Origin: Luteimonas sp. YGD11-2
GTDB taxonomy: Bacteria; Pseudomonadota; Gammaproteobacteria; Xanthomonadales; Xanthomonadaceae
Length of the DNA: 64,000 nucleotides
NCBI RefSeq assembly: GCF_004118975.1
Contig: NZ_CP035376.1
Coordinates: 2,604,001 to 2,668,000, forward strand
Reading direction: 5' to 3'
Numbering within the stretch: position 1 is the stretch's first letter; each line of letters starts with the position of its first letter. The position numbers and the translations under genes are program-made. A model generated the notes under the pieces. That model did not search any database. It was not told where the DNA came from and worked only from the letters and a program-made list of their open reading frames with translations. This document shows, piece after piece, positions 1 to 64,000 of this stretch.

Positions 1-1882
1 GCTGCGGGTCGCGCGCGGCCATGCGCTGCAGCGCCGCGCACTCGGCGCGATGCACGCTGATGCCGCGGCTGCGGGTGAGGTATCCGGTGATCGCCTCGCC
101 CGGCAACGGCCTGCAGCAACGCGCGATCTGCACCAGCAGGTTGTCGACACCGACCACGCTGAACTCGGAACTGCCCTTCGGCAGCCGGCGCGGTGGCGTG
201 CGCGCGAGGTTGGTGGTCTCGTCGACCGGCCTGCGCGCCTCGGCCTCGGCTTCGCCGAGCGCGCGGACGACCTGGTGCGGGCCGACATCGCCCAGCGCCA
301 CCAGCACGTACAGGTCATCGAGGGTGGCGGCATGGAAGCGCCTCAGCGCCGGTGCCGGATCGGCATGCTGCAGGCCCAGACGCTTGAGTTCGCGATCGAG
401 CAGGTCGCGGCCGGCCTGCACGTTGCGCTCGCGGTCGAGCGCGCGGAACCAGGCACGCACCTTGTCGCGCGAGCGGCCGCTGGCGAGATAGCCGTTGGCG
501 GCGTGCAGCCAGTCGCGACGCGGTTCCGCGGTCCTGCCGGTCAGCACCTCCACGCGGTCGCCGCTCTGCAGCCGGTGGTCGAGCGGGACGATGCGGCCGT
601 TGACCTTGGCGCCGCGGCAGCGGTGGCCGACCATCGTGTGCACGTGGTAGGCGAAGTCGAGCGGCGTCGCGCCGCGCGGCAGGTCGATGACCTCGCCCAT
701 CGGCGTCAGCGTGTAGATGCGGTCCTCGACCAGCTCGGTGTCGAGCGCGCCTGCCAGCCCGCCCTCGTCGCCGCCGTCCTGGTGCGATTCCAGCAGCCGC
801 CGCATCCATTCGATCTTGCGTTCGAGCGCGGCATCGCCGACGCCGCCTTCCTTGTAGCGCCAGTGCGCGGCCACGCCGAGTTCGGCCTGCTCGTGCATCT
901 CGAAGGTGCGGATCTGCACCTCCAGCGTCTTGCCTTCCGGCCCGACCACCGCCGTGTGCAACGAGCGGTAGTCGTTGCGCTTGGGGCGCGCGATGTAGTC
1001 GTCGAACTCGCTTGGGATCGGCGTCCACAGCGCATGCACGACGCCCAGCGCGGCGTAGCAGGCACCGACATCGTCCACCAGCACGCGCACCGCGCGCAGG
1101 TCGTACAGCTCGCCGATCGGCACGCCCTTGCGCTGCATCTTCTTCCAGATGCTGTAGATGTGCTTGGGGCGGCCGGCGACATCGGCATGCAGGCCCTGCG
1201 CGGCAAGCGCTTCGCGCAGGGTGCGCGTGACCTCGTCGATGTAGCGCTCGCGCCCGGAACGCTTGTCGTCGAGCAGGCCGGCGATGCGGCGATAGGTCTC
1301 CGGATCGAGGTGGCGGAACGCGAGGTCCTCGAGCTCCCACTTCAGCTGCCAGATACCGAGACGGTTGGCGAGCGGCGCATGGATGTCGCGGGTCAGCCGC
1401 GCCAGCGCGACGCGCTCGGGTTCCGGCCGCGTTGCCACCGCGCGCAGATGCGCGAGCTGCCGCGCAAGCAGGATCGGCACCACCCGCAGGTCACGCACGA
1501 TCGCCAGCAGCAACCGGCGCAAGCCCTCCTGGCCACCGCGGCCGACGCGCTCGGCGTGCAGTGCCCACACCTGGCGCGCGGCGCGCTGGCCATCGAGCAG
1601 CGCGGCGACGCGCGGATGCGCCTGTGCCAGCCGCGTCGCGGCATCGGGCGGCGGCTCGGGCAGCACGTGCAGGATCGCCGCGGCGATGACATCGGCATCG
1701 GCATTGAGCGTGGCCAGCGACTGCAGGGTATCCGCCAGCACCGGCCAGGGCTCGGCCGGCACCACCCGGGCGCCGGAGGCATCGCGCAACGCGGCCTCGA
1801 CCACCGTGCGCAGGGCAGGCGTCAACGCCGCGGTGGCGGGCAGCGACAACAGGGTTGCGGCGCTGGCGTCGACGGCCGACAC
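1..1882 (-). CDS. relA: RelA-type (p)ppGpp synthetase, 3' end outside window
   Basis: Makes the alarmone (p)ppGpp from ATP and GTP/GDP when ribosomes stall on uncharged tRNA. 627 residues are visible, and the gene runs off the left edge inside the C-terminal regulatory half. Order: a degenerate N-terminal HD region (no HD pair where SpoT has HDTVED, so hydrolase-dead, hence RelA rather than SpoT), the synthetase domain (IWKKMQRKGV, then RPKRNDYRSLHTAV and VQIRTFEMHEQAE), a TGS domain (IYTLTPMGEVIDLPRGATP) and the zinc-finger-like CCRPLPGE...GISVHRAEC segment. An in-frame stop at 1907-1909 leaves GTG at 1882 as the first usable start, giving MSAVDASAATLL. It is divergent from the secreted-protein gene at 1942. 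The ACT domain expected after the cysteines is not in the window. Confidence 0.93.
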   Translation of the reverse strand, partial: MSAVDASAATLLSLPATAALTPALRTVVEAALRDASGARVVPAEPWPVLADTLQSLATLNADADVIAAAILHVLPEPPPDAATRLAQAHPRVAALLDGQRAARQVWALHAERVGRGGQEGLRRLLLAIVRDLRVVPILLARQLAHLRAVATRPEPERVALARLTRDIHAPLANRLGIWQLKWELEDLAFRHLDPETYRRIAGLLDDKRSGRERYIDEVTRTLREALAAQGLHADVAGRPKHIYSIWKKMQRKGVPIGELYDLRAVRVLVDDVGACYAALGVVHALWTPIPSEFDDYIARPKRNDYRSLHTAVVGPEGKTLEVQIRTFEMHEQAELGVAAHWRYKEGGVGDAALERKIEWMRRLLESHQDGGDEGGLAGALDTELVEDRIYTLTPMGEVIDLPRGATPLDFAYHVHTMVGHRCRGAKVNGRIVPLDHRLQSGDRVEVLTGRTAEPRRDWLHAANGYLASGRSRDKVRAWFRALDRERNVQAGRDLLDRELKRLGLQHADPAPALRRFHAATLDDLYVLVALGDVGPHQVVRALGEAEAEARRPVDETTNLARTPPRRLPKGSSEFSVVGVDNLLVQIARCCRPLPGEAITGYLTRSRGISVHRAECAALQRMAARDPQ

Positions 1883-1941
1883 GGCATCACGACTCGGGTG
1901 GGCGCTCTACACTAGCCGCCACCTGCCCCGAGGAACAGACC

Positions 1942-2442
1942 ATGCGCAGCCTTTTCCATCCAGCACTGCTGGCCGCCGCCCTTCTGTCGAGCGGACCTGC
2001 CCTGGCGCAACAGGCACCACCGCTGCAGGAACAGATGACCGCCAACGAGTTCCGCGCCGCCGGCCTCGACAAGCTCAGTGCCGACGAGCTCGCCGCGCTC
2101 AACCGCTGGCTGGAACGCCGGGTCGGCGAACAGACTGCCGCCGCGGTCGAGCAGGCACGCGAGGAGGGCCGGCAGGAGGTGGTGACCAGGAACCGCGGCT
2201 TCTTCCACTTCGGCTCCGAGGAGCCCATCGAAAGCACGATCGCCGGCGAGTTCCGCGGCTTCGGCAAGGGCCGCCGCTACACCCTGGCCAATGGCCAGGT
2301 CTGGGAACAGACCGACAGTGCCAGCCTGGCCGGTGTGCGCCGGCAGGATATCGGCGTGCGCATCCGCCCCGGTGCGATCGGTGGCTGGTGGATGCAGGTG
2401 GACGGCTACAACACCACCGCGCGCGTGCAGCGGGTGGAATAG
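1942..2442 (+). CDS. Secreted protein of unknown function
   Basis: 166 residues. The N-terminus is a classical Sec signal peptide (MRSLFHPALLAAALL, then LAQ cleavage near residue 22). A helical, charged segment follows (ADELAALNRWLERRVGEQ...EQAREEGRQE), then a C-terminal part with FRGFGKGRRYTLANGQVWEQ and paired Trp/Gly residues that looks like a small beta domain. The ATG at 1942 is preceded by GAGGAA at about 1929-1935, and the signal peptide starts exactly there, so upstream in-frame codons are not used. I do not recognise a named family. It is probably periplasmic. It stands alone, divergent from relA and convergent with hrpA. Confidence 0.75.
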   Translation: MRSLFHPALLAAALLSSGPALAQQAPPLQEQMTANEFRAAGLDKLSADELAALNRWLERRVGEQTAAAVEQAREEGRQEVVTRNRGFFHFGSEEPIESTIAGEFRGFGKGRRYTLANGQVWEQTDSASLAGVRRQDIGVRIRPGAIGGWWMQVDGYNTTARVQRVE

Positions 2443-2501
2443 CGGTCGCCGAAGCCCGGTTCCTCCGTCGGCGCCCTCATCCGGCGCGGCGGGGCGGGTT
2501 C

Positions 2502-5500
2502 TCAGCCCTGCAATGCCTCCAGGCGCCTCGCCAGCTTCTTGGGCGACACGCCGCCGCGCGCGCCGAGTTCCTGCGCATGCAGTGACACCCGCAGTTCCTC
2601 GAGGTCCTGGCGGAACGCGCGCCATTCCGGATCGGACGCAATGCCATCGGCTTCGGCCTCGACCAGCGCATCGACGAAGGGCTTGAGTTCGAGCATGCGC
2701 TGCTGGTCGCGCAACGGGTCGCGCAGCGCGCGTTCGGCACGCAGCGACAGCGCCTGCAGGTAACGCGGCATCTGGTCGAGCAGCGCATCCGGCGTGGTTG
2801 ACAGAAAGCCCGGCGGCGCGAGGCTGTCGAGATGCGCGCGCATGTCGTCGAGGTTGGCGCGTGCCCAGCCCATCAGCCCGCCCTCGAGGCGGCCGCGGAT
2901 GTCGGCGATGCTGTCGAGCACACGTTCGGCCAGCTGCAGCCGGCGCATCGCCTCGCCGAACAGTTCGCGCCCGATCGCGTCGCGCCGGTCCGCGAACGCG
3001 GCGGCGTCGCGGATCGTCTCCAGGCCATCGGCGGCGAGTGCGATGAACGCGCCCTCGACCAGATCGTCGCGCAGCGGGTCGCCACCTTCCGGGCGCACCG
3101 CGCGCGGTGCCGCGGCTTCGATCGCGGCATACAGCAGCGCGGTCTTCGGCTTCGCGGTGAGCTGCTTGCGCGCCTGCCGCAGCTTCGCATCCAGCGCGAT
3201 ACGCAGCAGCCGGCGCACGCCGCCCGGGTGCCGGCGCGCGGCCTCCGCGGCATCGGCGTACACCGCAAGCCGCGCGCTGTCGCCGGCATCGTCGAGCGCG
3301 GGATATGCGGTGATGCCACCGGCGCCGGGCACCGACCGCGGCACCGGCGTGTCCGGGAACGTGGTCAGGCCGGTCTGCGCGAGCCCCTCCGCCGCGCGCT
3401 CGGCGAATGCCGCGTCGGCGTCGGCGCCGAAGCGCGCACGCAGCGCCGCGAGGTCGCGCGATTCCGCAAGCACCTGGCGGCCGTCGCGTGCGAGCAACCG
3501 CAGGTTCATGCGCAGGTGCGGCTCCAGCGCCTCTTCGTTGAAATCTGTGGCGGCCACGTCGACGCCGGTCAGGCGCTTGAGGAAGCGCGCCAGCACGCCG
3601 GTGAACGCATCGGCCCCGGGCTGGCGATGGGCTTCGGCGAAGGCGCGGGCGAAGTCCGGCACCGGCACGAAGTTGCGGCGCAGGGCCTTGGGTAGCCCGC
3701 GGATCAGTGCCGCCGCACGGTCCTCGGCGAAGCCGGGCGCAAGCCACGACAGCCGCGCGGGATCGAGTGCGTTCAACAGGTGCAGCGGCACCCGCACGGT
3801 CATGCCGTCGTCGACCGCGCCGGGCTCGAAGCGGTAACCGACCTCCAGGCGTGCATTGCCGACCGCCAGCACCTTGGGGAAGCGGTCGGCATCGGTCTCG
3901 TCGGCGACCAGCAGGTCGTCGCGCGTCCATGCCAGCGCGTCGCGCTCGGCGGGCGACGCCTTCTTCCACCACGCCTCCAGCGAACGCGCATCGACGATGC
4001 CGGCCGGAATGCGGTCGTGGTACCACTGCTGCATCCATTCCTCGTCGACCACCAGGCCCACGCGGCGCTGCTTGGCCTCCTCCTCGCGCGCCTGCGCCAG
4101 CGTGGCCAGGTTGCGCGCCAGGAACGTCGCACGCAGGTTGATCTCGCCGGTGACCAGGCCGTCGCGCAGGAACATCGCGCGCGCCTCGTCGGGGTACAGG
4201 CACCCGTAGTCGACCGGCCGTTTCGGCGCCAGCACCAGCCCGAACAGGCTGACCTGCTCGCTGCCGATCACCCGGCCCTGCGCACGCGACCAGTGCGGAT
4301 CGTGGTGGCGGCGCGCCAGCAGGTGCGGCAGTTCGGCGATCGCCCAGTCCGGCTCGATGGTGGCATTGGTCAGCGCCCACACCTTTTCGGTATCGAGCAG
4401 CGTCGCCGACAGCACCCACGGCGGCGGCCTGCGCGCAAGCGTGGATCCCGGAAACAGCTGGAAGCGGCGCCCGCGAGGGCCCTCGTACTGGCCGCGATCA
4501 CCACGATGGCCGAGCTGGGTCGGCAGGCCCACCAGCAGCGCACGATGCAGGGCTGCGTAGCCACGCGCGTCCATCACCGGCACCGGATCCGCGCCGGCAG
4601 CAGGCTCACGCAACGGCGTGCGTCCCTGCTCCACCGCCCAGCCGAGATCGGCGCACTGCAGCTTCAGCTGGCGATGCAGCTCGCGCCATTCGCGCAGGCG
4701 CAGGAAACCGAGGAAGTGCTTCTCCGCCCAGCGCCGCAGCTGCGACTGGGTGAGTTCCTCGTGGGCGCCGCGATAGGCCTCCCACAGTTTCAGGATCCCG
4801 ACGAACTCCGAGCGCGGGTCGGCGAACAGCGCATGCGCGTTGTCGGCCGCCGCGCGCTGGTCGGCGGGGCGTTCGCGCGGATCCTGGATGCCGAGGAAGG
4901 CGGCGATCGCCAGCATCGGTTCGAGGCAACCATGCGCCTGTGCGGCCACCAGCATCCGCGCCAGCTTCACGTCCACCGGCAGCCGCGCCATGGTGCGGCC
5001 GGTCGCGGTGAGCCTGCGCTCGCCATCCACCGCGCCGAGCTCGGTCAGCTGCTGCCAGCCGTCGGCGATCGCGCGCGGGTCCGGCGCTTCCAGGAACGGG
5101 AAATCCTCGATGACCCGGCTGTTGGTCGCGGCGCGTTTCGGCGATGCCGACGCACGGCTCCCGATGTCGCCCAGGCCCAGCCACAGCATGCGCAGGATCA
5201 CCCCCGCCAGCGCGGCGCGGCGGATCTCCGGATCCGTGTACTGCGGCCGCGAAAGGAAATCGGCTTCCGAATACAGCCGGATGCAGGTCCCGGGTGCGAT
5301 GCGCCCGCAGCGGCCCTTGCGCTGGTCGGCGGCGGCCTGCGAGACCGGCTCGATGTGCAGGCGGTCGAGCTTCTGCCGCGGGCTGTAGCGCTTGACCCGC
5401 GCGAAGCCGGGATCGACGACGTAATGGATGCGCGGCACCGTCAGCGAGGTTTCGGCGACGTTGGTCGCCAGCACGATGCGCCGCAGCGGACCGGGATTGA

Positions 5501-6620
5501 ACACCCGGTCCTGGTCGCGCGTGGACAGCCGCGCATACAGCGGCAGCACCTCGGTATGGCGGTATTTGCGGCGCTCCAGCGCCTGGTGGGCGTCGCGGAT
5601 CTCGCGCTCGCCGGGCAGGAACACCAGCACGTCGCCGATGCCGCCGGGGCCGCGCGCCTCGCGCATGATCTCGTCGCAGGCGGCGACGATGCCGTCGAGC
5701 ACCGAAACGGTCTCGGCGCCGTCATCGCTGCGTGGGCTGCGGCCGGCCGCGGCGCCAGGCGTGTCGGCGTCGCTCTGCGCAGCTTCGCCCAGCGGCCGCC
5801 AGCGCACCTCGACCGGATAACCGCGCCCTTCCACGTTGACCACCGGCGCATCGTTGAAGTGTTTCGAGAAGCGTTCGGTGTCGATCGTTGCCGAGGTGAC
5901 GATCACCTTGAGGTCGCGGCGGCGCTCGAGCAGCTGCTTGAGATAGCCCAGCAGGAAGTCGATGTTGAGGCTGCGCTCGTGCGCCTCGTCGACGATGATC
6001 GTGTCGTAGGCCGACAGCCAGCGGTCGGACGCGATCTCCGCCAGCAGGATGCCGTCGGTCATGAACTTCACCGCGGTGCGTTCGCCGACCTGGTCGTTGA
6101 AGCGAACCTGGAAACCGACCGCGCCGCCCAGCGGCACCTTCAGCTCCTCCGCCACCCGGCGCGCCACCGCACGCGCGGCGATGCGCCGCGGCTGGGTGCA
6201 GCCGATCATGCCGGCGGCGCCGCGCCCGGCCTGCAGGCACAGTTTGGGCAGCTGGGTGGTCTTGCCCGACCCGGTCTCACCGGCGATCACCACCACCTGG
6301 TGGTTGCGGATCAGCTCGACGATGCGCCCGGCCTCGCTGGCGATCGGCAGCGACGGGTCGACGTCGGCCCGCGGCAGTGCCGCGGCGCGCGTCTCGCGGG
6401 TGGCGACCGAAGCCGCCAGCGCCTGTTCGAACGCCTGCTGCGCGGCGGCATCGTCCGCCCGCGCCCGCCAGCGCGACCACAGGCCGTGCAGCCGCCCGCG
6501 GTCGCCCGACAGGGCACCGTCGATCGCCGCGCGCGCCGCCTGCAGGGCGGGATCGGGGCGCGCAGGGGCGCGGGGCGGGCGGGGCGTCTTGGGTGCTTGC
6601 AAGCGGGTCTTCCAGGTCAC
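2502..6620 (-). CDS. hrpA: ATP-dependent RNA helicase HrpA (DEAH box)
   Basis: A large DEAH-box RNA helicase of about 1372 residues; the HrpA family is about 1300. In E. coli it acts on RNA and stalled ribosomes. Motifs in order: Walker A GETGSGKT (residues about 114-121), DEAH (about 211-214), VTSATID, the motif VI region RKGRCGRIAPG, then HA2/OB-fold sequence and the long C-terminal HrpA extension ending near KKLARRLEALQG. The start is uncertain. GTG at 6620 (VTWKTRLQAPKT) is preferred. An ATG at 6656 is possible but would leave almost no space to the divergent dps gene, whose start is at 6676. No sign of truncation. Confidence 0.93.
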   Translation of the reverse strand: MTWKTRLQAPKTPRPPRAPARPDPALQAARAAIDGALSGDRGRLHGLWSRWRARADDAAAQQAFEQALAASVATRETRAAALPRADVDPSLPIASEAGRIVELIRNHQVVVIAGETGSGKTTQLPKLCLQAGRGAAGMIGCTQPRRIAARAVARRVAEELKVPLGGAVGFQVRFNDQVGERTAVKFMTDGILLAEIASDRWLSAYDTIIVDEAHERSLNIDFLLGYLKQLLERRRDLKVIVTSATIDTERFSKHFNDAPVVNVEGRGYPVEVRWRPLGEAAQSDADTPGAAAGRSPRSDDGAETVSVLDGIVAACDEIMREARGPGGIGDVLVFLPGEREIRDAHQALERRKYRHTEVLPLYARLSTRDQDRVFNPGPLRRIVLATNVAETSLTVPRIHYVVDPGFARVKRYSPRQKLDRLHIEPVSQAAADQRKGRCGRIAPGTCIRLYSEADFLSRPQYTDPEIRRAALAGVILRMLWLGLGDIGSRASASPKRAATNSRVIEDFPFLEAPDPRAIADGWQQLTELGAVDGERRLTATGRTMARLPVDVKLARMLVAAQAHGCLEPMLAIAAFLGIQDPRERPADQRAAADNAHALFADPRSEFVGILKLWEAYRGAHEELTQSQLRRWAEKHFLGFLRLREWRELHRQLKLQCADLGWAVEQGRTPLREPAAGADPVPVMDARGYAALHRALLVGLPTQLGHRGDRGQYEGPRGRRFQLFPGSTLARRPPPWVLSATLLDTEKVWALTNATIEPDWAIAELPHLLARRHHDPHWSRAQGRVIGSEQVSLFGLVLAPKRPVDYGCLYPDEARAMFLRDGLVTGEINLRATFLARNLATLAQAREEEAKQRRVGLVVDEEWMQQWYHDRIPAGIVDARSLEAWWKKASPAERDALAWTRDDLLVADETDADRFPKVLAVGNARLEVGYRFEPGAVDDGMTVRVPLHLLNALDPARLSWLAPGFAEDRAAALIRGLPKALRRNFVPVPDFARAFAEAHRQPGADAFTGVLARFLKRLTGVDVAATDFNEEALEPHLRMNLRLLARDGRQVLAESRDLAALRARFGADADAAFAERAAEGLAQTGLTTFPDTPVPRSVPGAGGITAYPALDDAGDSARLAVYADAAEAARRHPGGVRRLLRIALDAKLRQARKQLTAKPKTALLYAAIEAAAPRAVRPEGGDPLRDDLVEGAFIALAADGLETIRDAAAFADRRDAIGRELFGEAMRRLQLAERVLDSIADIRGRLEGGLMGWARANLDDMRAHLDSLAPPGFLSTTPDALLDQMPRYLQALSLRAERALRDPLRDQQRMLELKPFVDALVEAEADGIASDPEWRAFRQDLEELRVSLHAQELGARGGVSPKKLARRLEALQG

Positions 6621-6675
6621 ACATCGGCCACGGCGGCTGCCGTATTGTCGCCGCATCCACCCAATGGAGCTTGAA

Positions 6676-7239
6676 ATGGCCAGTGAACAGAACCCCAGCC
6701 CTGACGCATCCACCCATGCCTCGGTGCAGACCACCGCATCGCCGGAGCCGCAATCGCGCGCGCCCGCCATCGACATCGGTATTCCCGAGGAGGATCGCCG
6801 GAAGATCGCCCAAGCGCTGTCGGTGTTCCTTGCCGATGCCTACACGCTGTACCTCAAGACCCACAACTTCCACTGGAACGTGACCGGGCCGATGTTCAAC
6901 GCCCTGCACAACATGTTCGAGCAGCAGTACACCGAGCAGTGGAACGCACTCGACGACGTCGCCGAACGCATCCGCGCGCTGGGCTACAACGCCCCGGGCT
7001 CGTACGCGGAATTCATCGAGCTGACCTCGATCAAGGAAGAGCCTGGCCTCGAGAAGGCCGCGGACTGGCGAGAAATGGTGCGCCAGCTGGTGGAGGGCAA
7101 CGAGGCCGTCTGCCGCAGCGCGCGCGTGGCGCTCGAGATTGCAGACGACGGCGACGACGACCCGACCGAGGACCTGCTGACCCAGCGTCTGCAGACCCAC
7201 GAGAAGTACGCCTGGATGCTGCGCTCGCTGCTGCAGTGA
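6676..7239 (+). CDS. dps: Dps family DNA-binding ferritin-like protein
   Basis: A 187-residue ferritin-like protein that stores iron and protects DNA during oxidative stress or starvation. The ferroxidase-site pattern is visible: THNFHWNVTGPMFNALHNMF followed by Y-x-x-x-W-N-A-L-D-D-V-A-E-R-I, giving the His, Asp and Glu ligands used across the subunit interface. An N-terminal extension of about 35 residues rich in Ser, Pro and Thr precedes the four-helix bundle and could contact DNA, as in other Dps tails. ATG 6676 is chosen because GGAG sits five bases upstream of the TTGAA spacer; an in-frame ATG at 6664 lacks a ribosome site. Divergent from hrpA. Confidence 0.92.
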   Translation: MASEQNPSPDASTHASVQTTASPEPQSRAPAIDIGIPEEDRRKIAQALSVFLADAYTLYLKTHNFHWNVTGPMFNALHNMFEQQYTEQWNALDDVAERIRALGYNAPGSYAEFIELTSIKEEPGLEKAADWREMVRQLVEGNEAVCRSARVALEIADDGDDDPTEDLLTQRLQTHEKYAWMLRSLLQ

Positions 7240-7240
7240 C

Positions 7241-7264
7241 CCGTTAGGAAGATGCTTCTTACGG
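7241..7264 (+). terminator. Imperfect hairpin just after dps
   Basis: CCGTTAGGAAG and CTTCTTACGG can pair around an ATG loop, two bases after the dps stop. The stem has a bulge and no long T-run follows, so termination strength is doubtful. Confidence 0.35.
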
Positions 7265-7340
7265 CTCCGGCGTGATGGCAGACAGGCGGCCTGTCCGTGC
7301 GTCCGTGAGTTGCTCCGTTGTTGCTTCGCGCCGCCCGCCG

Positions 7341-7445
7341 CGCGCCTTGGCGGGTGTGCTCCCCCGGCCGGAGTCCACGTCCAGCGACCACGGCCGGCGC
7401 CGGCCCTCCATTGGCCGGCTGTCCGCACACCCGCCGGTGCACGCG
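7341..7445 (-). repeat. Composite repeat, copy A: T2 palindrome
   Basis: First of five T2 palindromes in the window (others at 10023, 31136, 31430 and 42886). Outer arms GGCGGGTGTGC and GCACACCCGCC pair. Two inner hairpins are formed by GCCGGCC/GGCCGGC-type arms. The conserved hairpin-2 loop reads GTGGTCGCTGGACG on the minus strand. The copy lies in the 702 bp gene-free gap between dps and recQ (7240-7941). Flanks carry the shared boxes GGGCGGCGCG (outside) and a CCGGCGG-type box (inside). Confidence 0.8.
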
Positions 7446-7694
7446 ACGGGCCCGGGCATCCGCCGGCTCCGGCACGGGAATCAACAGTGGTGGTGCAGGC
7501 GTCGCCTGCCGCTGAGATGCCCGCCTCACGCGTTCGGCAGTTCCGCTTGGCGGTCGGCAGGTACGACACGGCCTCAACGCCGGCAGCGGCGGCAATGGCG
7601 CAATGGCGGTAGAGGCGGCAGGCCGAAAGTCGCCGCCACGAGGCCCTGGTTCTCGCCGTTGATCTCTTCCGGAAACGCGACGACGGTTCGGGGC

Positions 7695-7804
7695 CCGCCG
7701 CGGCCGCAGGGGGATGTCCAGAGCCGGCCATGGATGGCCGGCGGCCGGATGTGGGAGCCGGACGCGGAGATATCCAGCTGGGCATCCCCCTGGGGCCGCG
7801 GCGG
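7695..7804 (-). repeat. Composite repeat, copy A: T1 palindrome
   Basis: A T1 palindrome with about 22 bp of outer stem: CCGCCGCGGCCGCAGGGGG on the left pairs with CCCCCTGGGGCCGCGGCGG on the right, with one mismatch. The inside has GCCGGCCAT/ATGGCCGGC and a second weaker hairpin whose loop reads GTGGGAGCCGGACGCGGAG. It is separated from the T2 of this copy by about 250 bp, roughly twice the distance in the other copies. The extra bases (about 7470-7640) show nothing I recognise. Confidence 0.8.
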
Positions 7805-7941
7805 CTGGCGTACGACCAGCAGGTGCGGTCCGGCTTCGCCGTCGGGCGACGGATCCGCGCCCATCCACTTGTCGCCGCTTCCGGACCCGACACCGGACCT
7901 CCTGACCGCGGCTCACGGGATCCGCACGGTATCCTGTGCCG

Positions 7942-9771
7942 ATGTCGCGCACCGCCCACGCAGTACTGCAGAACGTCTTCGGCCATGCCGCCTTCCGCGG
8001 CGAACAGGCGTCCATCGTCGACCATGTAGCGTCGGGGAATGACGCCCTGGTGCTGATGCCCACCGGCGGCGGCAAGTCGTTGTGCTACCAGGTGCCGGCG
8101 CTGCTGCGCGACGGCTGCGCCATCGTCATTTCGCCGCTGATCGCGCTGATGCAGGACCAGGTCGAAGCGCTGCGCCAGCTCGGCGTGCGCGCGGCCTACC
8201 TCAATTCCACCCTCGATGCCGCCGAAGCGCAGGCGGTGGAACAGCAGCTTCGCGAAGGTGGCCTGGATCTCGTGTACGTCGCCCCCGAGCGGCTGCTGAC
8301 CGGGCGCTTCCTGTCACTGCTGGAGCGTGCACGGATCGCGCTGTTCGCGATCGACGAAGCGCATTGCGTGTCGCAGTGGGGCCACGATTTCCGCCCCGAA
8401 TACCGCGAGCTCACCATTCTCCACGAGCGCTGGCCGGAGGTGCCGCGCATCGCGCTGACCGCCACCGCGGATCCGCCCACCCAGCGCGAGATCGCCGAGC
8501 GCCTGCAGCTCGAGGACGCGCGCCGTTTCGTCAGCTCGTTCGACCGCCCCAACATCCGCTACCACGTCGTGCAGAAGGACGACGCCCGCCGCCAGCTGCT
8601 GGACTTCCTGCAGGCGCATCGCGGCAGCGCCGGCATCGTCTACTGCATGTCGCGGCGCAAGGTCGAGGAGACCGCGGAATGGCTGGTGGCGCAGGGTGTG
8701 GACGCCCTCCCCTACCACGCCGGCCTCGAGTCACGCCTGCGCGCCACCCACCAGCGCCGCTTCCTGCGCGAGGACGGCGTGGTGATGGTGGCCACGATCG
8801 CGTTCGGCATGGGCATCGACAAGCCGGACGTGCGCTTCGTCGCCCATACCGACCTGCCGAAATCGATCGAGGGCTACTACCAGGAAACCGGCCGCGCCGG
8901 CCGTGATGGCGAGGCCGCCGATGCCTGGATGTGCTACGGCCTGGGCGACCTGGTGCTGCTGCGGCAGATGATCGAGCAGTCGGAATCGGGCGAGGAACGC
9001 AAGCGCCTGGAGCATCGCAAGCTCGACCAGCTGGTGGGCTACGCCGAGACCATGGCCTGCCGTCGCCGGGTGCTGCTGGCAAGCTTCGGCGAGCGCTACA
9101 CCCCTGCGGGTGCGAGCGGCAGCGGCGAGCACGATTGCGGCAACTGCGACAACTGCCTGCAGCCACCGGAGAGCTGGGACGCCACGGTCGCGGCGCAGAA
9201 GGCGCTGAGCGCGGTGTTCCGCAGCGGCCAGCGTTTCGGCGCCGCGCATGTGATCGACATCCTGCGCGGTGCCGATACCGAGAAGGTGCGCCAGTTCGGC
9301 CATGACCGCCTGAGCACCTACGGCGTGGGCGCCGAACTCGACGCGCGCGCGTGGCGCGGGGTATTCCGCCAGCTGGTCGCGCACGGGCTGCTGGAGGTGG
9401 ATGCACAGGGCCATGGCGCGCTGCGCCTGACCGAGGCCAGCCGCGCCGTTCTGCGCGGCGAGCAGGGCGTGCGCCTGCGCAAGCTGCCGCCGGCGCGCAG
9501 CGGCGGCGGCGGTGCGCGCGCGACCAGTGCCGCCGCAGCGGTGCCGGCACCGGACCAGCCGCTGTTCGAGGCCCTGCGTGCGATGCGCGGCCGCCTGGCC
9601 CGCGAACAGAACGTGCCGGCCTACGTGATCTTCCACGACGCCACCCTGCGCGAGATCGCCGCACGGCGCCCGAAGAGCCTGCCCGCACTGGGCGGCATCG
9701 GCGGCATCGGCGCCGGCAAGCTCGAGCGCTACGGCGAAGCGGTGCTGGACGTGGTGTTCGAGCACGATTGA
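7942..9771 (+). CDS. recQ: ATP-dependent DNA helicase RecQ
   Basis: A 3'-5' DNA helicase of 609 residues acting in RecF-pathway recombination and fork repair. Visible: Walker [12 protein letters not shown] (about 40-50), the DEAH box in [19 protein letters not shown], helicase motif VI in [12 protein letters not shown], the zinc-binding cysteines (MACRRR, then DCGNCDNC), the winged-helix region, and a C-terminal HRDC domain beginning [18 protein letters not shown]. Length and order are complete. ATG 7942 is preferred over the GTG two codons upstream; neither has a convincing ribosome site. Composite repeats flank the gene on both sides. Confidence 0.95.
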
Positions 9772-9787
9772 GGTCATTCCGGGTGGC

Positions 9788-9896
9788 CCGCCGCGGCCAC
9801 AGGGGATGCCCAGCCGGATATCTCCGCGTCCTGCTACCACATCCGGCCGCCGGCCATCCATGGCCGACTCTGGACATCCCCCTGCGTCCGCGACGG
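9788..9896 (+). repeat. Composite repeat, copy B: T1 palindrome
   Basis: AGGGGATGCCC on the left pairs with GGACATCCCCCT on the right, within longer outer arms. Inner hairpins use GCCGGAT/ATCCGGC-like arms and GGCCAT/ATGGCC. The gap between recQ and lhr (9772-10215, 444 bp, convergent genes) holds only this copy. Confidence 0.82.
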
Positions 9897-10022
9897 GCTC
9901 CGACCTGTCGTCGTCCCGGGGGACGACCAGATCAACGACGGAGAACGCGCGCGCGGGGGAGAAGGCCCCGCGGTGGTCGCTGTTGATCTCCGCGCCGAAG
10001 CCGGCGGAAGCAGGAGCCGGTC

Positions 10023-10128
10023 GCGTGCCCAGGGGGGTGTGCGGACAGCCGGCCATGGATGGCCGGCGGCCGGCCGTGGTAGCTGGACGCGGACTCCGGC
10101 CGGGGGAGCACACCCCCCTGGGCGCGCG
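10023..10128 (+). repeat. Composite repeat, copy B: T2 palindrome
   Basis: Outer stem of about 20 bp with one mismatch: GCGTGCCCAGGGGGGTGTGC pairs with GCACACCCCCCTGGGCGCGC. Hairpin 1 is GCCGGCCAT-GG-ATGGCCGGC. Hairpin 2 is CGGCCGG/CCGGCCG around the loop CCGTGGTAGCTGGACGCGGA. The spacer before it carries AGATCAACGACGGAGAAC and GCGCCGAAGCCGGCGGA, both shared with other copies. Confidence 0.85.
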
Positions 10129-10215
10129 ACGGGCAGCGCGGATCGCGGCGGAGCGGCTTGGACGCCGGGAGCACTTCGATCGGTGCTTCCGCGGTGTAGG
10201 GAGGACAACCTCACT

Positions 10216-14580
<4,365 letters not shown>

Positions 14581-14990
14581 GGGTCTCGCCTGCACGGCGA
14601 CGGTGGCTTGCACATGCGGCGCGCCGGGATGCGCGACGTGGCGAACATAGCGGTCAGGATGCCCGATCTGCGCCCGGCGTGGCCGCGCTTCAACGCTGCC
14701 GGCCCGGGATGTTCAGGCCGCGGCCGGCGCACCGCTGCCCTCCGCGATCGCGGAGGGCGTCACCGCGATGGCAACGCCCCAGCACGCGCCGCATCAAGCG
14801 TCGCGGCTTCACCGATACGCAGGACATTAACGTCGGCGGGCACCGGTGCAGGAAACGCGGCAGCGCATGCCCACACCTACGCCGACCCCGCCGACTCGGA
14901 TCCCCGGATCGATCCCGGGAAATGGCCCCGACAGCGACGCAAGCCGCGCAGGGACTGCGCGGTGTACCGCTGGCGCACCGCCGCGCGAAC
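14581..14990. other. 410 bp gene-free region between lhr and the Abi gene
   Basis: No convincing reading frame. It contains a perfect 22 bp palindrome at 14737-14758 (half-site GCCCTCCGCGA) about 157 bp upstream of lhr, and a short GGATC/GATCC-rich stretch near 14918-14930. This is the left boundary of the defence block. I found no copy of the tRNA-Lys 3' end here by eye. Confidence 0.5.
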
Positions 14991-15863
14991 CTAGCGCCAC
15001 AGGTGCCGCCCCCTCCAGTCCGCTGGAATCTTCATCGCGTCCAGCGGCACCGCGGGATGCGCGTCCAGCAGTGCCCAGAGTCGTTCGCGCCATTGGCAGC
15101 CGGGTGACACCAACAGCAGCATGTGCCTGAGCACAACCAGCATCCCGTACAGGCGGCCGTTGTCCGGGACCTGGTGCGGCCAGGTCAGGCTACGCGAAGG
15201 GAACCGTGGCCGGATCGCGAATTGACGGTTCCAGAGCCGCTTGTGGTGGGCGCAGACATTGCGCAGGTAGGTCAGCGCATGCAGCCAGCTGCGCAGGAAC
15301 TGTTCATCCACCCCGTACTCTGCCGCGATCTTCTGTTTCAACGCCGGCGCCAGCGCAGCGTAGAGCTTGGATACTGCGCCGAAGGACAGCAGCTCGGTCG
15401 CCATCCAGACCGGCAAGTGGGGTTCGGAGGTGTACTTCTTCCGGAAGTGTCCCGCGAACGTCTCTTTCGCTCGCCTCTCCTCCCCGACCAGCTCGTCCAT
15501 GAATCGGCCATGCTCGAAGCCGGGGGCGAAGTTGGCAGGGTCGGTGTGACCGAACGACCCGTAGGCGTGCGCGATCTCGTAGGTGATGGCCGTGCGGATT
15601 GCGACTTCGATGCGCTCGATGGCATCGAGCACCAGCAGCCGCAGCTTGCGGTCGAAGATGTACAGACCGGCCACATCGTTGAAGTCGGTACCGGCGCGGA
15701 AATCCTCGCCATCTTTGAACGGAAGGAAATAGGCGCTGAGGCGGTAATAGCTGACCTTCTGGAGCCATCGCATGGCCCGGTCGGGGTCAGGGATGGCCAG
15801 GCCGCGCTGCCGCAGCAAGTCCATTTGCTCGTCGAAGGTCAGGGCCGGCTTGGTGTAGTGCAT
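14991..15863 (-). CDS. Abi family (AbiD/AbiF-like, HEPN) abortive-infection protein
   Basis: A 290-residue protein with the pattern of Abi_2 family phage-exclusion proteins: the N-terminal QMDLLRQRGLAI...YYRLSAYFLPF, the central FDRKLRLLVLDAIERIEVAIRT, and RNVCAHHKRLWN at 201-212. The last contains an R-x4-H motif (R201, H206), the catalytic signature of HEPN RNases. By family it would cleave RNA, perhaps tRNA, after phage infection, killing or arresting the cell; that role is inferred. It is the last gene of the minus-strand defence block, 154 bp after the restriction gene, with a terminator-like hairpin in the gap. ATG 15863 fits the family start. Confidence 0.85.
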   Translation of the reverse strand: MHYTKPALTFDEQMDLLRQRGLAIPDPDRAMRWLQKVSYYRLSAYFLPFKDGEDFRAGTDFNDVAGLYIFDRKLRLLVLDAIERIEVAIRTAITYEIAHAYGSFGHTDPANFAPGFEHGRFMDELVGEERRAKETFAGHFRKKYTSEPHLPVWMATELLSFGAVSKLYAALAPALKQKIAAEYGVDEQFLRSWLHALTYLRNVCAHHKRLWNRQFAIRPRFPSRSLTWPHQVPDNGRLYGMLVVLRHMLLLVSPGCQWRERLWALLDAHPAVPLDAMKIPADWRGRHLWR

Positions 15864-15875
15864 TGTTCAGGCAAT

Positions 15876-15929
15876 AAAAACCCGCCAATTATGCGCGTCA
15901 CCTGCCGAGGCAGGGCTAAGCGTGGCGGG
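15876..15929 (-). terminator. Hairpin plus T-run between res and the Abi gene
   Basis: On the minus strand CCCGCCA (15923-15929) can pair with TGGCGGG (15881-15887), followed at once by TTTTTATT. The loop contains a perfect inner stem, CCTGCC/GGCAGG at 15901-15914. It sits after res and 13 bases before the Abi start codon, so it could end the R-M transcript or attenuate entry into the Abi gene. A possible -10 CATAAT lies inside it. Confidence 0.5.
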
Positions 15930-16017
15930 TGTGTTGCCGCAAAGATTACGGAATTCCGTTGTCAGCGGCAAGCTTCGGGCAGTCAGGCATTCAGTCCATG
16001 CGAACAGCGCGGTAGCC

Positions 16018-18690
16018 TCATCCCGCCGCACTGGCGGCCATCCAGTCCCAGGCTGGCGCCATCTCGTCCCAGTCAAAGGTGGCGCCCAGGCTCCCGTCGT
16101 CATTGACGACCCTGAGCTTGTCGCCGTCCTTGGTGACGAACATCACCTTCCCGTAGATCTTCGGTATACGGCGCGACTTGCGGGAGGCGTCCTTGGTGCT
16201 TTCCTTGGTTTCCACCAGCCGCGTCACCTCCGGCGCTCCCTCGGGATGCGAAAGACAGATGACGAAGTCCGGGTAGAAGTAGTTGCGGTGCTCGCCACGC
16301 ACCAGCCGCACCGACCAGGGTTTGCGATCCGGGTTTCGGTGCCACCAAAGCACCGCGTCGTCCCGGTCCAGGGCTTCTACAAATGCGCGTTCCTCGTCAT
16401 TCAGCCCCATGGAAGCGTCAAAGCCCGAGACGTGCCAACGGCCGCCCGCATACGGTGCGGTTGACTCGCCGAGCCTGGTCTGGGCATCGATGTCCAGACC
16501 ATCCCGATCGTGCTGGAGCCGATCCTTGTGCGGTGGAATGACGCCATAGATGTTCTTGCGCGACGGTGCCAGTGGATGCTGCAGCGGGTACAGCAAGGCA
16601 TCGGGCAGAGGCGCCGCGTCGTTCACCGTGGCAAAGCGCGCCACGCTGTCCTGCACCAGCTCGGTCAAGGCCTGGGCCTCCCGGCGGATGACCCAGCAGG
16701 CGGCATCGCGGGCGAGTTGCATCAGACGCTTCTCATCGTGGACAGCGTCACCGACTTCGGCCGGGGACATTTCGACGTCCGGCCGAAGCCGCTCGGCCAG
16801 CGTCGTCACGATGATGCGGACATCCTCATCCTCCACCTGCGGAATGCGCCGCAGGCAGCTCTCGGCCTCGCGCAGGAGGGCGCCCCGGTCAGTGATGATG
16901 GCCACCTCTTCCTCATGCCGCTGGCCGGCTGTCAGTTCCGTGTGGACCTCCTTCTCGCGCAGCAAGTGGTAGGTGGCACGCACGGCACTGGCGATCAGAT
17001 TGCCATCCATCGGCAGCTCCATCGCCGCCTGTCGCGACACCTGCGCCATGTCGGCCAGCATCGGGCGGGTTTCCTGCTTGAGGCAGGCCGGCACGGCGGC
17101 CGACCGCATGCTGCGACGATACGGCTGCAGCCCCATGGCCTTCAGGGATTCGATCAACGCCTCTTCATCCGCCGGCAGCACCGCGGCCGCGCCAGCGCCA
17201 GCTGCCACGACACGGTCCCACCCCATCAGGGTCGTGCCGGGATCGAGTTCTGCAGCTCCCCCAGCGAACAGCCCTTCCTGCGCAGGCTCGCCGGGATTGC
17301 CCAGCTCCTTGACGGGCGCCCGTGAGGTCACAGCGTCCTGCGGCATCTCCTCGTAGGTCACCGGCATCTGCGGTGTTACCCGGTTGCTGAAAACCGTCGC
17401 CCCCGACGCGGTCTGCCGGGTCACCATGCGCTCGGTCTGGCCCTCCAGCTGGCTCTTGACCGCACCACTGGTATTCACGGCCGACTGGAACCCCTGCTGG
17501 GCCTCGGCATCGGCCAGGTAAACATAGGCCGTATCCAGCTCCGGCGGAATCGGCAGTGGCCTGGGAAACGCCTTGCGGATGGCAGGCGCCACCCGCATCA
17601 CGCGCCCGATGAACTGCATGGCGAAGTCGGCGTCGTTCACCGGCTTGGTCGATGCGAGCACGAATGCGCGCGGCGCATCGAAGCCGGTACCGGCGGACTG
17701 CTTGAAGATCAGCACTTCCTTGCTGCTGTCGTTGGCGATGGCCGCCATCAGCACTGGGTCAGGATCGTCCGCCGAATGGGTTCCGATCACCGCGGGCGGC
17801 ACCTTGCACAGCCGCACCAGCTCTGTCTGCGCCTCTTCGACCGCGTTCTTGCCATTGGCCACCTGCACCAGCAGCAAGGGCGTCAGGTCAACGCCGGCTT
17901 CCTGCAGCCTGCGCTTGAGCCACAGGTGCTGCAGCCAGGCCTGGCGCAGCACGGTGCGCTTGAGGTCCGCCACGGTGGAGACGCTATGCCGCAGGTCGTA
18001 GACCACCGCCTCGATGTAACGCTTGTTGAGCCGGGCTTCGACCACTTCCGAACGACTGACCACGAATGCTTCGCGCGCACCCTTCCCTGCCTTGGCCAGG
18101 AACTCGTCCAGGCGCGCATCCTTGGGCGTCGCGGTCGCCATCACCAGATAGTCCGGCGCCAGCCAGTGGGCGAACTGCCCGAACTCGGTGCCGTGGTCCA
18201 GGCCGATATGCGCCTCGTCCACCACCAGCCCGATCTTCAGGCCGCGCACGCGGGCCAGGGCCACGAACTCGTCCAGCGTCTGGCGCTCATCGTCGGCATC
18301 GCCGGCGTAGCCGGCCCGGCGATCCTTGGCACGAGCCACTGCCTGCGCGGTGGACAGCAGCACCGTCCCGGCCGTTGGCTCCTGGTTGCGTCCCTGCGCC
18401 AGCATGACCGGCGTCAGCCCCGGGGCATTGGCCAGCAAGGAGTCCTCGGTCTGCTGCACCAGGTTCACGAACGGCACGAACCACAGCCACAAGGTTGGTT
18501 GCGCAGCCGACACCTTGTCCAGCACGCCGGCGAGCATGAAGGTCTTGCCGGAGCCGGTCGGCGCGCGGAGCAGGCATGGCGGCGACGGGTGGCGCAGCAG
18601 GGCCGCCGCCATGCTGTCGATGATGGTCCGCTGGAATGCGGCGGGCACCAGCGCACTGGACTGTGCGGCGGCGAGATTGAGCGAACTCAC
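16018..18690 (-). CDS. Type III restriction endonuclease subunit (Res)
   Basis: An 890-residue helicase-nuclease that translocates or senses along DNA and cleaves when the partner methyltransferase finds unmodified sites. Walker A APTGSGKT at 43-50, DEAH at 158-161, the motif III-like ATATP, the late helicase motif QFIGRVMRV, and a C-terminal PD-(D/E)xK nuclease site, PD at 807-808 and ETK at 827-829. Size and order match type III Res proteins. The GTG start overlaps the mod stop by four bases (GTGA, 18687-18690), so the two are translationally coupled and form a complex. All key residues are present, so it is probably active. Confidence 0.9.
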   Translation of the reverse strand: MSSLNLAAAQSSALVPAAFQRTIIDSMAAALLRHPSPPCLLRAPTGSGKTFMLAGVLDKVSAAQPTLWLWFVPFVNLVQQTEDSLLANAPGLTPVMLAQGRNQEPTAGTVLLSTAQAVARAKDRRAGYAGDADDERQTLDEFVALARVRGLKIGLVVDEAHIGLDHGTEFGQFAHWLAPDYLVMATATPKDARLDEFLAKAGKGAREAFVVSRSEVVEARLNKRYIEAVVYDLRHSVSTVADLKRTVLRQAWLQHLWLKRRLQEAGVDLTPLLLVQVANGKNAVEEAQTELVRLCKVPPAVIGTHSADDPDPVLMAAIANDSSKEVLIFKQSAGTGFDAPRAFVLASTKPVNDADFAMQFIGRVMRVAPAIRKAFPRPLPIPPELDTAYVYLADAEAQQGFQSAVNTSGAVKSQLEGQTERMVTRQTASGATVFSNRVTPQMPVTYEEMPQDAVTSRAPVKELGNPGEPAQEGLFAGGAAELDPGTTLMGWDRVVAAGAGAAAVLPADEEALIESLKAMGLQPYRRSMRSAAVPACLKQETRPMLADMAQVSRQAAMELPMDGNLIASAVRATYHLLREKEVHTELTAGQRHEEEVAIITDRGALLREAESCLRRIPQVEDEDVRIIVTTLAERLRPDVEMSPAEVGDAVHDEKRLMQLARDAACWVIRREAQALTELVQDSVARFATVNDAAPLPDALLYPLQHPLAPSRKNIYGVIPPHKDRLQHDRDGLDIDAQTRLGESTAPYAGGRWHVSGFDASMGLNDEERAFVEALDRDDAVLWWHRNPDRKPWSVRLVRGEHRNYFYPDFVICLSHPEGAPEVTRLVETKESTKDASRKSRRIPKIYGKVMFVTKDGDKLRVVNDDGSLGATFDWDEMAPAWDWMAASAAG

Positions 18691-20642
18691 GCCGCACCTC
18701 CGGCCTGGCCGTGGCGAAGTGCCTCATGCAAGCCGTAGCACGCCGCGTCCACGCCGTGGCTGGCCAGCGCCTCGGCCAGCGATTCGGGACGCTCGCTGTA
18801 GACGGCGATCCGCGCCACCCCGTTGGCCTGCACCCAGCCACCCAGGATCTCGATCGAGGCAGGGTCCACGCGCGTGCACAGCAGCACGTCGCAATCGTCG
18901 GCGCGGGCGATGAACTGCACCGCCTCCGCTCCGGACGGGCGCAGCGTCTGGGTCAGGCGCAGGCTCAGCAGCGGGTGGGCATGCGATGCGCCTGCCTCGA
19001 AGGGAATGTCGGCAGGCGCAATCTTGTCCAGCTGCAGATAGGCGAATTCGCCGCCCTGCCCGGCGCTGTATCCGGGCTTGCCGGCCCGGCCGGCACCGAC
19101 CCGGCGCATGCGTTCGGCGCAGACATCGCGACAGATGTTCTTCGCCGGCTCCCTCGCCGTGGCTTCCGTGCTGGAGCACAGGATGTAGCGACGCCGGCCG
19201 TCGTCTTCGGCATTGAGTTCCAGCACCGCCCGCCCCGTCGTGCCCGAGCCGGCAAAGAAGTCCAGCACGATGTCGCCCGGCCTGGAGGCCTGGGTCAGCA
19301 GGGCCCGGATCAGCGCAGAGGGCTTCGGGTGCTGGAACGCCTTGGATCCCAGCTCCGCCTTCACCTCGTCGGTCGCCACGCCGCCGCGCGGGCTGCGCAG
19401 CACCTCCGGCTGTTCGTCCTCGTCTTCGGTATCGAAGTCGACGTCCTCGTTCAACCCGGCGATCCAGCTCGACAGTGGCGCAAGGCGCTCGCTCTCCGGC
19501 CTGCTGTCCCAGAAATCCTTGCGCGACGGGCGACCGGGCGCGATCGGCTTCCCGATCCAGAAGTCGAGGTCAGGCAGGTCTTCGCGCAGCAAGGGCGTCT
19601 TCTTCTTGGGGAGCATGGGTCCGTTCCCGGAACGGATGGCCTCAAGCAATGCGTCACGCGTCTTGAAGCGAAGTACGTCGTCACCATTGCAGGGCGGGAA
19701 GTAGATCAGCCGCTGTGCGATCAGCGCCTCGATGGTTTCACTGCGCAGCGCGGCCAGCGCGGCCTGCACCTGGTCTTCCGTGATCCCGTCCCGCCGCCGG
19801 ATCTCCTGTTCGGATGCAAAACGCCAGACGCTGTCCGGATCGCAGGGATACCAGCAGCCGGTGTCCGGATCCTGGATCGGGTAATAAGTATTTGGGCGCT
19901 CAATCAGAGACTTGTTCGTAGTGATTGGACGCGGTGCCCAATCGCCCCGCGCATCCCCATCCGGGTTCCGGAATTTGCGCCGGTCCGTCGCCCGGCCGTT
20001 GAACCGGAATTCCGGATTGGCGTAGACGAGCACGTGCTCGTGCACATGGCTGAAACGCTGGCCCAGGTCATTGCCGGTGTCCTTGGTGCGCCAGGCCAGG
20101 CTGCCGACCCGTCGCCCGGGGAACACCTCGTCCATCAGCAGCTCCAGCCGCGCCCGGTTCTCGTCGTTGATCGACACCAGGATCACGCCGTCGGGCGTCA
20201 GCAGGTCGCGGGCCAGCCTCAGCCGCTGGTACAGGAATTCCAGCCACTGCGAATGGCGCCAGCGGTCGTTGGCGCCCACATAGCGGTCGTTGTAGACCCA
20301 GTCCTTGTTGCCGGTGTTGTAGGGCGGATCGATGTAGATCACCCGCACGCGTCCGGCATGGGTGGACTTGAGCAGTCGCAGGGCGTCGAAATTGTCGCCC
20401 TCGATGATCAGGTTACGGTGCGGCTCTCCGGGCGCCATCCCATCCGGCCGATGGCCCAGTTCGGGGACCAGGCGCGGCAACACGACATCGGCATTGAGTG
20501 CCTCGTCGCGCGCGATGGCGTCGCTTTCCCAGTACAGCCCCAGCTTGCGCCTGGTCAGATGCTCCACCAGCAGGCGGCGCAGCTCCGGCGCGCCCAGTTC
20601 CTCCAGGCGGGCCATCAGGGATCGTGCGTTGGCATTGGTCAT
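18687..20642 (-). CDS. Type III DNA methyltransferase subunit (Mod)
   Basis: A 651-residue beta-class DNA methyltransferase. The catalytic DPPY (105-108, in YIDPPYNTG) comes before the SAM-binding motif DFFAGSGTTG (461-470), the order expected for type III Mod. The long stretch between them is the likely target-recognition region and gives specificity to both modification and restriction. DPPY predicts N6-adenine methylation. The ATG at 20642 overlaps the stop of the PIN toxin gene as ATGA (20639-20642), and its own stop overlaps res. Further in-frame codons upstream lie inside the toxin gene and lack family similarity. I saw no simple-sequence tract that would suggest phase variation. Confidence 0.9.
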   Translation of the reverse strand: MTNANARSLMARLEELGAPELRRLLVEHLTRRKLGLYWESDAIARDEALNADVVLPRLVPELGHRPDGMAPGEPHRNLIIEGDNFDALRLLKSTHAGRVRVIYIDPPYNTGNKDWVYNDRYVGANDRWRHSQWLEFLYQRLRLARDLLTPDGVILVSINDENRARLELLMDEVFPGRRVGSLAWRTKDTGNDLGQRFSHVHEHVLVYANPEFRFNGRATDRRKFRNPDGDARGDWAPRPITTNKSLIERPNTYYPIQDPDTGCWYPCDPDSVWRFASEQEIRRRDGITEDQVQAALAALRSETIEALIAQRLIYFPPCNGDDVLRFKTRDALLEAIRSGNGPMLPKKKTPLLREDLPDLDFWIGKPIAPGRPSRKDFWDSRPESERLAPLSSWIAGLNEDVDFDTEDEDEQPEVLRSPRGGVATDEVKAELGSKAFQHPKPSALIRALLTQASRPGDIVLDFFAGSGTTGRAVLELNAEDDGRRRYILCSSTEATAREPAKNICRDVCAERMRRVGAGRAGKPGYSAGQGGEFAYLQLDKIAPADIPFEAGASHAHPLLSLRLTQTLRPSGAEAVQFIARADDCDVLLCTRVDPASIEILGGWVQANGVARIAVYSERPESLAEALASHGVDAACYGLHEALRHGQAGGAA

Positions 20643-21082
20643 GGCGGGCAGATGAGTTGGAGTGTCGGGTAGTAGGTGCGATACCGCTTCGCATCCCGCG
20701 TCAGCAGCGCCATGCCCTCGATAGCGGCATGGGCACCGATGTAGAAGTCGGGCAGCGGCGAAGTGCGCGCGCCCTTCGCGCGGCGGTACTGCAGGAAAGC
20801 CTTGCCGGCGAGGAAGCCGGCCTCCCACGGCAGCTCCAGACGGGTGAAGGCCTCAGCCGGCAGGGCCGCGTCCAGCTCCTCGATGCGCTCGAAGCCGACC
20901 GAAACCTCGGCGTAGATGATGGGGTTGATGCACAGCTCGGCCCCGTCGGCGCAGGCATCGAGCTGCGCCGCCGACCACTCGTACCAGTCCGGATCGTCTG
21001 TCAGCACGTCCAGCAGGACGTTGGCGTCCACCAGTACGCGTCTGGCTGCAGCCGGCGTCGCGGCGGGCGTGTCAGTCGCCAC
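20639..21082 (-). CDS. PIN-domain toxin (VapC-like)
   Basis: A 147-residue PIN nuclease. The four acidic active-site residues are visible: D19 in VLVDANVLLD, E59 in IIYAEVSVG, D112 in LPDFYIGAHA and D130 in LLTRDAKRY. VapC-type toxins cut specific RNAs such as initiator tRNA or rRNA and are held inactive by the co-expressed antitoxin. It overlaps the antitoxin gene by 11 bases and the methyltransferase gene by 4, so it is embedded in the same operon as the restriction system. Confidence 0.88.
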   Translation of the reverse strand: MATDTPAATPAAARRVLVDANVLLDVLTDDPDWYEWSAAQLDACADGAELCINPIIYAEVSVGFERIEELDAALPAEAFTRLELPWEAGFLAGKAFLQYRRAKGARTSPLPDFYIGAHAAIEGMALLTRDAKRYRTYYPTLQLICPP

Positions 21083-21320
21083 GGGTCAGCTGCATGATCT
21101 CGTCGGTGCCCATGCGCGCCGTCGCGCGGCCGCGCAGCCGCGCAGCCAGGCCGCCGCGGCGGGTCTTGGGCGGATGGGCGATGGTGGTCTCGGCCTCGCG
21201 CAGCGCGGCTTCGCGCACGAAGGTGGCCACCGGCAGGCCGTGCAGTTCGGCGGCGCGACGCAGGCGGTTCTTGTCCTCGACGCTCAGGCGCAGGTCGAGA
21301 CGATCGGCGGTTGCGGTCAT
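21072..21320 (-). CDS. Ribbon-helix-helix antitoxin
   Basis: 82 residues. RLDLRLSVEDKNRLRRAAEL followed by VATFVREAALREAETTI is a ribbon-helix-helix fold and resembles DUF1778/TacA-type antitoxins more than classical VapB. The C-terminal part (HPPKTRRGGLAARLRGRAT) would wrap the PIN toxin. The start at 21320 has a strong GGAGG five bases upstream. First gene of the toxin-antitoxin / type III R-M operon. Expected to repress its own promoter; an inverted repeat is present just upstream. Confidence 0.85.
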   Translation of the reverse strand: MTATADRLDLRLSVEDKNRLRRAAELHGLPVATFVREAALREAETTIAHPPKTRRGGLAARLRGRATARMGTDEIMQLTRGD

Positions 21321-21336
21321 GTTGGCCTCCAAGTGC

Positions 21337-21355
21337 GTACGGCAGGCTACCGTAC
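21337..21355. promoter_or_regulatory. Inverted repeat upstream of the antitoxin gene, candidate operator
   Basis: GTACGG and CCGTAC arms separated by seven bases, 17 bases before the antitoxin start. Toxin-antitoxin operons are normally autoregulated by the RHH antitoxin binding such a palindrome. Function here is inferred from position only. Confidence 0.45.
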
Positions 21356-21454
21356 ATGAAGGCAAGACGCGTGGACATCACAGTGGACCGTGGCGTTCAA
21401 CACCCGGAAAGCGTACGCCCGGCCAGCGGCTCCCGAGCAGGCGACTGGCGCGAG

Positions 21455-21530
21455 TGGTGGGTCGTGATGGATTCGAACCATCGACCAGCGGATTAAAAGT
21501 CCGATGCTCTACCGACTGAGCTAACGACCC
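21455..21530 (-). tRNA. tRNA-Lys (anticodon UUU)
   Basis: A 76-base cloverleaf including an encoded CCA. The acceptor stem GGGTCGT pairs with ACGACCC, the D arm is GCTC/GAGC, the anticodon stem TCGGA/TCCGC carries loop CTTTTAA (anticodon TTT), and the T arm is GATGG-TTCGAAT-CCATC. The 3' end faces the defence block, the usual arrangement when a tRNA gene has served as an integration site. Confidence 0.96.
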
Positions 21531-21718
21531 GTGAGCTGCAAGGCCGGCGGCGCCGGCGTGCAATCGTGGTGCGATTTTGCCACAGAGTGCCGGCTTCGCG
21601 TCGAACCGCGTGCACGGATACGCGCGATCGCGCGGCCGGCACGGATCGTGCATCGTGTCGCATGGCGCGGCCTCCGGCCCCGACGGGGCCGTTATCGCAT
21701 GCTACAAACCGTGTGCGG

Positions 21719-21760
21719 TTGATCTCGATCAACCCGCCACCTCACGCAGGCGGCGACAAT
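21719..21760 (+). promoter_or_regulatory. Fnr-type site and -10 of the ccoN promoter
   Basis: A perfect anaerobox, TTGATCTCGATCAA (21719-21732), lies with its centre 32 bp from the centre of the -10-like GACAAT (21755-21760). This places the site at about -41.5 from a start near 21767, class II activator geometry. The leader is about 16 bases and contains AGGAG before ccoN. Confidence 0.85.
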
Positions 21761-21782
21761 ACGCCCGAACCAGGAGATCTGC

Positions 21783-23270
21783 ATGGATTCCACACACTTG
21801 GCGCCCACCGGCGCCGGGATGGCGTCGGCTGCTGCCGTACGCAACGAGTACTACAACGACCGCGTCGTGCTCCAGTTCGCCGTTGCCACGGTGGTCTGGG
21901 GCGTGATCGGCATGCTGGTGGGCGTGGTGATCGCCGCCCAGCTGTACTGGCCGACGATGACCGACGGCATCTCCTGGCTGAGCTACGGCCGCCTGCGCCC
22001 GCTGCACACCAACGCGGTGATCTTCGCGTTCGGCGGCAGCGCGCTGATGGCCACCAGCCTGCACGTCGTACAGCGCACCTGCCATGTGCGGCTGCTGTCC
22101 GACAGGCTTGCCGCATTCGTCTTCTGGGGCTGGCAGGCGGTGATCGTGGCCGCGGTCATCACCCTGCCGATGGGCCTGACCCAGGGCAAGGAATACGCCG
22201 AGCTGGAATGGCCGATCGACATCCTGATCGCCGCGGTGTGGGTGTCCTACGCGGTGCTGTTCATCGGCACGATCGCGAAGCGCCGGGTGCGCCACATCTA
22301 CGTGGCGAACTGGTTCTATGCCGCCTTCATCATCGCCGTGGCGCTGCTGCACATCGTCAACAACATCGCGCTGCCGGTGAGCCTGGGCAAGTCGTACCAG
22401 GTCTATACCGGCGCCGTGGATGCGATGGTGCAGTGGTGGTACGGCCACAACGCGGTCGGTTTCTTCCTGACCGCCGGCTTCCTCGGGATGATGTACTACT
22501 ACGTGCCCAAGCAGGCCGGGCGCCCGATCTATTCCTACCGCCTGTCGATCGTGCACTTCTGGGCGCTGATCGCGGTGTACATGTGGGCCGGCCCGCACCA
22601 CCTGCACTACACCGCGCTGCCGGACTGGGCGCAGTCGGTGGGCATGGTGTTCTCGCTGATCCTGCTGGCGCCCAGCTGGGGCGGCGCGATCAACGGGATC
22701 ATGACCCTGTCGGGTGTGTGGCACAAACTGCGCACCGACCCGGTGCTGAAGTTCCTGATCGTGGCGATCAGCTTCTACATGATCGCCACCTTCGAGGGAC
22801 CGATGATGTCGATCAAGACGGTCAACTCGCTGTCGCACTACACCGACTGGACGATCGGCCACGTGCACGCCGGCGCGCTCGGCTGGGTGGCGATGATCTC
22901 GATCGGCTCGCTGTATTCGATGCTGCCGCGCGTGCTCGGCCTGTCGAACATGTACTCGGTGCGCTGGATGGACCTGCACTTCTGGGTGCACACCCTCGGC
23001 GTGGTGCTCTACATCGTGGCGATGTGGATCGCCGGCGTGATGCAGGGCCTGATGTGGCGCGCCACCAACGACGACGGGATGCTGACCTACAGCTTCGTCG
23101 AGTCGCTGGCGGTCACCTACCCCTACTACATGGTGCGACTGGTCGGCGGGGTGCTGGTGGTCGCGGGCATGCTGCTGATGGCCGCCAACGTGTGGAAGAC
23201 CTTCGCCATGGCGCGCGGCAACGGCCCGGTGCGCAATCCCGTGCTGGCGCCTGCCGCCGACCACGCCTGA
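21783..23270 (+). CDS. ccoN: cbb3-type cytochrome c oxidase subunit I
   Basis: The catalytic membrane subunit (495 residues) that reduces oxygen at high affinity and pumps protons. About twelve hydrophobic segments. Haem and copper ligands are visible: the early His in [18 protein letters not shown], the pair in [10 protein letters not shown], and the late His in [17 protein letters not shown] lies eight bases before ATG 21783. First gene of the cbb3 operon, behind a perfect Fnr site. Confidence 0.97.
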
Positions 23271-23283
23271 CCCGGAGCGACCG

Positions 23284-23901
23284 ATGAGCAACAACCCGCA
23301 CGAGAAGATCGAGAAGAACGTCGGCCTGATGGCGGTGCTGATCGCGGTGGTGGTGTCGTTCGGCGGCCTCGCCGAGATCATCCCGGTGATGTACCAGGCC
23401 GAGGCGATCGAGCCGCTGCCCGGCGTCGAACCCTACCCCGCGCTCGAACTGGCCGGGCGCGACGTGTACGTGCGCGAGGGCTGCTACAACTGCCACTCGC
23501 AGATGGTGCGCACGCTGCGCTTCGAGACCGAGCGCTACGGCCATTACTCGCTGGCCGGCGAATCGGTCTACGACCGCCCGTTCCAGTGGGGTTCCAAGCG
23601 CACCGGGCCGGACCTGGCCCGCGTCGGCGGCCGCTATTCCGACGACTGGCACCGCGTGCACCTGATCAACCCGCGCGACGTGGTGCCGGAATCCAACATG
23701 CCCTCCTACCCGTGGCTGGAGAACACCCTGGTCAGCGCCGGCGACGTGACCCGCCGCATGCGCGCGCTGCAGACCCTGGGCGACCCCTACACCGACGAGC
23801 AGATCGCCGCCGCCAGCGAGGACGTGCGTGGGCGCACCGAGCTCGATGCGGTGGTCGCCTATCTGCAGGGCCTTGGCCGCCACGCACCGAAGGGGCGCTG
23901 A
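23284..23901 (+). CDS. ccoO: cbb3 oxidase monohaem cytochrome c subunit
   Basis: 205 residues: one N-terminal membrane anchor ([18 protein letters not shown]) and a periplasmic c-type cytochrome domain. The haem attachment site is CYNCH in [12 protein letters not shown], and the distal Met is in [10 protein letters not shown]. It passes electrons to CcoN. It follows ccoN after 13 bases and has the usual CcoO length. Confidence 0.96.
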
Positions 23902-23902
23902 G

Positions 23903-24130
23903 ATGGTGTCGGGAATCGTGACGGTGATCCTGCTGCTGCTGTTCATCGGCGGCTGGATCTGGGCCTGGAGCCCGCGGCGCAAGCGCGACTTCGACGAGGC
24001 CGCGCGCCTCCCGCTGGCGGATGACGAGGACCCGCCCGCGGATCGCAGGGCGGACAACGGGGTGCCGCCAGCGGATCACGCGGCGGACGGAATTCAGAAC
24101 GGCAAGGACAACGGGGAAAGCGCACGATGA
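23903..24130 (+). CDS. ccoQ: cbb3 oxidase small subunit CcoQ
   Basis: 75 residues: one transmembrane helix (VTVILLLLFIGGWIWAW) and a charged cytoplasmic tail of Asp, Arg and Pro repeats. CcoQ stabilises the oxidase complex. It begins one base after the ccoO stop and ends overlapping ccoP by ATGA. Identity rests on position, size and topology; the tail is longer and more acidic than in many homologues. Confidence 0.85.
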   Translation: MVSGIVTVILLLLFIGGWIWAWSPRRKRDFDEAARLPLADDEDPPADRRADNGVPPADHAADGIQNGKDNGESAR

Positions 24131-25056
24131 GCACTGGATGGTCGTGGTACGTCATCGTCCTGGTGGTGCTCAACATCGCCGGCTGCGCGTGGCTGCTGTG
24201 GTGGACGGCGCGCCGTCGCCCCGGCGACCCGGCACCGACCGACACCAGCCACGTCTGGGACGGCGACATCACCGAGTACAACAAGCCACTGCCGAGGTGG
24301 TGGATCAACATGTTCTACCTGACCATCGTCTTCGCCGTGGGCTACCTGGCGTGGTACGGCGGGTTCGGTGGCTATGCGGGCTACAGCGGCTGGAGCTCGG
24401 CCTCCGAGCATGACCGGCAGCTGGCGCAGAACGCGGCGCGCATGGAGGAGACCTTCTCGATGTACGCCGGCCGGCCGCCGGAGGAACTGGCCACCGACCC
24501 GACGGCGCTGGCGATCGGCCGCTCGGTGTTCACCAACACCTGCGCCACCTGCCACGGCTCGGCCGGCCGCGGTGCGATCGGCTATCCCGACCTCGGCGAC
24601 GACTCCTGGCAGTGGGGCGGCGAACCGGAGCAGATCCTCACCAGCATCCTCGACGGCCGCGAGGGCGTGATGCCGCCGTGGGGCCAGGTGCTCACGGGCA
24701 TGGGCGGCGACACCGCGATGACCTCGATCGTCGCCTACACCCGCTCGCTGTCGCAGCCGGCCAACCGCAACGACTACTTCGCCGCCCGCGGCAAGCAGCT
24801 CTACGAGGGCGTGTGCGTGGCCTGCCATGGCATCGACGGCACCGGTAACGAAGCGCTCGGCGCGCCGGACCTGACCGACGGCTACTGGCTGTACGGCGGC
24901 AGCCCCGAGGCGATCCACCGCAGCATCGCGCAGGGCCGGCACGGCGTCATGCCCGCCCATCGCGACCTGCTCGGCGAGACCCGCGCACGGCTGGTGGCGG
25001 CCTATGTGTGGTCGCTGTCCAACCCGGCCGGCGGCACGGCCGCGGGTGTGCAATGA
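24127..25056 (+). CDS. ccoP: cbb3 oxidase dihaem cytochrome c subunit
   Basis: 309 residues. An N-terminal helix is followed by the family motif HVWDGDITEYNKPLPRWW, a second helix, and two periplasmic cytochrome c domains with haem sites CATCH and CVACH. Distal methionines are in EGVMPPWG and HGVMPAHRD. It receives electrons from soluble cytochromes and passes them to CcoO. It overlaps ccoQ and the next small gene by ATGA at both ends. Confidence 0.96.
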   Translation: MSTGWSWYVIVLVVLNIAGCAWLLWWTARRRPGDPAPTDTSHVWDGDITEYNKPLPRWWINMFYLTIVFAVGYLAWYGGFGGYAGYSGWSSASEHDRQLAQNAARMEETFSMYAGRPPEELATDPTALAIGRSVFTNTCATCHGSAGRGAIGYPDLGDDSWQWGGEPEQILTSILDGREGVMPPWGQVLTGMGGDTAMTSIVAYTRSLSQPANRNDYFAARGKQLYEGVCVACHGIDGTGNEALGAPDLTDGYWLYGGSPEAIHRSIAQGRHGVMPAHRDLLGETRARLVAAYVWSLSNPAGGTAAGVQ

Positions 25057-25349
25057 CCGGGGCGCCCCCGGTCTTCGACCACCCACCGCGCCCGCTGGCG
25101 CAGAAGCTCGGCGCCATCCTCTGGCCGAGCTTCTTCGCCGCGGGGGTGGCGACGATGGCGTTCTTTGCCCATGTCGATCCGCTTGCACTGCGCGACATGA
25201 CGTTCCCCGGCCTGGCGATCACCCGCGGACTCGGCTACACGGCCGGGTTTTTCGCGTTCTGGGCAGCCACCGCCGCGTCGAGCCTGTTCACCTGGTGGCT
25301 GCTGCGCCCTGCCAGCCGCTTCAACCGCGCCCTGCCGCGGGACGATTGA
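25053..25349 (+). CDS. Small two-helix membrane protein inside the cbb3 operon
   Basis: 98 residues: a short Pro-rich N-terminus (FDHPPRPLAQKLG), two hydrophobic helices (ILWPSFFAAGVATMAFFAHV and the FFAFWAATAASSLFTWWL region) and an Arg-rich end. Its ATG overlaps the ccoP stop (ATGA, 25053-25056), and it ends six bases before ccoG, so it is certainly co-translated with the oxidase. I do not recognise a named family. An assembly or stability role at the oxidase is a reasonable guess from the context only. Confidence 0.75.
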   Translation: MTGAPPVFDHPPRPLAQKLGAILWPSFFAAGVATMAFFAHVDPLALRDMTFPGLAITRGLGYTAGFFAFWAATAASSLFTWWLLRPASRFNRALPRDD

Positions 25350-25355
25350 GACGAG

Positions 25356-26906
25356 ATGTCCGCACGCATTCCCCTGAAGATGGTCGATGACAACGAGGGC
25401 AGCCTCTACGTCAGCGAAGGCAAGATCCACCCGCGCGAGGTCTCCGGTCCACTCGACCGGCTGCGCAAGGTCGCGGTGGTGTGGCTGCTGGGAATGTTCT
25501 ACGCGTTCCCGTGGCTGCGCTGGGATGGCCGCCAGGCGGTGCTGTTCGACCTGCCGGCGCGTCAGTTCCATGTGTTCGGGCTGACGTTCTGGCCGCAGGA
25601 CTTCGTGTTCCTCGCCCTGCTGCTGATCATGGCCGCGCTGGCGCTGTTCTTCTTCACCGCGCTGGCCGGGCGGCTGTGGTGCGGCTACGCCTGCCCGCAG
25701 ACCGTGTGGACCGAAGTCTTCATCTGGATGGAGCGCTGGACCGAGGGCGACCGCGCCAAACGGATCAAGCTCGACGCCGCGCCGTGGACGGGCGAAAAGC
25801 TGCTGCGCAAGGGTGCCAAGCACGCGCTGTGGCTGGTGTTCGCACTATGGACCGGCTTCACCTTCGTCGGCTTCTTCACCCCGATCACCGACCTCGCCGC
25901 GCGCGCGGTGCCGTTCGCCTGGGGTGGCTGGGAAATCTTCTGGGTGCTGTTCTACGCACTCGCCACCTGGGGCAACGCCGGCTTCCTGCGCGAGCAGGTG
26001 TGCAAGTACATGTGCCCGTACGCGCGCTTCCAGGGCGCGATGTTCGACCGCAACACGCTGATCATCGCCTACGACCCGATGCGTGGCGAACCGCGCGGCC
26101 CGCGCAGGCGCGGCCTGGCCAGCGTGCTGGAGCGCGCGCGTGGCCTTATCGACAACCTCACCGCCTACGACTACGTGTTCCGCGCCAGCAAGCACCCGTC
26201 GGCGGCCACCGCCAGTGCGCAGGCACGCGGCACCATCACCTGGGACGGCGATCTCGGCGAGGTGCAGCCGCTGCCGAAATTCCAGTTCGAGGAACTGGGC
26301 GACTGCATCGACTGCACGATGTGCGTGCAGGTCTGCCCGACCGGCATCGATATCCGCAACGGCCTGCAGTACGAGTGCATCGCCTGCGGCGCCTGCATCG
26401 ACGCCTGCAATGGCGTGATGGAGAAGATGGGCTACCCGCACGGGCTGATCCGCTACTCCACCCAGAACGCCATCGACGGCAAGCCGACGCGCGTGCTGCG
26501 GCCGCGGGTGCTGGTGTACGGCGCGATCCTGCTGGCGGTGATCGCGGCCTGGGCGTGGGGCGTGAGCGCGCGCAGCCCGCTGATCGCCGAGGTGCTGCGC
26601 GACCGCAATGCGCTGTACCGCGAGACCGCGACCGGGGTCGAGAACGGCTACGTGCTCAAGCTGGTGAACAAGTCGAACGACGCGACCGCCTATCGTGTGC
26701 AGCTGGATGGCGACGTGGCCGGCATGCAGCTGATCGGCGACGGCAACGCGGTGACCCTGCAGCCGCAGCAGGTGCTGTCGCTGCCGCTCACGGTGACCGC
26801 ACCGGCGGGCACCTCCGGGCGCCATGACGTGCAGTTCGTGGTGGAGGCGGTCGAGGGGGACACCCGCGCCGTGGTGAACAGCAGTTTCTTCGGACCAACG
26901 CAATGA
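25356..26906 (+). CDS. ccoG: Cytochrome oxidase accessory protein CcoG (FixG/RdxA-like)
   Basis: A 516-residue membrane ferredoxin needed for copper delivery to cbb3 oxidase, by reducing Cu(II) for export. Several N-terminal helices include the GRLWCGYACPQTVW cysteines. Two 4Fe-4S clusters are coordinated by CIDCTMCVQVCP and CIACGACIDAC. A C-terminal periplasmic Ig-like domain ends at VNSSFFGPTQ. It overlaps ccoH by ATGA. Full length with all cysteines present. Confidence 0.95.
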   Translation: MSARIPLKMVDDNEGSLYVSEGKIHPREVSGPLDRLRKVAVVWLLGMFYAFPWLRWDGRQAVLFDLPARQFHVFGLTFWPQDFVFLALLLIMAALALFFFTALAGRLWCGYACPQTVWTEVFIWMERWTEGDRAKRIKLDAAPWTGEKLLRKGAKHALWLVFALWTGFTFVGFFTPITDLAARAVPFAWGGWEIFWVLFYALATWGNAGFLREQVCKYMCPYARFQGAMFDRNTLIIAYDPMRGEPRGPRRRGLASVLERARGLIDNLTAYDYVFRASKHPSAATASAQARGTITWDGDLGEVQPLPKFQFEELGDCIDCTMCVQVCPTGIDIRNGLQYECIACGACIDACNGVMEKMGYPHGLIRYSTQNAIDGKPTRVLRPRVLVYGAILLAVIAAWAWGVSARSPLIAEVLRDRNALYRETATGVENGYVLKLVNKSNDATAYRVQLDGDVAGMQLIGDGNAVTLQPQQVLSLPLTVTAPAGTSGRHDVQFVVEAVEGDTRAVVNSSFFGPTQ

Positions 26907-27418
26907 CCGACAAGACCGCCTTCTGGCGCAACCCCGTGCTGATGCTGGTATTCATCCTGCCGGCGGTGGCCATCATCGCCGGCATCGGCCTGGTGGTGAT
27001 CGCCGTGCGCAGTGGCGGCTCCGATTCGGTCACCGAGAACGTGCGCCGCAGCGCCCAGGTACAGACCGTCGACCTCGGCCCGGATGCCGTCGCCCAGCGC
27101 GAGCGGCTCTCCGCGGTGATGCGCGTGGATATGGAACAGGGCGCGGTCGAGGTGCTGCCGGTCACCGGCCGCTACGAGCGCGGCGCGCCACTGCAGCTGA
27201 TCCTCGTCCACCCCGCGCGTGCGGCAGAGGACATCCACCTCGAGCTGCAACCCAGCGAAACCGGCTGGCGCGCGGAGGCGGAGGTCGACGTCGGCCACGA
27301 CTGGAACCTGCGGTTGGCGCCGGGCAATGCCGGCTGGCGCCTGCAGGGCCGGCTGCTGCGTGGGCAGTTGGCCGCGCACCTGCACCCGGCGCTGCAGGAC
27401 GCCGCGGATACGCCATGA
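26903..27418 (+). CDS. ccoH: FixH-family oxidase assembly protein
   Basis: 171 residues: one N-terminal membrane helix (VLMLVFILPAVAIIAGIGLV) and a periplasmic beta domain with ELQPSETGWRAEAEVDVGHDWNLRL, typical of FixH/CcoH. It helps assemble the oxidase with CcoN. The start and stop overlap ccoG and ccoI as ATGA. Named from domain and gene order. Confidence 0.9.
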   Translation: MTDKTAFWRNPVLMLVFILPAVAIIAGIGLVVIAVRSGGSDSVTENVRRSAQVQTVDLGPDAVAQRERLSAVMRVDMEQGAVEVLPVTGRYERGAPLQLILVHPARAAEDIHLELQPSETGWRAEAEVDVGHDWNLRLAPGNAGWRLQGRLLRGQLAAHLHPALQDAADTP

Positions 27419-29898
27419 GCGCGACCCTGTCCGTCGGCGCTGCATCGGCAGCGGCACGGGCCATCACCGGCGACTGCCACCATTGCGGCGAAGCGCTGCC
27501 TGCACAGCCCTCGCTGCTCGCCATCGACGGCATCACCCGCGGGTTCTGCTGCGATGGCTGCGCGGCCGCCGCGCAGTGGATCGGCGAAGCACACCTGGGC
27601 GACTACTACCGGCTGCGCACCGCCCCGGCCACGCGCATCGACGCCGGCGCCGCCGACTTCGCGCTGTGGGACCGCGAGGAAGTGCAGGCCGAACACGCAC
27701 GCGACATACCGGGCGGGCGCGAGATCACCCTGCTCACCGACGGCATGCGCTGCGCCGCCTGCGCATGGTTGATCGACCGCGTGCTGGCGCGCGAACCCGG
27801 CGTCATCGACAGCGGCGCCAACGCGGTCACTGGCCGCATCCGCGTGGCCTGGGATCCGGCGCGCACCACGCTGTCGGCACCGCTGGCGCGGCTGGCGGCA
27901 CTCGGTTACCGGCCGTACCTGGCCACCGGCGAGGCGCGCGAGCGCGAACGCCGGCGCCAGCGCAACCGCGACCTGCTGCGCATCGGCATCGCCGGGCTGG
28001 GTGCCATGCAGGCGATGATGATGGCCGAGGCACTGTACCTGGACGTCTCCGGCAGCATGCCGCTGGCCACGCGCGACTTCTTCCGCTGGCTGACCTTCCT
28101 GCTGTCGACGCCGGTGGTGTTCTATGCCGGGTGGCCGTTCATCGCCGGCGCCTGGCGCGAGCTGTCGCAGCGCAGGCTCGGCATGGACGTGCTGATCGCC
28201 GGCTCCACCCTGCTGGCCTGGGGCGCGAGCGTGTTCGAGACCGTGCGCGGCGGCACCCACGTCTGGTACGACGCCGCGGTGATGTTCGTGTTCCTGCTGC
28301 TGCTGGCACGGATGCTGGAGCAGCGCGCACGTGCGCGTGCCAGCGCGCAGGTCGATGCGCTTGCGCGTGCACGTCCCGCATTCGCCGAGCGCGAACGCGA
28401 CGACGGCAGCCGCGAGACGGTGCCGGTGGCGGCGCTGTCGCGTGGCGACATCGCCTGCGTGGCGGTGGGTGGCGTGGTGCCGGCCGACGGCATCCTGCTG
28501 GAGCCATCGCACTTCGAGGAAGCCCTGCTGACCGGCGAATGGACCGCGGTCGCCCGCGCCGCCGGCGAGCGCGTCTATGCCGGCACGCTGTGCCGCGAAC
28601 GGCCCGCGCGCCTGCGCGTCGACGAGACCGGCGCCGGCACCCGGCTGTCGCAACTGACCGCGCTGGTGGAATCGGCGCAGGCGCAGCGCCCACCGCTTGC
28701 TCTCGCCGGCGAGCGCATCGCCCATCATTTCGTCGCCGCACTGCTGTTGACCGCGGTCTGCGTGTACATCGGCTGGCGCATCCACGATCCGTCACGCGCG
28801 CTCGAGGTGGTGCTCGCACTGCTGGTGATCAGCTGCCCCTGCGCGCTGGCGCTGGCGGTGCCGACCGCGCTGGCCACCGCGCACGGTGCACTGGCGAGGA
28901 TCGGCGTGCTGGCACTGGGCGAACGCGCGCTGGAGCGGCTGGCAATGGCCACCGACATCGTGTTCGACAAGACCGGCACCCTCAGCGACGGACGACCGCA
29001 GCTGGCCGGCGTGGAGACCTTCGATGGTTTCGATCGCGACCAGGCGACCGGGATCGCCGCCGCACTCGAACGCGACAGCGGGCATCCGCTGGCGCAGGCG
29101 TTCACCGGCATCGACACCGCGCTGGCCGCGACCGGGCTGCAGGCGCATGCCGGCGCCGGCGTCGAAGGCCTGGTCGATGGCCGGCAGTGGCGGCTGGGCA
29201 CTGCGGGCTTCGCCGCCGGCCGGGCCGACAGCGATGGCATCTGGCTGGGTGACGGCCGCGGCGCAGTCGCGCGCTTCCGCATCCAGGAAGCCGCGCGTGG
29301 CGATGCCGCCGCGGCGATCGCGCAACTGCGTACGCTGGGCCTGCGCGTGCATCTGTCCAGCGGTGATGCCGATGCACCGGTGCAGGCATTCGCCACGCGC
29401 CTGGGCATCGAACATGCACACGCGCGGCAACGGCCGGAGGACAAGCTGGCGTATGCGCGCGCCCTGCAGGCGGATTCACGCGTGGTGGCGATGGTCGGCG
29501 ATGGCATCAACGATGCACCGGTGCTTGCCGGCGCCGACGTCTCGCTGGCGATGGCCGAAGGCGCGCCGCTGGCGCAACAGTCGGCGGACCTCGTGCTGAC
29601 CGGGCGCACCCTGCAGCGCGTGCCGCAGGCGATCGTCATCGCCCGGCGCACGCGCCAGGTGGTGCGGCAGAACCTCGCCTGGGCCGCTGGCTACAACGTC
29701 GTCGCGGTGCCGCTGGCCGCGGCCGGCTGGGTCACCCCGTGGCTGGCCGCGCTGGGCATGGCGCTGTCGTCGCTGCTGGTGGTGGGCAACGCGCTGCGGC
29801 TGTCCGCCATGCCCGCGGGCGGGTTCGACCCGCAGACACCTTCTCCGGCGCCCGGCGTGGCGGTGGATCCGCAACAACTCGAGGCCGGCGCGCAATGA
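27415..29898 (+). CDS. ccoI: Copper-exporting P1B-type ATPase CcoI (FixI)
   Basis: An 827-residue heavy-metal P-type ATPase that exports copper for the cbb3 active site. N-terminal Cys-rich segment (CHHCGEALP, GFCCDGC), a metal-binding domain with MRCAACAWL, eight hydrophobic segments, the intramembrane SCPCALALAVPTALAT, the phosphorylation site DKTGTLSDG, and GDGINDAPVL. All catalytic residues are present. It overlaps ccoH and ccoS by four bases each. Confidence 0.96.
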   Translation: MSATLSVGAASAAARAITGDCHHCGEALPAQPSLLAIDGITRGFCCDGCAAAAQWIGEAHLGDYYRLRTAPATRIDAGAADFALWDREEVQAEHARDIPGGREITLLTDGMRCAACAWLIDRVLAREPGVIDSGANAVTGRIRVAWDPARTTLSAPLARLAALGYRPYLATGEARERERRRQRNRDLLRIGIAGLGAMQAMMMAEALYLDVSGSMPLATRDFFRWLTFLLSTPVVFYAGWPFIAGAWRELSQRRLGMDVLIAGSTLLAWGASVFETVRGGTHVWYDAAVMFVFLLLLARMLEQRARARASAQVDALARARPAFAERERDDGSRETVPVAALSRGDIACVAVGGVVPADGILLEPSHFEEALLTGEWTAVARAAGERVYAGTLCRERPARLRVDETGAGTRLSQLTALVESAQAQRPPLALAGERIAHHFVAALLLTAVCVYIGWRIHDPSRALEVVLALLVISCPCALALAVPTALATAHGALARIGVLALGERALERLAMATDIVFDKTGTLSDGRPQLAGVETFDGFDRDQATGIAAALERDSGHPLAQAFTGIDTALAATGLQAHAGAGVEGLVDGRQWRLGTAGFAAGRADSDGIWLGDGRGAVARFRIQEAARGDAAAAIAQLRTLGLRVHLSSGDADAPVQAFATRLGIEHAHARQRPEDKLAYARALQADSRVVAMVGDGINDAPVLAGADVSLAMAEGAPLAQQSADLVLTGRTLQRVPQAIVIARRTRQVVRQNLAWAAGYNVVAVPLAAAGWVTPWLAALGMALSSLLVVGNALRLSAMPAGGFDPQTPSPAPGVAVDPQQLEAGAQ

Positions 29899-30128
29899 AC
29901 ATCCTGCTGCTGCTGATCCCGATCAGCCTGGTGCTGCTGCTGGCGGCCGTCGCGGCGTTCGTGTGGGCGGTGCGGCGTGGCCAGTTCGACGACCTCGACA
30001 GCCCGGCCATCGACATCCTGGTCGACGAGCCGGCGCCGGAACGCACGCCGCGCGACGACGGCACCGGCAGGGACGCGCCTCCCGCCGCCGCGCCTCCAGC
30101 CGCCGCACGCGACGACGATGCCGGTTGA
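29895..30128 (+). CDS. ccoS: cbb3 oxidase maturation protein CcoS
   Basis: 77 residues: one N-terminal helix (ILLLLIPISLVLLLAAVAAF) followed by the family feature WAVRRGQFDDLDSPA. CcoS is required for cofactor insertion into cbb3 oxidase. The rest is an acidic, Ala/Pro-rich tail. The ATG overlaps the ccoI stop; the stop lies 11 bases inside the next gene. Confidence 0.92.
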   Translation: MNILLLLIPISLVLLLAAVAAFVWAVRRGQFDDLDSPAIDILVDEPAPERTPRDDGTGRDAPPAAAPPAAARDDDAG

Positions 30129-30846
30129 CTGGCTGACGCTGGGCGCGGCACTGCTTGCCGGGCTGATGGGCGGGGTGCACTGCGCGGCGATGTGTGGCGG
30201 CATCGCCACCGGCTTCTCGGCGATGTCGCCCGGCGGCGGCTGGCGCATGGCGCTGGAACCCAACCTCGGCCGCGTCGGCGGCTACGTCATCGCCGGTGCG
30301 ATCGCCGGTGGCCTCGGCCACGGCATCCTGTCGCTGGCGCGGGTGGACTGGCTGGCCTGGGGTCTGCGTGCGGCGGTGGGCCTGGTGCTGGTGGTGGTGG
30401 CGCTGCGTCTGCTCGACCGCGGCGGCCGCCTGCGGTTGATGTCGCGTCCCGCCAGTGGCCTGTGGACGCGGCTGCGGCCCCTGCAGCAACGCCTGCTGCC
30501 GGCCAACACCACGCCGCGACGCATCGGGCTGGGCGTGCTGTGGGGCTGGCTGCCCTGCGGGCTCAGCACCACCCTCCTCGCCGCCGCCTGGCTGCAGGCC
30601 GATGCGCGCAACGGCGCGTTGACGATGTTGGCCTTCGGACTCGGCACATTGCCGTTGATGGTGCCGCTGACCTGGTCCGGCGCGCGCGTGGGCCGCTGGC
30701 TGCAGCAGCCGCGCCTGCGCACCACCGCGGGCGTGCTGGTGCTGGCCGCCGGCCTGCTCACCATCGCCGCACCCTGGTTGATGCAGGTGCCGGCGCTGCA
30801 TGGCGTCCTGGTCGCGCTGGGCTGCGTGCCGCCCGGATATTCCTAG
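30118..30846 (+). CDS. Sulfite exporter TauE/SafE-like membrane protein
   Basis: 242 residues, six or more hydrophobic helices. The N-terminal motif GLMGGVHCAAMCGGI carries His and two Cys and resembles the metal-type (UreH/SafE-like) branch of this family, and WLPCGLSTTLLA adds a further Cys. In cbb3 loci this gene commonly follows ccoS, and a role in copper handling for oxidase assembly seems likelier than sulfite export; that is inference. ATG 30118 overlaps ccoS by 11 bases. Last gene of the cluster; repeat copy C follows. Confidence 0.82.
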   Translation: MPVDWLTLGAALLAGLMGGVHCAAMCGGIATGFSAMSPGGGWRMALEPNLGRVGGYVIAGAIAGGLGHGILSLARVDWLAWGLRAAVGLVLVVVALRLLDRGGRLRLMSRPASGLWTRLRPLQQRLLPANTTPRRIGLGVLWGWLPCGLSTTLLAAAWLQADARNGALTMLAFGLGTLPLMVPLTWSGARVGRWLQQPRLRTTAGVLVLAAGLLTIAAPWLMQVPALHGVLVALGCVPPGYS

Positions 30847-30892
30847 GGTCTCAGGCCCTTTCTCGGGCTTGAAAGGGAAGCTCCAGGCAGCC

Positions 30893-31002
30893 CACCGCGG
30901 CCACAGGGGGATGCCCAGCCGGATATCTCCGCGTCCTGCTCCCACATCCGGCCGCCGGCCATCCATGGCCGGCTCTGGACATCCCCCTGCGTCCGCGGCG
31001 GG
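30893..31002 (+). repeat. Composite repeat, copy C: T1 palindrome
   Basis: Outer arms CCACCGCGGCCACAGGGGG and CCCCCTGCGTCCGCGGCGGG pair with a few mismatches. GCCGGAT/ATCCGGC and GCCGGCCAT/ATGGCCGGC form the two inner hairpins. It begins about 45 bases after the SafE-like gene, in the 904 bp gene-free gap 30847-31750. Confidence 0.85.
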
Positions 31003-31135
31003 CTCCGAGCTGTCGTGGCGTCGGGACGAAGATCAAGGTCAATGGCGAAAGAACGAGAGTGGACGGCTGCATGCGGCTCCGACAGCAACGCTCCTGCTCT
31101 GTGCGTGCACCGAAGCCGGCGGACGTCTGAGCCAG

Positions 31136-31243
31136 TCGCGTGCACCGGGGGGTGTGCGGACAGCCGGCCATGGATGGCCGGCGGCCGGCCGTGGTAGCTG
31201 GACGCGGACTCCGGCTGGGGAGCACACCCCCCGGGGCGTGCGA
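31136..31243 (+). repeat. Composite repeat, copy C: first T2 palindrome
   Basis: GCGTGCACCGGGGGGTGTGC pairs with GCACACCCCCCGGGGCGTGC. Hairpin 2 loop: CGTGGTAGCTGGACGCGGAC. It is preceded by CACCGAAGCCGGCGGA and followed by GGGCGGCGCGAACCACCACG, shared with other copies. Confidence 0.85.
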
Positions 31244-31429
31244 CGGGCGGCGCGAACCACCACGAAGCAACTCGGACACGCACAGACGCCACGGCGGGCA
31301 CGGACCTGTCGTCGCGTCGGGGGCGAATCAAAGTCAACGACAAGAGAGAGCCCTTGAGCGGTCGCGGGCGACTCCAGCGACGGCCGCTCCTGCTCTCCGC
31401 GCCGAAGCCGGCGTACGCCGAAGCCCGTC

Positions 31430-31536
31430 GCGTGCACCGGGGGGTGTGCGGACAGCCGGCCATGGATGGCCGGCGGCCGGCCGTGGTAGCTGGACGCGGA
31501 CCCCGGCCGGGGGAGCACACCCCCCGGGGCGTGCGA
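31430..31536 (+). repeat. Composite repeat, copy C: second T2 palindrome
   Basis: Nearly identical to the T2 at 31136. It is preceded by the spacer boxes (TCGTCGCGTCGGGG, ATCAAAGTCAACGACAAGAG, GCGCCGAAGCCGGCG) that normally follow a T1, but no T1 is present: spacer plus T2 appear duplicated in tandem. The remaining bases to 31671 show no further structure. Confidence 0.85.
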
Positions 31537-31671
31537 CGGGAGCGCGAACCACAACGAAGCAATCTCGCGCATGGACACCCGATAGAACACCTTGGCCCGT
31601 CGTCTTCGCACATCCCTTTCTGAACCATCACCGACCTGGGCCCGTGCGCAGCGCTGGCAACCGGCGCACGC

Positions 31672-31713
31672 CTGACCTGGATCAATTCGCGCCTCCGGCC
31701 CCGCGCGCAGACT
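31672..31713 (+). promoter_or_regulatory. Fnr/Dnr-type site and -10 of the azurin promoter
   Basis: CTGACCTGGATCAA (31672-31685) and CAGACT (31708-31713) lie 32 bp apart, centre to centre, giving a start near 31720 and a leader of about 31 bases with GGAG before the azurin gene. Confidence 0.65.
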
Positions 31714-31750
31714 GTCCCTGTCGAACAACAACGCCCCACTGGAGTAGCTG

Positions 31751-32221
31751 ATGATCCGTTACCTTTCCGCCGCCGGCCTCGCCTGCGCCTTCGGCCTGTC
31801 CGCACTTGCCATGCCTGCCCCCGCCGAAGCCTCCGGCTGCAGCGCCACCATCGAAGCCAACGACGCGATGCAGTTCTCCACCCGCGCGCTGAGCGTTCCC
31901 GCCTCGTGCAAGGAATTCCAGGTCAACCTGAAGCACACCGGGCAGCTGCCGGTGGTGGCGATGGGCCACAACTTCGTGGTCGGCAAGACCGCCGACATCA
32001 CCGGCATCAACGCCGACGGCATGGCCGCCGGAGCCGCCAACAACTACGTCAAGCCCGGCGACGCGCGCGTCATCGCGGCCAGCACCCTGATCGGCGGTGG
32101 CCAGACCACGTCGGTGAAGATCCCCGTCAACCGGCTGCGCGCGGGCGAGGACTACACCTTCGTGTGCACCTTCCCCGGGCATGCGGGCATCATGCGCGGC
32201 AAGCTGAGCCTGGCGCAGTAA
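31751..32221 (+). CDS. azu: Azurin, blue copper electron carrier
   Basis: A 156-residue periplasmic cupredoxin. Signal peptide to about residue 28 (AEASG), then mature azurin with a disulfide pair C30-C53 and type 1 copper ligands H73 (MGHNFV), C139, H144 and M148 (FVCTFPGHAGIM). It carries electrons from the bc1 complex to nitrite reductase or to an oxidase. It lies between the cbb3 locus and the denitrification genes behind an Fnr/Dnr-type site, so it probably serves the NirK encoded at 41370. Confidence 0.95.
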   Translation: MIRYLSAAGLACAFGLSALAMPAPAEASGCSATIEANDAMQFSTRALSVPASCKEFQVNLKHTGQLPVVAMGHNFVVGKTADITGINADGMAAGAANNYVKPGDARVIAASTLIGGGQTTSVKIPVNRLRAGEDYTFVCTFPGHAGIMRGKLSLAQ

Positions 32222-32314
32222 TCAGCGCCTCCACCGATCGCCGGGCGCGCGCCCGGCCAGCGATGGCGGAACCGGCAGGCCCGGTTCCGCCCGTCGTCGT
32301 CTTCCTGACCGGAC

Positions 32315-32728
32315 ATGAGCACCAACAGCCTGCCCACCCGTGACGACCTCGCCCGCCTGGTCGACCGCTTCTACGACACCGTGCGCGCGGATGCGCTGCT
32401 CGGCCCGGTGTTCAACGCGGCCATCGACGACTGGGACGCGCACAAGGCCACCCTGGTGGACTTCTGGAGTTCGGTGATCCTCGGCACCGGCGGCTATCGC
32501 GGCAATCCCATGGCCGCGCATCGGCCGCACCCGATCGTCGATGCGCACTTCGGCCACTGGCTGGCGCTGTGGCACCAGACCACCTCCGAACTGCTGCCTC
32601 CCGCGCATGCCACGCTGCTGCAGGATCGCGCCGCGCGCATCGCCACCAGCCTGCGCTACGGGCTCGGCCTAGACCCCGCACGGCCCCTGCGCCGCAGCAG
32701 CATCGACGGCCATCCGCCGCGCGATTGA
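32315..32728 (+). CDS. Group III truncated haemoglobin
   Basis: 137 residues with the group III pattern: RFYDTVRADALLGPVFN, then HKATLVDFWSSVILGTGGYRGNP, and the proximal His region in HFGHWLALWHQ. These proteins bind oxygen or nitric oxide and are linked to NO tolerance at low oxygen. It follows azurin after 93 bases, and its stop codon lies inside the Fnr site of hemN, so it may be read from the azurin promoter. Confidence 0.88.
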   Translation: MSTNSLPTRDDLARLVDRFYDTVRADALLGPVFNAAIDDWDAHKATLVDFWSSVILGTGGYRGNPMAAHRPHPIVDAHFGHWLALWHQTTSELLPPAHATLLQDRAARIATSLRYGLGLDPARPLRRSSIDGHPPRD

Positions 32729-32766
32729 TTCTGGTCAAGGCGCACCGCCACCCGCGGGCCTAGTCT
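32725..32766 (+). promoter_or_regulatory. Fnr-type site and -10 of the hemN promoter
   Basis: TTGATTCTGGTCAA (32725-32738) and TAGTCT (32761-32766), 32 bp apart. The predicted start (+1) is 32773, the A of the hemN ATG, so the mRNA would have no leader. The site overlaps the haemoglobin stop codon. Confidence 0.75.
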
Positions 32767-32772
32767 GGCCGC

Positions 32773-34179
32773 ATGCTCGATCCGCCCACATTCGATACCG
32801 CCCTGTTGCAGCGCTACGACCGGCCCGGTCCGCGCTACACCTCGTACCCGACCGCGCCGCAGTTCAACGCCGGCTTCGGCGAAGCCGAACTACGCGAGGC
32901 GGTGCTGGCCAGCAACGGCGACCCGATCCCGCGCCGGCTGTCGCTCTACCTGCACGTGCCGTTCTGCATGAGCCCGTGCTTCTACTGCGGCTGCAACCGC
33001 ATCATCACCCGTGACCTCGCGCGCGGCGAACACTACCTGGTGCGCCTGTACCGCGAGATCGCCGCGATGGCCGCGCTGTTCGACCGCGACCGCGAGGTGA
33101 TCCAGATCCACTTCGGTGGCGGCACCCCCAACTTCCTGTCACCGGCGCAACTGGCCGAGGTGCTGGACACGCTGCGCCACCAGTTCACGGTGTCCTTGAG
33201 CGCGGAACGCGACATCTCGATCGAGCTCGACCCGCGCTTCGTCTCGCCCGCCGACATCGGCCAGCTCGCCGCCGCCGGCTTCAACCGCGCAAGCCTGGGC
33301 GTGCAGGATTTCGACGCCGACGTGCAGGCCGCGGTGAACCGCATCCAGTCGGTGGACGAGACGCTGGCGATCATCGATGCCTGCCGCGCGCACGGCTTCC
33401 GCTCGGTCAATGTCGACCTGATCTACGGGTTGCCGCGGCAGACGCTCGCCGGCTTTGCACGGACGCTCGAAACGGTGCTGCGCGCGCGCCCGGACCGCCT
33501 GGCGGTGTACGGCTACGCGCACCTGCCGGAGCTGTTCCGCCCGCAGAAGCAGATCGACGCCAGCGAACTGCCCGATGCCGCCACGCGGCTGGCGCTGCTG
33601 CAGCTGGCGATCACCACGCTCACCAGCGCCGGCTATGTCTATGTCGGCATGGACCATTTCGCCCTGCCCGACGACGACCTCGCCACCGCACAGGCGCGTG
33701 GCGGGCTGCACCGCAACTTCATGGGTTACACCACGCATGCCGACACCGACCTGGTCGGCCTGGGCGTGAGCGCGATCAGCCATATCGGCGATACCTTCAG
33801 CCAGAACCCGCGCGAGTTGCCCGGCTGGCAGCACGCGCTCGACGAAGGCCGGCTGCCGGTGTTCCGCGGCATGCGCCTGAGCGACGACGACCAGCTGCGC
33901 GCCGACCTGATCCAGTCGCTGATGTGCCAGGGCGAGATCCCGATCAGCGCGCTGGAACGGCGCTACGACATCGATTTCGAGCATTATTTCGCCGCCGACC
34001 TCGCGCGCATGCAGCCGCTGGTCGACGACGGCCTGGTGCGCACCGGACAGGGGCGGATCCGCGCGACCTCGCAGGGACGCCTGCTCCTGCGTAACATTGC
34101 GATGTGCTTCGACCACTATCTCCACCAGCCAGCCAACGCGCCCGGCACCCCCGGCCCACGTTTTTCGCGTGCCATCTGA
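32773..34179 (+). CDS. hemN: Oxygen-independent coproporphyrinogen III dehydrogenase
   Basis: A 468-residue radical SAM enzyme that decarboxylates coproporphyrinogen III to protoporphyrinogen IX without oxygen, supplying haem at low oxygen. N-terminal RYDRPGPRYTSYPTA, the cluster motif CMSPCFYCGC (C65, C69, C72, with C74), the SAM-binding IHFGGGTPNFLS, and the C-terminal HemN domain with IQSLMCQGEIPI. Complete. No Shine-Dalgarno lies upstream of the ATG, consistent with a leaderless message. Confidence 0.96.
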   Translation: MLDPPTFDTALLQRYDRPGPRYTSYPTAPQFNAGFGEAELREAVLASNGDPIPRRLSLYLHVPFCMSPCFYCGCNRIITRDLARGEHYLVRLYREIAAMAALFDRDREVIQIHFGGGTPNFLSPAQLAEVLDTLRHQFTVSLSAERDISIELDPRFVSPADIGQLAAAGFNRASLGVQDFDADVQAAVNRIQSVDETLAIIDACRAHGFRSVNVDLIYGLPRQTLAGFARTLETVLRARPDRLAVYGYAHLPELFRPQKQIDASELPDAATRLALLQLAITTLTSAGYVYVGMDHFALPDDDLATAQARGGLHRNFMGYTTHADTDLVGLGVSAISHIGDTFSQNPRELPGWQHALDEGRLPVFRGMRLSDDDQLRADLIQSLMCQGEIPISALERRYDIDFEHYFAADLARMQPLVDDGLVRTGQGRIRATSQGRLLLRNIAMCFDHYLHQPANAPGTPGPRFSRAI

Positions 34180-34198
34180 GCATGCGGGAGCGCAAGGC

Positions 34199-34951
34199 TT
34201 GAGTTCGACACCCGCGTTTCCGCGCCAGGACGCCCGCACCATCGCCGACGACGGCGATGCGCTGAACTTCTGCTCGACCTGTGCGTTCTCGCAGGCCTGC
34301 ATGTCCGAGGGCATGAACAAGGCCGACCTCATGGACCTGCACATGCTGGTCGAGCATGTCGGCCCGCTGCATGCCGGCGCCCATGTGTTCCGTGCCGGCG
34401 ACACGTTCGAGGCGATCGCCGCGGTGCGCTCGGGCACGGTCAAGACCTACACCGTCGACCGCGACGGCCATGAGCACGTGCTGGGCTTCTACTTCCCGGG
34501 CGAGGTGATCGGGCTGGATGGCATCCATGGCGACCGCTATCCCTGCAATGCGGTGGCGCTGGACACGGTGATGCTGTGCCGGTTCTCGTTTCCGAAGATC
34601 TCGGTGCTGGCCACCCAGCTGCCCGGCCTGCAGCAGCACCTGTTCCGCCTGCTCAGCCGCGACATCGGCCGCGCCGCGCTGCTGGCCGGCGACTGGACCG
34701 CCGACCAGCGCATGGCCGGCTTCCTGGTCGGGCTGTCGCGCCGGCTGGCCGCGCGCGGCTTCTCGCCGGACCGCTTCCAGCTGACGATGGCGCGCACCGA
34801 CATCGCCAACTACCTGCGGCTGGCCCCGGAAACCGTGAGCCGGGTGCTGCGACGCTTCCAGGAGGCCGGGCTGGTGCGGCTGGACCGCCGCGAGGTCGAG
34901 CTGCTGCGCCGCGACGAACTCGACGCCCTGGCCGAACCGCTGCAGCGCTGA
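34199..34951 (+). CDS. fnr: Fnr/Anr-type oxygen-sensing transcription regulator
   Basis: Crp/Fnr-family regulator, 250 residues from a TTG at 34199. That start has GGGAG upstream and gives the standard Fnr length; in-frame starts further upstream lie within hemN. Cysteines C25, C28 and C34 plus C127 (TVMLC) match the ligands of the 4Fe-4S cluster lost in oxygen. A cyclic-nucleotide-fold domain is followed by a helix-turn-helix with ARTDIANYLRLAPETVSRVL, where E-x-x-S-R matches the residues reading TTGAT half-sites. It probably controls the seven sites in this window. It lies 19 bases after hemN, so the two are likely co-transcribed. Confidence 0.93.
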   Translation: MSSTPAFPRQDARTIADDGDALNFCSTCAFSQACMSEGMNKADLMDLHMLVEHVGPLHAGAHVFRAGDTFEAIAAVRSGTVKTYTVDRDGHEHVLGFYFPGEVIGLDGIHGDRYPCNAVALDTVMLCRFSFPKISVLATQLPGLQQHLFRLLSRDIGRAALLAGDWTADQRMAGFLVGLSRRLAARGFSPDRFQLTMARTDIANYLRLAPETVSRVLRRFQEAGLVRLDRREVELLRRDELDALAEPLQR

Positions 34952-35069
34952 CCGGCGCTGCCGCCGCACATGCCGGAGCCCGCCACCGCGCGCCAACGCG
35001 CGTTCGGAACTGCGCTGCTCGACCAGGAAATCGCCGGCATCCCGACGCGCGACGGCCCCGCGACCCACC

Positions 35070-35111
35070 GTGACCTGGATCAAGGCGTCAACACGCACCA
35101 GCGACGATGCT
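35070..35111 (+). promoter_or_regulatory. Fnr/Dnr-type site and -10 of the nnrS promoter
   Basis: GTGACCTGGATCAA (35070-35083) and GATGCT (35106-35111), 32 bp apart. The predicted start falls on the A of the nnrS ATG (35118). The left half-site is degenerate and the -10 matches mainly at its key A and T. Confidence 0.55.
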
Positions 35112-35117
35112 GGACGT

Positions 35118-36347
35118 ATGGATCCCCGACCCGTTTCCGCACCGCGTCCGTCGCCGCGCCTGCTCGGCGCCGCGCCGCACCGGCTGATGTTCTTCATCGG
35201 CGCCGGCAACCTGCTGCTGGCGATGGCCTGGTGGGCCGCATGGCTGGCCGCGACGCGCTGGCCGGCGCTGTCGATGCCGCAGCCACAACCGTGGGCCGGA
35301 TGGCTGCATGCCTTCGTGATGCAGTACCAGGTGCTGCCGAGCTTCTTCTTCGGCTTCCTGCTCACCACGTTCCCCAAGTGGACCGGGCAGCCCGACTTCG
35401 AGCGCTGGCGCTATGTGCCGGTCGGGCTGGGCCTGATGGGCGGGCAGCTCGCCACCCTGCTCGGTGCGCTGGGCTGGGAGGTCGGCATCGTGGTCGGCCT
35501 GCTGATGACCACCGCCGGCTGGGTCGCCGGGCTGGCCACGCTTGCGCCGCTGCTGTGGCGCGAACAGGGCACCACCTGGCATGCGCGGTCTTGCTTTGCG
35601 GCCCTGCTGCTGGGTCTCGCCGGGCTGCTGGCGTGGGGCGCGTTCGTGCTGGGCGCCCCGCCGCTGTGGGCGTTCGCCAGCATCAAGGTCGGCACCTTCG
35701 GCCTGCTGCTGCCGGTCTATGTGAGCGTGGCGCACCGGATGTTTCCGTTCTTCGCCAGCCGCGTGGCGCCGGGCTACCAGCCCTGGCGGCCGCTGTGGCT
35801 GCTCGCGCTGTTCTGGGTGCTGACCCTCGCGCACCTGCTGCTGGAACTCGCCCACGCCTACGCCTGGCTGTGGCTGGTGGACGTCCCGCTGCTGCTGCTT
35901 GCCACGACGATGCTGTGGCGCTGGTGGCCGCACGGCACGGTGCCCGGCCTCCTGCGGGTGCTGTTCGTCGGTCTGGCGTGGCTGCCCATCACCTTCGCGC
36001 TGTATGCCGGGCAGAGCCTGGCCTATGCGCTGACAGGTGTCTTCTGGCTCGGGCGCGCGCCGGCGCATGCGTTGTTCATCGGCTTCTTCGGCAGCGTGCT
36101 GGTGGCGATGGTCACCCGGGTGACGCAAGGCCATTCCGGCCGACCACTGGCGATGTACGGCGTGGCCTGGTTCGCGTTCGTGGCGATCCAGCTGGTGGCG
36201 GTGATGCGGGTGGTGGCCGAACTCGCACCGGATACGCTGGCATGGCAGGTCGCCGCGGCGCTGGGCTGGCTGCTCGCCTTCGCGCCGTGGGTCGCACACA
36301 TCGGCCGCATCTACCTGAGCCCGCGCGTCGATGGCGGGCCGGGCTGA
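35118..36347 (+). CDS. nnrS: NnrS family membrane protein
   Basis: 409 residues with about twelve hydrophobic segments. Characteristic NnrS features: APHRLMFFIGAGNLLLAMAWW at the start, LTTFPKWTGQ, and HRMFPFFASRVAP in the middle. NnrS is a haem- and copper-containing protein of denitrifiers that protects against nitric oxide; the exact reaction is unclear. ATG 35118 agrees with the family N-terminus and coincides with the predicted transcription start. It is followed after 19 bases by a 24-codon frame and then a PLP enzyme. Confidence 0.92.
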   Translation: MDPRPVSAPRPSPRLLGAAPHRLMFFIGAGNLLLAMAWWAAWLAATRWPALSMPQPQPWAGWLHAFVMQYQVLPSFFFGFLLTTFPKWTGQPDFERWRYVPVGLGLMGGQLATLLGALGWEVGIVVGLLMTTAGWVAGLATLAPLLWREQGTTWHARSCFAALLLGLAGLLAWGAFVLGAPPLWAFASIKVGTFGLLLPVYVSVAHRMFPFFASRVAPGYQPWRPLWLLALFWVLTLAHLLLELAHAYAWLWLVDVPLLLLATTMLWRWWPHGTVPGLLRVLFVGLAWLPITFALYAGQSLAYALTGVFWLGRAPAHALFIGFFGSVLVAMVTRVTQGHSGRPLAMYGVAWFAFVAIQLVAVMRVVAELAPDTLAWQVAAALGWLLAFAPWVAHIGRIYLSPRVDGGPG

Positions 36348-36366
36348 CACCCGGCGGGAGGCCACG

Positions 36367-36441
36367 ATGATCGGATTCCATCCGTATCCGCATTCGCAGC
36401 ACGCCAATATCGCGCCTGGCCGGTTCGTCCATGTCCGCTGA
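36367..36441 (+). CDS. Short frame (24 residues) between nnrS and the PLP enzyme
   Basis: ATG 36367 has an ideal ribosome site (GGGAGG, five bases upstream), and the frame ends at TGA 36439-36441, overlapping the start of the next gene by 11 bases. The peptide starts MIGFHPYPHSQHAN and has four histidines. It could be a real small protein, a leader peptide that couples translation into the PLP enzyme, or chance. No family is recognised. Confidence 0.4.
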   Translation: MIGFHPYPHSQHANIAPGRFVHVR

Positions 36442-37567
36442 TCACACGCCACGCGGCATGACACACGTCGATGGGCCGCCGCACGGCGCCGACGCACGTG
36501 CCTGGATCTCGCATGCGCTGGCACTGTTGCGCCAGGAAGCCGCACGTTCGGCCGATACCCACCTGCTGAAACTCGCCTTCGCGGGTTTCCCGGGGATCGA
36601 CTTCTACTTCAAGGACGAGGCCGCGCATCCCACCGGCAGCCTCAAGCACCGCCTCGCGCGCTCGCTGTATCTCTATGCGCTGTGCAACGGCCGCCTGCAC
36701 GCCGGGCAGCCGGTGGTGGACGCATCGTCCGGCAGCACCGCGATCTCCGAGGCCTGGTTCGCGCGCCTGCTGGGCCTGAGCTTCACCGCGGTGATGCCGG
36801 CCGGCACCGCGCCGCGCAAGATCGCCGACGTCGAGGCGCTCGGTGCGCACTGCGACCTGGTGGCGGACCCGGCGATGGTGCACGAGCGTGCCGCCGGGCA
36901 TGCCGCTGCCGGCGCCTGCCACCTCGACCAGTTCGGGCTCGCCGAGCGCGCCACCGACTGGCGTGGCAACAACAACATCGCCGAGTCGATCCTCGGTCAG
37001 CTCGCGGGTGAACCGCATCCCGAGCCGGCATGGATCGTCTGTGGGGTCGGGACCGGCGGCACCTCCGCCACCATCGGCCGCTACCTGCGCTATCGCGGCC
37101 TGCGGACGCGGCTGTGCGCAGCCGAGCCCACCGGCAGCGCCTTCGTGCACGGCTGGCGCGGCCGCGACCGCACGGCGGTATGCAGCCGTCCGACGGTGAT
37201 CGAGGGCATCGGCCGCCCGCGGGTCGAGCCGGGGTTCCTGTTCGAGATCGTCGACGAGGTGGTCGAGGTGGCCGACGTCGAGTCGATCGCGGCGATGCAG
37301 GTGCTCGAGCGCCACCTCGGGCGTCGCTACGGTGGTTCCTCCGGCACCAACCTGGTGGCCTGCCTGCGGCTGGCTGTGCGGATGCGCGCACGCGGCGAGC
37401 GCGGCAGCATCGTCAGCCTGCTCTGCGACCCGGGCGAACGCTACGACGCCACCCTGTCCAACCCGGACTGGCTGCGCCGCAACGGCCTCGAACCCGCAGC
37501 GGCTGCCGACGCCCTGCGTGCAACCATCGCCAGCGGCCGGTGGCATCCCTCCGCGGACGAAGGCTGA
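36431..37567 (+). CDS. PLP-dependent cysteine synthase-family enzyme (Cds1-like)
   Basis: 378 residues of fold type II PLP enzyme. The PLP lysine is in HPTGSLKHRLARSLYLY, the substrate loop in VVDASSGSTAISEAWFARL, and the phosphate-binding glycines in GVGTGGTSATIG. The longer, modified active-site region resembles the branch described as cysteine desulfhydrase (Cds1-like), which releases sulfide from cysteine, rather than CysK/CysM. Activity is not certain from sequence. It is co-oriented and nearly contiguous with nnrS, so it may belong to the NO-responsive unit. Confidence 0.8.
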   Translation: MSADHTPRGMTHVDGPPHGADARAWISHALALLRQEAARSADTHLLKLAFAGFPGIDFYFKDEAAHPTGSLKHRLARSLYLYALCNGRLHAGQPVVDASSGSTAISEAWFARLLGLSFTAVMPAGTAPRKIADVEALGAHCDLVADPAMVHERAAGHAAAGACHLDQFGLAERATDWRGNNNIAESILGQLAGEPHPEPAWIVCGVGTGGTSATIGRYLRYRGLRTRLCAAEPTGSAFVHGWRGRDRTAVCSRPTVIEGIGRPRVEPGFLFEIVDEVVEVADVESIAAMQVLERHLGRRYGGSSGTNLVACLRLAVRMRARGERGSIVSLLCDPGERYDATLSNPDWLRRNGLEPAAAADALRATIASGRWHPSADEG

Positions 37568-37617
37568 CCGGCAACCGCGCAGCAGCGGCCACCACGTCGC
37601 CGGCACCGGGCACGCGC

Positions 37618-38172
37618 TCAGTGGTGCGGACGCGCCGGGGCGTCGGCGGGAAACGCCGGGTCATCGAACAGCCGCGGATAGTCGGCGATCGCATCGCGCA
37701 TCGCGGCCAGTGGCGTTTCCATGTCGGCCGGATCGTCGCGCAGCGCCTGGGCGCCGGCCATCATCCGCGCAAGCACGCCGTGCAGGGCGACATCGGGCTC
37801 GGGTGGCAGCGCGCAGTGTTCGAACATGTAGGCCACCGCCGCATCGACGCGGGATGCCAGCTGCAATGCGTGCGCGGGGTTGCCGGCCGCATGCGCGCCA
37901 TGGTGATCCCCGTCGTCCAGCGCGGCATGCAGCCGACGCATGCCGGTCATCAACGGCGCATCCGGCGCCCACTTCGCCGCGTCGGCATCGGGCAGGCCCG
38001 TCGGCGCGGCATCGGGGTGCGCATGTGCCTGGTGATCGGCGTGCGCCTGGTGGTGCGCATGCGCACCTGCCGCGGCTGCAGCCGCATGCCCTTCGTGCGC
38101 GTGCCCCGGCGGCGTGGCGTGGGCAAACCCGGCACACAGCGCCAGCGCCAGCATCGGCAAGGTGGTCTTCAT
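37618..38172 (-). CDS. Histidine-rich periplasmic protein, function unknown
   Basis: 184 residues. Signal peptide MKTTLPMLALALCAGFAHA, then a long His/Ala stretch (about 20 histidines between residues 20 and 60) that looks like a metal buffer, then a helical domain with LMTGMRRLHAALDDGDH and VAYMFEHC. It resembles a small protein sometimes found with denitrification genes (DnrO-type), but I cannot confirm that. It follows the DUF2249 gene by 10 bases on the same strand, so it should share that gene's Fnr/Dnr-type promoter. Confidence 0.7.
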   Translation of the reverse strand: MKTTLPMLALALCAGFAHATPPGHAHEGHAAAAAAGAHAHHQAHADHQAHAHPDAAPTGLPDADAAKWAPDAPLMTGMRRLHAALDDGDHHGAHAAGNPAHALQLASRVDAAVAYMFEHCALPPEPDVALHGVLARMMAGAQALRDDPADMETPLAAMRDAIADYPRLFDDPAFPADAPARPHH

Positions 38173-38182
38173 GGTGATGTCC

Positions 38183-38473
38183 TCAGCTGCAACCGCCGCA
38201 GCATTCGCTGCCTTCGCCATGCACCGGCGCGCGCAGCGCGGTGAAATCGATCACCGTCTCGCCCGGCTGGCGCTGCATGTAGTCCACCGACAGCTGGTCG
38301 CCGTAGCGCTCGCGCAGCTCGGCCAGCAGCGGCAGCGGATCGTGGTCGTTGATGAAACGCAGCCCTTCGCCCGGCTGCAGGGTGTCGAGCGCGCCGATCA
38401 GGGCAGCGTGGCGGAAGCGGCGGTCGACGCCGCGGGCATCGAACGGAAGAACCTGCAGGGACAGAGCGTTCAT
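38183..38473 (-). CDS. DUF2249 domain protein
   Basis: A 96-residue cytoplasmic protein with the SirA/TusA-like DUF2249 fold: LPFDARGVDRRFRHAALIGAL, then GEGLRFINDHDPLPLLAELRERY. The C-terminus CCGGC adds a cysteine cluster that could bind metal. DUF2249 proteins often accompany denitrification and NO-response genes, with no established biochemical role. The start at 38473 has AGGTG upstream. Confidence 0.85.
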   Translation of the reverse strand: MNALSLQVLPFDARGVDRRFRHAALIGALDTLQPGEGLRFINDHDPLPLLAELRERYGDQLSVDYMQRQPGETVIDFTALRAPVHGEGSECCGGCS

Positions 38474-38504
38474 GGTGCACCTGGGTGTGTGGGTGGACGA
38501 CTGC

Positions 38505-38546
38505 AGGATGCTCCCGGCACCCCGCGTCGTCCTTGACGTGGATCAG
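38505..38546 (-). promoter_or_regulatory. Fnr/Dnr-type site and -10 upstream of the DUF2249 gene
   Basis: On the minus strand CTGATCCACGTCAA (38546 to 38533) lies 32 bp, centre to centre, from CATCCT (38510 to 38505). Predicted start near 38498, leader about 25 bases. Confidence 0.6.
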
Positions 38547-38572
38547 CCCGATCGCGGTCACGACGGCCGGGT

Positions 38573-40732
38573 TCAGTAGCTGACGGCAAGCCGTGCCCAC
38601 AGCGTGCGTCCCGGTTCGTTGATCCGCACCGCTTCGGCCGGGTAGCCGAAGTCGGCGTTGCCGGCGAGGTTGAGGTGTTCGCTGTAGGCACGGTCGAACA
38701 GGTTGTCGACGCCCGCGCTGACCTGCACCCCGCTGGCGAAGCGGTAGCCGCCATTGAGCGCCAGGGTGGCGAAGCCGGCGCTGGGCCCGATGTCCTGGCC
38801 GACCACGTTGCCGTAGCCGCGCGCCACGCGATTCTGGCCGTCGACCACGCGCAGCAGCATCCCCGCCGACCAGCTGCCGTTGTTCCAGTCGGCGCTGAAG
38901 CGGCCTTCCAGCGGCGGCATCTGCGGCAGCGGCCGCCCGCTCTCGCGGTCGGTGCCGCGCGCATAGGCGAGACTGCCGCCGAGCTTCCAGTCGGCGCTGG
39001 CCCGGAACTCCACCCCTGCCTCGCCGCCGATCGTGCGCGCATCGATGTTCGTGACCGTCGACGTCGCGCCCATCATTCCGGTGACATAGCGGAACTGGAT
39101 GAAGTCCTCGACGCGGCCGGCATAGGCCGACACCCAGGCGTCGAAGCGCGTGCCGCGGTACTGCAGGCCGACGTCGAGCTGCGTGGTCCTCTCGATATCG
39201 AGGCCGGCGAATGCGTTGGCCGCGCCGGCCGGGCCATGGTCTGCGGAGAAGAGTTCCCAGTAGTCGGGCATGCGTTGGGTATGGCCGACGCCGGCGTACC
39301 AGCTGAGCTGCCTGCCAATGTCCTGCTCGAAGCGCACGAAGCCGGCCCTGAGCGTTTCCTCGCGTGACTGCCCGGCCGTGGGATTGGGCACCGCGTGCCC
39401 GCCATGTCCGCCATGCCCACCGGACACCGTGGCGCGCGCATCCTCGACGCCCGCGCGATCCAGGCGCGCACCGATGATCCAGCGGTTGTCATCGCCCTGG
39501 AACCACGTGCCCTCGGCGAACACGCCACGGTTGTCGAAGCGCGCATCCACCACCCACGGCAGCGCACGGTAGGCATCCACGCCCATCGCGCTGCGGCGGC
39601 GGTGGCGGCTGTCCTGCGCGTCGATACCGGCCACCAGCTCGAAGGCTGCGCCGCGCCAGGTCGCCGCCGCGCGTCCGCCGCTGGTGCTGCGCTCGACGTT
39701 GGACGCCATCGGCATCGGCATCGCGCCGTCGGGGTTGGGATCGCGCAGGCTGTAGTTGTCCATCACGTGGTCGGCCACGTTGTGGAAGAGGCTGGCCTCG
39801 AAGGCCTGCATCGCGCCTTCCATGTTGTCCTTCTCGAAGCGCAGGCTGTAGTTCGCGCGGTCGAACCGGCTGCCGTCCATGCCGCGCGTGGCATAGCGCG
39901 CCTCGCCATCGCCGATGCCGATGCCGAGTTCGAGCAGCGTGTCCTCGTCGGGCGTCCAGCCCAGGGCGAGGTCTGCGTTCCACTTCTTCCATGCCGAGCC
40001 GACGCGGTCGCCGTTGCCGTCGTCGTAGTCGCCCGATTCCGAGCGGTTGGCGCTGATGCGCGCATAGCCCAGCGGCGCGCCGTAGGTCGCATCCACGACC
40101 TGGTCGTTGCGCCCCCAGCTGCCGCCGAGCGCGCTGCCGGCGAGCTTCCAGGTGGGCTCCGGGTAGAACTCGCGGTCACGTTCGAAACGCACGGTGCCCG
40201 CCGACGCGCCCGGCCCCCACAGCACCGTCTGAGGCCCCTTGGTGACCACCAGCGCGTCGTAGGTCTCCGGCGCGATGTAGGACATCGCGTTGTCCATCCG
40301 CGACGGGCACGCGCCCGGCATCGCGCCATCGTTGGTCAGCAGGTTGAGCCGCGAACCGAACATGCCACGCAGCACCGGATCGCCGTTGCTGCCGCCGTTG
40401 CGGATGGCGCTGAAGCCGGGAATGGTCTTGAGGTAGTCGGCGCCATCGCTGGCGGGTACCGGCTGGCGCGGCAGTTTCGGGCTGGTTTCCCAGGTGAGCG
40501 CGGAGACCGGTGCCGCGGCGGTGACCACCACCGCGTCGAGATCGATCACGCGCAGCGCGTCGGGCACTGCAACGGGGGTAGCGTGGTGCGCGTGGCCGGC
40601 GTGACCCGACAGGTCGGCGGATGCAGCGCCGGTATCGGATGCGTTCGCGGACACCGCGGAGGCGGCCATCGCCGTCGCAATGGCGACGCACAGGCACGAC
40701 CGGCGGATCACCGGGCAATACGGGATCGACAT
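38573..40732 (-). CDS. oprC: TonB-dependent copper receptor (OprC/NosA family)
   Basis: A 719-residue outer-membrane receptor that imports copper using TonB energy. Signal peptide in the first 35 residues, then a His-containing segment (SGHAGHAHH), the plug domain (DYLKTIPGFSAIRNGGSNGDPVLRGMFGSRL, with MPGACPSRMDN), and a beta-barrel ending in the expected aromatic-terminated strand (LWARLAVSY). ATG 40732 is chosen because GGAG sits six bases upstream. It sits behind the DUF2946 gene and beside nirK, so it probably supplies copper for NirK, azurin and cbb3 oxidase. Confidence 0.93.
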   Translation of the reverse strand: MSIPYCPVIRRSCLCVAIATAMAASAVSANASDTGAASADLSGHAGHAHHATPVAVPDALRVIDLDAVVVTAAAPVSALTWETSPKLPRQPVPASDGADYLKTIPGFSAIRNGGSNGDPVLRGMFGSRLNLLTNDGAMPGACPSRMDNAMSYIAPETYDALVVTKGPQTVLWGPGASAGTVRFERDREFYPEPTWKLAGSALGGSWGRNDQVVDATYGAPLGYARISANRSESGDYDDGNGDRVGSAWKKWNADLALGWTPDEDTLLELGIGIGDGEARYATRGMDGSRFDRANYSLRFEKDNMEGAMQAFEASLFHNVADHVMDNYSLRDPNPDGAMPMPMASNVERSTSGGRAAATWRGAAFELVAGIDAQDSRHRRRSAMGVDAYRALPWVVDARFDNRGVFAEGTWFQGDDNRWIIGARLDRAGVEDARATVSGGHGGHGGHAVPNPTAGQSREETLRAGFVRFEQDIGRQLSWYAGVGHTQRMPDYWELFSADHGPAGAANAFAGLDIERTTQLDVGLQYRGTRFDAWVSAYAGRVEDFIQFRYVTGMMGATSTVTNIDARTIGGEAGVEFRASADWKLGGSLAYARGTDRESGRPLPQMPPLEGRFSADWNNGSWSAGMLLRVVDGQNRVARGYGNVVGQDIGPSAGFATLALNGGYRFASGVQVSAGVDNLFDRAYSEHLNLAGNADFGYPAEAVRINEPGRTLWARLAVSY

Positions 40733-40801
40733 GGGAAGCTCCATGGAAACTGGTGTGCTGGATGGCCGCGACGGATGCGCGGCGTGGCGGGAAACGCCCG
40801 C

Positions 40802-41176
40802 TCAGGGCGGTCCGCGCGAACCCAGTCCCCACGGATGGCGCCACCGCAGGTCCAACGCACGCGGCGCGGCGGCAGGGCGCCCCATCGCTGGCAATGGCAT
40901 CGCGTTGAAGGCGATGTCCATCGACGGCGCCAGCGACGACAGCAACGGGCAGTAATCGCAGTCCGGATCACCGAGCGCCGGTCGCGGGCTGTCGGCGTCG
41001 CCTGACTGCCAATGCGCACGGTCGGCGTCGCCATGGTGCGCATGCACTGCCTGTTGCTGTGCCATATGCGCCGTCGTTGCCTGTGCAACGCGGTCCAGCG
41101 TCGGCACCAGTACCAGCAGCAGCGAGGCCGCGAGACCGAGCCGACCCATCCAGTGCTGGAATGCCCCACGTTTCAT
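40802..41176 (-). CDS. DUF2946 family protein
   Basis: 124 residues: an N-terminal hydrophobic helix (LGLAASLLLVLVPTLDRVAQ), then a periplasmic part with AHHGDADRAH and the family pair in DPDCDYCPLLSSLAPS. DUF2946 proteins typically precede TonB copper receptors, as here, and are thought to be copper-related. The predicted promoter starts transcription one base before the ATG. It is followed after 69 bases by the receptor gene and probably co-transcribed with it. Confidence 0.85.
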   Translation of the reverse strand: MKRGAFQHWMGRLGLAASLLLVLVPTLDRVAQATTAHMAQQQAVHAHHGDADRAHWQSGDADSPRPALGDPDCDYCPLLSSLAPSMDIAFNAMPLPAMGRPAAAPRALDLRWRHPWGLGSRGPP

Positions 41177-41183
41177 GGGGCCG

Positions 41184-41225
41184 ATTGTGGATGCGGCGTT
41201 TCCTTACCCTGATGACACAGGTCAA
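41184..41225 (-). promoter_or_regulatory. Fnr/Dnr-type site and -10 of the DUF2946-oprC promoter
   Basis: On the minus strand TTGACCTGTGTCAT (41225 to 41212) and CACAAT (41189 to 41184) lie 32 bp apart. The start would be 41177, one base before the DUF2946 ATG (41176). Confidence 0.7.
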
Positions 41226-41258
41226 GCCGTGGCGATTTCCGTACGCAAAGGTATGTGC

Positions 41259-41300
41259 TTGATCCAGGTCATGGAGGCAGGCCGGCGCACTTCCTATCGT
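41259..41300 (+). promoter_or_regulatory. Fnr/Dnr-type site and -10 of the nirK promoter
   Basis: TTGATCCAGGTCAT (41259-41272) and TATCGT (41295-41300), 32 bp apart, give a start near 41307 and a leader of about 63 bases. Together with the site at 41212 it makes a two-site divergent control region between nirK and the copper receptor genes. Confidence 0.75.
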
Positions 41301-41369
41301 GGCTGCAACGGCGGAAAGCCCTTCCGCATGTGCTCCCCCGGCTTCGCATCAACCGCAAGGAAATACGCC

Positions 41370-42746
41370 ATGAGGAACCTGGTTCTGCTGTTCGCACTCG
41401 CCGCCGCCGGCGGCTTCGTCCCGATGGAGGTGGCCGCACAGCAGTCCGCCTCGGTCACCCCGATCGCCGATGTCACTTTCAGCATGCGCACCGAGATCGC
41501 CAACGGACAGATGGTCTTCATCGGCAATGCCGGGGCCATCAAGGACGTGGTCAACCCCGACCTGCGCGTTGCCGAAGGCGCGGTGGTCGCCATCACCATC
41601 ACCAACAACGACGGCGCCATGCACGACATCGCGGTGCCGGAGTTCGGCGCGCAGTCCGACCAGGTGGTCGGCGTGGGCGCGGCGACCACGATCGTGTTCC
41701 GCGCCACCAAATCGGGCACGTTCGAATACATCTGCACCATTCCGGGCCACAAGCTCGCCGGCATGACCGGCAACCTGATCGTCGGCGACGTCAAGGAAGA
41801 GGTGAGCACGGCGATCGACATCGCCAAGAACCCCGCCGAGGTCGGCACGCCCGTCGGCGACCGCGCTCCGCAGCACATCAACTACGACCTGCTGACCACG
41901 GAGGTCGAAGGCCGGCTGTCGGATGGCAGCACCTACCGTTACTGGACCTTCGACAACACGGTGCCGGGCCCGATGCTGCGCATCCGCCAGGGCGACACGG
42001 TGACCATCAACCTCAAGAACGCCGAAGACAGCATCAACATCCATTCGGTCGACTTCCACTCGGTCACCGGCCCCGGCGGCGGCGCCGCGGTGACGCAGGT
42101 GCGCCCCGGCGAGACCAAGAGCTTCACCTTCAAGGCGCTGCACCCGGGCCTGTACGTCTACCACTGCGCCACGCCGATGATCGCCCACCACATCTCCAAC
42201 GGCATGTACGGAATGATCCTGGTCGAACCCGAGGGCGGCCTGCCGGCGGTGGACAAGGAGTACTACGTCATGCAGGGCGAGCTCTACACGGCGCAGAAGC
42301 ACGGCTCACGCGGGCTGCAGGAGTTCTCGGTCGACAAGCTGCTCGACGAGAAGCCCGAGCACCTGATGTTCAACGGTTCGATGGACGCGCTCACCAAGAC
42401 CTTCGACATGACGGCCAACGTGGGTGAGGAAGTGCGCATCTTCTTCGGCGTCGGCGGCCCGAACATGACCTCGAGCTTCCACCTGATCGGCGAGGTGTTC
42501 GACCGGGTCTACAACCTGGCCTCGTTCACCAGCCCGCCGCTGACAGACGTGCAGACCACGCTGGTGCCGCCGGGTGGCGCGACGATGGTCGAGTTCAAGG
42601 TCGACTATCCCGGCAAGTACATCCTCGTCGACCACGCACTGTCGCGCGCCGAGAAGGGCCTGACCGGCATCCTCACCGTCCACGGCGATGCCGATGCGAC
42701 GATCTTCCACTCCAGCGAAGCGATCGACGCGGCCTCGGGGCACTGA
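41370..42746 (+). CDS. nirK: Copper nitrite reductase with extra N-terminal cupredoxin domain
   Basis: 458 residues; reduces nitrite to nitric oxide in the periplasm. Signal peptide to about residue 23 (VAAQ). An additional N-terminal cupredoxin (about 30-140) has its own type 1 ligands H85, C122, H127 and M132. The two-domain NirK core follows: type 1 ligands H225, C266, H274, M279; type 2 ligands H230, H265, H422; catalytic D228 and H371. The C-x7-H-x4-M spacing fits the AniA-like (class II) branch. The fused cupredoxin probably passes electrons to the core, as in Hyphomicrobium-type NirK. ATG 41370 has AAGGAAA upstream. Confidence 0.94.
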   Translation: MRNLVLLFALAAAGGFVPMEVAAQQSASVTPIADVTFSMRTEIANGQMVFIGNAGAIKDVVNPDLRVAEGAVVAITITNNDGAMHDIAVPEFGAQSDQVVGVGAATTIVFRATKSGTFEYICTIPGHKLAGMTGNLIVGDVKEEVSTAIDIAKNPAEVGTPVGDRAPQHINYDLLTTEVEGRLSDGSTYRYWTFDNTVPGPMLRIRQGDTVTINLKNAEDSINIHSVDFHSVTGPGGGAAVTQVRPGETKSFTFKALHPGLYVYHCATPMIAHHISNGMYGMILVEPEGGLPAVDKEYYVMQGELYTAQKHGSRGLQEFSVDKLLDEKPEHLMFNGSMDALTKTFDMTANVGEEVRIFFGVGGPNMTSSFHLIGEVFDRVYNLASFTSPPLTDVQTTLVPPGGATMVEFKVDYPGKYILVDHALSRAEKGLTGILTVHGDADATIFHSSEAIDAASGH

Positions 42747-42773
42747 GAATCCCCTGGCGGCATGTGGTACCGG

Positions 42774-42791
42774 AGGCGCCTGCGGGCGCCT
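42774..42791 (+). terminator. Hairpin after nirK
   Basis: AGGCGCC-TGCG-GGCGCCT, perfect 7 bp stem, 27 bases after the nirK stop, followed by TTCGGCATTT. Outer GGTACCG and CGGTAC can extend the structure. No strong T-run. Confidence 0.45.
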
Positions 42792-42885
42792 TCGGCATTT
42801 CGGTACTCCCGCACACTCCAGCGACTGGGCGTCAGCCGCATTCCTGTCTTGAAAGGGCTGCTCCGTTGTGATCCGCGCCGCCCGG

Positions 42886-42993
42886 CGCGCACGCCGGGGA
42901 GCGTGCTCCCCCGGCCGGAGTCCGCGTCCGGCTACCACGGCCGGCCGCCGGCCATCCATGGCCGGCTGTCCGCACACCCCCCGGCGTACGCGC
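42886..42993 (-). repeat. Composite repeat, copy D: T2 palindrome
   Basis: Outer arms CGCACGCCGGGGAGCGTGC and the GCACACCCCCCGGCGTACG side pair with mismatches. Hairpins as in the other T2 copies (GGCCGG/CCGGCC and GCCAT/ATGGC). CTTGAAAGGGCTGCTCC, just before it, recurs beside copy C as CTTGAAAGGGAAGCTCC. Confidence 0.82.
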
Positions 42994-43111
42994 CGGGCTC
43001 AGGCATCCGTCGGCTCCGCACCGGGATCAGAACCGGCTCCCGGCAGACTCGCGTGCGACCGACCAGCGCCATTCGTTGTTGACTTGCGACCCGACGGGAC
43101 GAGAGTGGGTG

Positions 43112-43223
43112 CCCACCGTGGACGCAGGGGGATGTCCAGAGCCGGCCATGGATGGCCGGCGGCCGGATGTGGGAGCAGGACGCGGAGATATCCGGCTGGG
43201 CATCCCCCTGTGGCCGCGGTGGG
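43112..43223 (-). repeat. Composite repeat, copy D: T1 palindrome
   Basis: CCCACCGTGGACGCAGGGGG pairs with CCCCCTGTGGCCGCGGTGGG. Inner hairpins GCCGGCCAT/ATGGCCGGC and GCCGGAT/ATCCGGC, second loop GTGGGAGCAGGACGCGGAG. The 532 bp gap 42747-43278 between nirK and queC holds the nirK hairpin and this copy. Confidence 0.85.
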
Positions 43224-43278
43224 CCGCCCAGGTCCCACCGGGGGCAGGCCCGGACCTGGGGATGCCGTCGCCTTTGTG

Positions 43279-43941
43279 TCAGGCGTAACGTGTCGGGTCG
43301 GCAATACCTGCGCCCGCAAACCCGTCCGCACGCAATCGGCAGGCATCGCAGTCGCCACAGGCGCGGCCCTGCGCATCGGCGCGATAGCACGACACCGTGG
43401 CGGCGAAGTCCACGCCCAGGCGCATGCCTTCGGCAGCGATCTGAGCCTTGCTCATGTCGAGCAGCGGCGCATGGATGCGGATTCCCGCGCCTTCCACCCC
43501 GGCACGGGTGGCGAGGTTGGCCAACCGCTCGAAGGCCTCGATGAACTCCGGCCGGCAGTCCGGATAGCCGGAATAGTCCACCGCATTGACGCCACAGTAG
43601 ATGTCGGCCGCGCCCAGCACCTCGGCCCAGCCCAGCGCGATCGACAGCATGATGGTGTTGCGCGCCGGCACGTAGGTCACCGGGATGCCGTCGTTGCCGC
43701 CGCCCGTGGGCACGTCGATGTCATCGGTCAGCGCCGAGCCGCCGATGCTGCGCAGGTCGACGGCGACCACCTTGTGCTCGACGGCGTCGGCGGCCATGCG
43801 CGCTGCGGCCTCGAGCTCGGAAGTGTGCCGCTGCCCATAGGCGACGCTGAGCGCGTGCACCGCATGCCCGCGCTCGCGGGCAATGGCGAGGACGACGGCG
43901 GAGTCCATCCCACCGGAGACGAGGACGACGGCTTTCTGCAT
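43279..43941 (-). CDS. queC: 7-cyano-7-deazaguanine synthase
   Basis: A 220-residue PP-loop ATPase that converts 7-carboxy-7-deazaguanine to preQ0 in queuosine synthesis. PP-loop [11 protein letters not shown] near the start, [16 protein letters not shown], and a C-terminal zinc site with [23 protein letters not shown] 43941 matches the family start. It is downstream of queE, which supplies its substrate. Confidence 0.95.
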
Positions 43942-44066
43942 GGCGTGATTCACGGCTGGTGACAGGGCATTCGTAATCGGGCGACAGCCCGCTGACGTGA
44001 CCGGACCGAACCTTCCGCTGCGCAGCGGTCGGGTCACCGGGGCCACCGGTCAGGGTGACCGGCCGG
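43942..44066. other. GC-rich structured spacer between queE and queC
   Basis: Contains several possible stems: CGCTGCGCAGCG, GGTCACC with GGTGACC, and CGGGCGACAGCCCG. I do not see a preQ1 riboswitch consensus. It could be an attenuator, or simply GC-rich spacer. Confidence 0.3.
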
Positions 44067-44753
44067 CTACCGTCCGGGTTCGTCGTTCCACAGCAGCTTG
44101 TGCAGCTGCAGCTGGAAACGCACCGGCAGGCGGTCGGCGACGATCCAGTCGGCCAGCGCGCGCGGATCGACCTCGCTCTTGCTGGGCGAGAACCACACCT
44201 CGCAGCGCGCGGCCAGCGCATGTTCGTTGACCACCCCGCGCGCCCACTCGTAGTCCGCACGCGAGCAGATCACGAACTTCACCTGGTCATGCGGCGTCAG
44301 CAGCGCGATGTTGGCCCAGTGGTTGCGGTGCACCTCGGCCGAGCCCGGCGTCTTGATGTCGAGCACGCGCGACACGCGTGGATCGACCTCGCCGATATCG
44401 AGCGCGCCTGACGTTTCCAGCGACACCGCGTAGCCGGCATCGCACAGCCGACGCAGCAGGCCGATGCAGCGCTTCTGCGCCAGCGGCTCGCCGCCGGTCA
44501 CGCAGACATGGCGCACGCCATGCGAGGCGACCTCGGCGAGGATCGCATCGACATCTCGCCATTCGCCGCCGTGGAAGGCGTAGGCGGTATCGCAGTACTG
44601 GCAGCGAAGCGGGCAGCCGGTCAGGCGCACGAACACCGTCGGCCAGCCGGCATCGCGGGCCTCGCCCTGCAACGACAGGAAGATTTCGGTGATGCGCAGC
44701 CGGTCGGCCACCGGCGCGGCGGCTTCGGAAGCGGCGGGAATCATGGGCGGCAT
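44067..44753 (-). CDS. queE: 7-carboxy-7-deazaguanine synthase
   Basis: A 228-residue radical SAM enzyme making 7-carboxy-7-deazaguanine from carboxytetrahydropterin. Substrate and cluster motifs: ITEIFLSLQGEARDAG, CPLRCQYCD (C-x3-C-x2-C), and VTGGEPLAQ. The C-terminal FQLQLHKLLWNDEPGR is family-typical. ATG 44753 or ATG 44744 could start translation; neither has a clear ribosome site. It follows cpoB of the Tol-Pal operon, the usual order in gammaproteobacteria. Confidence 0.94.
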   Translation of the reverse strand: MPPMIPAASEAAAPVADRLRITEIFLSLQGEARDAGWPTVFVRLTGCPLRCQYCDTAYAFHGGEWRDVDAILAEVASHGVRHVCVTGGEPLAQKRCIGLLRRLCDAGYAVSLETSGALDIGEVDPRVSRVLDIKTPGSAEVHRNHWANIALLTPHDQVKFVICSRADYEWARGVVNEHALAARCEVWFSPSKSEVDPRALADWIVADRLPVRFQLQLHKLLWNDEPGR

Positions 44754-44771
44754 TGTAGCCGCCGGACGGGC

Positions 44772-44790
44772 GCCGGGCCTGAAGCCCGGC
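44772..44790 (-). terminator. Perfect hairpin between cpoB and queE
   Basis: GCCGGGC-CTGAA-GCCCGGC (plus-strand reading), 7 bp stem, seven bases after the cpoB stop. It has no T-run, so it may only partly separate queE from the Tol-Pal transcript. Confidence 0.4.
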
Positions 44791-44797
44791 TGCTGCG

Positions 44798-45604
44798 TCA
44801 GCGCAGCCGGCTCAGCTGGATCGCGCGCAGGCGGTCGTCGGCGGTCCGCGCGGCGTCGGTGCCCGGGTAGCGCTTGCCGACATCGGCCAGGGTGGCCTCG
44901 GCGGCGTCCAGATCGCGCAGGCCGTACTGCGACAGCCCGAGCTTCAACAGCGCACCGGGTGCCTTGTCGCTGTCCGGGAAGCGGCCGATCAGTGCCTGGA
45001 ACTGCTGCTGGGCCAATTCGTAGTTCTGTGTGGCGTAGTAGCTCTCGCCCAGCCAGTAGAGCGCGTTCGCGGCGTAGGCGCCGTCCGGGTACTGGCCGAG
45101 GAAATCCTGGAACAGGTTGGCGGCATCGGCATAACGGCCGCCGCGCAGCGCTTCGAAGGCGCTTTCGTAGGCGGCACGCTCATCGGCCGGAGCCGCGGCG
45201 CGCGCGGCAGGCGCATTGCGCGGCGGTGGTGCCGGCAACACGCCGCCGGCATTGCCGGCAGGTGCATCGGTGGATGCCTGCGGCGGATCGGGCAGCGTCG
45301 CCCCCGCGCCACCAGCCCCACTCTCGAGGCGGTTGAGCCGCCCGTCGATGTCGAGGTACTGCGCACGCGAAGTCGAACGCAGCTGCTCGTTCTGCTGCTG
45401 CAGTTCCTCGAGCTGCGAACGCAGGGCCTGGACCTCGCCACGCAATTGCGTGAGCTGGTTGAGCAGGTCCATGTTGCCCTGGTTGGCGGCGGCCTGCTGC
45501 TCGAGCGAAGCCACGCGATCGGCCAGGCTTGCACGCTGGCCGTACGCGGGCGCGGCCGCCACAAGGGCGGCCGCGACCAGGGTTGAAACGATCAGTCCAC
45601 GCAT
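44798..45604 (-). CDS. cpoB: Tol-Pal associated division coordinator CpoB (YbgF)
   Basis: A 268-residue periplasmic protein linking outer-membrane constriction with PBP1B peptidoglycan synthesis. Signal peptide to about residue 23 (AYGQ), a trimeric coiled coil (ADRVASLEQQ...LNQLTQLRGEVQALRSQLEEL), a Pro/Ala linker, and TPR repeats (YESAFEALRGGRYADAANLF, AANALYWLGESYYATQNYELA). ATG 45604 is six bases after the pal stop; an in-frame TTG at 45613 is less likely. Confidence 0.94.
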   Translation of the reverse strand: MRGLIVSTLVAAALVAAAPAYGQRASLADRVASLEQQAAANQGNMDLLNQLTQLRGEVQALRSQLEELQQQNEQLRSTSRAQYLDIDGRLNRLESGAGGAGATLPDPPQASTDAPAGNAGGVLPAPPPRNAPAARAAAPADERAAYESAFEALRGGRYADAANLFQDFLGQYPDGAYAANALYWLGESYYATQNYELAQQQFQALIGRFPDSDKAPGALLKLGLSQYGLRDLDAAEATLADVGKRYPGTDAARTADDRLRAIQLSRLR

Positions 45605-45609
45605 GCCGA

Positions 45610-46125
45610 TCAACGGGCGGTGTAGACGATCTCGACGCGACGGTTACGGGCCCAGCAGTCCTCGCTGGTCTCGGTGCAGACCGGACGCTCTTCGCCGTAG
45701 CTCACGACGGTCAGCTGGGTGCCCGAGCCGCCCTGCGCCTGCAGGGCCGACGACACGGCATTGCCGCGACGCTCGCCCAGGCCGAGGTTGTACTCGCGGC
45801 TGCCGCGCTCGTCGGCGTTGCCTTCCAGGGTGATGCGGGCCGACTGGCGGTCACGCAGGTACTTGGCATGGCAGGCCATGGCCGCCTGGAACTCGGGACG
45901 CAGGGATTCCTGGTCGAAGTCGAAGTAGACCACGCGCTGGCGCAGGCAGGCATCGGTATCCAGGTCTTCCGGGCCATAAGCGCCGCCGGTGCCCTGCTGG
46001 GGCTGGGTCACGGTGCTGGCGGTGCCGGGCGTGGTGGTCTGCGGCTCTTCCTTGACGCGCTTGGAGCAGCCGACAACGGCAACGCACAATGCAGCGGCGA
46101 GCAGGACTCGGGTGGTGATGTTCAT
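45610..46125 (-). CDS. pal: Peptidoglycan-associated lipoprotein Pal
   Basis: A 171-residue outer-membrane lipoprotein. The lipobox VVGC gives a lipidated Cys at about position 20, then a short linker, then an OmpA-like peptidoglycan-binding domain with LEGNADERGSREYNLGLGERR and NRRVEIVY. It works with TolB and CpoB in envelope constriction. Same strand as tolB, 63 bases downstream. Confidence 0.96.
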   Translation of the reverse strand: MNITTRVLLAAALCVAVVGCSKRVKEEPQTTTPGTASTVTQPQQGTGGAYGPEDLDTDACLRQRVVYFDFDQESLRPEFQAAMACHAKYLRDRQSARITLEGNADERGSREYNLGLGERRGNAVSSALQAQGGSGTQLTVVSYGEERPVCTETSEDCWARNRRVEIVYTAR

Positions 46126-46188
46126 CTCGTCGTTCCCTAGGTGGTGGTTCAGGCGGTTCAGATTGATTGAGTGGATGTGCAGGCCGCG

Positions 46189-47508
46189 TCAGCGCTGTTC
46201 GCGGTAAGGTCCCCAGGCGGGTTCGCGGACGTCACCATCCGCGAGGACCAGCCGTTGACGGACCCGTCCATCTGCCGAAACCGCATACAGCACGCCCCGC
46301 CGCCCCTCGCGCGCCGCATAGAGAACCATGCTGGCGTTCGGAGCAAAACTGGGCGATTCGTCGAGCGACCCCGGTGACAGCGTGGACCAGCGAGGACTCC
46401 CCAGGCTGCGATCCAGCACGGCGATACGGTACACGTTACCTGAACCCTGCGCCACGGCGATTTTCTGCCCGTCGAACGACACGCTCGGGTCCGCGTTGTA
46501 GCTGCCCTGGAACGTCACGCGCGTGGCGCTGCCACCGCTCGCTGGTACCTGGTAGACCTGCGGCCGGCCACCGCGGTCGGAGGTGAAATAGATGCTGCTG
46601 CCGTCATGGCTCCAGGCCGGCGAGGTGTCGATGCCGAAGTGGTTGGTGAGCTGGGTCAGCGCCTTCGAACCGAGATCCATGACGTAGATCTCGGGGTTGC
46701 CGCTGCGCGACAGGGTCAGCGCCAGGCGGCGGCCATCGGGCGAGAACGCCGGCCCCGAATTGATGCCGCGGAAGCTCGAGACCAGCTCGCGGGCGCCGGT
46801 GTTGATGTCCTGGATGTAGATCGAGGAGTTGCGGCGCTCGAAGCTCACATAGGCCAGCTTGCTGCCATCCGGGCTCCACGACGGCGACAGCAGCGGCTCG
46901 TTGGAGCGCACCACGGTCTGCGGGTTGTGGCCGTCGGAATCGGCAACGATCAGCGCGTAGCGGGCGTTCTCGCCGACGCCGGTCTGGGTGACGTAGGCGA
47001 TGCGGGTCCAGAACGCGCCACGCACGCCGAGGATCTTCTCGTACACGGCATCGGCGATCTGGTGGGCAACGTCGCGCATCGAACCGGAGCGCGCGGTCAT
47101 CGCCATGCCGATCAGGCGCTCCTGCCTGGCGACGTCGAACAGCTCGTACTCGACCCGGTAGGCACCGGCGCCGGCATCGAGCACCCGGCCGATCACCAGG
47201 AAGTCCTGCCGCAGCACGCGCCAGGTCGGGTACTGCACCTCGCTGCCACGGGTCGGGCGCTCGACGATGTCGCGCTCGGGCAGCGTGCGGAACTGGCCGG
47301 AGCGGTCGAGGTCGGCGCGGATCACCGCGGCGATGTCGGTATCCGGCGCGCTGCCGGAGCCCTGGTAGGGCATCGGCACGACGGCGATCGGCAGCGCCGA
47401 GGCATGACCGCCGACGATGTCGATCTCCAGGCCCTGCTGTTGCGCGGCGGCAAGCGATGGCAACAGCAGCGCGAGCAGGAGGAGCAGGCAACGGGTCATC
47501 GGTTTCAT
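46189..47508 (-). CDS. tolB: Tol-Pal system beta-propeller protein TolB
   Basis: A 439-residue periplasmic protein. Signal peptide to about residue 23 (SLAAAQQ), N-terminal domain, then a six-bladed propeller with repeated SPDG/SHDG-type turns (SPSWSPDGSKLAYVSFE, GPAFSPDGRRLALTLS, SPAWSHDGSSIYFTSD). It binds Pal and TolA. It lies between tolA (96 bases upstream) and pal. Confidence 0.96.
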   Translation of the reverse strand: MKPMTRCLLLLLALLLPSLAAAQQQGLEIDIVGGHASALPIAVVPMPYQGSGSAPDTDIAAVIRADLDRSGQFRTLPERDIVERPTRGSEVQYPTWRVLRQDFLVIGRVLDAGAGAYRVEYELFDVARQERLIGMAMTARSGSMRDVAHQIADAVYEKILGVRGAFWTRIAYVTQTGVGENARYALIVADSDGHNPQTVVRSNEPLLSPSWSPDGSKLAYVSFERRNSSIYIQDINTGARELVSSFRGINSGPAFSPDGRRLALTLSRSGNPEIYVMDLGSKALTQLTNHFGIDTSPAWSHDGSSIYFTSDRGGRPQVYQVPASGGSATRVTFQGSYNADPSVSFDGQKIAVAQGSGNVYRIAVLDRSLGSPRWSTLSPGSLDESPSFAPNASMVLYAAREGRRGVLYAVSADGRVRQRLVLADGDVREPAWGPYREQR

Positions 47509-47604
47509 CGGGGCACCTGGTCTTGAAGGGAAGGCATCGCGTCCGCGTTCACGGAAGCGCTCGACAGCTTGGACGGCGTGACCGCAGCGCCCGGTGAACG
47601 GGCG

Positions 47605-48593
47605 TCATCGATCCTGCGCGGTGAAGTTGAGGTTGAGCCGGCGGTTGAAGACTGACTCGAATCCCGCGTACGGCAACGGCGCGGCACGCCGCACCGCGGC
47701 CTCCACCGAGCGCCGGCCCAGCGCGTCGTACGGACAGCCGGCATCGAATTCCACGTTGATCACCTCGCCACCCGGCAACTGGGTGATGTAGATGCGGCAG
47801 CGCTGGCCGATCGGCACGTTGTCGGGCCGGGTCCACTGTCGCGCGATTGCTTCCTGCAGGGCGGCGGCGTACTTCGCGGCAAGGTCACTGCTGCCATCCG
47901 GGCGGCCCGGTGGCGGGCTTGCCGCGGGGGCCGACGCCGCGGCCTGCTCGGCGGCCTGGCGCGCGCGGGCATCGGCGATCTGTTTCAGCCGCTGCTCGGC
48001 CTGTTCGGCCTCGCGGCGGATCCGCTCGCGCTCGGCCTGCAGCTTGCGCAGTTCCTCCTGCCGCTGTTGCTGGGCCAGCCGCCGGCGCTGCTCGGCCTCC
48101 TCCTGGCGCTTGCGCTCGGTGAGGTCGATCTGCTCCTGCCGGCGGCGCTCCTCCTGCTCGCGCTGCGCGCGCAGCTCGGATTCGGACTCGCGACGGGCGG
48201 CGTCCTGGTCGACCGTGTCCGGCTCCGGCAGGCGCTCCTGCGGCGTCGGCTGCGGCGCCACTTCGGCATCCTCGGGCACCGGCGCCGGCAATGGCTGCGG
48301 CGGCGGAGCGGCCTCCTCCTCGACCGGCTCGGGTTCCGGCAGCGGTTCCGGCCCGGCGTCGGGTTGCGGCGGCGGGGGATCCGGCAGCGGCTCGGGTTCG
48401 GCTGCCAGCGCACGGCGTTGCGCGGCGCTGAGCGCATTGGGGTCGATGATGTCGGCGGTCACCGGTGAACCGAACGCCGGCTCGGCCCGGCGCTGGGTCC
48501 AGTCGAGGCCGAATACCAGCAGCAGGGCCAGCAGGACATGCAGGCCCAGCGCGAGAGCGACCGCCTGGACCGTATCGGCGCGCTGCTGCCGCA

Positions 48594-48594
<1 letters not shown>
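47605..48594 (-). CDS. tolA: Cell envelope protein TolA
   Basis: 329 residues: an N-terminal membrane helix (LALGLHVLLALLLVFGL), a Pro/Glu-rich stretch, a long charged coiled coil (AARRESESELRAQREQEER to RLKQIADARARQA), and a C-terminal globular domain with the cysteines C-R-I-Y...AGCPYDALGRRSVEAAV. It spans the periplasm from TolQR to TolB/Pal. The start overlaps the tolR stop by one base. The coiled coil is shorter than in E. coli TolA (421 residues). Confidence 0.94.
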
Positions 48595-49028
<434 letters not shown>

Positions 49029-49096
49029 GGGGGTGGTCCTCGCAATCGGGTCGGATCAGCGCGCCGGCAGCCAACGTGCCTGCGGCGCGCGCGGGG

Positions 49097-49885
49097 TCAT
49101 GCCTCGCTCGACTGCCGCTCGAGGATCGACGAGAACTCTTCGGAGAACGCCTCGTACCGGCTGGCGATGCGCTCGACCCGGGTGGCGAAGCGGTTGTAGG
49201 CCCACACCGCCGGGATCGCGGCGAACAGGCCCATCGCGGTGGCGATCAACGCCTCGGAGATACCCGGCGCCACGGTGGCGATGGTGGCCTCGCGCACGTT
49301 GGCCAGGCCATGGAACGAGATCATGATTCCCCACACGGTGCCGAGCAGGCCGACGTAGGGCGCGATCGAGCCGACGTTGGCGAGGAATTCGAGGTTCTGC
49401 TCGAGCCCGTCGATCTCGCGCGAGCCGGCCACGCGCATGCCGCGCTGGGCGGCCTCGAGACGCGAGCGGCTGTCGACGCTGCGGCGCGGCCGCGCGTACT
49501 CGCGGAAACCGGATTCGAAGATCGCCTCCAGACCCTCGATCTCGCGGTTGCGCTCGGTGGCGGCGGCATGCAGCTTCGTAAGTTCGGCGCCGGACCAGAA
49601 CTTCTCCTCGAAGCGGTCGGCTTCCCTGGTGGCACGGTCGAGCAGGCGCTTCTTGCGGAAGATGATCACCCACGAGGCGATCGACGCGAACAGCAGCAGC
49701 AGCATGACCAGCTGCACCGGAATCGACGCATGGAGGATGAGGCTCCAGACGTCCAGGTCGGTGGGCAGCGCGCCCGCCGCCGCGGCGGCATCGGCGCCCG
49801 CGGGCAGCGCCTCGGCGGTGGCGGCCGCGTCCTCGGCCAGCGGCTCGACCTGGGTGGCCTGCAGCAACATCGTCAGTGGGGTCAT
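49097..49885 (-). CDS. tolQ: Tol-Pal proton-channel subunit TolQ
   Basis: A 262-residue ExbB/TolQ protein with three membrane helices ([40 protein letters not shown] and [20 protein letters not shown]). An Ala/Glu-rich N-terminal extension of about 45 residues precedes helix 1, longer than in E. coli. ATG 49885 has GGAG upstream; further in-frame codons upstream look untranslated. Confidence 0.94.
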
Positions 49886-49991
49886 GCATCCGCTCCGGTT
49901 TGATCGCTCCGACACGCGGCGGCGCCGCGCATCCATGTCTTTCGGCCGCGCCGCGTCCAACGGCGGGGCCATGCTCACTTCCCGCCGGCGG

Positions 49992-50408
49992 TCATCCCTG
50001 GTCCGGCTGCGCTTCCAGCGCTTTCAGCTCCGCGTACAGCGGCTGCGGGATGGCACGCGGGCGGAAACCCGCCGCGTCCAGCGCTGCCACCCGCACCTCG
50101 GCATCGAGCAGCAGCTCGCCGCCGCGGTGGATCGACTGCGCGATGACCAGGCTCGCGCGCCGGCATGCCGACAACGCCACCGACACCTGCAGCGCATCGT
50201 CCAGCCGTGCCGGCGCGCGGAAATCGATCCGCATCGCCCGCACCGCGAACACCAGGTCGTGCCGGGTGCGCAGCACGTCCTGTCCGTGCCCCAGCGCGCG
50301 CATCCATTCGCTGCGCGCGCGTTCGAGGAACGCGACGTACTGCGCGTGGTAGACCACGCCACCGGCGTCGGTATCTTCCCAGTAAACGCGGACGGGATGG
50401 CTGAACAT
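49992..50408 (-). CDS. ybgC: Acyl-CoA thioesterase YbgC
   Basis: A 138-residue hot-dog fold thioesterase. The catalytic region [28 protein letters not shown] contains the family Asp and the following His/Tyr. It acts on acyl-CoA or acyl-ACP at the inner membrane and is the usual first gene of the Tol-Pal operon. It follows ruvB after 47 bases. Confidence 0.95.
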
Positions 50409-50455
50409 TGCTTGAAACTACCGTGGCTGCGCCGCACGCGGCGTGGAGGCCCGCG

Positions 50456-51505
50456 TCACGGCTCGAAAGGGTCGGCCGCCGGCACGTCGGCGAACAGGTC
50501 GGGGCGCGCGCGCACCGGCAGCCCGAGGTGCCGGTAGGCCTTCTGGCTGGCCATGCGCCCGCGCGCGGTGCGCACCAGATAGCCCTGCTGGATCAGGTAG
50601 GGCTCGATGACGTCCTCCAGCGTGCCGCGCTCTTCCGACAGCGCCGCGGCCAGTGACTCCACCCCCACCGGGCCGCCGTCGAAGTTCTCGATGATCAGCC
50701 GCAGCAGCCGGCGGTCAAGGTCGTCGAAACCTTCCGGATCGACCTTCAGCATGTCCATCGCCGCACGCGCGACGTCGCGCTGGATGTGGCCGTCGGCGCG
50801 CACCTGGGCGTAGTCGCGCACCCGCCGCAGCAGCCGGTTGGCGATGCGCGGGGTGCCACGTGCGCGGCGCGCGATCTCGGCGGCACCCTCGCCTTCGCAG
50901 GCGATGCCGAGGATCGTCGCCGAACGCCGCACGATGCGGGTCAGCTCCTCGGCGCTGTAGAACTCCAGCCGCTGCACGATGCCGAAGCGGTCGCGCAGGG
51001 GCGCGGTCAGCAGGCCGGCGCGGGTGGTGGCGCCGATCAGGGTGAACGGTGGCAGGTCGAGCTTGATCGAGCGCGCCGCGGGGCCCTCGCCGATCATGAT
51101 GTCGATCTGGAAGTCCTCCATCGCCGGATAGAGCACTTCCTCCACCACCGGCGACAACCGGTGGATCTCGTCGATGAAGAGCACATCGTGCGGCTGCAGG
51201 TTGGTCAGCAGCGCCGCGAGATCACCGGCCTTCTCGATCACCGGGCCCGAGGTCACCCGCAGGTTGACCCCGAGCTCGTTGGCAATGACATGCGACAGCG
51301 TGGTCTTGCCCAGGCCGGGTGGGCCGAAGATCAGCACGTGGTCGAGCGCTTCGCCGCGCCGCTTCGCCGCCTCGATATAGATGCCCAGCTGCTCGCGCAC
51401 CGGCTGCTGGCCGAGGTAGTCGGCGAGGCGTTGCGGGCGGATGCTGGCCTCGACCGCGTCGTCCTCGCGGGTGGCGCCGGCAGCGATGATGCGGTCGTCG
51501 ATCAT
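50456..51505 (-). CDS. ruvB: Holliday junction branch migration ATPase RuvB
   Basis: A 349-residue AAA+ motor that drives branch migration with Ruv[14 protein letters not shown], Walker [11 protein letters not shown], Walker [10 protein letters not shown], sensor [10 protein letters not shown], and the C-terminal winged helix ending PVRARPDLF. The family start is ATG 51505 ([10 protein letters not shown]). No Shine-Dalgarno is visible before it, and the frame upstream is open through the whole DUF418 gene without a stop, so RuvB may be made by internal initiation or as part of a fusion. Confidence 0.94.
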
Positions 51506-52705
51506 CGCGCTATGGTCGCACGGCGCCGATGCCCATCGCACCTTCGCATGCGCCGGTGGCTGGCGTTGCGCGAGCCGGCGATGGGAGGACGCCCACAGCG
51601 CTTCCAGCGGCCCGCGACGGAATGCGCGCAGCCACAGGTGCGCGGCCAGGATGACGACCGGGCACAGGGCGAAATACAGCAGCACGGTGGCCGGCAGGCG
51701 CTGCGCTTCCCCGATCCGCCCGGCCAGGTCGAAGCCCCACCCGTAGCAGATCGCCGAGGCGATGATGTTCTGCAGCACGTAGCAGCTCAGGGCCGTGCGG
51801 CCGACCTCCGACAGCCGCCGGCCCAGCCAGCCGGGCGCCGGGCGGGCCTGGTAGAACTCCGCGACCAGCCCGAGCACCCCGAGCGCGACCAGCGCCGCGG
51901 TGCCCCAGCGGGTGTAGAACCACCACGGCATCCCGGCATACACCGCGATGGCCATGTCGAGCGGCCAGGCCAGCAGGCCAATCAGCATCAACCGCCGCCG
52001 CAGCGCAGCACCCGCGGCCTCGAAGACACCCGCGCGATACAGCCTTGCCCCGAGCAGGAACAGCGCGACCGTCATCGGCAGGATCAGCACCGGCTCCACG
52101 ATGCGGAACACCGCAAGGTTCCCGATGCGGAAGCGCACCAGATCCCACCAGCTGCCGTCGCGATACGGATTCCAGTCGAGGGATGACGCGTACGCAGCGG
52201 CGTCGGCGTGCACCGGGGGCGGCAGCGACATCACCGCGAGCGCCAGCAGCGTGAGCAGGACGAAGTGGACGGCGGCCAGTCCCAGCAGCCAGCGCCACTG
52301 CGCCCGCTCGCTGCTGCACAGCAACCATGCCACCAGTGCGCCGCTGACGGCGTAGCCCATCAGCACGTCGAACTCGATCACCAGCACGTAGTTCAGCACG
52401 CCATCGAGAAACAGCAGCGCCGCCCGCCAGTGGTAGCTGCCCGGCCACGTGCGCCCTGCCATGGTCGCGGCGCGCTGCTGGATCGCCAGGCCCACGCCGA
52501 ACATGATCGACAGCAGGCCGAGGAACTTGCCGGTGGACAGCTGCCGCAACACCACTTCGAGCAGATCGGAGGGCGGCGGCCCGTCGATCTCGCCGAGCAG
52601 GCCGGCCGGATGGGTGAACACCCAGACGTTGGTGGCGAGCGTGCCGAGGATGGCGATGCCGCGCAGCACGTCGAGAGCCGGTAGACGGGCGTTGGCAGCG
52701 CTCAT
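50456..52705 (-). CDS. DUF418 membrane protein reading in frame into RuvB
   Basis: Continuous 749-codon frame. Residues 1-375 are a DUF418/YeiB-type membrane protein: [21 protein letters not shown] at the N-terminus, about ten hydrophobic helices, and the family C-terminal region [17 protein letters not shown]...[28 protein letters not shown] linker of about 25 residues ([14 protein letters not shown]...) leads without a stop codon into RuvB at residue 401. DUF418 proteins are inner-membrane proteins, possibly transporters. ATG 52705 has AGGGA upstream. Either the DUF418 stop was lost and a true fusion exists, or a sequence error hides it. Confidence 0.7.
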
Positions 52706-52799
52706 GGCGTTCCCTGGCTGCCGGCACCCGATCGGCCGCGGAAGACACGATAAACGCAAACCGCGACGCGATGGACCGCGTGCGCGGAAGGCACGCCGG

Positions 52800-54713
52800 T
52801 CAGATCTCGACGCGCGTGCCCAGCTCGACCAGCCGGTTGCCGGGGATGCGGAAGAAGCCCGAGGCCGGTGCCGCGTTGCGATGCATCAGTGCGAACAGCT
52901 GCTCGCGCCACAGCGCCATGCCGCGACGCGCGCTCGCCACCACCGTTTCGCGGCTGGTGAAATAGGTGGTTTCCATCGGGTCCACACACAGGTCCGGGGC
53001 GACATCGCTGCAGCGCATCAGTGCCAGCGGCACGTCGGGGATCTCCATGAAGCCGAATTTCACCTGCACGCGATGGAAGCCGTCGCCGATCGCGCTGACC
53101 TTCAGCCGGTCGCGCGCGTACGGCATGGTCAGCGTTTCCACGGTCAGGAACACGTTGCGTTCGTGCAGCACCTTGTTGTGCTTGAGGTTGTGCAGCAGCG
53201 CCTGCGGCACGATGGTCAGGTCACTGGTCAGGAACACCGCGGTGCCGGGTACCCGCAGCGGCGGCGCCAGCATCAGCCCGGGGATGAAGGTATCGGGGCG
53301 GATGCCCTGGCTGCGCACGTCCTCGTGCAGCAGCTGGCGGCCGCGGCGCCAGGTGCGCAGCAGGGTGAACAGCACCACGCCCAGCACCAGCGGGAACCAG
53401 CCGCCCTGCAGGACCTTGGCAAGGTTGGCGGTGACGAAGGCGACATCCACCACCAGGAACACCACGCACAGCGGCAGCACCCAGCGCCGCCACTGCGGCC
53501 ACAGCGCGCGCGCGACCACGGCCAGCAGCAGGGTGTCGATCAGCATGGTCAACGACACCGACACGCCGTAGGCGGTCGCCAGTGCCGACGAGGAGCGGAA
53601 ACCCAGCACCAGCGCGATGACGATCACCATCATCATCCAGTTGATCGCCGGGATGTAGATCTGCCCGATGGTCTCGCTGGAGGTGTGGCGCACCTTCATC
53701 CGCGGGATGTAGCCCAGCTGCATGGCCTGGCGGGCGATCGAGAAGCCGCCGGTGATCACCGCCTGCGAGGCGATCACCGTGGCCAGGGTGGCGAGGACGA
53801 TCATCGGCACCCGCCCCCAGTCGGGCACCCCGAAGTAGAACGGGTTGCGGATCGCCGCCGGATTCTCCAGCACCAGCGCGCCTTGGCCGAGATAGTTGAT
53901 CATCAGCGCCGGCAGCACGAACCAGTACCAGGCCAGGCGGATGGGCCGCGGCCCGAAGTGCCCCATGTCGGTGTAGATCGCCTCGCCACCGGTGACCGCC
54001 AGGATCACCGCGCCGAGGATGAAGACGCCACCGACACTGTGTTCCTGGAAGAACAGCAGGGCCCACCAGGGGTTCAATGCGTGCAGCACCTCGGGCTCGT
54101 GGGCGATGTTGGCGATACCCATGACCGCGAGCACCACGAACCACAGCACCATCACCGGTCCGAACACGCGCCCGACCTTCGCGGTGCCGTAGCGCTGGGT
54201 GGCGAACAGCGTGACCAGCACCACCAGTGCGATCGGCACCACCCAGTCATGCAGCTGCGGGGCGACGATCTCCAACCCCTCCACGGCCGACAGCACCGAG
54301 ATCGCCGGGGTGATCACGCCGTCGCCGAAGAACAGCGATGCACCGAGGATGCCCAGCAGGCCCAGCACGTAGGCCGACCTGGACCCCGCCGGCAGCCGGC
54401 GCTGCGCCAGTGACATCAGCGCGATGATGCCGCCCTCGCCGTCGTTGTCGGCGCGCATGATGATGGTCACGTACTTCAATGTGACCACCAGCATCAGCGA
54501 CCAGAAGATCATCGACAGCACGCCGAGCACGGTGTCGTGGTCGGCGACGAGGCCGTAGTGCGGCGCGAACGCCTCGCGGATGGTGTAGAGCGGGCTGGTG
54601 CCGATATCGCCGAAGACGACACCGATCGCGCCCATCACCAGCGTGGCGAGTGCCGCCTTGCCGTGGGGAGCATCGTGGCGGGGATGGGCGCCCGCAGGCG
54701 TGGAACGTGTCAT
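52800..54713 (-). CDS. kup: Potassium transporter Kup
   Basis: A 637-residue KUP/HAK family potassium:proton symporter with about twelve membrane helices and a cytoplasmic C-terminus. Family signatures: [17 protein letters not shown] near the N-terminus, [30 protein letters not shown], and VFLTSD in the tail. Complete. It lies between ruvA and the DUF418-ruvB frame on the same strand. Confidence 0.95.
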
Positions 54714-54740
54714 TTCCGGACGGGATGCCGAGGGCGGCTG

Positions 54741-55331
54741 TCAGCGAAGCGCGGACTGTAGCGCCTTGCGGATGATGATTTCGGGCGTATCGCCTTCACT
54801 GGCCGCCGCGCGCGCCATCTTCTGTGCCTCGGCCGGCTTGTAGCCGAGCTGCTGCAGCGCCACGGTGGCTTCCGACAGCGGATCGGCAGGTACCGGGCCG
54901 CTGGCGGACACCGCCGCGCCGACCGCCAGATCGGCGGCGCGGTCGCGCAGTTCCACCACCATGCGCTCGGCGGTCTTCTTGCCAATGCCGGGGATGCGCG
55001 TCAGCGCGGTGATGTCGCCGGTCTGCACCAGCCGCGCGAACTCGCCGACGCTTGCACCCGACAGCACCGCCAGCGCGATCTTGGCGCCGATGCCGCTGAC
55101 CTTCTGCACGTCGCGGAACAGCCGGCGCTCGGGCTCGGTGAGGAAGCCGTACAGCGAGACGCTGTCCTCCTTCTGCGCGTAATGGGTGAACAGCACCACC
55201 TCGCGACCGGCCTCGGGCAGGTCGTAGAAGGTGCTCATCGGTGCTTCGAGTTCGTAGCCCACTCCATGCACGTCGACCACCAGCCACGGCGGCTGCTTGT
55301 GCGCGAGGATGCCTTTCAGGCGACCGATCAT
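54741..55331 (-). CDS. ruvA: Holliday junction DNA helicase RuvA
   Basis: A 196-residue tetramer subunit that binds the four-way junction and loads RuvB. N-terminal OB fold [20 protein letters not shown], helix-hairpin-helix [14 protein letters not shown] and [16 protein letters not shown], and the C-terminal domain III that contacts RuvB. GGGAG upstream of ATG 55331. It follows ruvC after 43 bases. Confidence 0.96.
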
Positions 55332-55374
55332 GCTGACTCCCGGGAGACGTGTGGTGGTGCGCGACCGCTGACGC

Positions 55375-55914
55375 TCAGCGGCTCCAGGCGGTGCGCGTAC
55401 CGACGCCCAGCCGCGCCGCGCTGGCGCGCACGTGGGCGTGGGTGATGGCCGCCGCCAGCGCATCGGCGGCATCCGCCTGCAGCCTGCCCTGCAGGTTGAG
55501 CAGGATACCCACCATATGCTGCACCTGGGTCTTTTCCGCCTTGCCGCGCCCGACCACCGCCAGCTTGATCTCGGTGGCGGCGTATTCGTGCACCGGCAGG
55601 TCGCGCAGCACGGCGGCGCAGATCGCCGCACCGCGGGCGTGGCCCAGCTTGAGTGCGGAATCGGCATTGCGCGACATGAACACCTGCTCGATCGAGACCT
55701 CATGCGGATGCCAGGTATCGATCACCGCGCCGAGCTGGTCGAGCAGCCGCCGCAGCCGGTCCGGGAAACCGCCTTCGCCCAGCAGTTGCAGTGGCGCGTG
55801 GTGGACGTGGCGCAGGCGGCCATCGGGGGCGACATCAACGATGCCGACGCCGGTGCGCTGCGAACCCGGGTCGATGCCGAGGATGCGGGTGGTGCCGGCG
55901 ATGGGGTCAGTCAT
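55375..55914 (-). CDS. ruvC: Holliday junction resolvase RuvC
   Basis: A 179-residue RNase H-fold nuclease that cuts junctions. Acidic site: Asp in [13 protein letters not shown], Glu in [11 protein letters not shown], and the late Asp/His in [18 protein letters not shown] 55914 matches the family start; an extended in-frame start at 55983 would add an Ala/Pro-rich segment without similarity. Followed by ruvA. Confidence 0.95.
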
Positions 55915-55992
55915 GCGCGGCGGGCAGGCGATCGTGCCCGCCAACTGCGGGCGCTGCGGGGTTGCTGGCGCCGCCGGCGCCACGAGCGCGCA

Positions 55993-56724
55993 TCAGGCCT
56001 GGTCCAGCGACGCCTGGTCGACGTTGGAATAGACGTCCTGCACGTCGTCGAGGTCCTCAAGCATGTCCAGCAGCTTGCGCACCTGCTGCGCGGTGTCGGG
56101 ATCGGCGGCGACGTCGGTGTCGGCGCGGAAGGTGAGCTCCGCATGCGCCGGCGCCATACCGGCGGCGGTCATCGCATCGCGCACGCCGATGAAATCCTCG
56201 GGCGAGGTGAGCACCTCGATCGCGCCGTCGTCCGGGTACACCACCACGTCGTCAGCGCCGGCCTCGATCGCCGCTTCGGTCACCCGGTCCTCGTCGGCCC
56301 CGGCGGCGAAGCTCAGCACGCCCAGGCGCCGGAACATGAAGGACACCGACCCTTCGGTACCCATGTTGCCGCCGCACTTGGAGAACGCATGGCGCACATC
56401 GGCCACGGTGCGCACGCGGTTGTCGGTGAGGCAGTCCACGATCACCGCGATGCCGCCGGGGGCATAGCCCTCGTAGCGCACTTCCTCGTACTCGACGCCC
56501 TCGAGTTCGCCGGTGGCCTTTTTGATCGCGCGCTCCACCACGTCCTTGGACATGTTCTGCGCCATGCCCTTGTCGATGGCGGCACGCAGGCGCGGATTGT
56601 TGGCGGGATCGCCGCCGCCGGCACGCGCCGCGACGCCGATCTCGCGGATGATCTTGGTGAAGATCTTGCCGCGCTTGGCGTCGGTCGCGTTCTTGCGCGC
56701 CTCGATCGAAGGTCCACGACCCAT
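55993..56724 (-). CDS. yebC: YebC/PmpR family transcriptional regulator / translation factor
   Basis: A 243-residue YebC protein, full length. N-terminal [21 protein letters not shown], then [21 protein letters not shown] and [19 protein letters not shown]. YebC proteins are DNA-binding regulators, and some relieve ribosome stalling at proline runs. Upstream of ruvC, the usual order. Confidence 0.95.
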
Positions 56725-56757
56725 CGGGATGTCCGTTGTGTTGAGCGAGCCGCGATT

Positions 56758-57405
56758 TTACACCGCGGCGGAGGCCGCCCCGGCGTGGTCGAACGCTCCC
56801 TCGCGCAGGAAGCGGGCGGTCTGGGCGACCGCGTCCGCGCTGAACATCAGGCCGGTGTGGCTGGCCGGCAGCAACAGGTGGTCGGCCAGGCCGGGGGCGC
56901 GGGTCTCGCGCACCGCCACCGTGCCGTCGTGCGGTTCGTCGAAGCGCGCCACCAGCCCACCCAGCCCGCGTGGACGGGTGCCGGCGATCATCCCGACCTC
57001 GACCGCGTGGGGCCATTGGGCGCAGCCGCGCTCGAGCAGCGGACCGGCACGCCCAAGGTAGGCGCCGGTCAGCCGCCGGCCGCGCAGCACGCGTGCGGCC
57101 GCGCTGCCGCACAACGGGCTGCCGATGCAGACCACCCGCCCGGCCGGCAATGCCGGATGCCCACGCAACGCCTCCAGCGCGATCACCCCTCCCAGGCTGT
57201 GGCCAACCAGATGCGCCGGGCCGGCCTGCAGCGCCTCCCCGATTTCCTCGATCGCGTACCGGGCACCGTCGACGATGCTGCGGTAGCCGAGCGTGCGCGC
57301 ATCGAAGCCGAGTGCACGCAGGCGCGCGGCGAACCACGCCATCGACACCGCCGGCATCCACAGGCCGGGCAGCACGATGACGCGATCCACATGCCGCTCA
57401 GGCAT
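56758..57405 (-). CDS. Alpha/beta hydrolase (esterase/lipase-like)
   Basis: A 215-residue alpha/beta hydrolase. HVDRVIVLPGLWMPAVSMAW near the start supplies the oxyanion strand, HLVGHSLGGVIAL the nucleophile elbow Ser, and SHTGLMFS the likely catalytic His. The substrate cannot be told. The start at 57405 overlaps the end of the GNAT gene by eight bases, so they are co-translated. Confidence 0.85.
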   Translation of the reverse strand: MPERHVDRVIVLPGLWMPAVSMAWFAARLRALGFDARTLGYRSIVDGARYAIEEIGEALQAGPAHLVGHSLGGVIALEALRGHPALPAGRVVCIGSPLCGSAAARVLRGRRLTGAYLGRAGPLLERGCAQWPHAVEVGMIAGTRPRGLGGLVARFDEPHDGTVAVRETRAPGLADHLLLPASHTGLMFSADAVAQTARFLREGAFDHAGAASAAV

Positions 57406-57934
57406 CGGGCTGGCCCGCTTCGGCCGGGCGCCTGAGGATGTATTCGAGGTCACGCACGCGCCCGACCGGAAAGATGTAGTCGCCCACGCGCTCGAAGCCG
57501 TAGCGTGCGTAGAAACGTTGCGCGCCGTGGTTCTCCGACCAGGCGCCGACCCACAGCGTGCGCGGGCCATCGCGCAGCAGCCACTCCATCGCCGCGTCCA
57601 TCATCCGTGCGCCGTGCCGGGCACCCTGCCAGCCCTGCACGAGATACAGGCGCTTGATCTCGCCGTCGCCGGGTACGACCTCCGGGTGCGGCAGGCCGCA
57701 TGGGCCGGTGGCGACATGGCCGACCGCTTCGCCATCGGCCTCCAGCAGCCACACCGCGTATGCGGGATGCGCCAGGATCGTGCGCTGGCGGCCGACCTCA
57801 TAGGCCTCGACGAGGAACGCGTCGAGATCCTCGCGCGGATACAGATGGCCGAAGCTCTCGATGAAGGTGCGCGCCGCCAGCGTCGACAGCAGCTCGGCAT
57901 CATCGACAGTGGCGCGGCGGAGAACCGGGGTCAT
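57398..57934 (-). CDS. GNAT family N-acetyltransferase
   Basis: A 178-residue acetyltransferase. The N-terminal RRATVDDAELLSTLAARTF, the central strand VWLLEADGEAVGHVA, the acetyl-CoA loop GWQGARHGARMMDAAM and ARYGFERVGDYIFPVG fit the GNAT fold. The glycine pattern Q-G-A-R-H-G-A matches the usual Q/R-x-x-G-x-G/A loop. Substrate unknown. ATG 57934; an ATG at 57955 is in frame but less likely. Confidence 0.88.
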   Translation of the reverse strand: MTPVLRRATVDDAELLSTLAARTFIESFGHLYPREDLDAFLVEAYEVGRQRTILAHPAYAVWLLEADGEAVGHVATGPCGLPHPEVVPGDGEIKRLYLVQGWQGARHGARMMDAAMEWLLRDGPRTLWVGAWSENHGAQRFYARYGFERVGDYIFPVGRVRDLEYILRRPAEAGQPDA

Positions 57935-58066
57935 TGCTCTGCCACGGATGTGCACCGATGGACGCGGACCACGCGGCTGTCGGGCCCGCGGTCGTCGGCA
58001 ACGACCACACGGCAGGCGTATCCAGCATGCCGGCCGTCCGCGCTCATCCGCGTGGTCCGTGGCCGG

Positions 58067-59839
58067 TCAAGCGCCGTGGTCCGCCTTCGCCCGCACTGCC
58101 ACGTGCACCTCGGCGAGCTGCGCGTCGGCGATCGGCGATGGCGCGCCCGTCATCAGGCACTGCGCACCGGTGGTCTTCGGGAAGGCGATCACGTCGCGGA
58201 TCGATTCGGTGCCGGCCATCAGCGCGGCGATGCGGTCGATGCCGAAGGCGATGCCGCCGTGCGGCGGCGCGCCGTACTTGAGCGCGTCGAGCAGGAAGCC
58301 GAACTTGGCCTGCGCTTCCTCGGCGTCGATGCCGAGCAGCCCGAACACCGCGCTCTGCATCTCCGGGCGATGGATGCGGATCGAACCGCCGCCGATCTCG
58401 TTGCCGTTCATCACCATGTCGTAGCCGCGCGACACCGCGGTCCTGGCATTGGCGCGCAGGTCGTCGATATCGTCGACGGCCGGCGCGGTGAATGGATGAT
58501 GCAGGGCGACGTAGCGCTGCGCCTCGTCGTCGTACTCGAACATCGGGAAGTCGGTGACCCACAGCGGCTTCCAGCCGTCCTGCACCAGGCCGAAGTCGCG
58601 GCCGGCCTTCAAGCGCAGCGCGCCCATGAAGTCCGACACCCGGTTGTATGCGCCGGCACCGAAGAACACGATGTCGCCGTTGCCGGCGCCGACGTGCTGC
58701 ACGAGCGCGGCGAACGCGGCGTCGTCGAAGAACTTCCGGATCGGCGACGAGATCTCGCCGGCCGCGTCGATCTTGATATAGGCCAGACCCCTGGCGCCGA
58801 ACTTCGCGGCATGCGCGGCGTACTCGTCGATCTGCTTGCGCGAGAGGCTGGCACCGCCGGGAATGCGCAGCGCGGCCACGCGGCCCTCGGGGTCATTGGC
58901 GGCACCGGCGAACACCGCGAAACCGCTGTCGGCGACCAGTTCGGCGACATCCACCAGTTCGAGGTCGATGCGCAGGTCCGGCTTGTCGGAGCCGTAGCGG
59001 CGCATCGCCTCGGCCCAGGTCATGCGCGGGAAGGGATCTGCAAGCTCGACACCGATGACCTCGTTGAACACCGCGCGGATCATGCCTTCCACGGCGTCCT
59101 GCACGTCGGCCTCGCGCACCCAGGCGAACTCCATGTCGAGCTGGGTGAATTCCAGCTGGCGGTCGGCGCGCAGCGCCTCGTCGCGGAAGCAGCGTGCGAT
59201 CTGGTAGTAGCGGTCGAAGCCCGCGACCATCAGGATCTGCTTGAACAGCTGCGGGCTCTGCGGCAGCGCGTAGAACTCGCCGGCATGCATGCGCGCCGGC
59301 ACCAGGAAGTCGCGCGCGCCTTCCGGCGTGGCCCTGGTCAGGATCGGGGTCTCGATGTCCTGGAAACCACGCGCGTCCAGCCAGCGGCGCAGCGCCTGCA
59401 CCAGGCGGATGCGGGTGCGCTGCATGCGCTGCATCTCCGGGCGGCGCAGGTCGAGGTAGCGATAGCGCAGGCGGGTTTCCTCGCCGGGATTCTCATGCGC
59501 ATGGAACGGCAGCGGCGCGGCCTTGTTGACCACCTCGATCGCGGTTGCGACCACTTCGACCTGGCCGGTGGCGATCTTCGCATTGGGGTTGTGCCGCCGG
59601 CGCACGCTGCCGGTGATGCGCAGGCAGTCCTCGTAGCCGATGGTTTCCGCGATCGCGACGACGCCGGCATTGCCTTCGGCATCGCCCGGCTCGGCGACGA
59701 TCTGCACGATGCCTTCGTGGTCGCGCAGGTCGATGAAGCAGACGCCGCCGAGGTTGCGGGCGACATCGGCCCAGCCGCACAGGGTCACGGTCTGGCCGAT
59801 CAGTGCCTCGTCGATCAGGCCGCAGAAATGGGTACGCAT
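58067..59839 (-). CDS. aspS: Aspartate-tRNA ligase
   Basis: A 590-residue class IIb synthetase charging tRNA-Asp. N-terminal OB fold ([20 protein letters not shown]), class II motif 2 around [20 protein letters not shown], a bacterial GAD insertion domain, and motif 3 [13 protein letters not shown]. The bacterial-type length points to the discriminating or Asn-compatible enzyme; this is not decidable here. GGAG before ATG 59839. Confidence 0.97.
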
Positions 59840-59946
59840 GGGAGCTCCGGGGGGATTCGACCCGGCGCCGCCGGGGAACCGGCTATTTTGCGGGGGTGGC
59901 CGCGGTGCGGCAAATGCGGGCCGGCGCGATGCCGGCCCGGACGCAC

Positions 59947-60273
59947 TCAGGGGGTGGTGGCCGGCGCGCTGGCGGGCTTGGCCGCAGGGGCGGCGTCGGC
60001 GGCCGGCTTGGACTCGGGCTTCGTGTCGGGCTTGGCCTCGGACTTGCCTTCTCCACCACCGCCGTCGGCAAGGTTGCGCTTCCTGTCGCCGTCCTTCTTG
60101 AAGTCGGTCTCGTACCAGCCGCCACCGGCGAGGCGGAACGACGGCGCGGTGACCTGGCGACCCACGGCGGACGCGCCGCAGGCCGGGCAGTCGGTGGGAT
60201 CGGGGTCGGAAAGCTTCTGCAGGCGGTCGAAGGCATGGCCGCAGTCGGCACAGCGGAAAGCGTAGATCGGCAT
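59947..60273 (-). CDS. FmdB-family zinc ribbon protein
   Basis: 108 residues. The N-terminal [20 protein letters not shown] and CPACG form a four-cysteine zinc ribbon (CxxC...CxxC) of the FmdB type. The second half is low-complexity Lys/Ala/Pro/Glu repeats ([14 protein letters not shown]). Function is unknown for the family beyond the fold. ATG 60273 is the first residue of the conserved domain. Co-oriented with and upstream of aspS. Confidence 0.88.
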
Positions 60274-60384
60274 GGCGTGATCGCTGAACGACAACAGGGA
60301 GCCGGCATTGTGGGGGTATGCCGCGCGCTTTCAAGTCGTGGGCCCGCGGACTAGGCTGGGCGCCCCACGTTCCGAGACCCCTCC

Positions 60385-61098
60385 ATGGCACAGCCACCGA
60401 ACTTCCGCACCGTCGCCGCTGCCCTGCTGATCGCGCTGGGGCTGCTTGGCGCGGGCTGGTTCGCGTCACACGGCATGACCGGCCTGCGCACCGCGGACCG
60501 CTTCGTGACGGTCAAGGGGCTGGCCGAGCGCACCGTGGATGCCGACCTGGTGGTGTGGCCGCTGTCGCAGACGGTGGGTGGCGATGATCTCGCCGCGGTT
60601 CAGGCGCAGCTCGACGCCAACACCGCGACCATCCGCGCGTTCCTGTCCGGGGCGGGCTTCCCGGATGAGGAGGTGGTGGTGTCGCCACCGCGGCTCGAGG
60701 ACCGCTGGGCCTATTCCTGGGGCGAAAGCCGGCCGCCGGAGCGCTACCGCTATTCCAATACGGTGACGCTGCGCACCGGACGCGTTGCCGAGGCAATGGA
60801 GGCGCTGCGCCGCAGCGGGCAGATGGTCGCCGGCGGGGTGATGCTCAATACCGACGAGGGCGGCGGGCCGCAGTTCGAGTTCACCAGATTGAACGACATC
60901 AAGCCGGAGCTGATCGCCGAGGCCACCGCCAACGCACGCGCGTCGGCCGAGCAGTTCGCCAACGACTCCGGTGCACGCATCGGCGGCATCCGCAGCGCCA
61001 ACCAGGGCGTGATCTCGATCAGCGACCGCGACCGCGGCAGCCCGCACGTCAAGACCGTGCGCGTGGTGTCGACCGTCGAGTACTTCCTGAAGGACTGA
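60385..61098 (+). CDS. SIMPL (DUF541) domain protein
   Basis: 237 residues: an N-terminal membrane anchor ([18 protein letters not shown]), then a periplasmic SIMPL domain starting [19 protein letters not shown], with the C-terminal strand [16 protein letters not shown]. Related proteins help with oxidative stress or membrane organisation; the role is unclear. It is divergent from the FmdB gene. Confidence 0.88.
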
Positions 61099-61248
61099 GC
61101 CGCGGCAGCACGCCGGCGGTGAGGCACGGAGGCGGACGATTGGCGCCGCGTGCAAGCGGCCAGGTGCGGCGACCCGCCTGGGCGATGCGGGATCGCAGGG
61201 CGGGACACGCGTTCGCTCCCGAGGTCACGACCGACATCGAGCCTGTGC

Positions 61249-61923
61249 CTACTCATGCCCCCACGGGGTTGGCGGCAGCTCGACCGGGCGGGTCAGGTCG
61301 AACTCCACCTGGAACATGCGGCCGCCCGGACGCGAGAGCTCGTAGAGGAAACGCTGGTCGGGCTCGATCTCCATCGCCCAGGTATTGGTCACCGACGCCG
61401 ACAGCCCCTCGCGTTCGAAGGTCGCGATCGACTCCGCATCGACCGGGAACTCCTGCCGCTGCGCGGTGCCGGCAGCTGCGGTGTCGCCACCGTACATCGT
61501 GACCGCGTCCTCGCTGCCGTCCTCGTGGCGATGGTCGTGCTTGAGGCGCATGCCGTCGTCGGTGCGGGTGAGCACCCAGGTGCGCGAATGGTCGTCGCCG
61601 ACATGGAACGGCACCTTGAGTTCGCGGGTCGGGTCGTCGCAGCCGCGCACATGCATCACCAGCCGCTGGCCCTCGAAGGCATCCGGCGTGGTGGGGGCGG
61701 GTTCGTTGGTGACGATGCGGCCCTCGAAGGCCTGCCCGCAATGATGGGCGATCGCGGCCATGAACTCGTCGGCGGGCGCGTTGGCCACGTCGATGCCGTC
61801 GGCCGGCGCGGTGTCGATCGCGGATGCCGCGGGCGCATCGGTGGACGCGGTATCGGTTGAGGGGGAGCACGCGGCAAGTGCCAGTGCGAGGGCGATCGAG
61901 GCGGAAAGTTTGAATGTGTTCAT
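61249..61923 (-). CDS. Lipoprotein of unknown function
   Basis: 224 residues with a lipobox LAAC (Cys near position 19). An Ala/Asp/Thr-rich linker leads to a domain with HHCGQAFEGRIVTNEP, VMHVRGCD, and WVLTRTDDGMRLKHDHRHEDG. Two cysteines might form a disulfide. I do not recognise a family. It stands alone between the SIMPL and ABC-F genes. Confidence 0.75.
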   Translation of the reverse strand: MNTFKLSASIALALALAACSPSTDTASTDAPAASAIDTAPADGIDVANAPADEFMAAIAHHCGQAFEGRIVTNEPAPTTPDAFEGQRLVMHVRGCDDPTRELKVPFHVGDDHSRTWVLTRTDDGMRLKHDHRHEDGSEDAVTMYGGDTAAAGTAQRQEFPVDAESIATFEREGLSASVTNTWAMEIEPDQRFLYELSRPGGRMFQVEFDLTRPVELPPTPWGHE

Positions 61924-61980
61924 CCCTGCACCCTACCCGCCGCCGGCGCGACCCCGCAAGCAAGCCCCTCCGGTCACCCC

Positions 61981-63843
61981 TCAGGCATTGCCATACATGG
62001 CCAGGCAGCGCTCCTCCGCTTCGGCGAGTCGCTCCGCCACCTGCGCACGCTCGCGACCGAGCGCGACCAGCCGCGTGGCATCGGCCTGCACCGACGGATC
62101 GGCCAGCGCCGCATCGATGCGCGCCAGCTCGGCTTCAGCCGCTTCCAGCATGCGTTCGGCATCGGCCAGCTTGTGCGGATTGACCTTCGCCGCGGCAGGC
62201 TTCGGCACCACCGCCGGCGCGGGGGGCGCTGCAACCGCCGGCGCTTTCAGCTCACCGGCATTGCCGCGCGCACGCAGCCAGGCGGCGTACTCGTCGAGGT
62301 CACCATCGAAGGGCTTGACCACGCCGTCGGCAACCCGCCAGAACGTGTCGCTGACCAGGCCGATCAGGTGGCGGTCGTGCGAGACCAGCACGATCGCGCC
62401 GGCGAAGTCGGACAGCGCCTCCGCCAGCGCCTCGCGCATCTCGAGGTCGAGGTGGTTGGTCGGTTCGTCGAGCAGCAGCACGTTGGGCTGCAGCCAGGCC
62501 AGCAGCGCCAGCGCCAGCCGCGCGCGCTCGCCGCCGGAGAAGCCGTCGATCGATTCGAACGCACGGTCGCCGGGAAAGCTCCACTTGCCGAGGAAATCGC
62601 GGAACGCCTGGGTGGAGACGTTCGGCGACAGCTCGCGCAGGTGGTCGATCGGCGAGGTGCCGGCGACCAGCGATTCCACCGTGTGCTGGGCGAAGTAGCC
62701 GATGCGCAGGTCCGGATGCGCGTAGCGCTCGCCGGCCAGCAGCGGCAGCTCGCCGACCAGCGTTTTCACCAGCGTCGACTTGCCGGCGCCGTTGGGGCCC
62801 AGCAGGCCGATGCGGTCGCCGGCCTCGAGGCCGAAGCCGACGTTGTCGAGGATGACCGCCTCGCCCGAAGCGGTGGCATAGCCGCAGCGGCCCTCATTGA
62901 TGCGCAGCAGCGCATGCGGAAGTTTCACCGGCGCCGGAAAGTCGATCCGCACCTCGCGCTCGGCGCGCACGGCTTCGGTGTCGGCCATCTTGGCCAGGCG
63001 CTTGACCCGCGACTGCGCCTGCTTGGCCTTGGCCGCGCTGGCCTTGAAGCGGTCGATGAATTTCTGCAGGTGCGCGCGCTCGGCCTGGGTCTTCTCGTGG
63101 GTGATCTGCTGCAGGCGCAGCTGCTCGGAACGCTGCCGCTCGAACGAGGTGTAGTCGCCGGTATAGAGCTTCGCCTTGCCGCCGTGCAGGTGCAGGGTGT
63201 GGGTGCAGACGTTGTCGAGGAACTCGCGGTCATGCGAGATCAGCAGCAGCGTGCCCGGGTACTTCAGCAGCCACTGCTCCAGCCACAGCACCGCGTCGAG
63301 ATCGAGATGGTTGGTGGGCTCGTCGAGCAGCAGCAGGTCGCTGGGGGTCATCAGCGCACGCGCCAGGTTCAGCCGCACGCGCCAGCCGCCGGAGAACGTC
63401 GCCACCGCGCGCTGGTGGGTCTCGGCCGGAAAGCCCAGCCCATGCAGCAGTTTGCCGGCACGCGCGCCGGCGTCGTAGGCGCCGACCTCGGCCATGCGCA
63501 GGTGCACGTTGGCCACCGCTTCCCAGTCCTCGGCGGCAAGCGCATCGGCCTCGGCCTTGAGCACGGCCGCCACCGCGGCGTCACCACCGAGCACGAAGTC
63601 GATGGCGGGGTCCGGCAGCGAAGGCAGTTCCTGGGCGATGCTGGCCACCCTCACACGATTCGGCAGGTCGAGGTCGCCACGGTCGGCCTCGACCTCGCCA
63701 CGCACCGCGGCGAACAGCGAGGATTTGCCGGTGCCATTGCGGCCGACCACGCCCACCCGCCAGCCGGCGTGCAGGGAAAGATCGACTTCGGACAGCAGCA
63801 GGCGTTCGCCCCGCCTGAGGGCGAAATTGCGGAAAGAGATCAT
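61981..63843 (-). CDS. ABC-F family ATPase (YheS-like)
   Basis: A 620-residue protein with two ABC cassettes and no membrane domain. First: GRNGTGKSSLFAAV, then TFSGGWRVRLNLARALM and DEPTNHLD. Linker with charged helices (QRSEQLRLQQITHEKTQAER). Second: GPNGAGKSTLVKTLVG, GFSGGERARLALALLAW and DEPTNHLD. The C-terminal coiled coil matches YheS more than Uup or EttA. These proteins act on stalled ribosomes at the E site. Complete. Confidence 0.92.
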   Translation of the reverse strand: MISFRNFALRRGERLLLSEVDLSLHAGWRVGVVGRNGTGKSSLFAAVRGEVEADRGDLDLPNRVRVASIAQELPSLPDPAIDFVLGGDAAVAAVLKAEADALAAEDWEAVANVHLRMAEVGAYDAGARAGKLLHGLGFPAETHQRAVATFSGGWRVRLNLARALMTPSDLLLLDEPTNHLDLDAVLWLEQWLLKYPGTLLLISHDREFLDNVCTHTLHLHGGKAKLYTGDYTSFERQRSEQLRLQQITHEKTQAERAHLQKFIDRFKASAAKAKQAQSRVKRLAKMADTEAVRAEREVRIDFPAPVKLPHALLRINEGRCGYATASGEAVILDNVGFGLEAGDRIGLLGPNGAGKSTLVKTLVGELPLLAGERYAHPDLRIGYFAQHTVESLVAGTSPIDHLRELSPNVSTQAFRDFLGKWSFPGDRAFESIDGFSGGERARLALALLAWLQPNVLLLDEPTNHLDLEMREALAEALSDFAGAIVLVSHDRHLIGLVSDTFWRVADGVVKPFDGDLDEYAAWLRARGNAGELKAPAVAAPPAPAVVPKPAAAKVNPHKLADAERMLEAAEAELARIDAALADPSVQADATRLVALGRERAQVAERLAEAEERCLAMYGNA

Positions 63844-64000
63844 CCGCGCATTCTACCGGTGCCGCCGCGGCCGCCAGCCGCCGGGTGATCGTTCGCCTCC
63901 CTCGCCGCGCAGGCCGCATTCAGGGCGAAGCCTCTCCCGGACACGGTTTCCGCTGAAACATTTGCGCACTGCAACAGGCGGTGCTACAGGCGATGGAGGC
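63844..64000. other. Right edge, no gene; possible promoter
   Basis: No coding frame is supported. TTGCGC (63962-63967), a 17-base spacer and TACAGG could be a sigma70 promoter pointing right, perhaps for a gene outside the window. Weak. Confidence 0.25.

Follow-up and report, generated by a model that had tools for sequence, protein, structure and literature searches.

Two related kinds of Y-shaped palindrome, T1 and T2, are repeated between genes of Luteimonas sp. YGD11-2. One strand of each forms a long outer stem with two GGA-loop hairpins, and the fold of that strand is selected, because the stems re-pair, the GGA is one-stranded and the mismatches are G.U rather than A.C. With modest confidence, T1 and T2 are best explained as a lineage-specific, amplified RNA of the TwoAYGGAY type, whose putative transcript would bind CsrA/RsmA dimers.

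Coordinates in the window (the whole stretch of DNA analysed, 64,000 nt) are genome coordinates minus 2,604,000 (Table 1). The nine palindromes of the original prediction (four T1 and five T2 in four gaps) were all located, and the fold of every copy is an outer stem that encloses a pair of hairpins (about 112-117 nt; minimum free energy -76 to -108 kcal/mol). As described there, T1 and T2 have different arms in the outer stem and in hairpin 2, and the hairpin 2 loop is conserved by sequence. Allowing up to three mismatches, the proposed loop pattern matched 11 times in the window, whereas 100 shuffles gave 2.8 matches on average and at most 7. The best repeat pairs in the window have 92-97% identity over 103-130 nt, far above chance. 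In gap 3, T2 copy d is read as having been preceded by a second T1, now mostly deleted, which left the remnant listed.

Table 1. Positions of T1 and T2 copies, spacers and selected loops in the window.
Feature	Position	Strand	Remark
T2 copy a (Y-shaped palindrome)	7334..7450	-	
Unit 1 spacer	7451..7692		242 nt
T1 copy a	7693..7804	+	
T1 copy b	9788..9898	-	
Unit 2 spacer	9899..10016		118 nt
T2 copy b	10017..10133	+	
T1 copy c	30892..31003	-	
Unit 3 spacer	31004..31131		128 nt
T2 copy c	31132..31247	+	
T1-like remnant (outer edge and spacer start)	31289..31323		repeat family D12
T2 copy d	31424..31540	+	
T2 copy d, hairpin 1 apical loop ATGGAT (CsrA-like ANGGAN)	31462..31467	+	
T2 copy d, hairpin 2 apical loop CTGGACG	31490..31496	+	
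T2 copy e	42881..42997	-	
Unit 4 spacer	42998..43110		113 nt
T1 copy d	43111..43222	+	
T1 copy d, hairpin 1 apical loop ATGGAT	43148..43153	+	
T1 copy d, hairpin 2 apical loop CAGGACG (CsrB-type repeat CAGGA[U/A/C]G)	43176..43182	+	motif: PMC7652899

Among unpaired triplets GGA was the most frequent (3.8 per T1, 3.2 per T2 and 2.9 per relative). With unpaired letters shuffled the values were 1.2, 0.6 and 0.8, and with the opposite strand folded 0.0, 0.9 and 0.0, respectively. The sense fold was stabler than the antisense fold in 38/38 T1, 34/34 T2 and 70/80 relatives. The hairpin 1 loop is AUGGAU in 32/38 T1 (AUGGAC in three more) and 33/34 T2, and the hairpin 2 loop contains GGA, mostly as CAGGACG or CTGGACG. 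The G.U/A.C, loop, fold-stability, T-run and triplet tallies of relatives cover the 80 elements that a CANGGAYG match could orient; 18 palindromes left unoriented, mostly not Y-shaped, were dropped. The ANGGAT of hairpin 1 in 80/80 relatives is partly built in by this filter. A scan for arms only, without a loop filter, gave 106 Y-shaped palindromes, at loci drawn mostly from matches to R1, the covariance model of T2, which includes the T2 loops. GGA was present in two loops in 91 of them, in every case on a single strand; the others had one GGA loop (11), none (3) or one per strand (1).

The claim that the fold matters was borne out by compensatory and G.U changes on one strand. G.U:A.C stem mismatches on the GGA strand numbered 40:3 cells in T1 and 29:5 in T2, and 26:8 when distinct variants of both were counted together (p = 0.003). 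The ratio was 83:16 in the outer stems of relatives, and 52:8, plus 16 compensatory changes, between copies of this genome and their orthologues in NML91-0213 (NML). It was weaker (15:6) in palindromes away from the centre of the covariance-model match, and 32 control palindromes, taken unoriented on the + strand and testing scan bias, not selection, had 18 G.U and 24 A.C. Stems were found wholly changed yet with pairing retained, and the apical-loop GGA unchanged. Transcription-linked mutation could be a partial source of the G.U excess, which folding of single-stranded DNA fits too.

Further copies were found throughout the single-contig, 3.2-Mb genome: at least 38 full T1, at least 35 T2 longer than 85 nt, and six shorter pieces. 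The counts were taken from 35 regions selected via earlier genome searches, and are lower bounds because only the best 40 of 113 and the best 40 of 108 candidates were scored in two of these searches. The T1-spacer-T2 pair proposed from the window is a real genome-wide unit, with a T2 partner present for 34 T1, a back-to-back orientation in every pair and a spacing of 99-496 nt. Units (n = 37 classified) lie between tandem genes in 20 cases, convergent genes in 17 and divergent genes in none, and no called gene in this genome overlaps one. Inspection by eye revealed no promoter adjoining the Ys or in the spacer, and unit 2 had no match in plasmid and phage collections. The T fraction in the 12 nt following the Ys of this genome is 0.07, and only 2/80 relatives have at least five T in 12 nt; the candidate identity of intrinsic terminator was rejected on the missing T run after the hairpin.

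Of 297 genomes from the family, 59 proved to hold full-length relatives in a covariance-model search of the kind that the original prediction had proposed; R1 scored the best 10-12 candidates per genome, and its counts are lower bounds. Single, unpaired Ys are common among the relatives. Four of nine R1 matches in one genome (G536) were folded, all being Ys with CATGGATG and CAGGAAG loops, and 400 kb of another (G260), scanned for palindromes, contained no Y. At 20 loci orthologous with NML, excluding L132 and L182, where the copy was cut or displaced, identity was.92 for T1,.92 for T2,.65 for the spacer and.68 outside; for alignable flanking DNA it was.89 (BLAST pieces above 500 bits only). 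An apparent empty site (L182 compared with L093) was rejected as a rearrangement with a displaced T1. Substitutions were tallied in 19 T1 and 15 T2 orthologous pairs, and the expected contrast appeared in T2 only (unpaired GGA letters changed 1/135, stems 66/1381); in T1 the rate of change was slightly higher for unpaired GGA letters (9/228) than for stems (48/1589). Mean identities of orthologous copies, copies within this genome, copies within NML and other cross pairs were.938,.960,.897 and.925 for T1, and.920,.954,.880 and.912 for T2. These classes are compatible with homogenisation and with purifying selection alike, and do not separate concerted evolution from selection. At one locus compared across 25 genomes of a genus, the Y was variously intact, decayed, inverted or missing from a short or empty gap (2-46 nt), with relict and inverted Ys judged by eye; this shows that many copies are dispensable. 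Single Ys between tandem genes ran along the gene direction in 13 cases and against it in 13, and thus carry no 3'-UTR orientation signal.

The original prediction had named the paired unit as unfamiliar, and its refuting condition of a match to a known family applies in part: TwoAYGGAY, to which T1/T2 are linked, was already described, though as a structured RNA and neither a REP nor a MITE. TwoAYGGAY (Rfam RF01731, clan CL00106) was catalogued in 2010 as a candidate structured RNA and is tabulated from human gut, gamma-Proteobacteria and Clostridiales (PMC2864571). Its function is listed as unknown, and a CsrA role suggested in 2014 from the motif (PMC4333381) is the sole proposed role found. 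Like T1/T2 it has an outer stem around two hairpins, and its AYGGAY-type loops are matched by most hairpin 1 loops of T1/T2; the hairpin 2 loop of T1/T2 differs in being mostly CAGGACG or CTGGACG, and T1/T2 form 34 near-identical pairs within one genome. The link emerged only via relatives. RF01731 matched no T1 or T2 in the whole window at the gathering score (43 bits), nor anything in 30780-31680 at E up to 10, and Rfam scans of both returned nothing relevant. The only place in this genome at E up to 1 (3174991; 25.4 bits) is neither T1 nor T2. Of 30 genomes searched (29 with R1 matches), 6 had relatives scoring 45-54 bits (threshold 43), and comparison by eye showed that at least 19 of the 83 places matched by RF01731 are also R1 places (for example G890:C156:5297 and G102:C1:651613). 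RF01731 matches in other orders are multicopy and occur in back-to-back pairs too; no mention of dispersal or pairing was found in the accessible parts of the TwoAYGGAY literature. Among the publications listed, titles and abstract openings contained nothing on such repeats in Luteimonas or Lysobacter. The original prediction had passed over the GGA core of both loops, as in CsrA sites, and the TwoAYGGAY architecture.

CsrA sites are GGA-containing apical loops, ideally an ANGGAN hexaloop closed by C-G, and the CsrB repeat is CAGGA(U/A/C)G (PMC7652899). T1/T2 have this feature: hairpin 1 matches the hexaloop, and hairpin 2 is often the CsrB repeat. The GGA strand would be transcribed, with read-through from adjacent genes as the simplest source, and since the Ys of a unit point apart, either direction of transcription would yield a single sense Y. 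A rigid stem would keep its two loops next to each other, where one CsrA/RsmA homodimer may clamp both; the long stem would slow RNA decay, and the copies together would form a stable sink for CsrA, which has one gene in this genome. The element would also spread and decay as a dispersed repeat. Several GGA motifs in hairpin loops are common to T1/T2 and CsrB, CsrC, RsmX/Y/Z and RsmU, but the latter are individual sRNAs (RsmU of Xanthomonas campestris arises by processing of a single mRNA 3' end; PMC7694677), whereas T1/T2 are dispersed repeats with putative CsrA binding. Rfam families of CsrA/RsmA-sequestering sRNAs had no T1/T2 match in the window or in 30780-31680. Against this explanation stand the lack of RF01731 matches to T1/T2, the T1 loop substitutions, the dispensable copies, the unbiased direction of single Ys and three further observations: the T2 hairpin 2 loop is CTGGACG, not ANGGA; the stems are very stable, unlike the weak hairpins favoured among CsrA SELEX ligands (PMC7652899); and a terminator-like site precedes the unit at 20/55 gene 3' ends facing one. 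A wider reading, offered tentatively, is that a selfish or domesticated repeat acts through copy number as a CsrA sponge (at least 73 Ys in the genome carry about 146 GGA loops), and that TwoAYGGAY across gamma-Proteobacteria consists as a whole of scattered, paired repeats that titrate CsrA, not of single sRNA genes.

The main rival is a mobile element in which one strand of single-stranded DNA folds as a Y whose loops are recognised by a transposase or recombinase not of the RAYT type. The strand bias would then reflect single-stranded DNA folding (G.T is better tolerated than A.C in DNA as well), and the pair, with its constant orientation, would resemble element ends. Dispersal in many copies, the mixture of states at the 25-genome locus and the unbiased direction of single Ys agree with this. 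It is nevertheless rather unlikely: Y1_Tnp had no match here or in 8 of 24 other genomes with Ys, no Y lay near 24 of 28 Y1_Tnp places, no autonomous version was seen between the closely spaced, gene-free pairs, single Ys are common, and the loops match CsrA sites in detail, variable N included. Improbable too is a transcript-end element, in which the long stem serves as a barrier to exonucleases or RNA polymerase, or as a target of RNase III, the GGA loops being incidental or bound by another protein. The stem stability and the confinement of units to tandem and convergent gaps suit it; the lack of a T run does not, and a role for the stem alone leaves the one-strand GGA in both loops unexplained.

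The resemblance to REP elements noted in the original prediction was not upheld, and a REP/BIME or TIRtron family moved by a RAYT-type transposase is very improbable. T1/T2 do share with REPs and BIMEs of Stenotrophomonas, Xanthomonas and E. coli an intergenic position and two kinds of palindrome in alternating orientation (PMC2817692), and S. maltophilia has TIRYT genes with self-complementary TIR families (PMC3733652). However, T1/T2 are three to five times longer than REPs of 20-40 bp (PMC3733652), have two inner hairpins and lack the GTAG tag at the palindrome foot. The RAYT search suggested at the outset gave 0 Y1_Tnp matches in this genome, the same search being positive in 5 of 14 control genomes. 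Y1_Tnp matched in 16 of the 24 other genomes with Ys, and no Y flanked it in 24 loci (21 distinct stretches) covering 24 of 28 places. These loci held two weak R1 matches, a GTAGGAGC palindrome (L348:3524) and L352:1981 (E = 0.036), and three other palindromes with an ANGGAY word that are not R1 matches. REP/RAYT, TIRtron/TIRYT and IS200/IS605-end identities were rejected at the places examined, with neither tag nor flanking Y.

In some members of one bacterial family, relatives of TwoAYGGAY appear as paired repeats scattered in high copy number; selection acts on the fold of one strand, and between two species most units are more alike than the alignable DNA beside them. Genomes with no match, few copies or at least 73 provide a natural experiment for an orphan RNA. 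If CsrA is bound, repeats between genes would be linked to global post-transcriptional regulation, and if the sponge reading is true, back-to-back pairs would give a CsrA trap from either transcription direction. The repeats would then serve as CsrA antagonists in a family of which one genus, Xanthomonas, reportedly lacks CsrB/RsmXYZ homologues (PMC7694677).

All nine copies of the Y-shaped palindromes T1 and T2 named in the original prediction were located within the window, which spans positions 2604001-2668000 (G000:C1) in a genome of one contig (3,216,429 bases). BLAST with T1 and T2 was run on 35 regions of this genome, picked from earlier genome-search matches for the elements. Further copies were found, amounting to at least 38 full T1 and at least 35 T2 longer than 85 nt, together with six shorter pieces. 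Mean column identity was 98% for T1 (38 copies) and 95% for T2 (34 copies). The paired T1-spacer-T2 unit also held up: 34 of the 38 T1 copies had a T2 partner, at a spacer of 99-496 nt. This count presupposed back-to-back order; in the full BLAST copy list, adjoining T1 and T2 were always back to back and never in another order. Unit spacers varied strongly in sequence and length. The exact core pattern was matched in Luteimonas granuli Gr-4, Lysobacteraceae bacterium NML91-0213, Luteimonas padinae and L. colneyensis (GTDB collection, 65 stretches, in a search that may omit records very close to the window), which marks the host as Luteimonas-like.

Gaps of the window and further features at individual loci
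Feature	Position	Locus	Observation
Gap 1			Between a ferritin-like gene and a RecQ-type helicase
Gap 2			Between the RecQ-type helicase of gap 1 and an Lhr-type helicase
Gap 3			Between a DsbD-like gene and an azurin-like gene
Gap 4			Between a multicopper oxidase and queC
Third Y type, single	G000:C1:3174991-3175109 (this genome, outside the window)	L401:2492-2610	Loops AGGGAT and ATGGAT; detected by RF01731 alone, 25.4 bits
Unit	2416643-2417059	L109	Spacer with nested GTGGGAGCGCGCTCGCGCGCGA-like stretch and inverted mate, resembling a classical Xanthomonas REP doublet
Unit	212356	L094	Longest spacer (496 nt), containing another repeat (CCCTCATCCGCCCCTTCGGG...)
Unit	2412318	L109	Spacer containing the CCCTCATCCGCCCCTTCGGG... 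repeat
Units, examples of about ten	1350306, 2853912, 2988942	L100, L116, L119	Semi-regular GAGCCAGAGCCGGAGCACGGGC-like stretch before T1 in the left flank, seen by eye; these units may form a subfamily whose ends are longer
sRNA-Xcc1 match (Rfam)		L200:863-945	Slightly sub-threshold (50.7 vs 53 bits); two tandem Ys at the same locus

Gene calls for unit context were made with a home-made codon model. None of the 38 units overlapped a called gene; the two neighbouring genes were tandem for 20 units, convergent for 17 and divergent for none, with one unit unclassified, against a background of 10 tandem, 3 convergent and 3 divergent among window gaps longer than 100 nt. In the relatives, 75 clusters were divided into 32 tandem, 28 convergent, 12 divergent, two overlapping an ORF and one of unknown context.

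Relatives were searched with R1, a covariance model built from 34 T2 copies. Matches were obtained in 59 of 297 genomes of the family (18 of 54 genera), in 16 of 299 genomes of the order sample (14 within the family, plus two that share a genus in a different family) and in 4 of 369 genomes of the class sample (this genome, one family member and two of another order). All 41 matches listed were full length, and hardly any stem sequence was common beyond the closest ones. The apical loop of hairpin 1 was common to them, C[AUGGAU]G, also as AAGGAU and AGGGAU and once as AAGGCU; hairpin 2 mostly carried GGA. A motif-free scan of 87 loci for long palindromes, using arm complementarity alone, yielded 118 palindromes, 106 of them Y-shaped. 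GGA occurred in two apical loops of 91 of these 106, always on a single strand; 11 had one GGA loop, three had none and one had a GGA loop on each strand. GGA was also the commonest unpaired triplet, enriched relative to shuffled unpaired letters. Beside several Ys (L271, L270 and L214; G003), the place of the second Y is taken by a shorter palindrome, which has just one GGGCCTTCGGCCC hairpin and is perhaps a reduced partner.

A fold that mattered alike for the two strands should leave G.U and A.C in equal numbers where stems have undergone C-to-T and G-to-A changes. On the GGA strand the ratio of G.U to A.C was 40:3 in T1, 29:5 in T2 and 83:16 in relatives, where 47 elements had more G.U and six more A.C. 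Unoriented control palindromes gave 18:24, so the scan itself is unbiased. Between this genome and NML91-0213, one-sided changes in orthologues were 52 G.U vs 8 A.C (binomial p ~5e-9, shared ancestry ignored), and the same comparison showed 16 compensatory pairs and 19 breaks. These stem changes indicate that selection on the fold is strand-specific. The main rival to an RNA is a single-stranded-DNA element, for which no enzyme is known. It predicts the G.U excess as RNA does, so that the excess fixes the strand but not the molecule; against it, RAYT/TIRYT enzymes had no link to Ys at the places examined.

At 20 orthologous places in NML91-0213, identity was.92 for T1,.92 for T2,.65 for the spacer and.68 for 150 nt outside, and it reached at least.90 in 15 of 20 T1 and 14 of 17 T2; alignable flanking DNA of the two genomes was.89 identical. 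Despite this conservation, Y copies have been gained and lost over time. One site was followed through 25 genomes from a distant genus, 21 of which could be compared: an intact Y was present in one (G081), decayed Ys in three (G524, G150, G270), inverted Ys or remnants in two (G519, G131), a gap that was short or empty (2-46 nt) in five (G249, G225, G522, G523, G260) and other sequence in ten. Separately, a single unit of this genome (L093) corresponds in L182 of NML91-0213 to two T1 copies separated by about 1 kb, a rearrangement possibly caused by recombination between Ys.

Predicted sense transcripts of the Ys are putative ligands of CsrA dimers, which would bind them through the GGA loops. 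Published CsrA sites include ANGGAN hexaloops, CAGGA(U/A/C)G in CsrB and RUACARGGAUGU from SELEX (PMC7652899), and CsrA binding by TwoAYGGAY RNA has been proposed on motif grounds (PMC4333381). GGA letters in T1 orthologues were kept no better than stems, which counts against the loop reading. Single Ys had no orientation bias (13:13) and 20 of 55 gene ends had a terminator-like site ahead of the unit, both counting against a 3'-UTR role.

A Y of G890, a genome of another order, scored 54.1 bits with TwoAYGGAY (RF01731; threshold 43). Across 30 genomes, 29 of them R1 carriers, RF01731 was above threshold in six and, at E<=1, matched 23 genomes; of its 83 places, at least 19 coincided with R1 places. 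In the class sample it matched 23 of 369 genomes, with at least seven matches per genome in six. In these two genome sets, neighbouring RF01731 matches less than 400 nt apart were back to back (-+) in 10 of 11 pairs and tandem in one (by eye). Of the palindrome pairs in relatives, 11 of 14 were back to back. Pairing therefore appears to be characteristic of the wider class. T1 and T2 had no RF01731 match and, as both fail the threshold test, are not filed under it. We conclude that T1/T2 is an amplified, derived relative of this known, functionally orphan RNA class.
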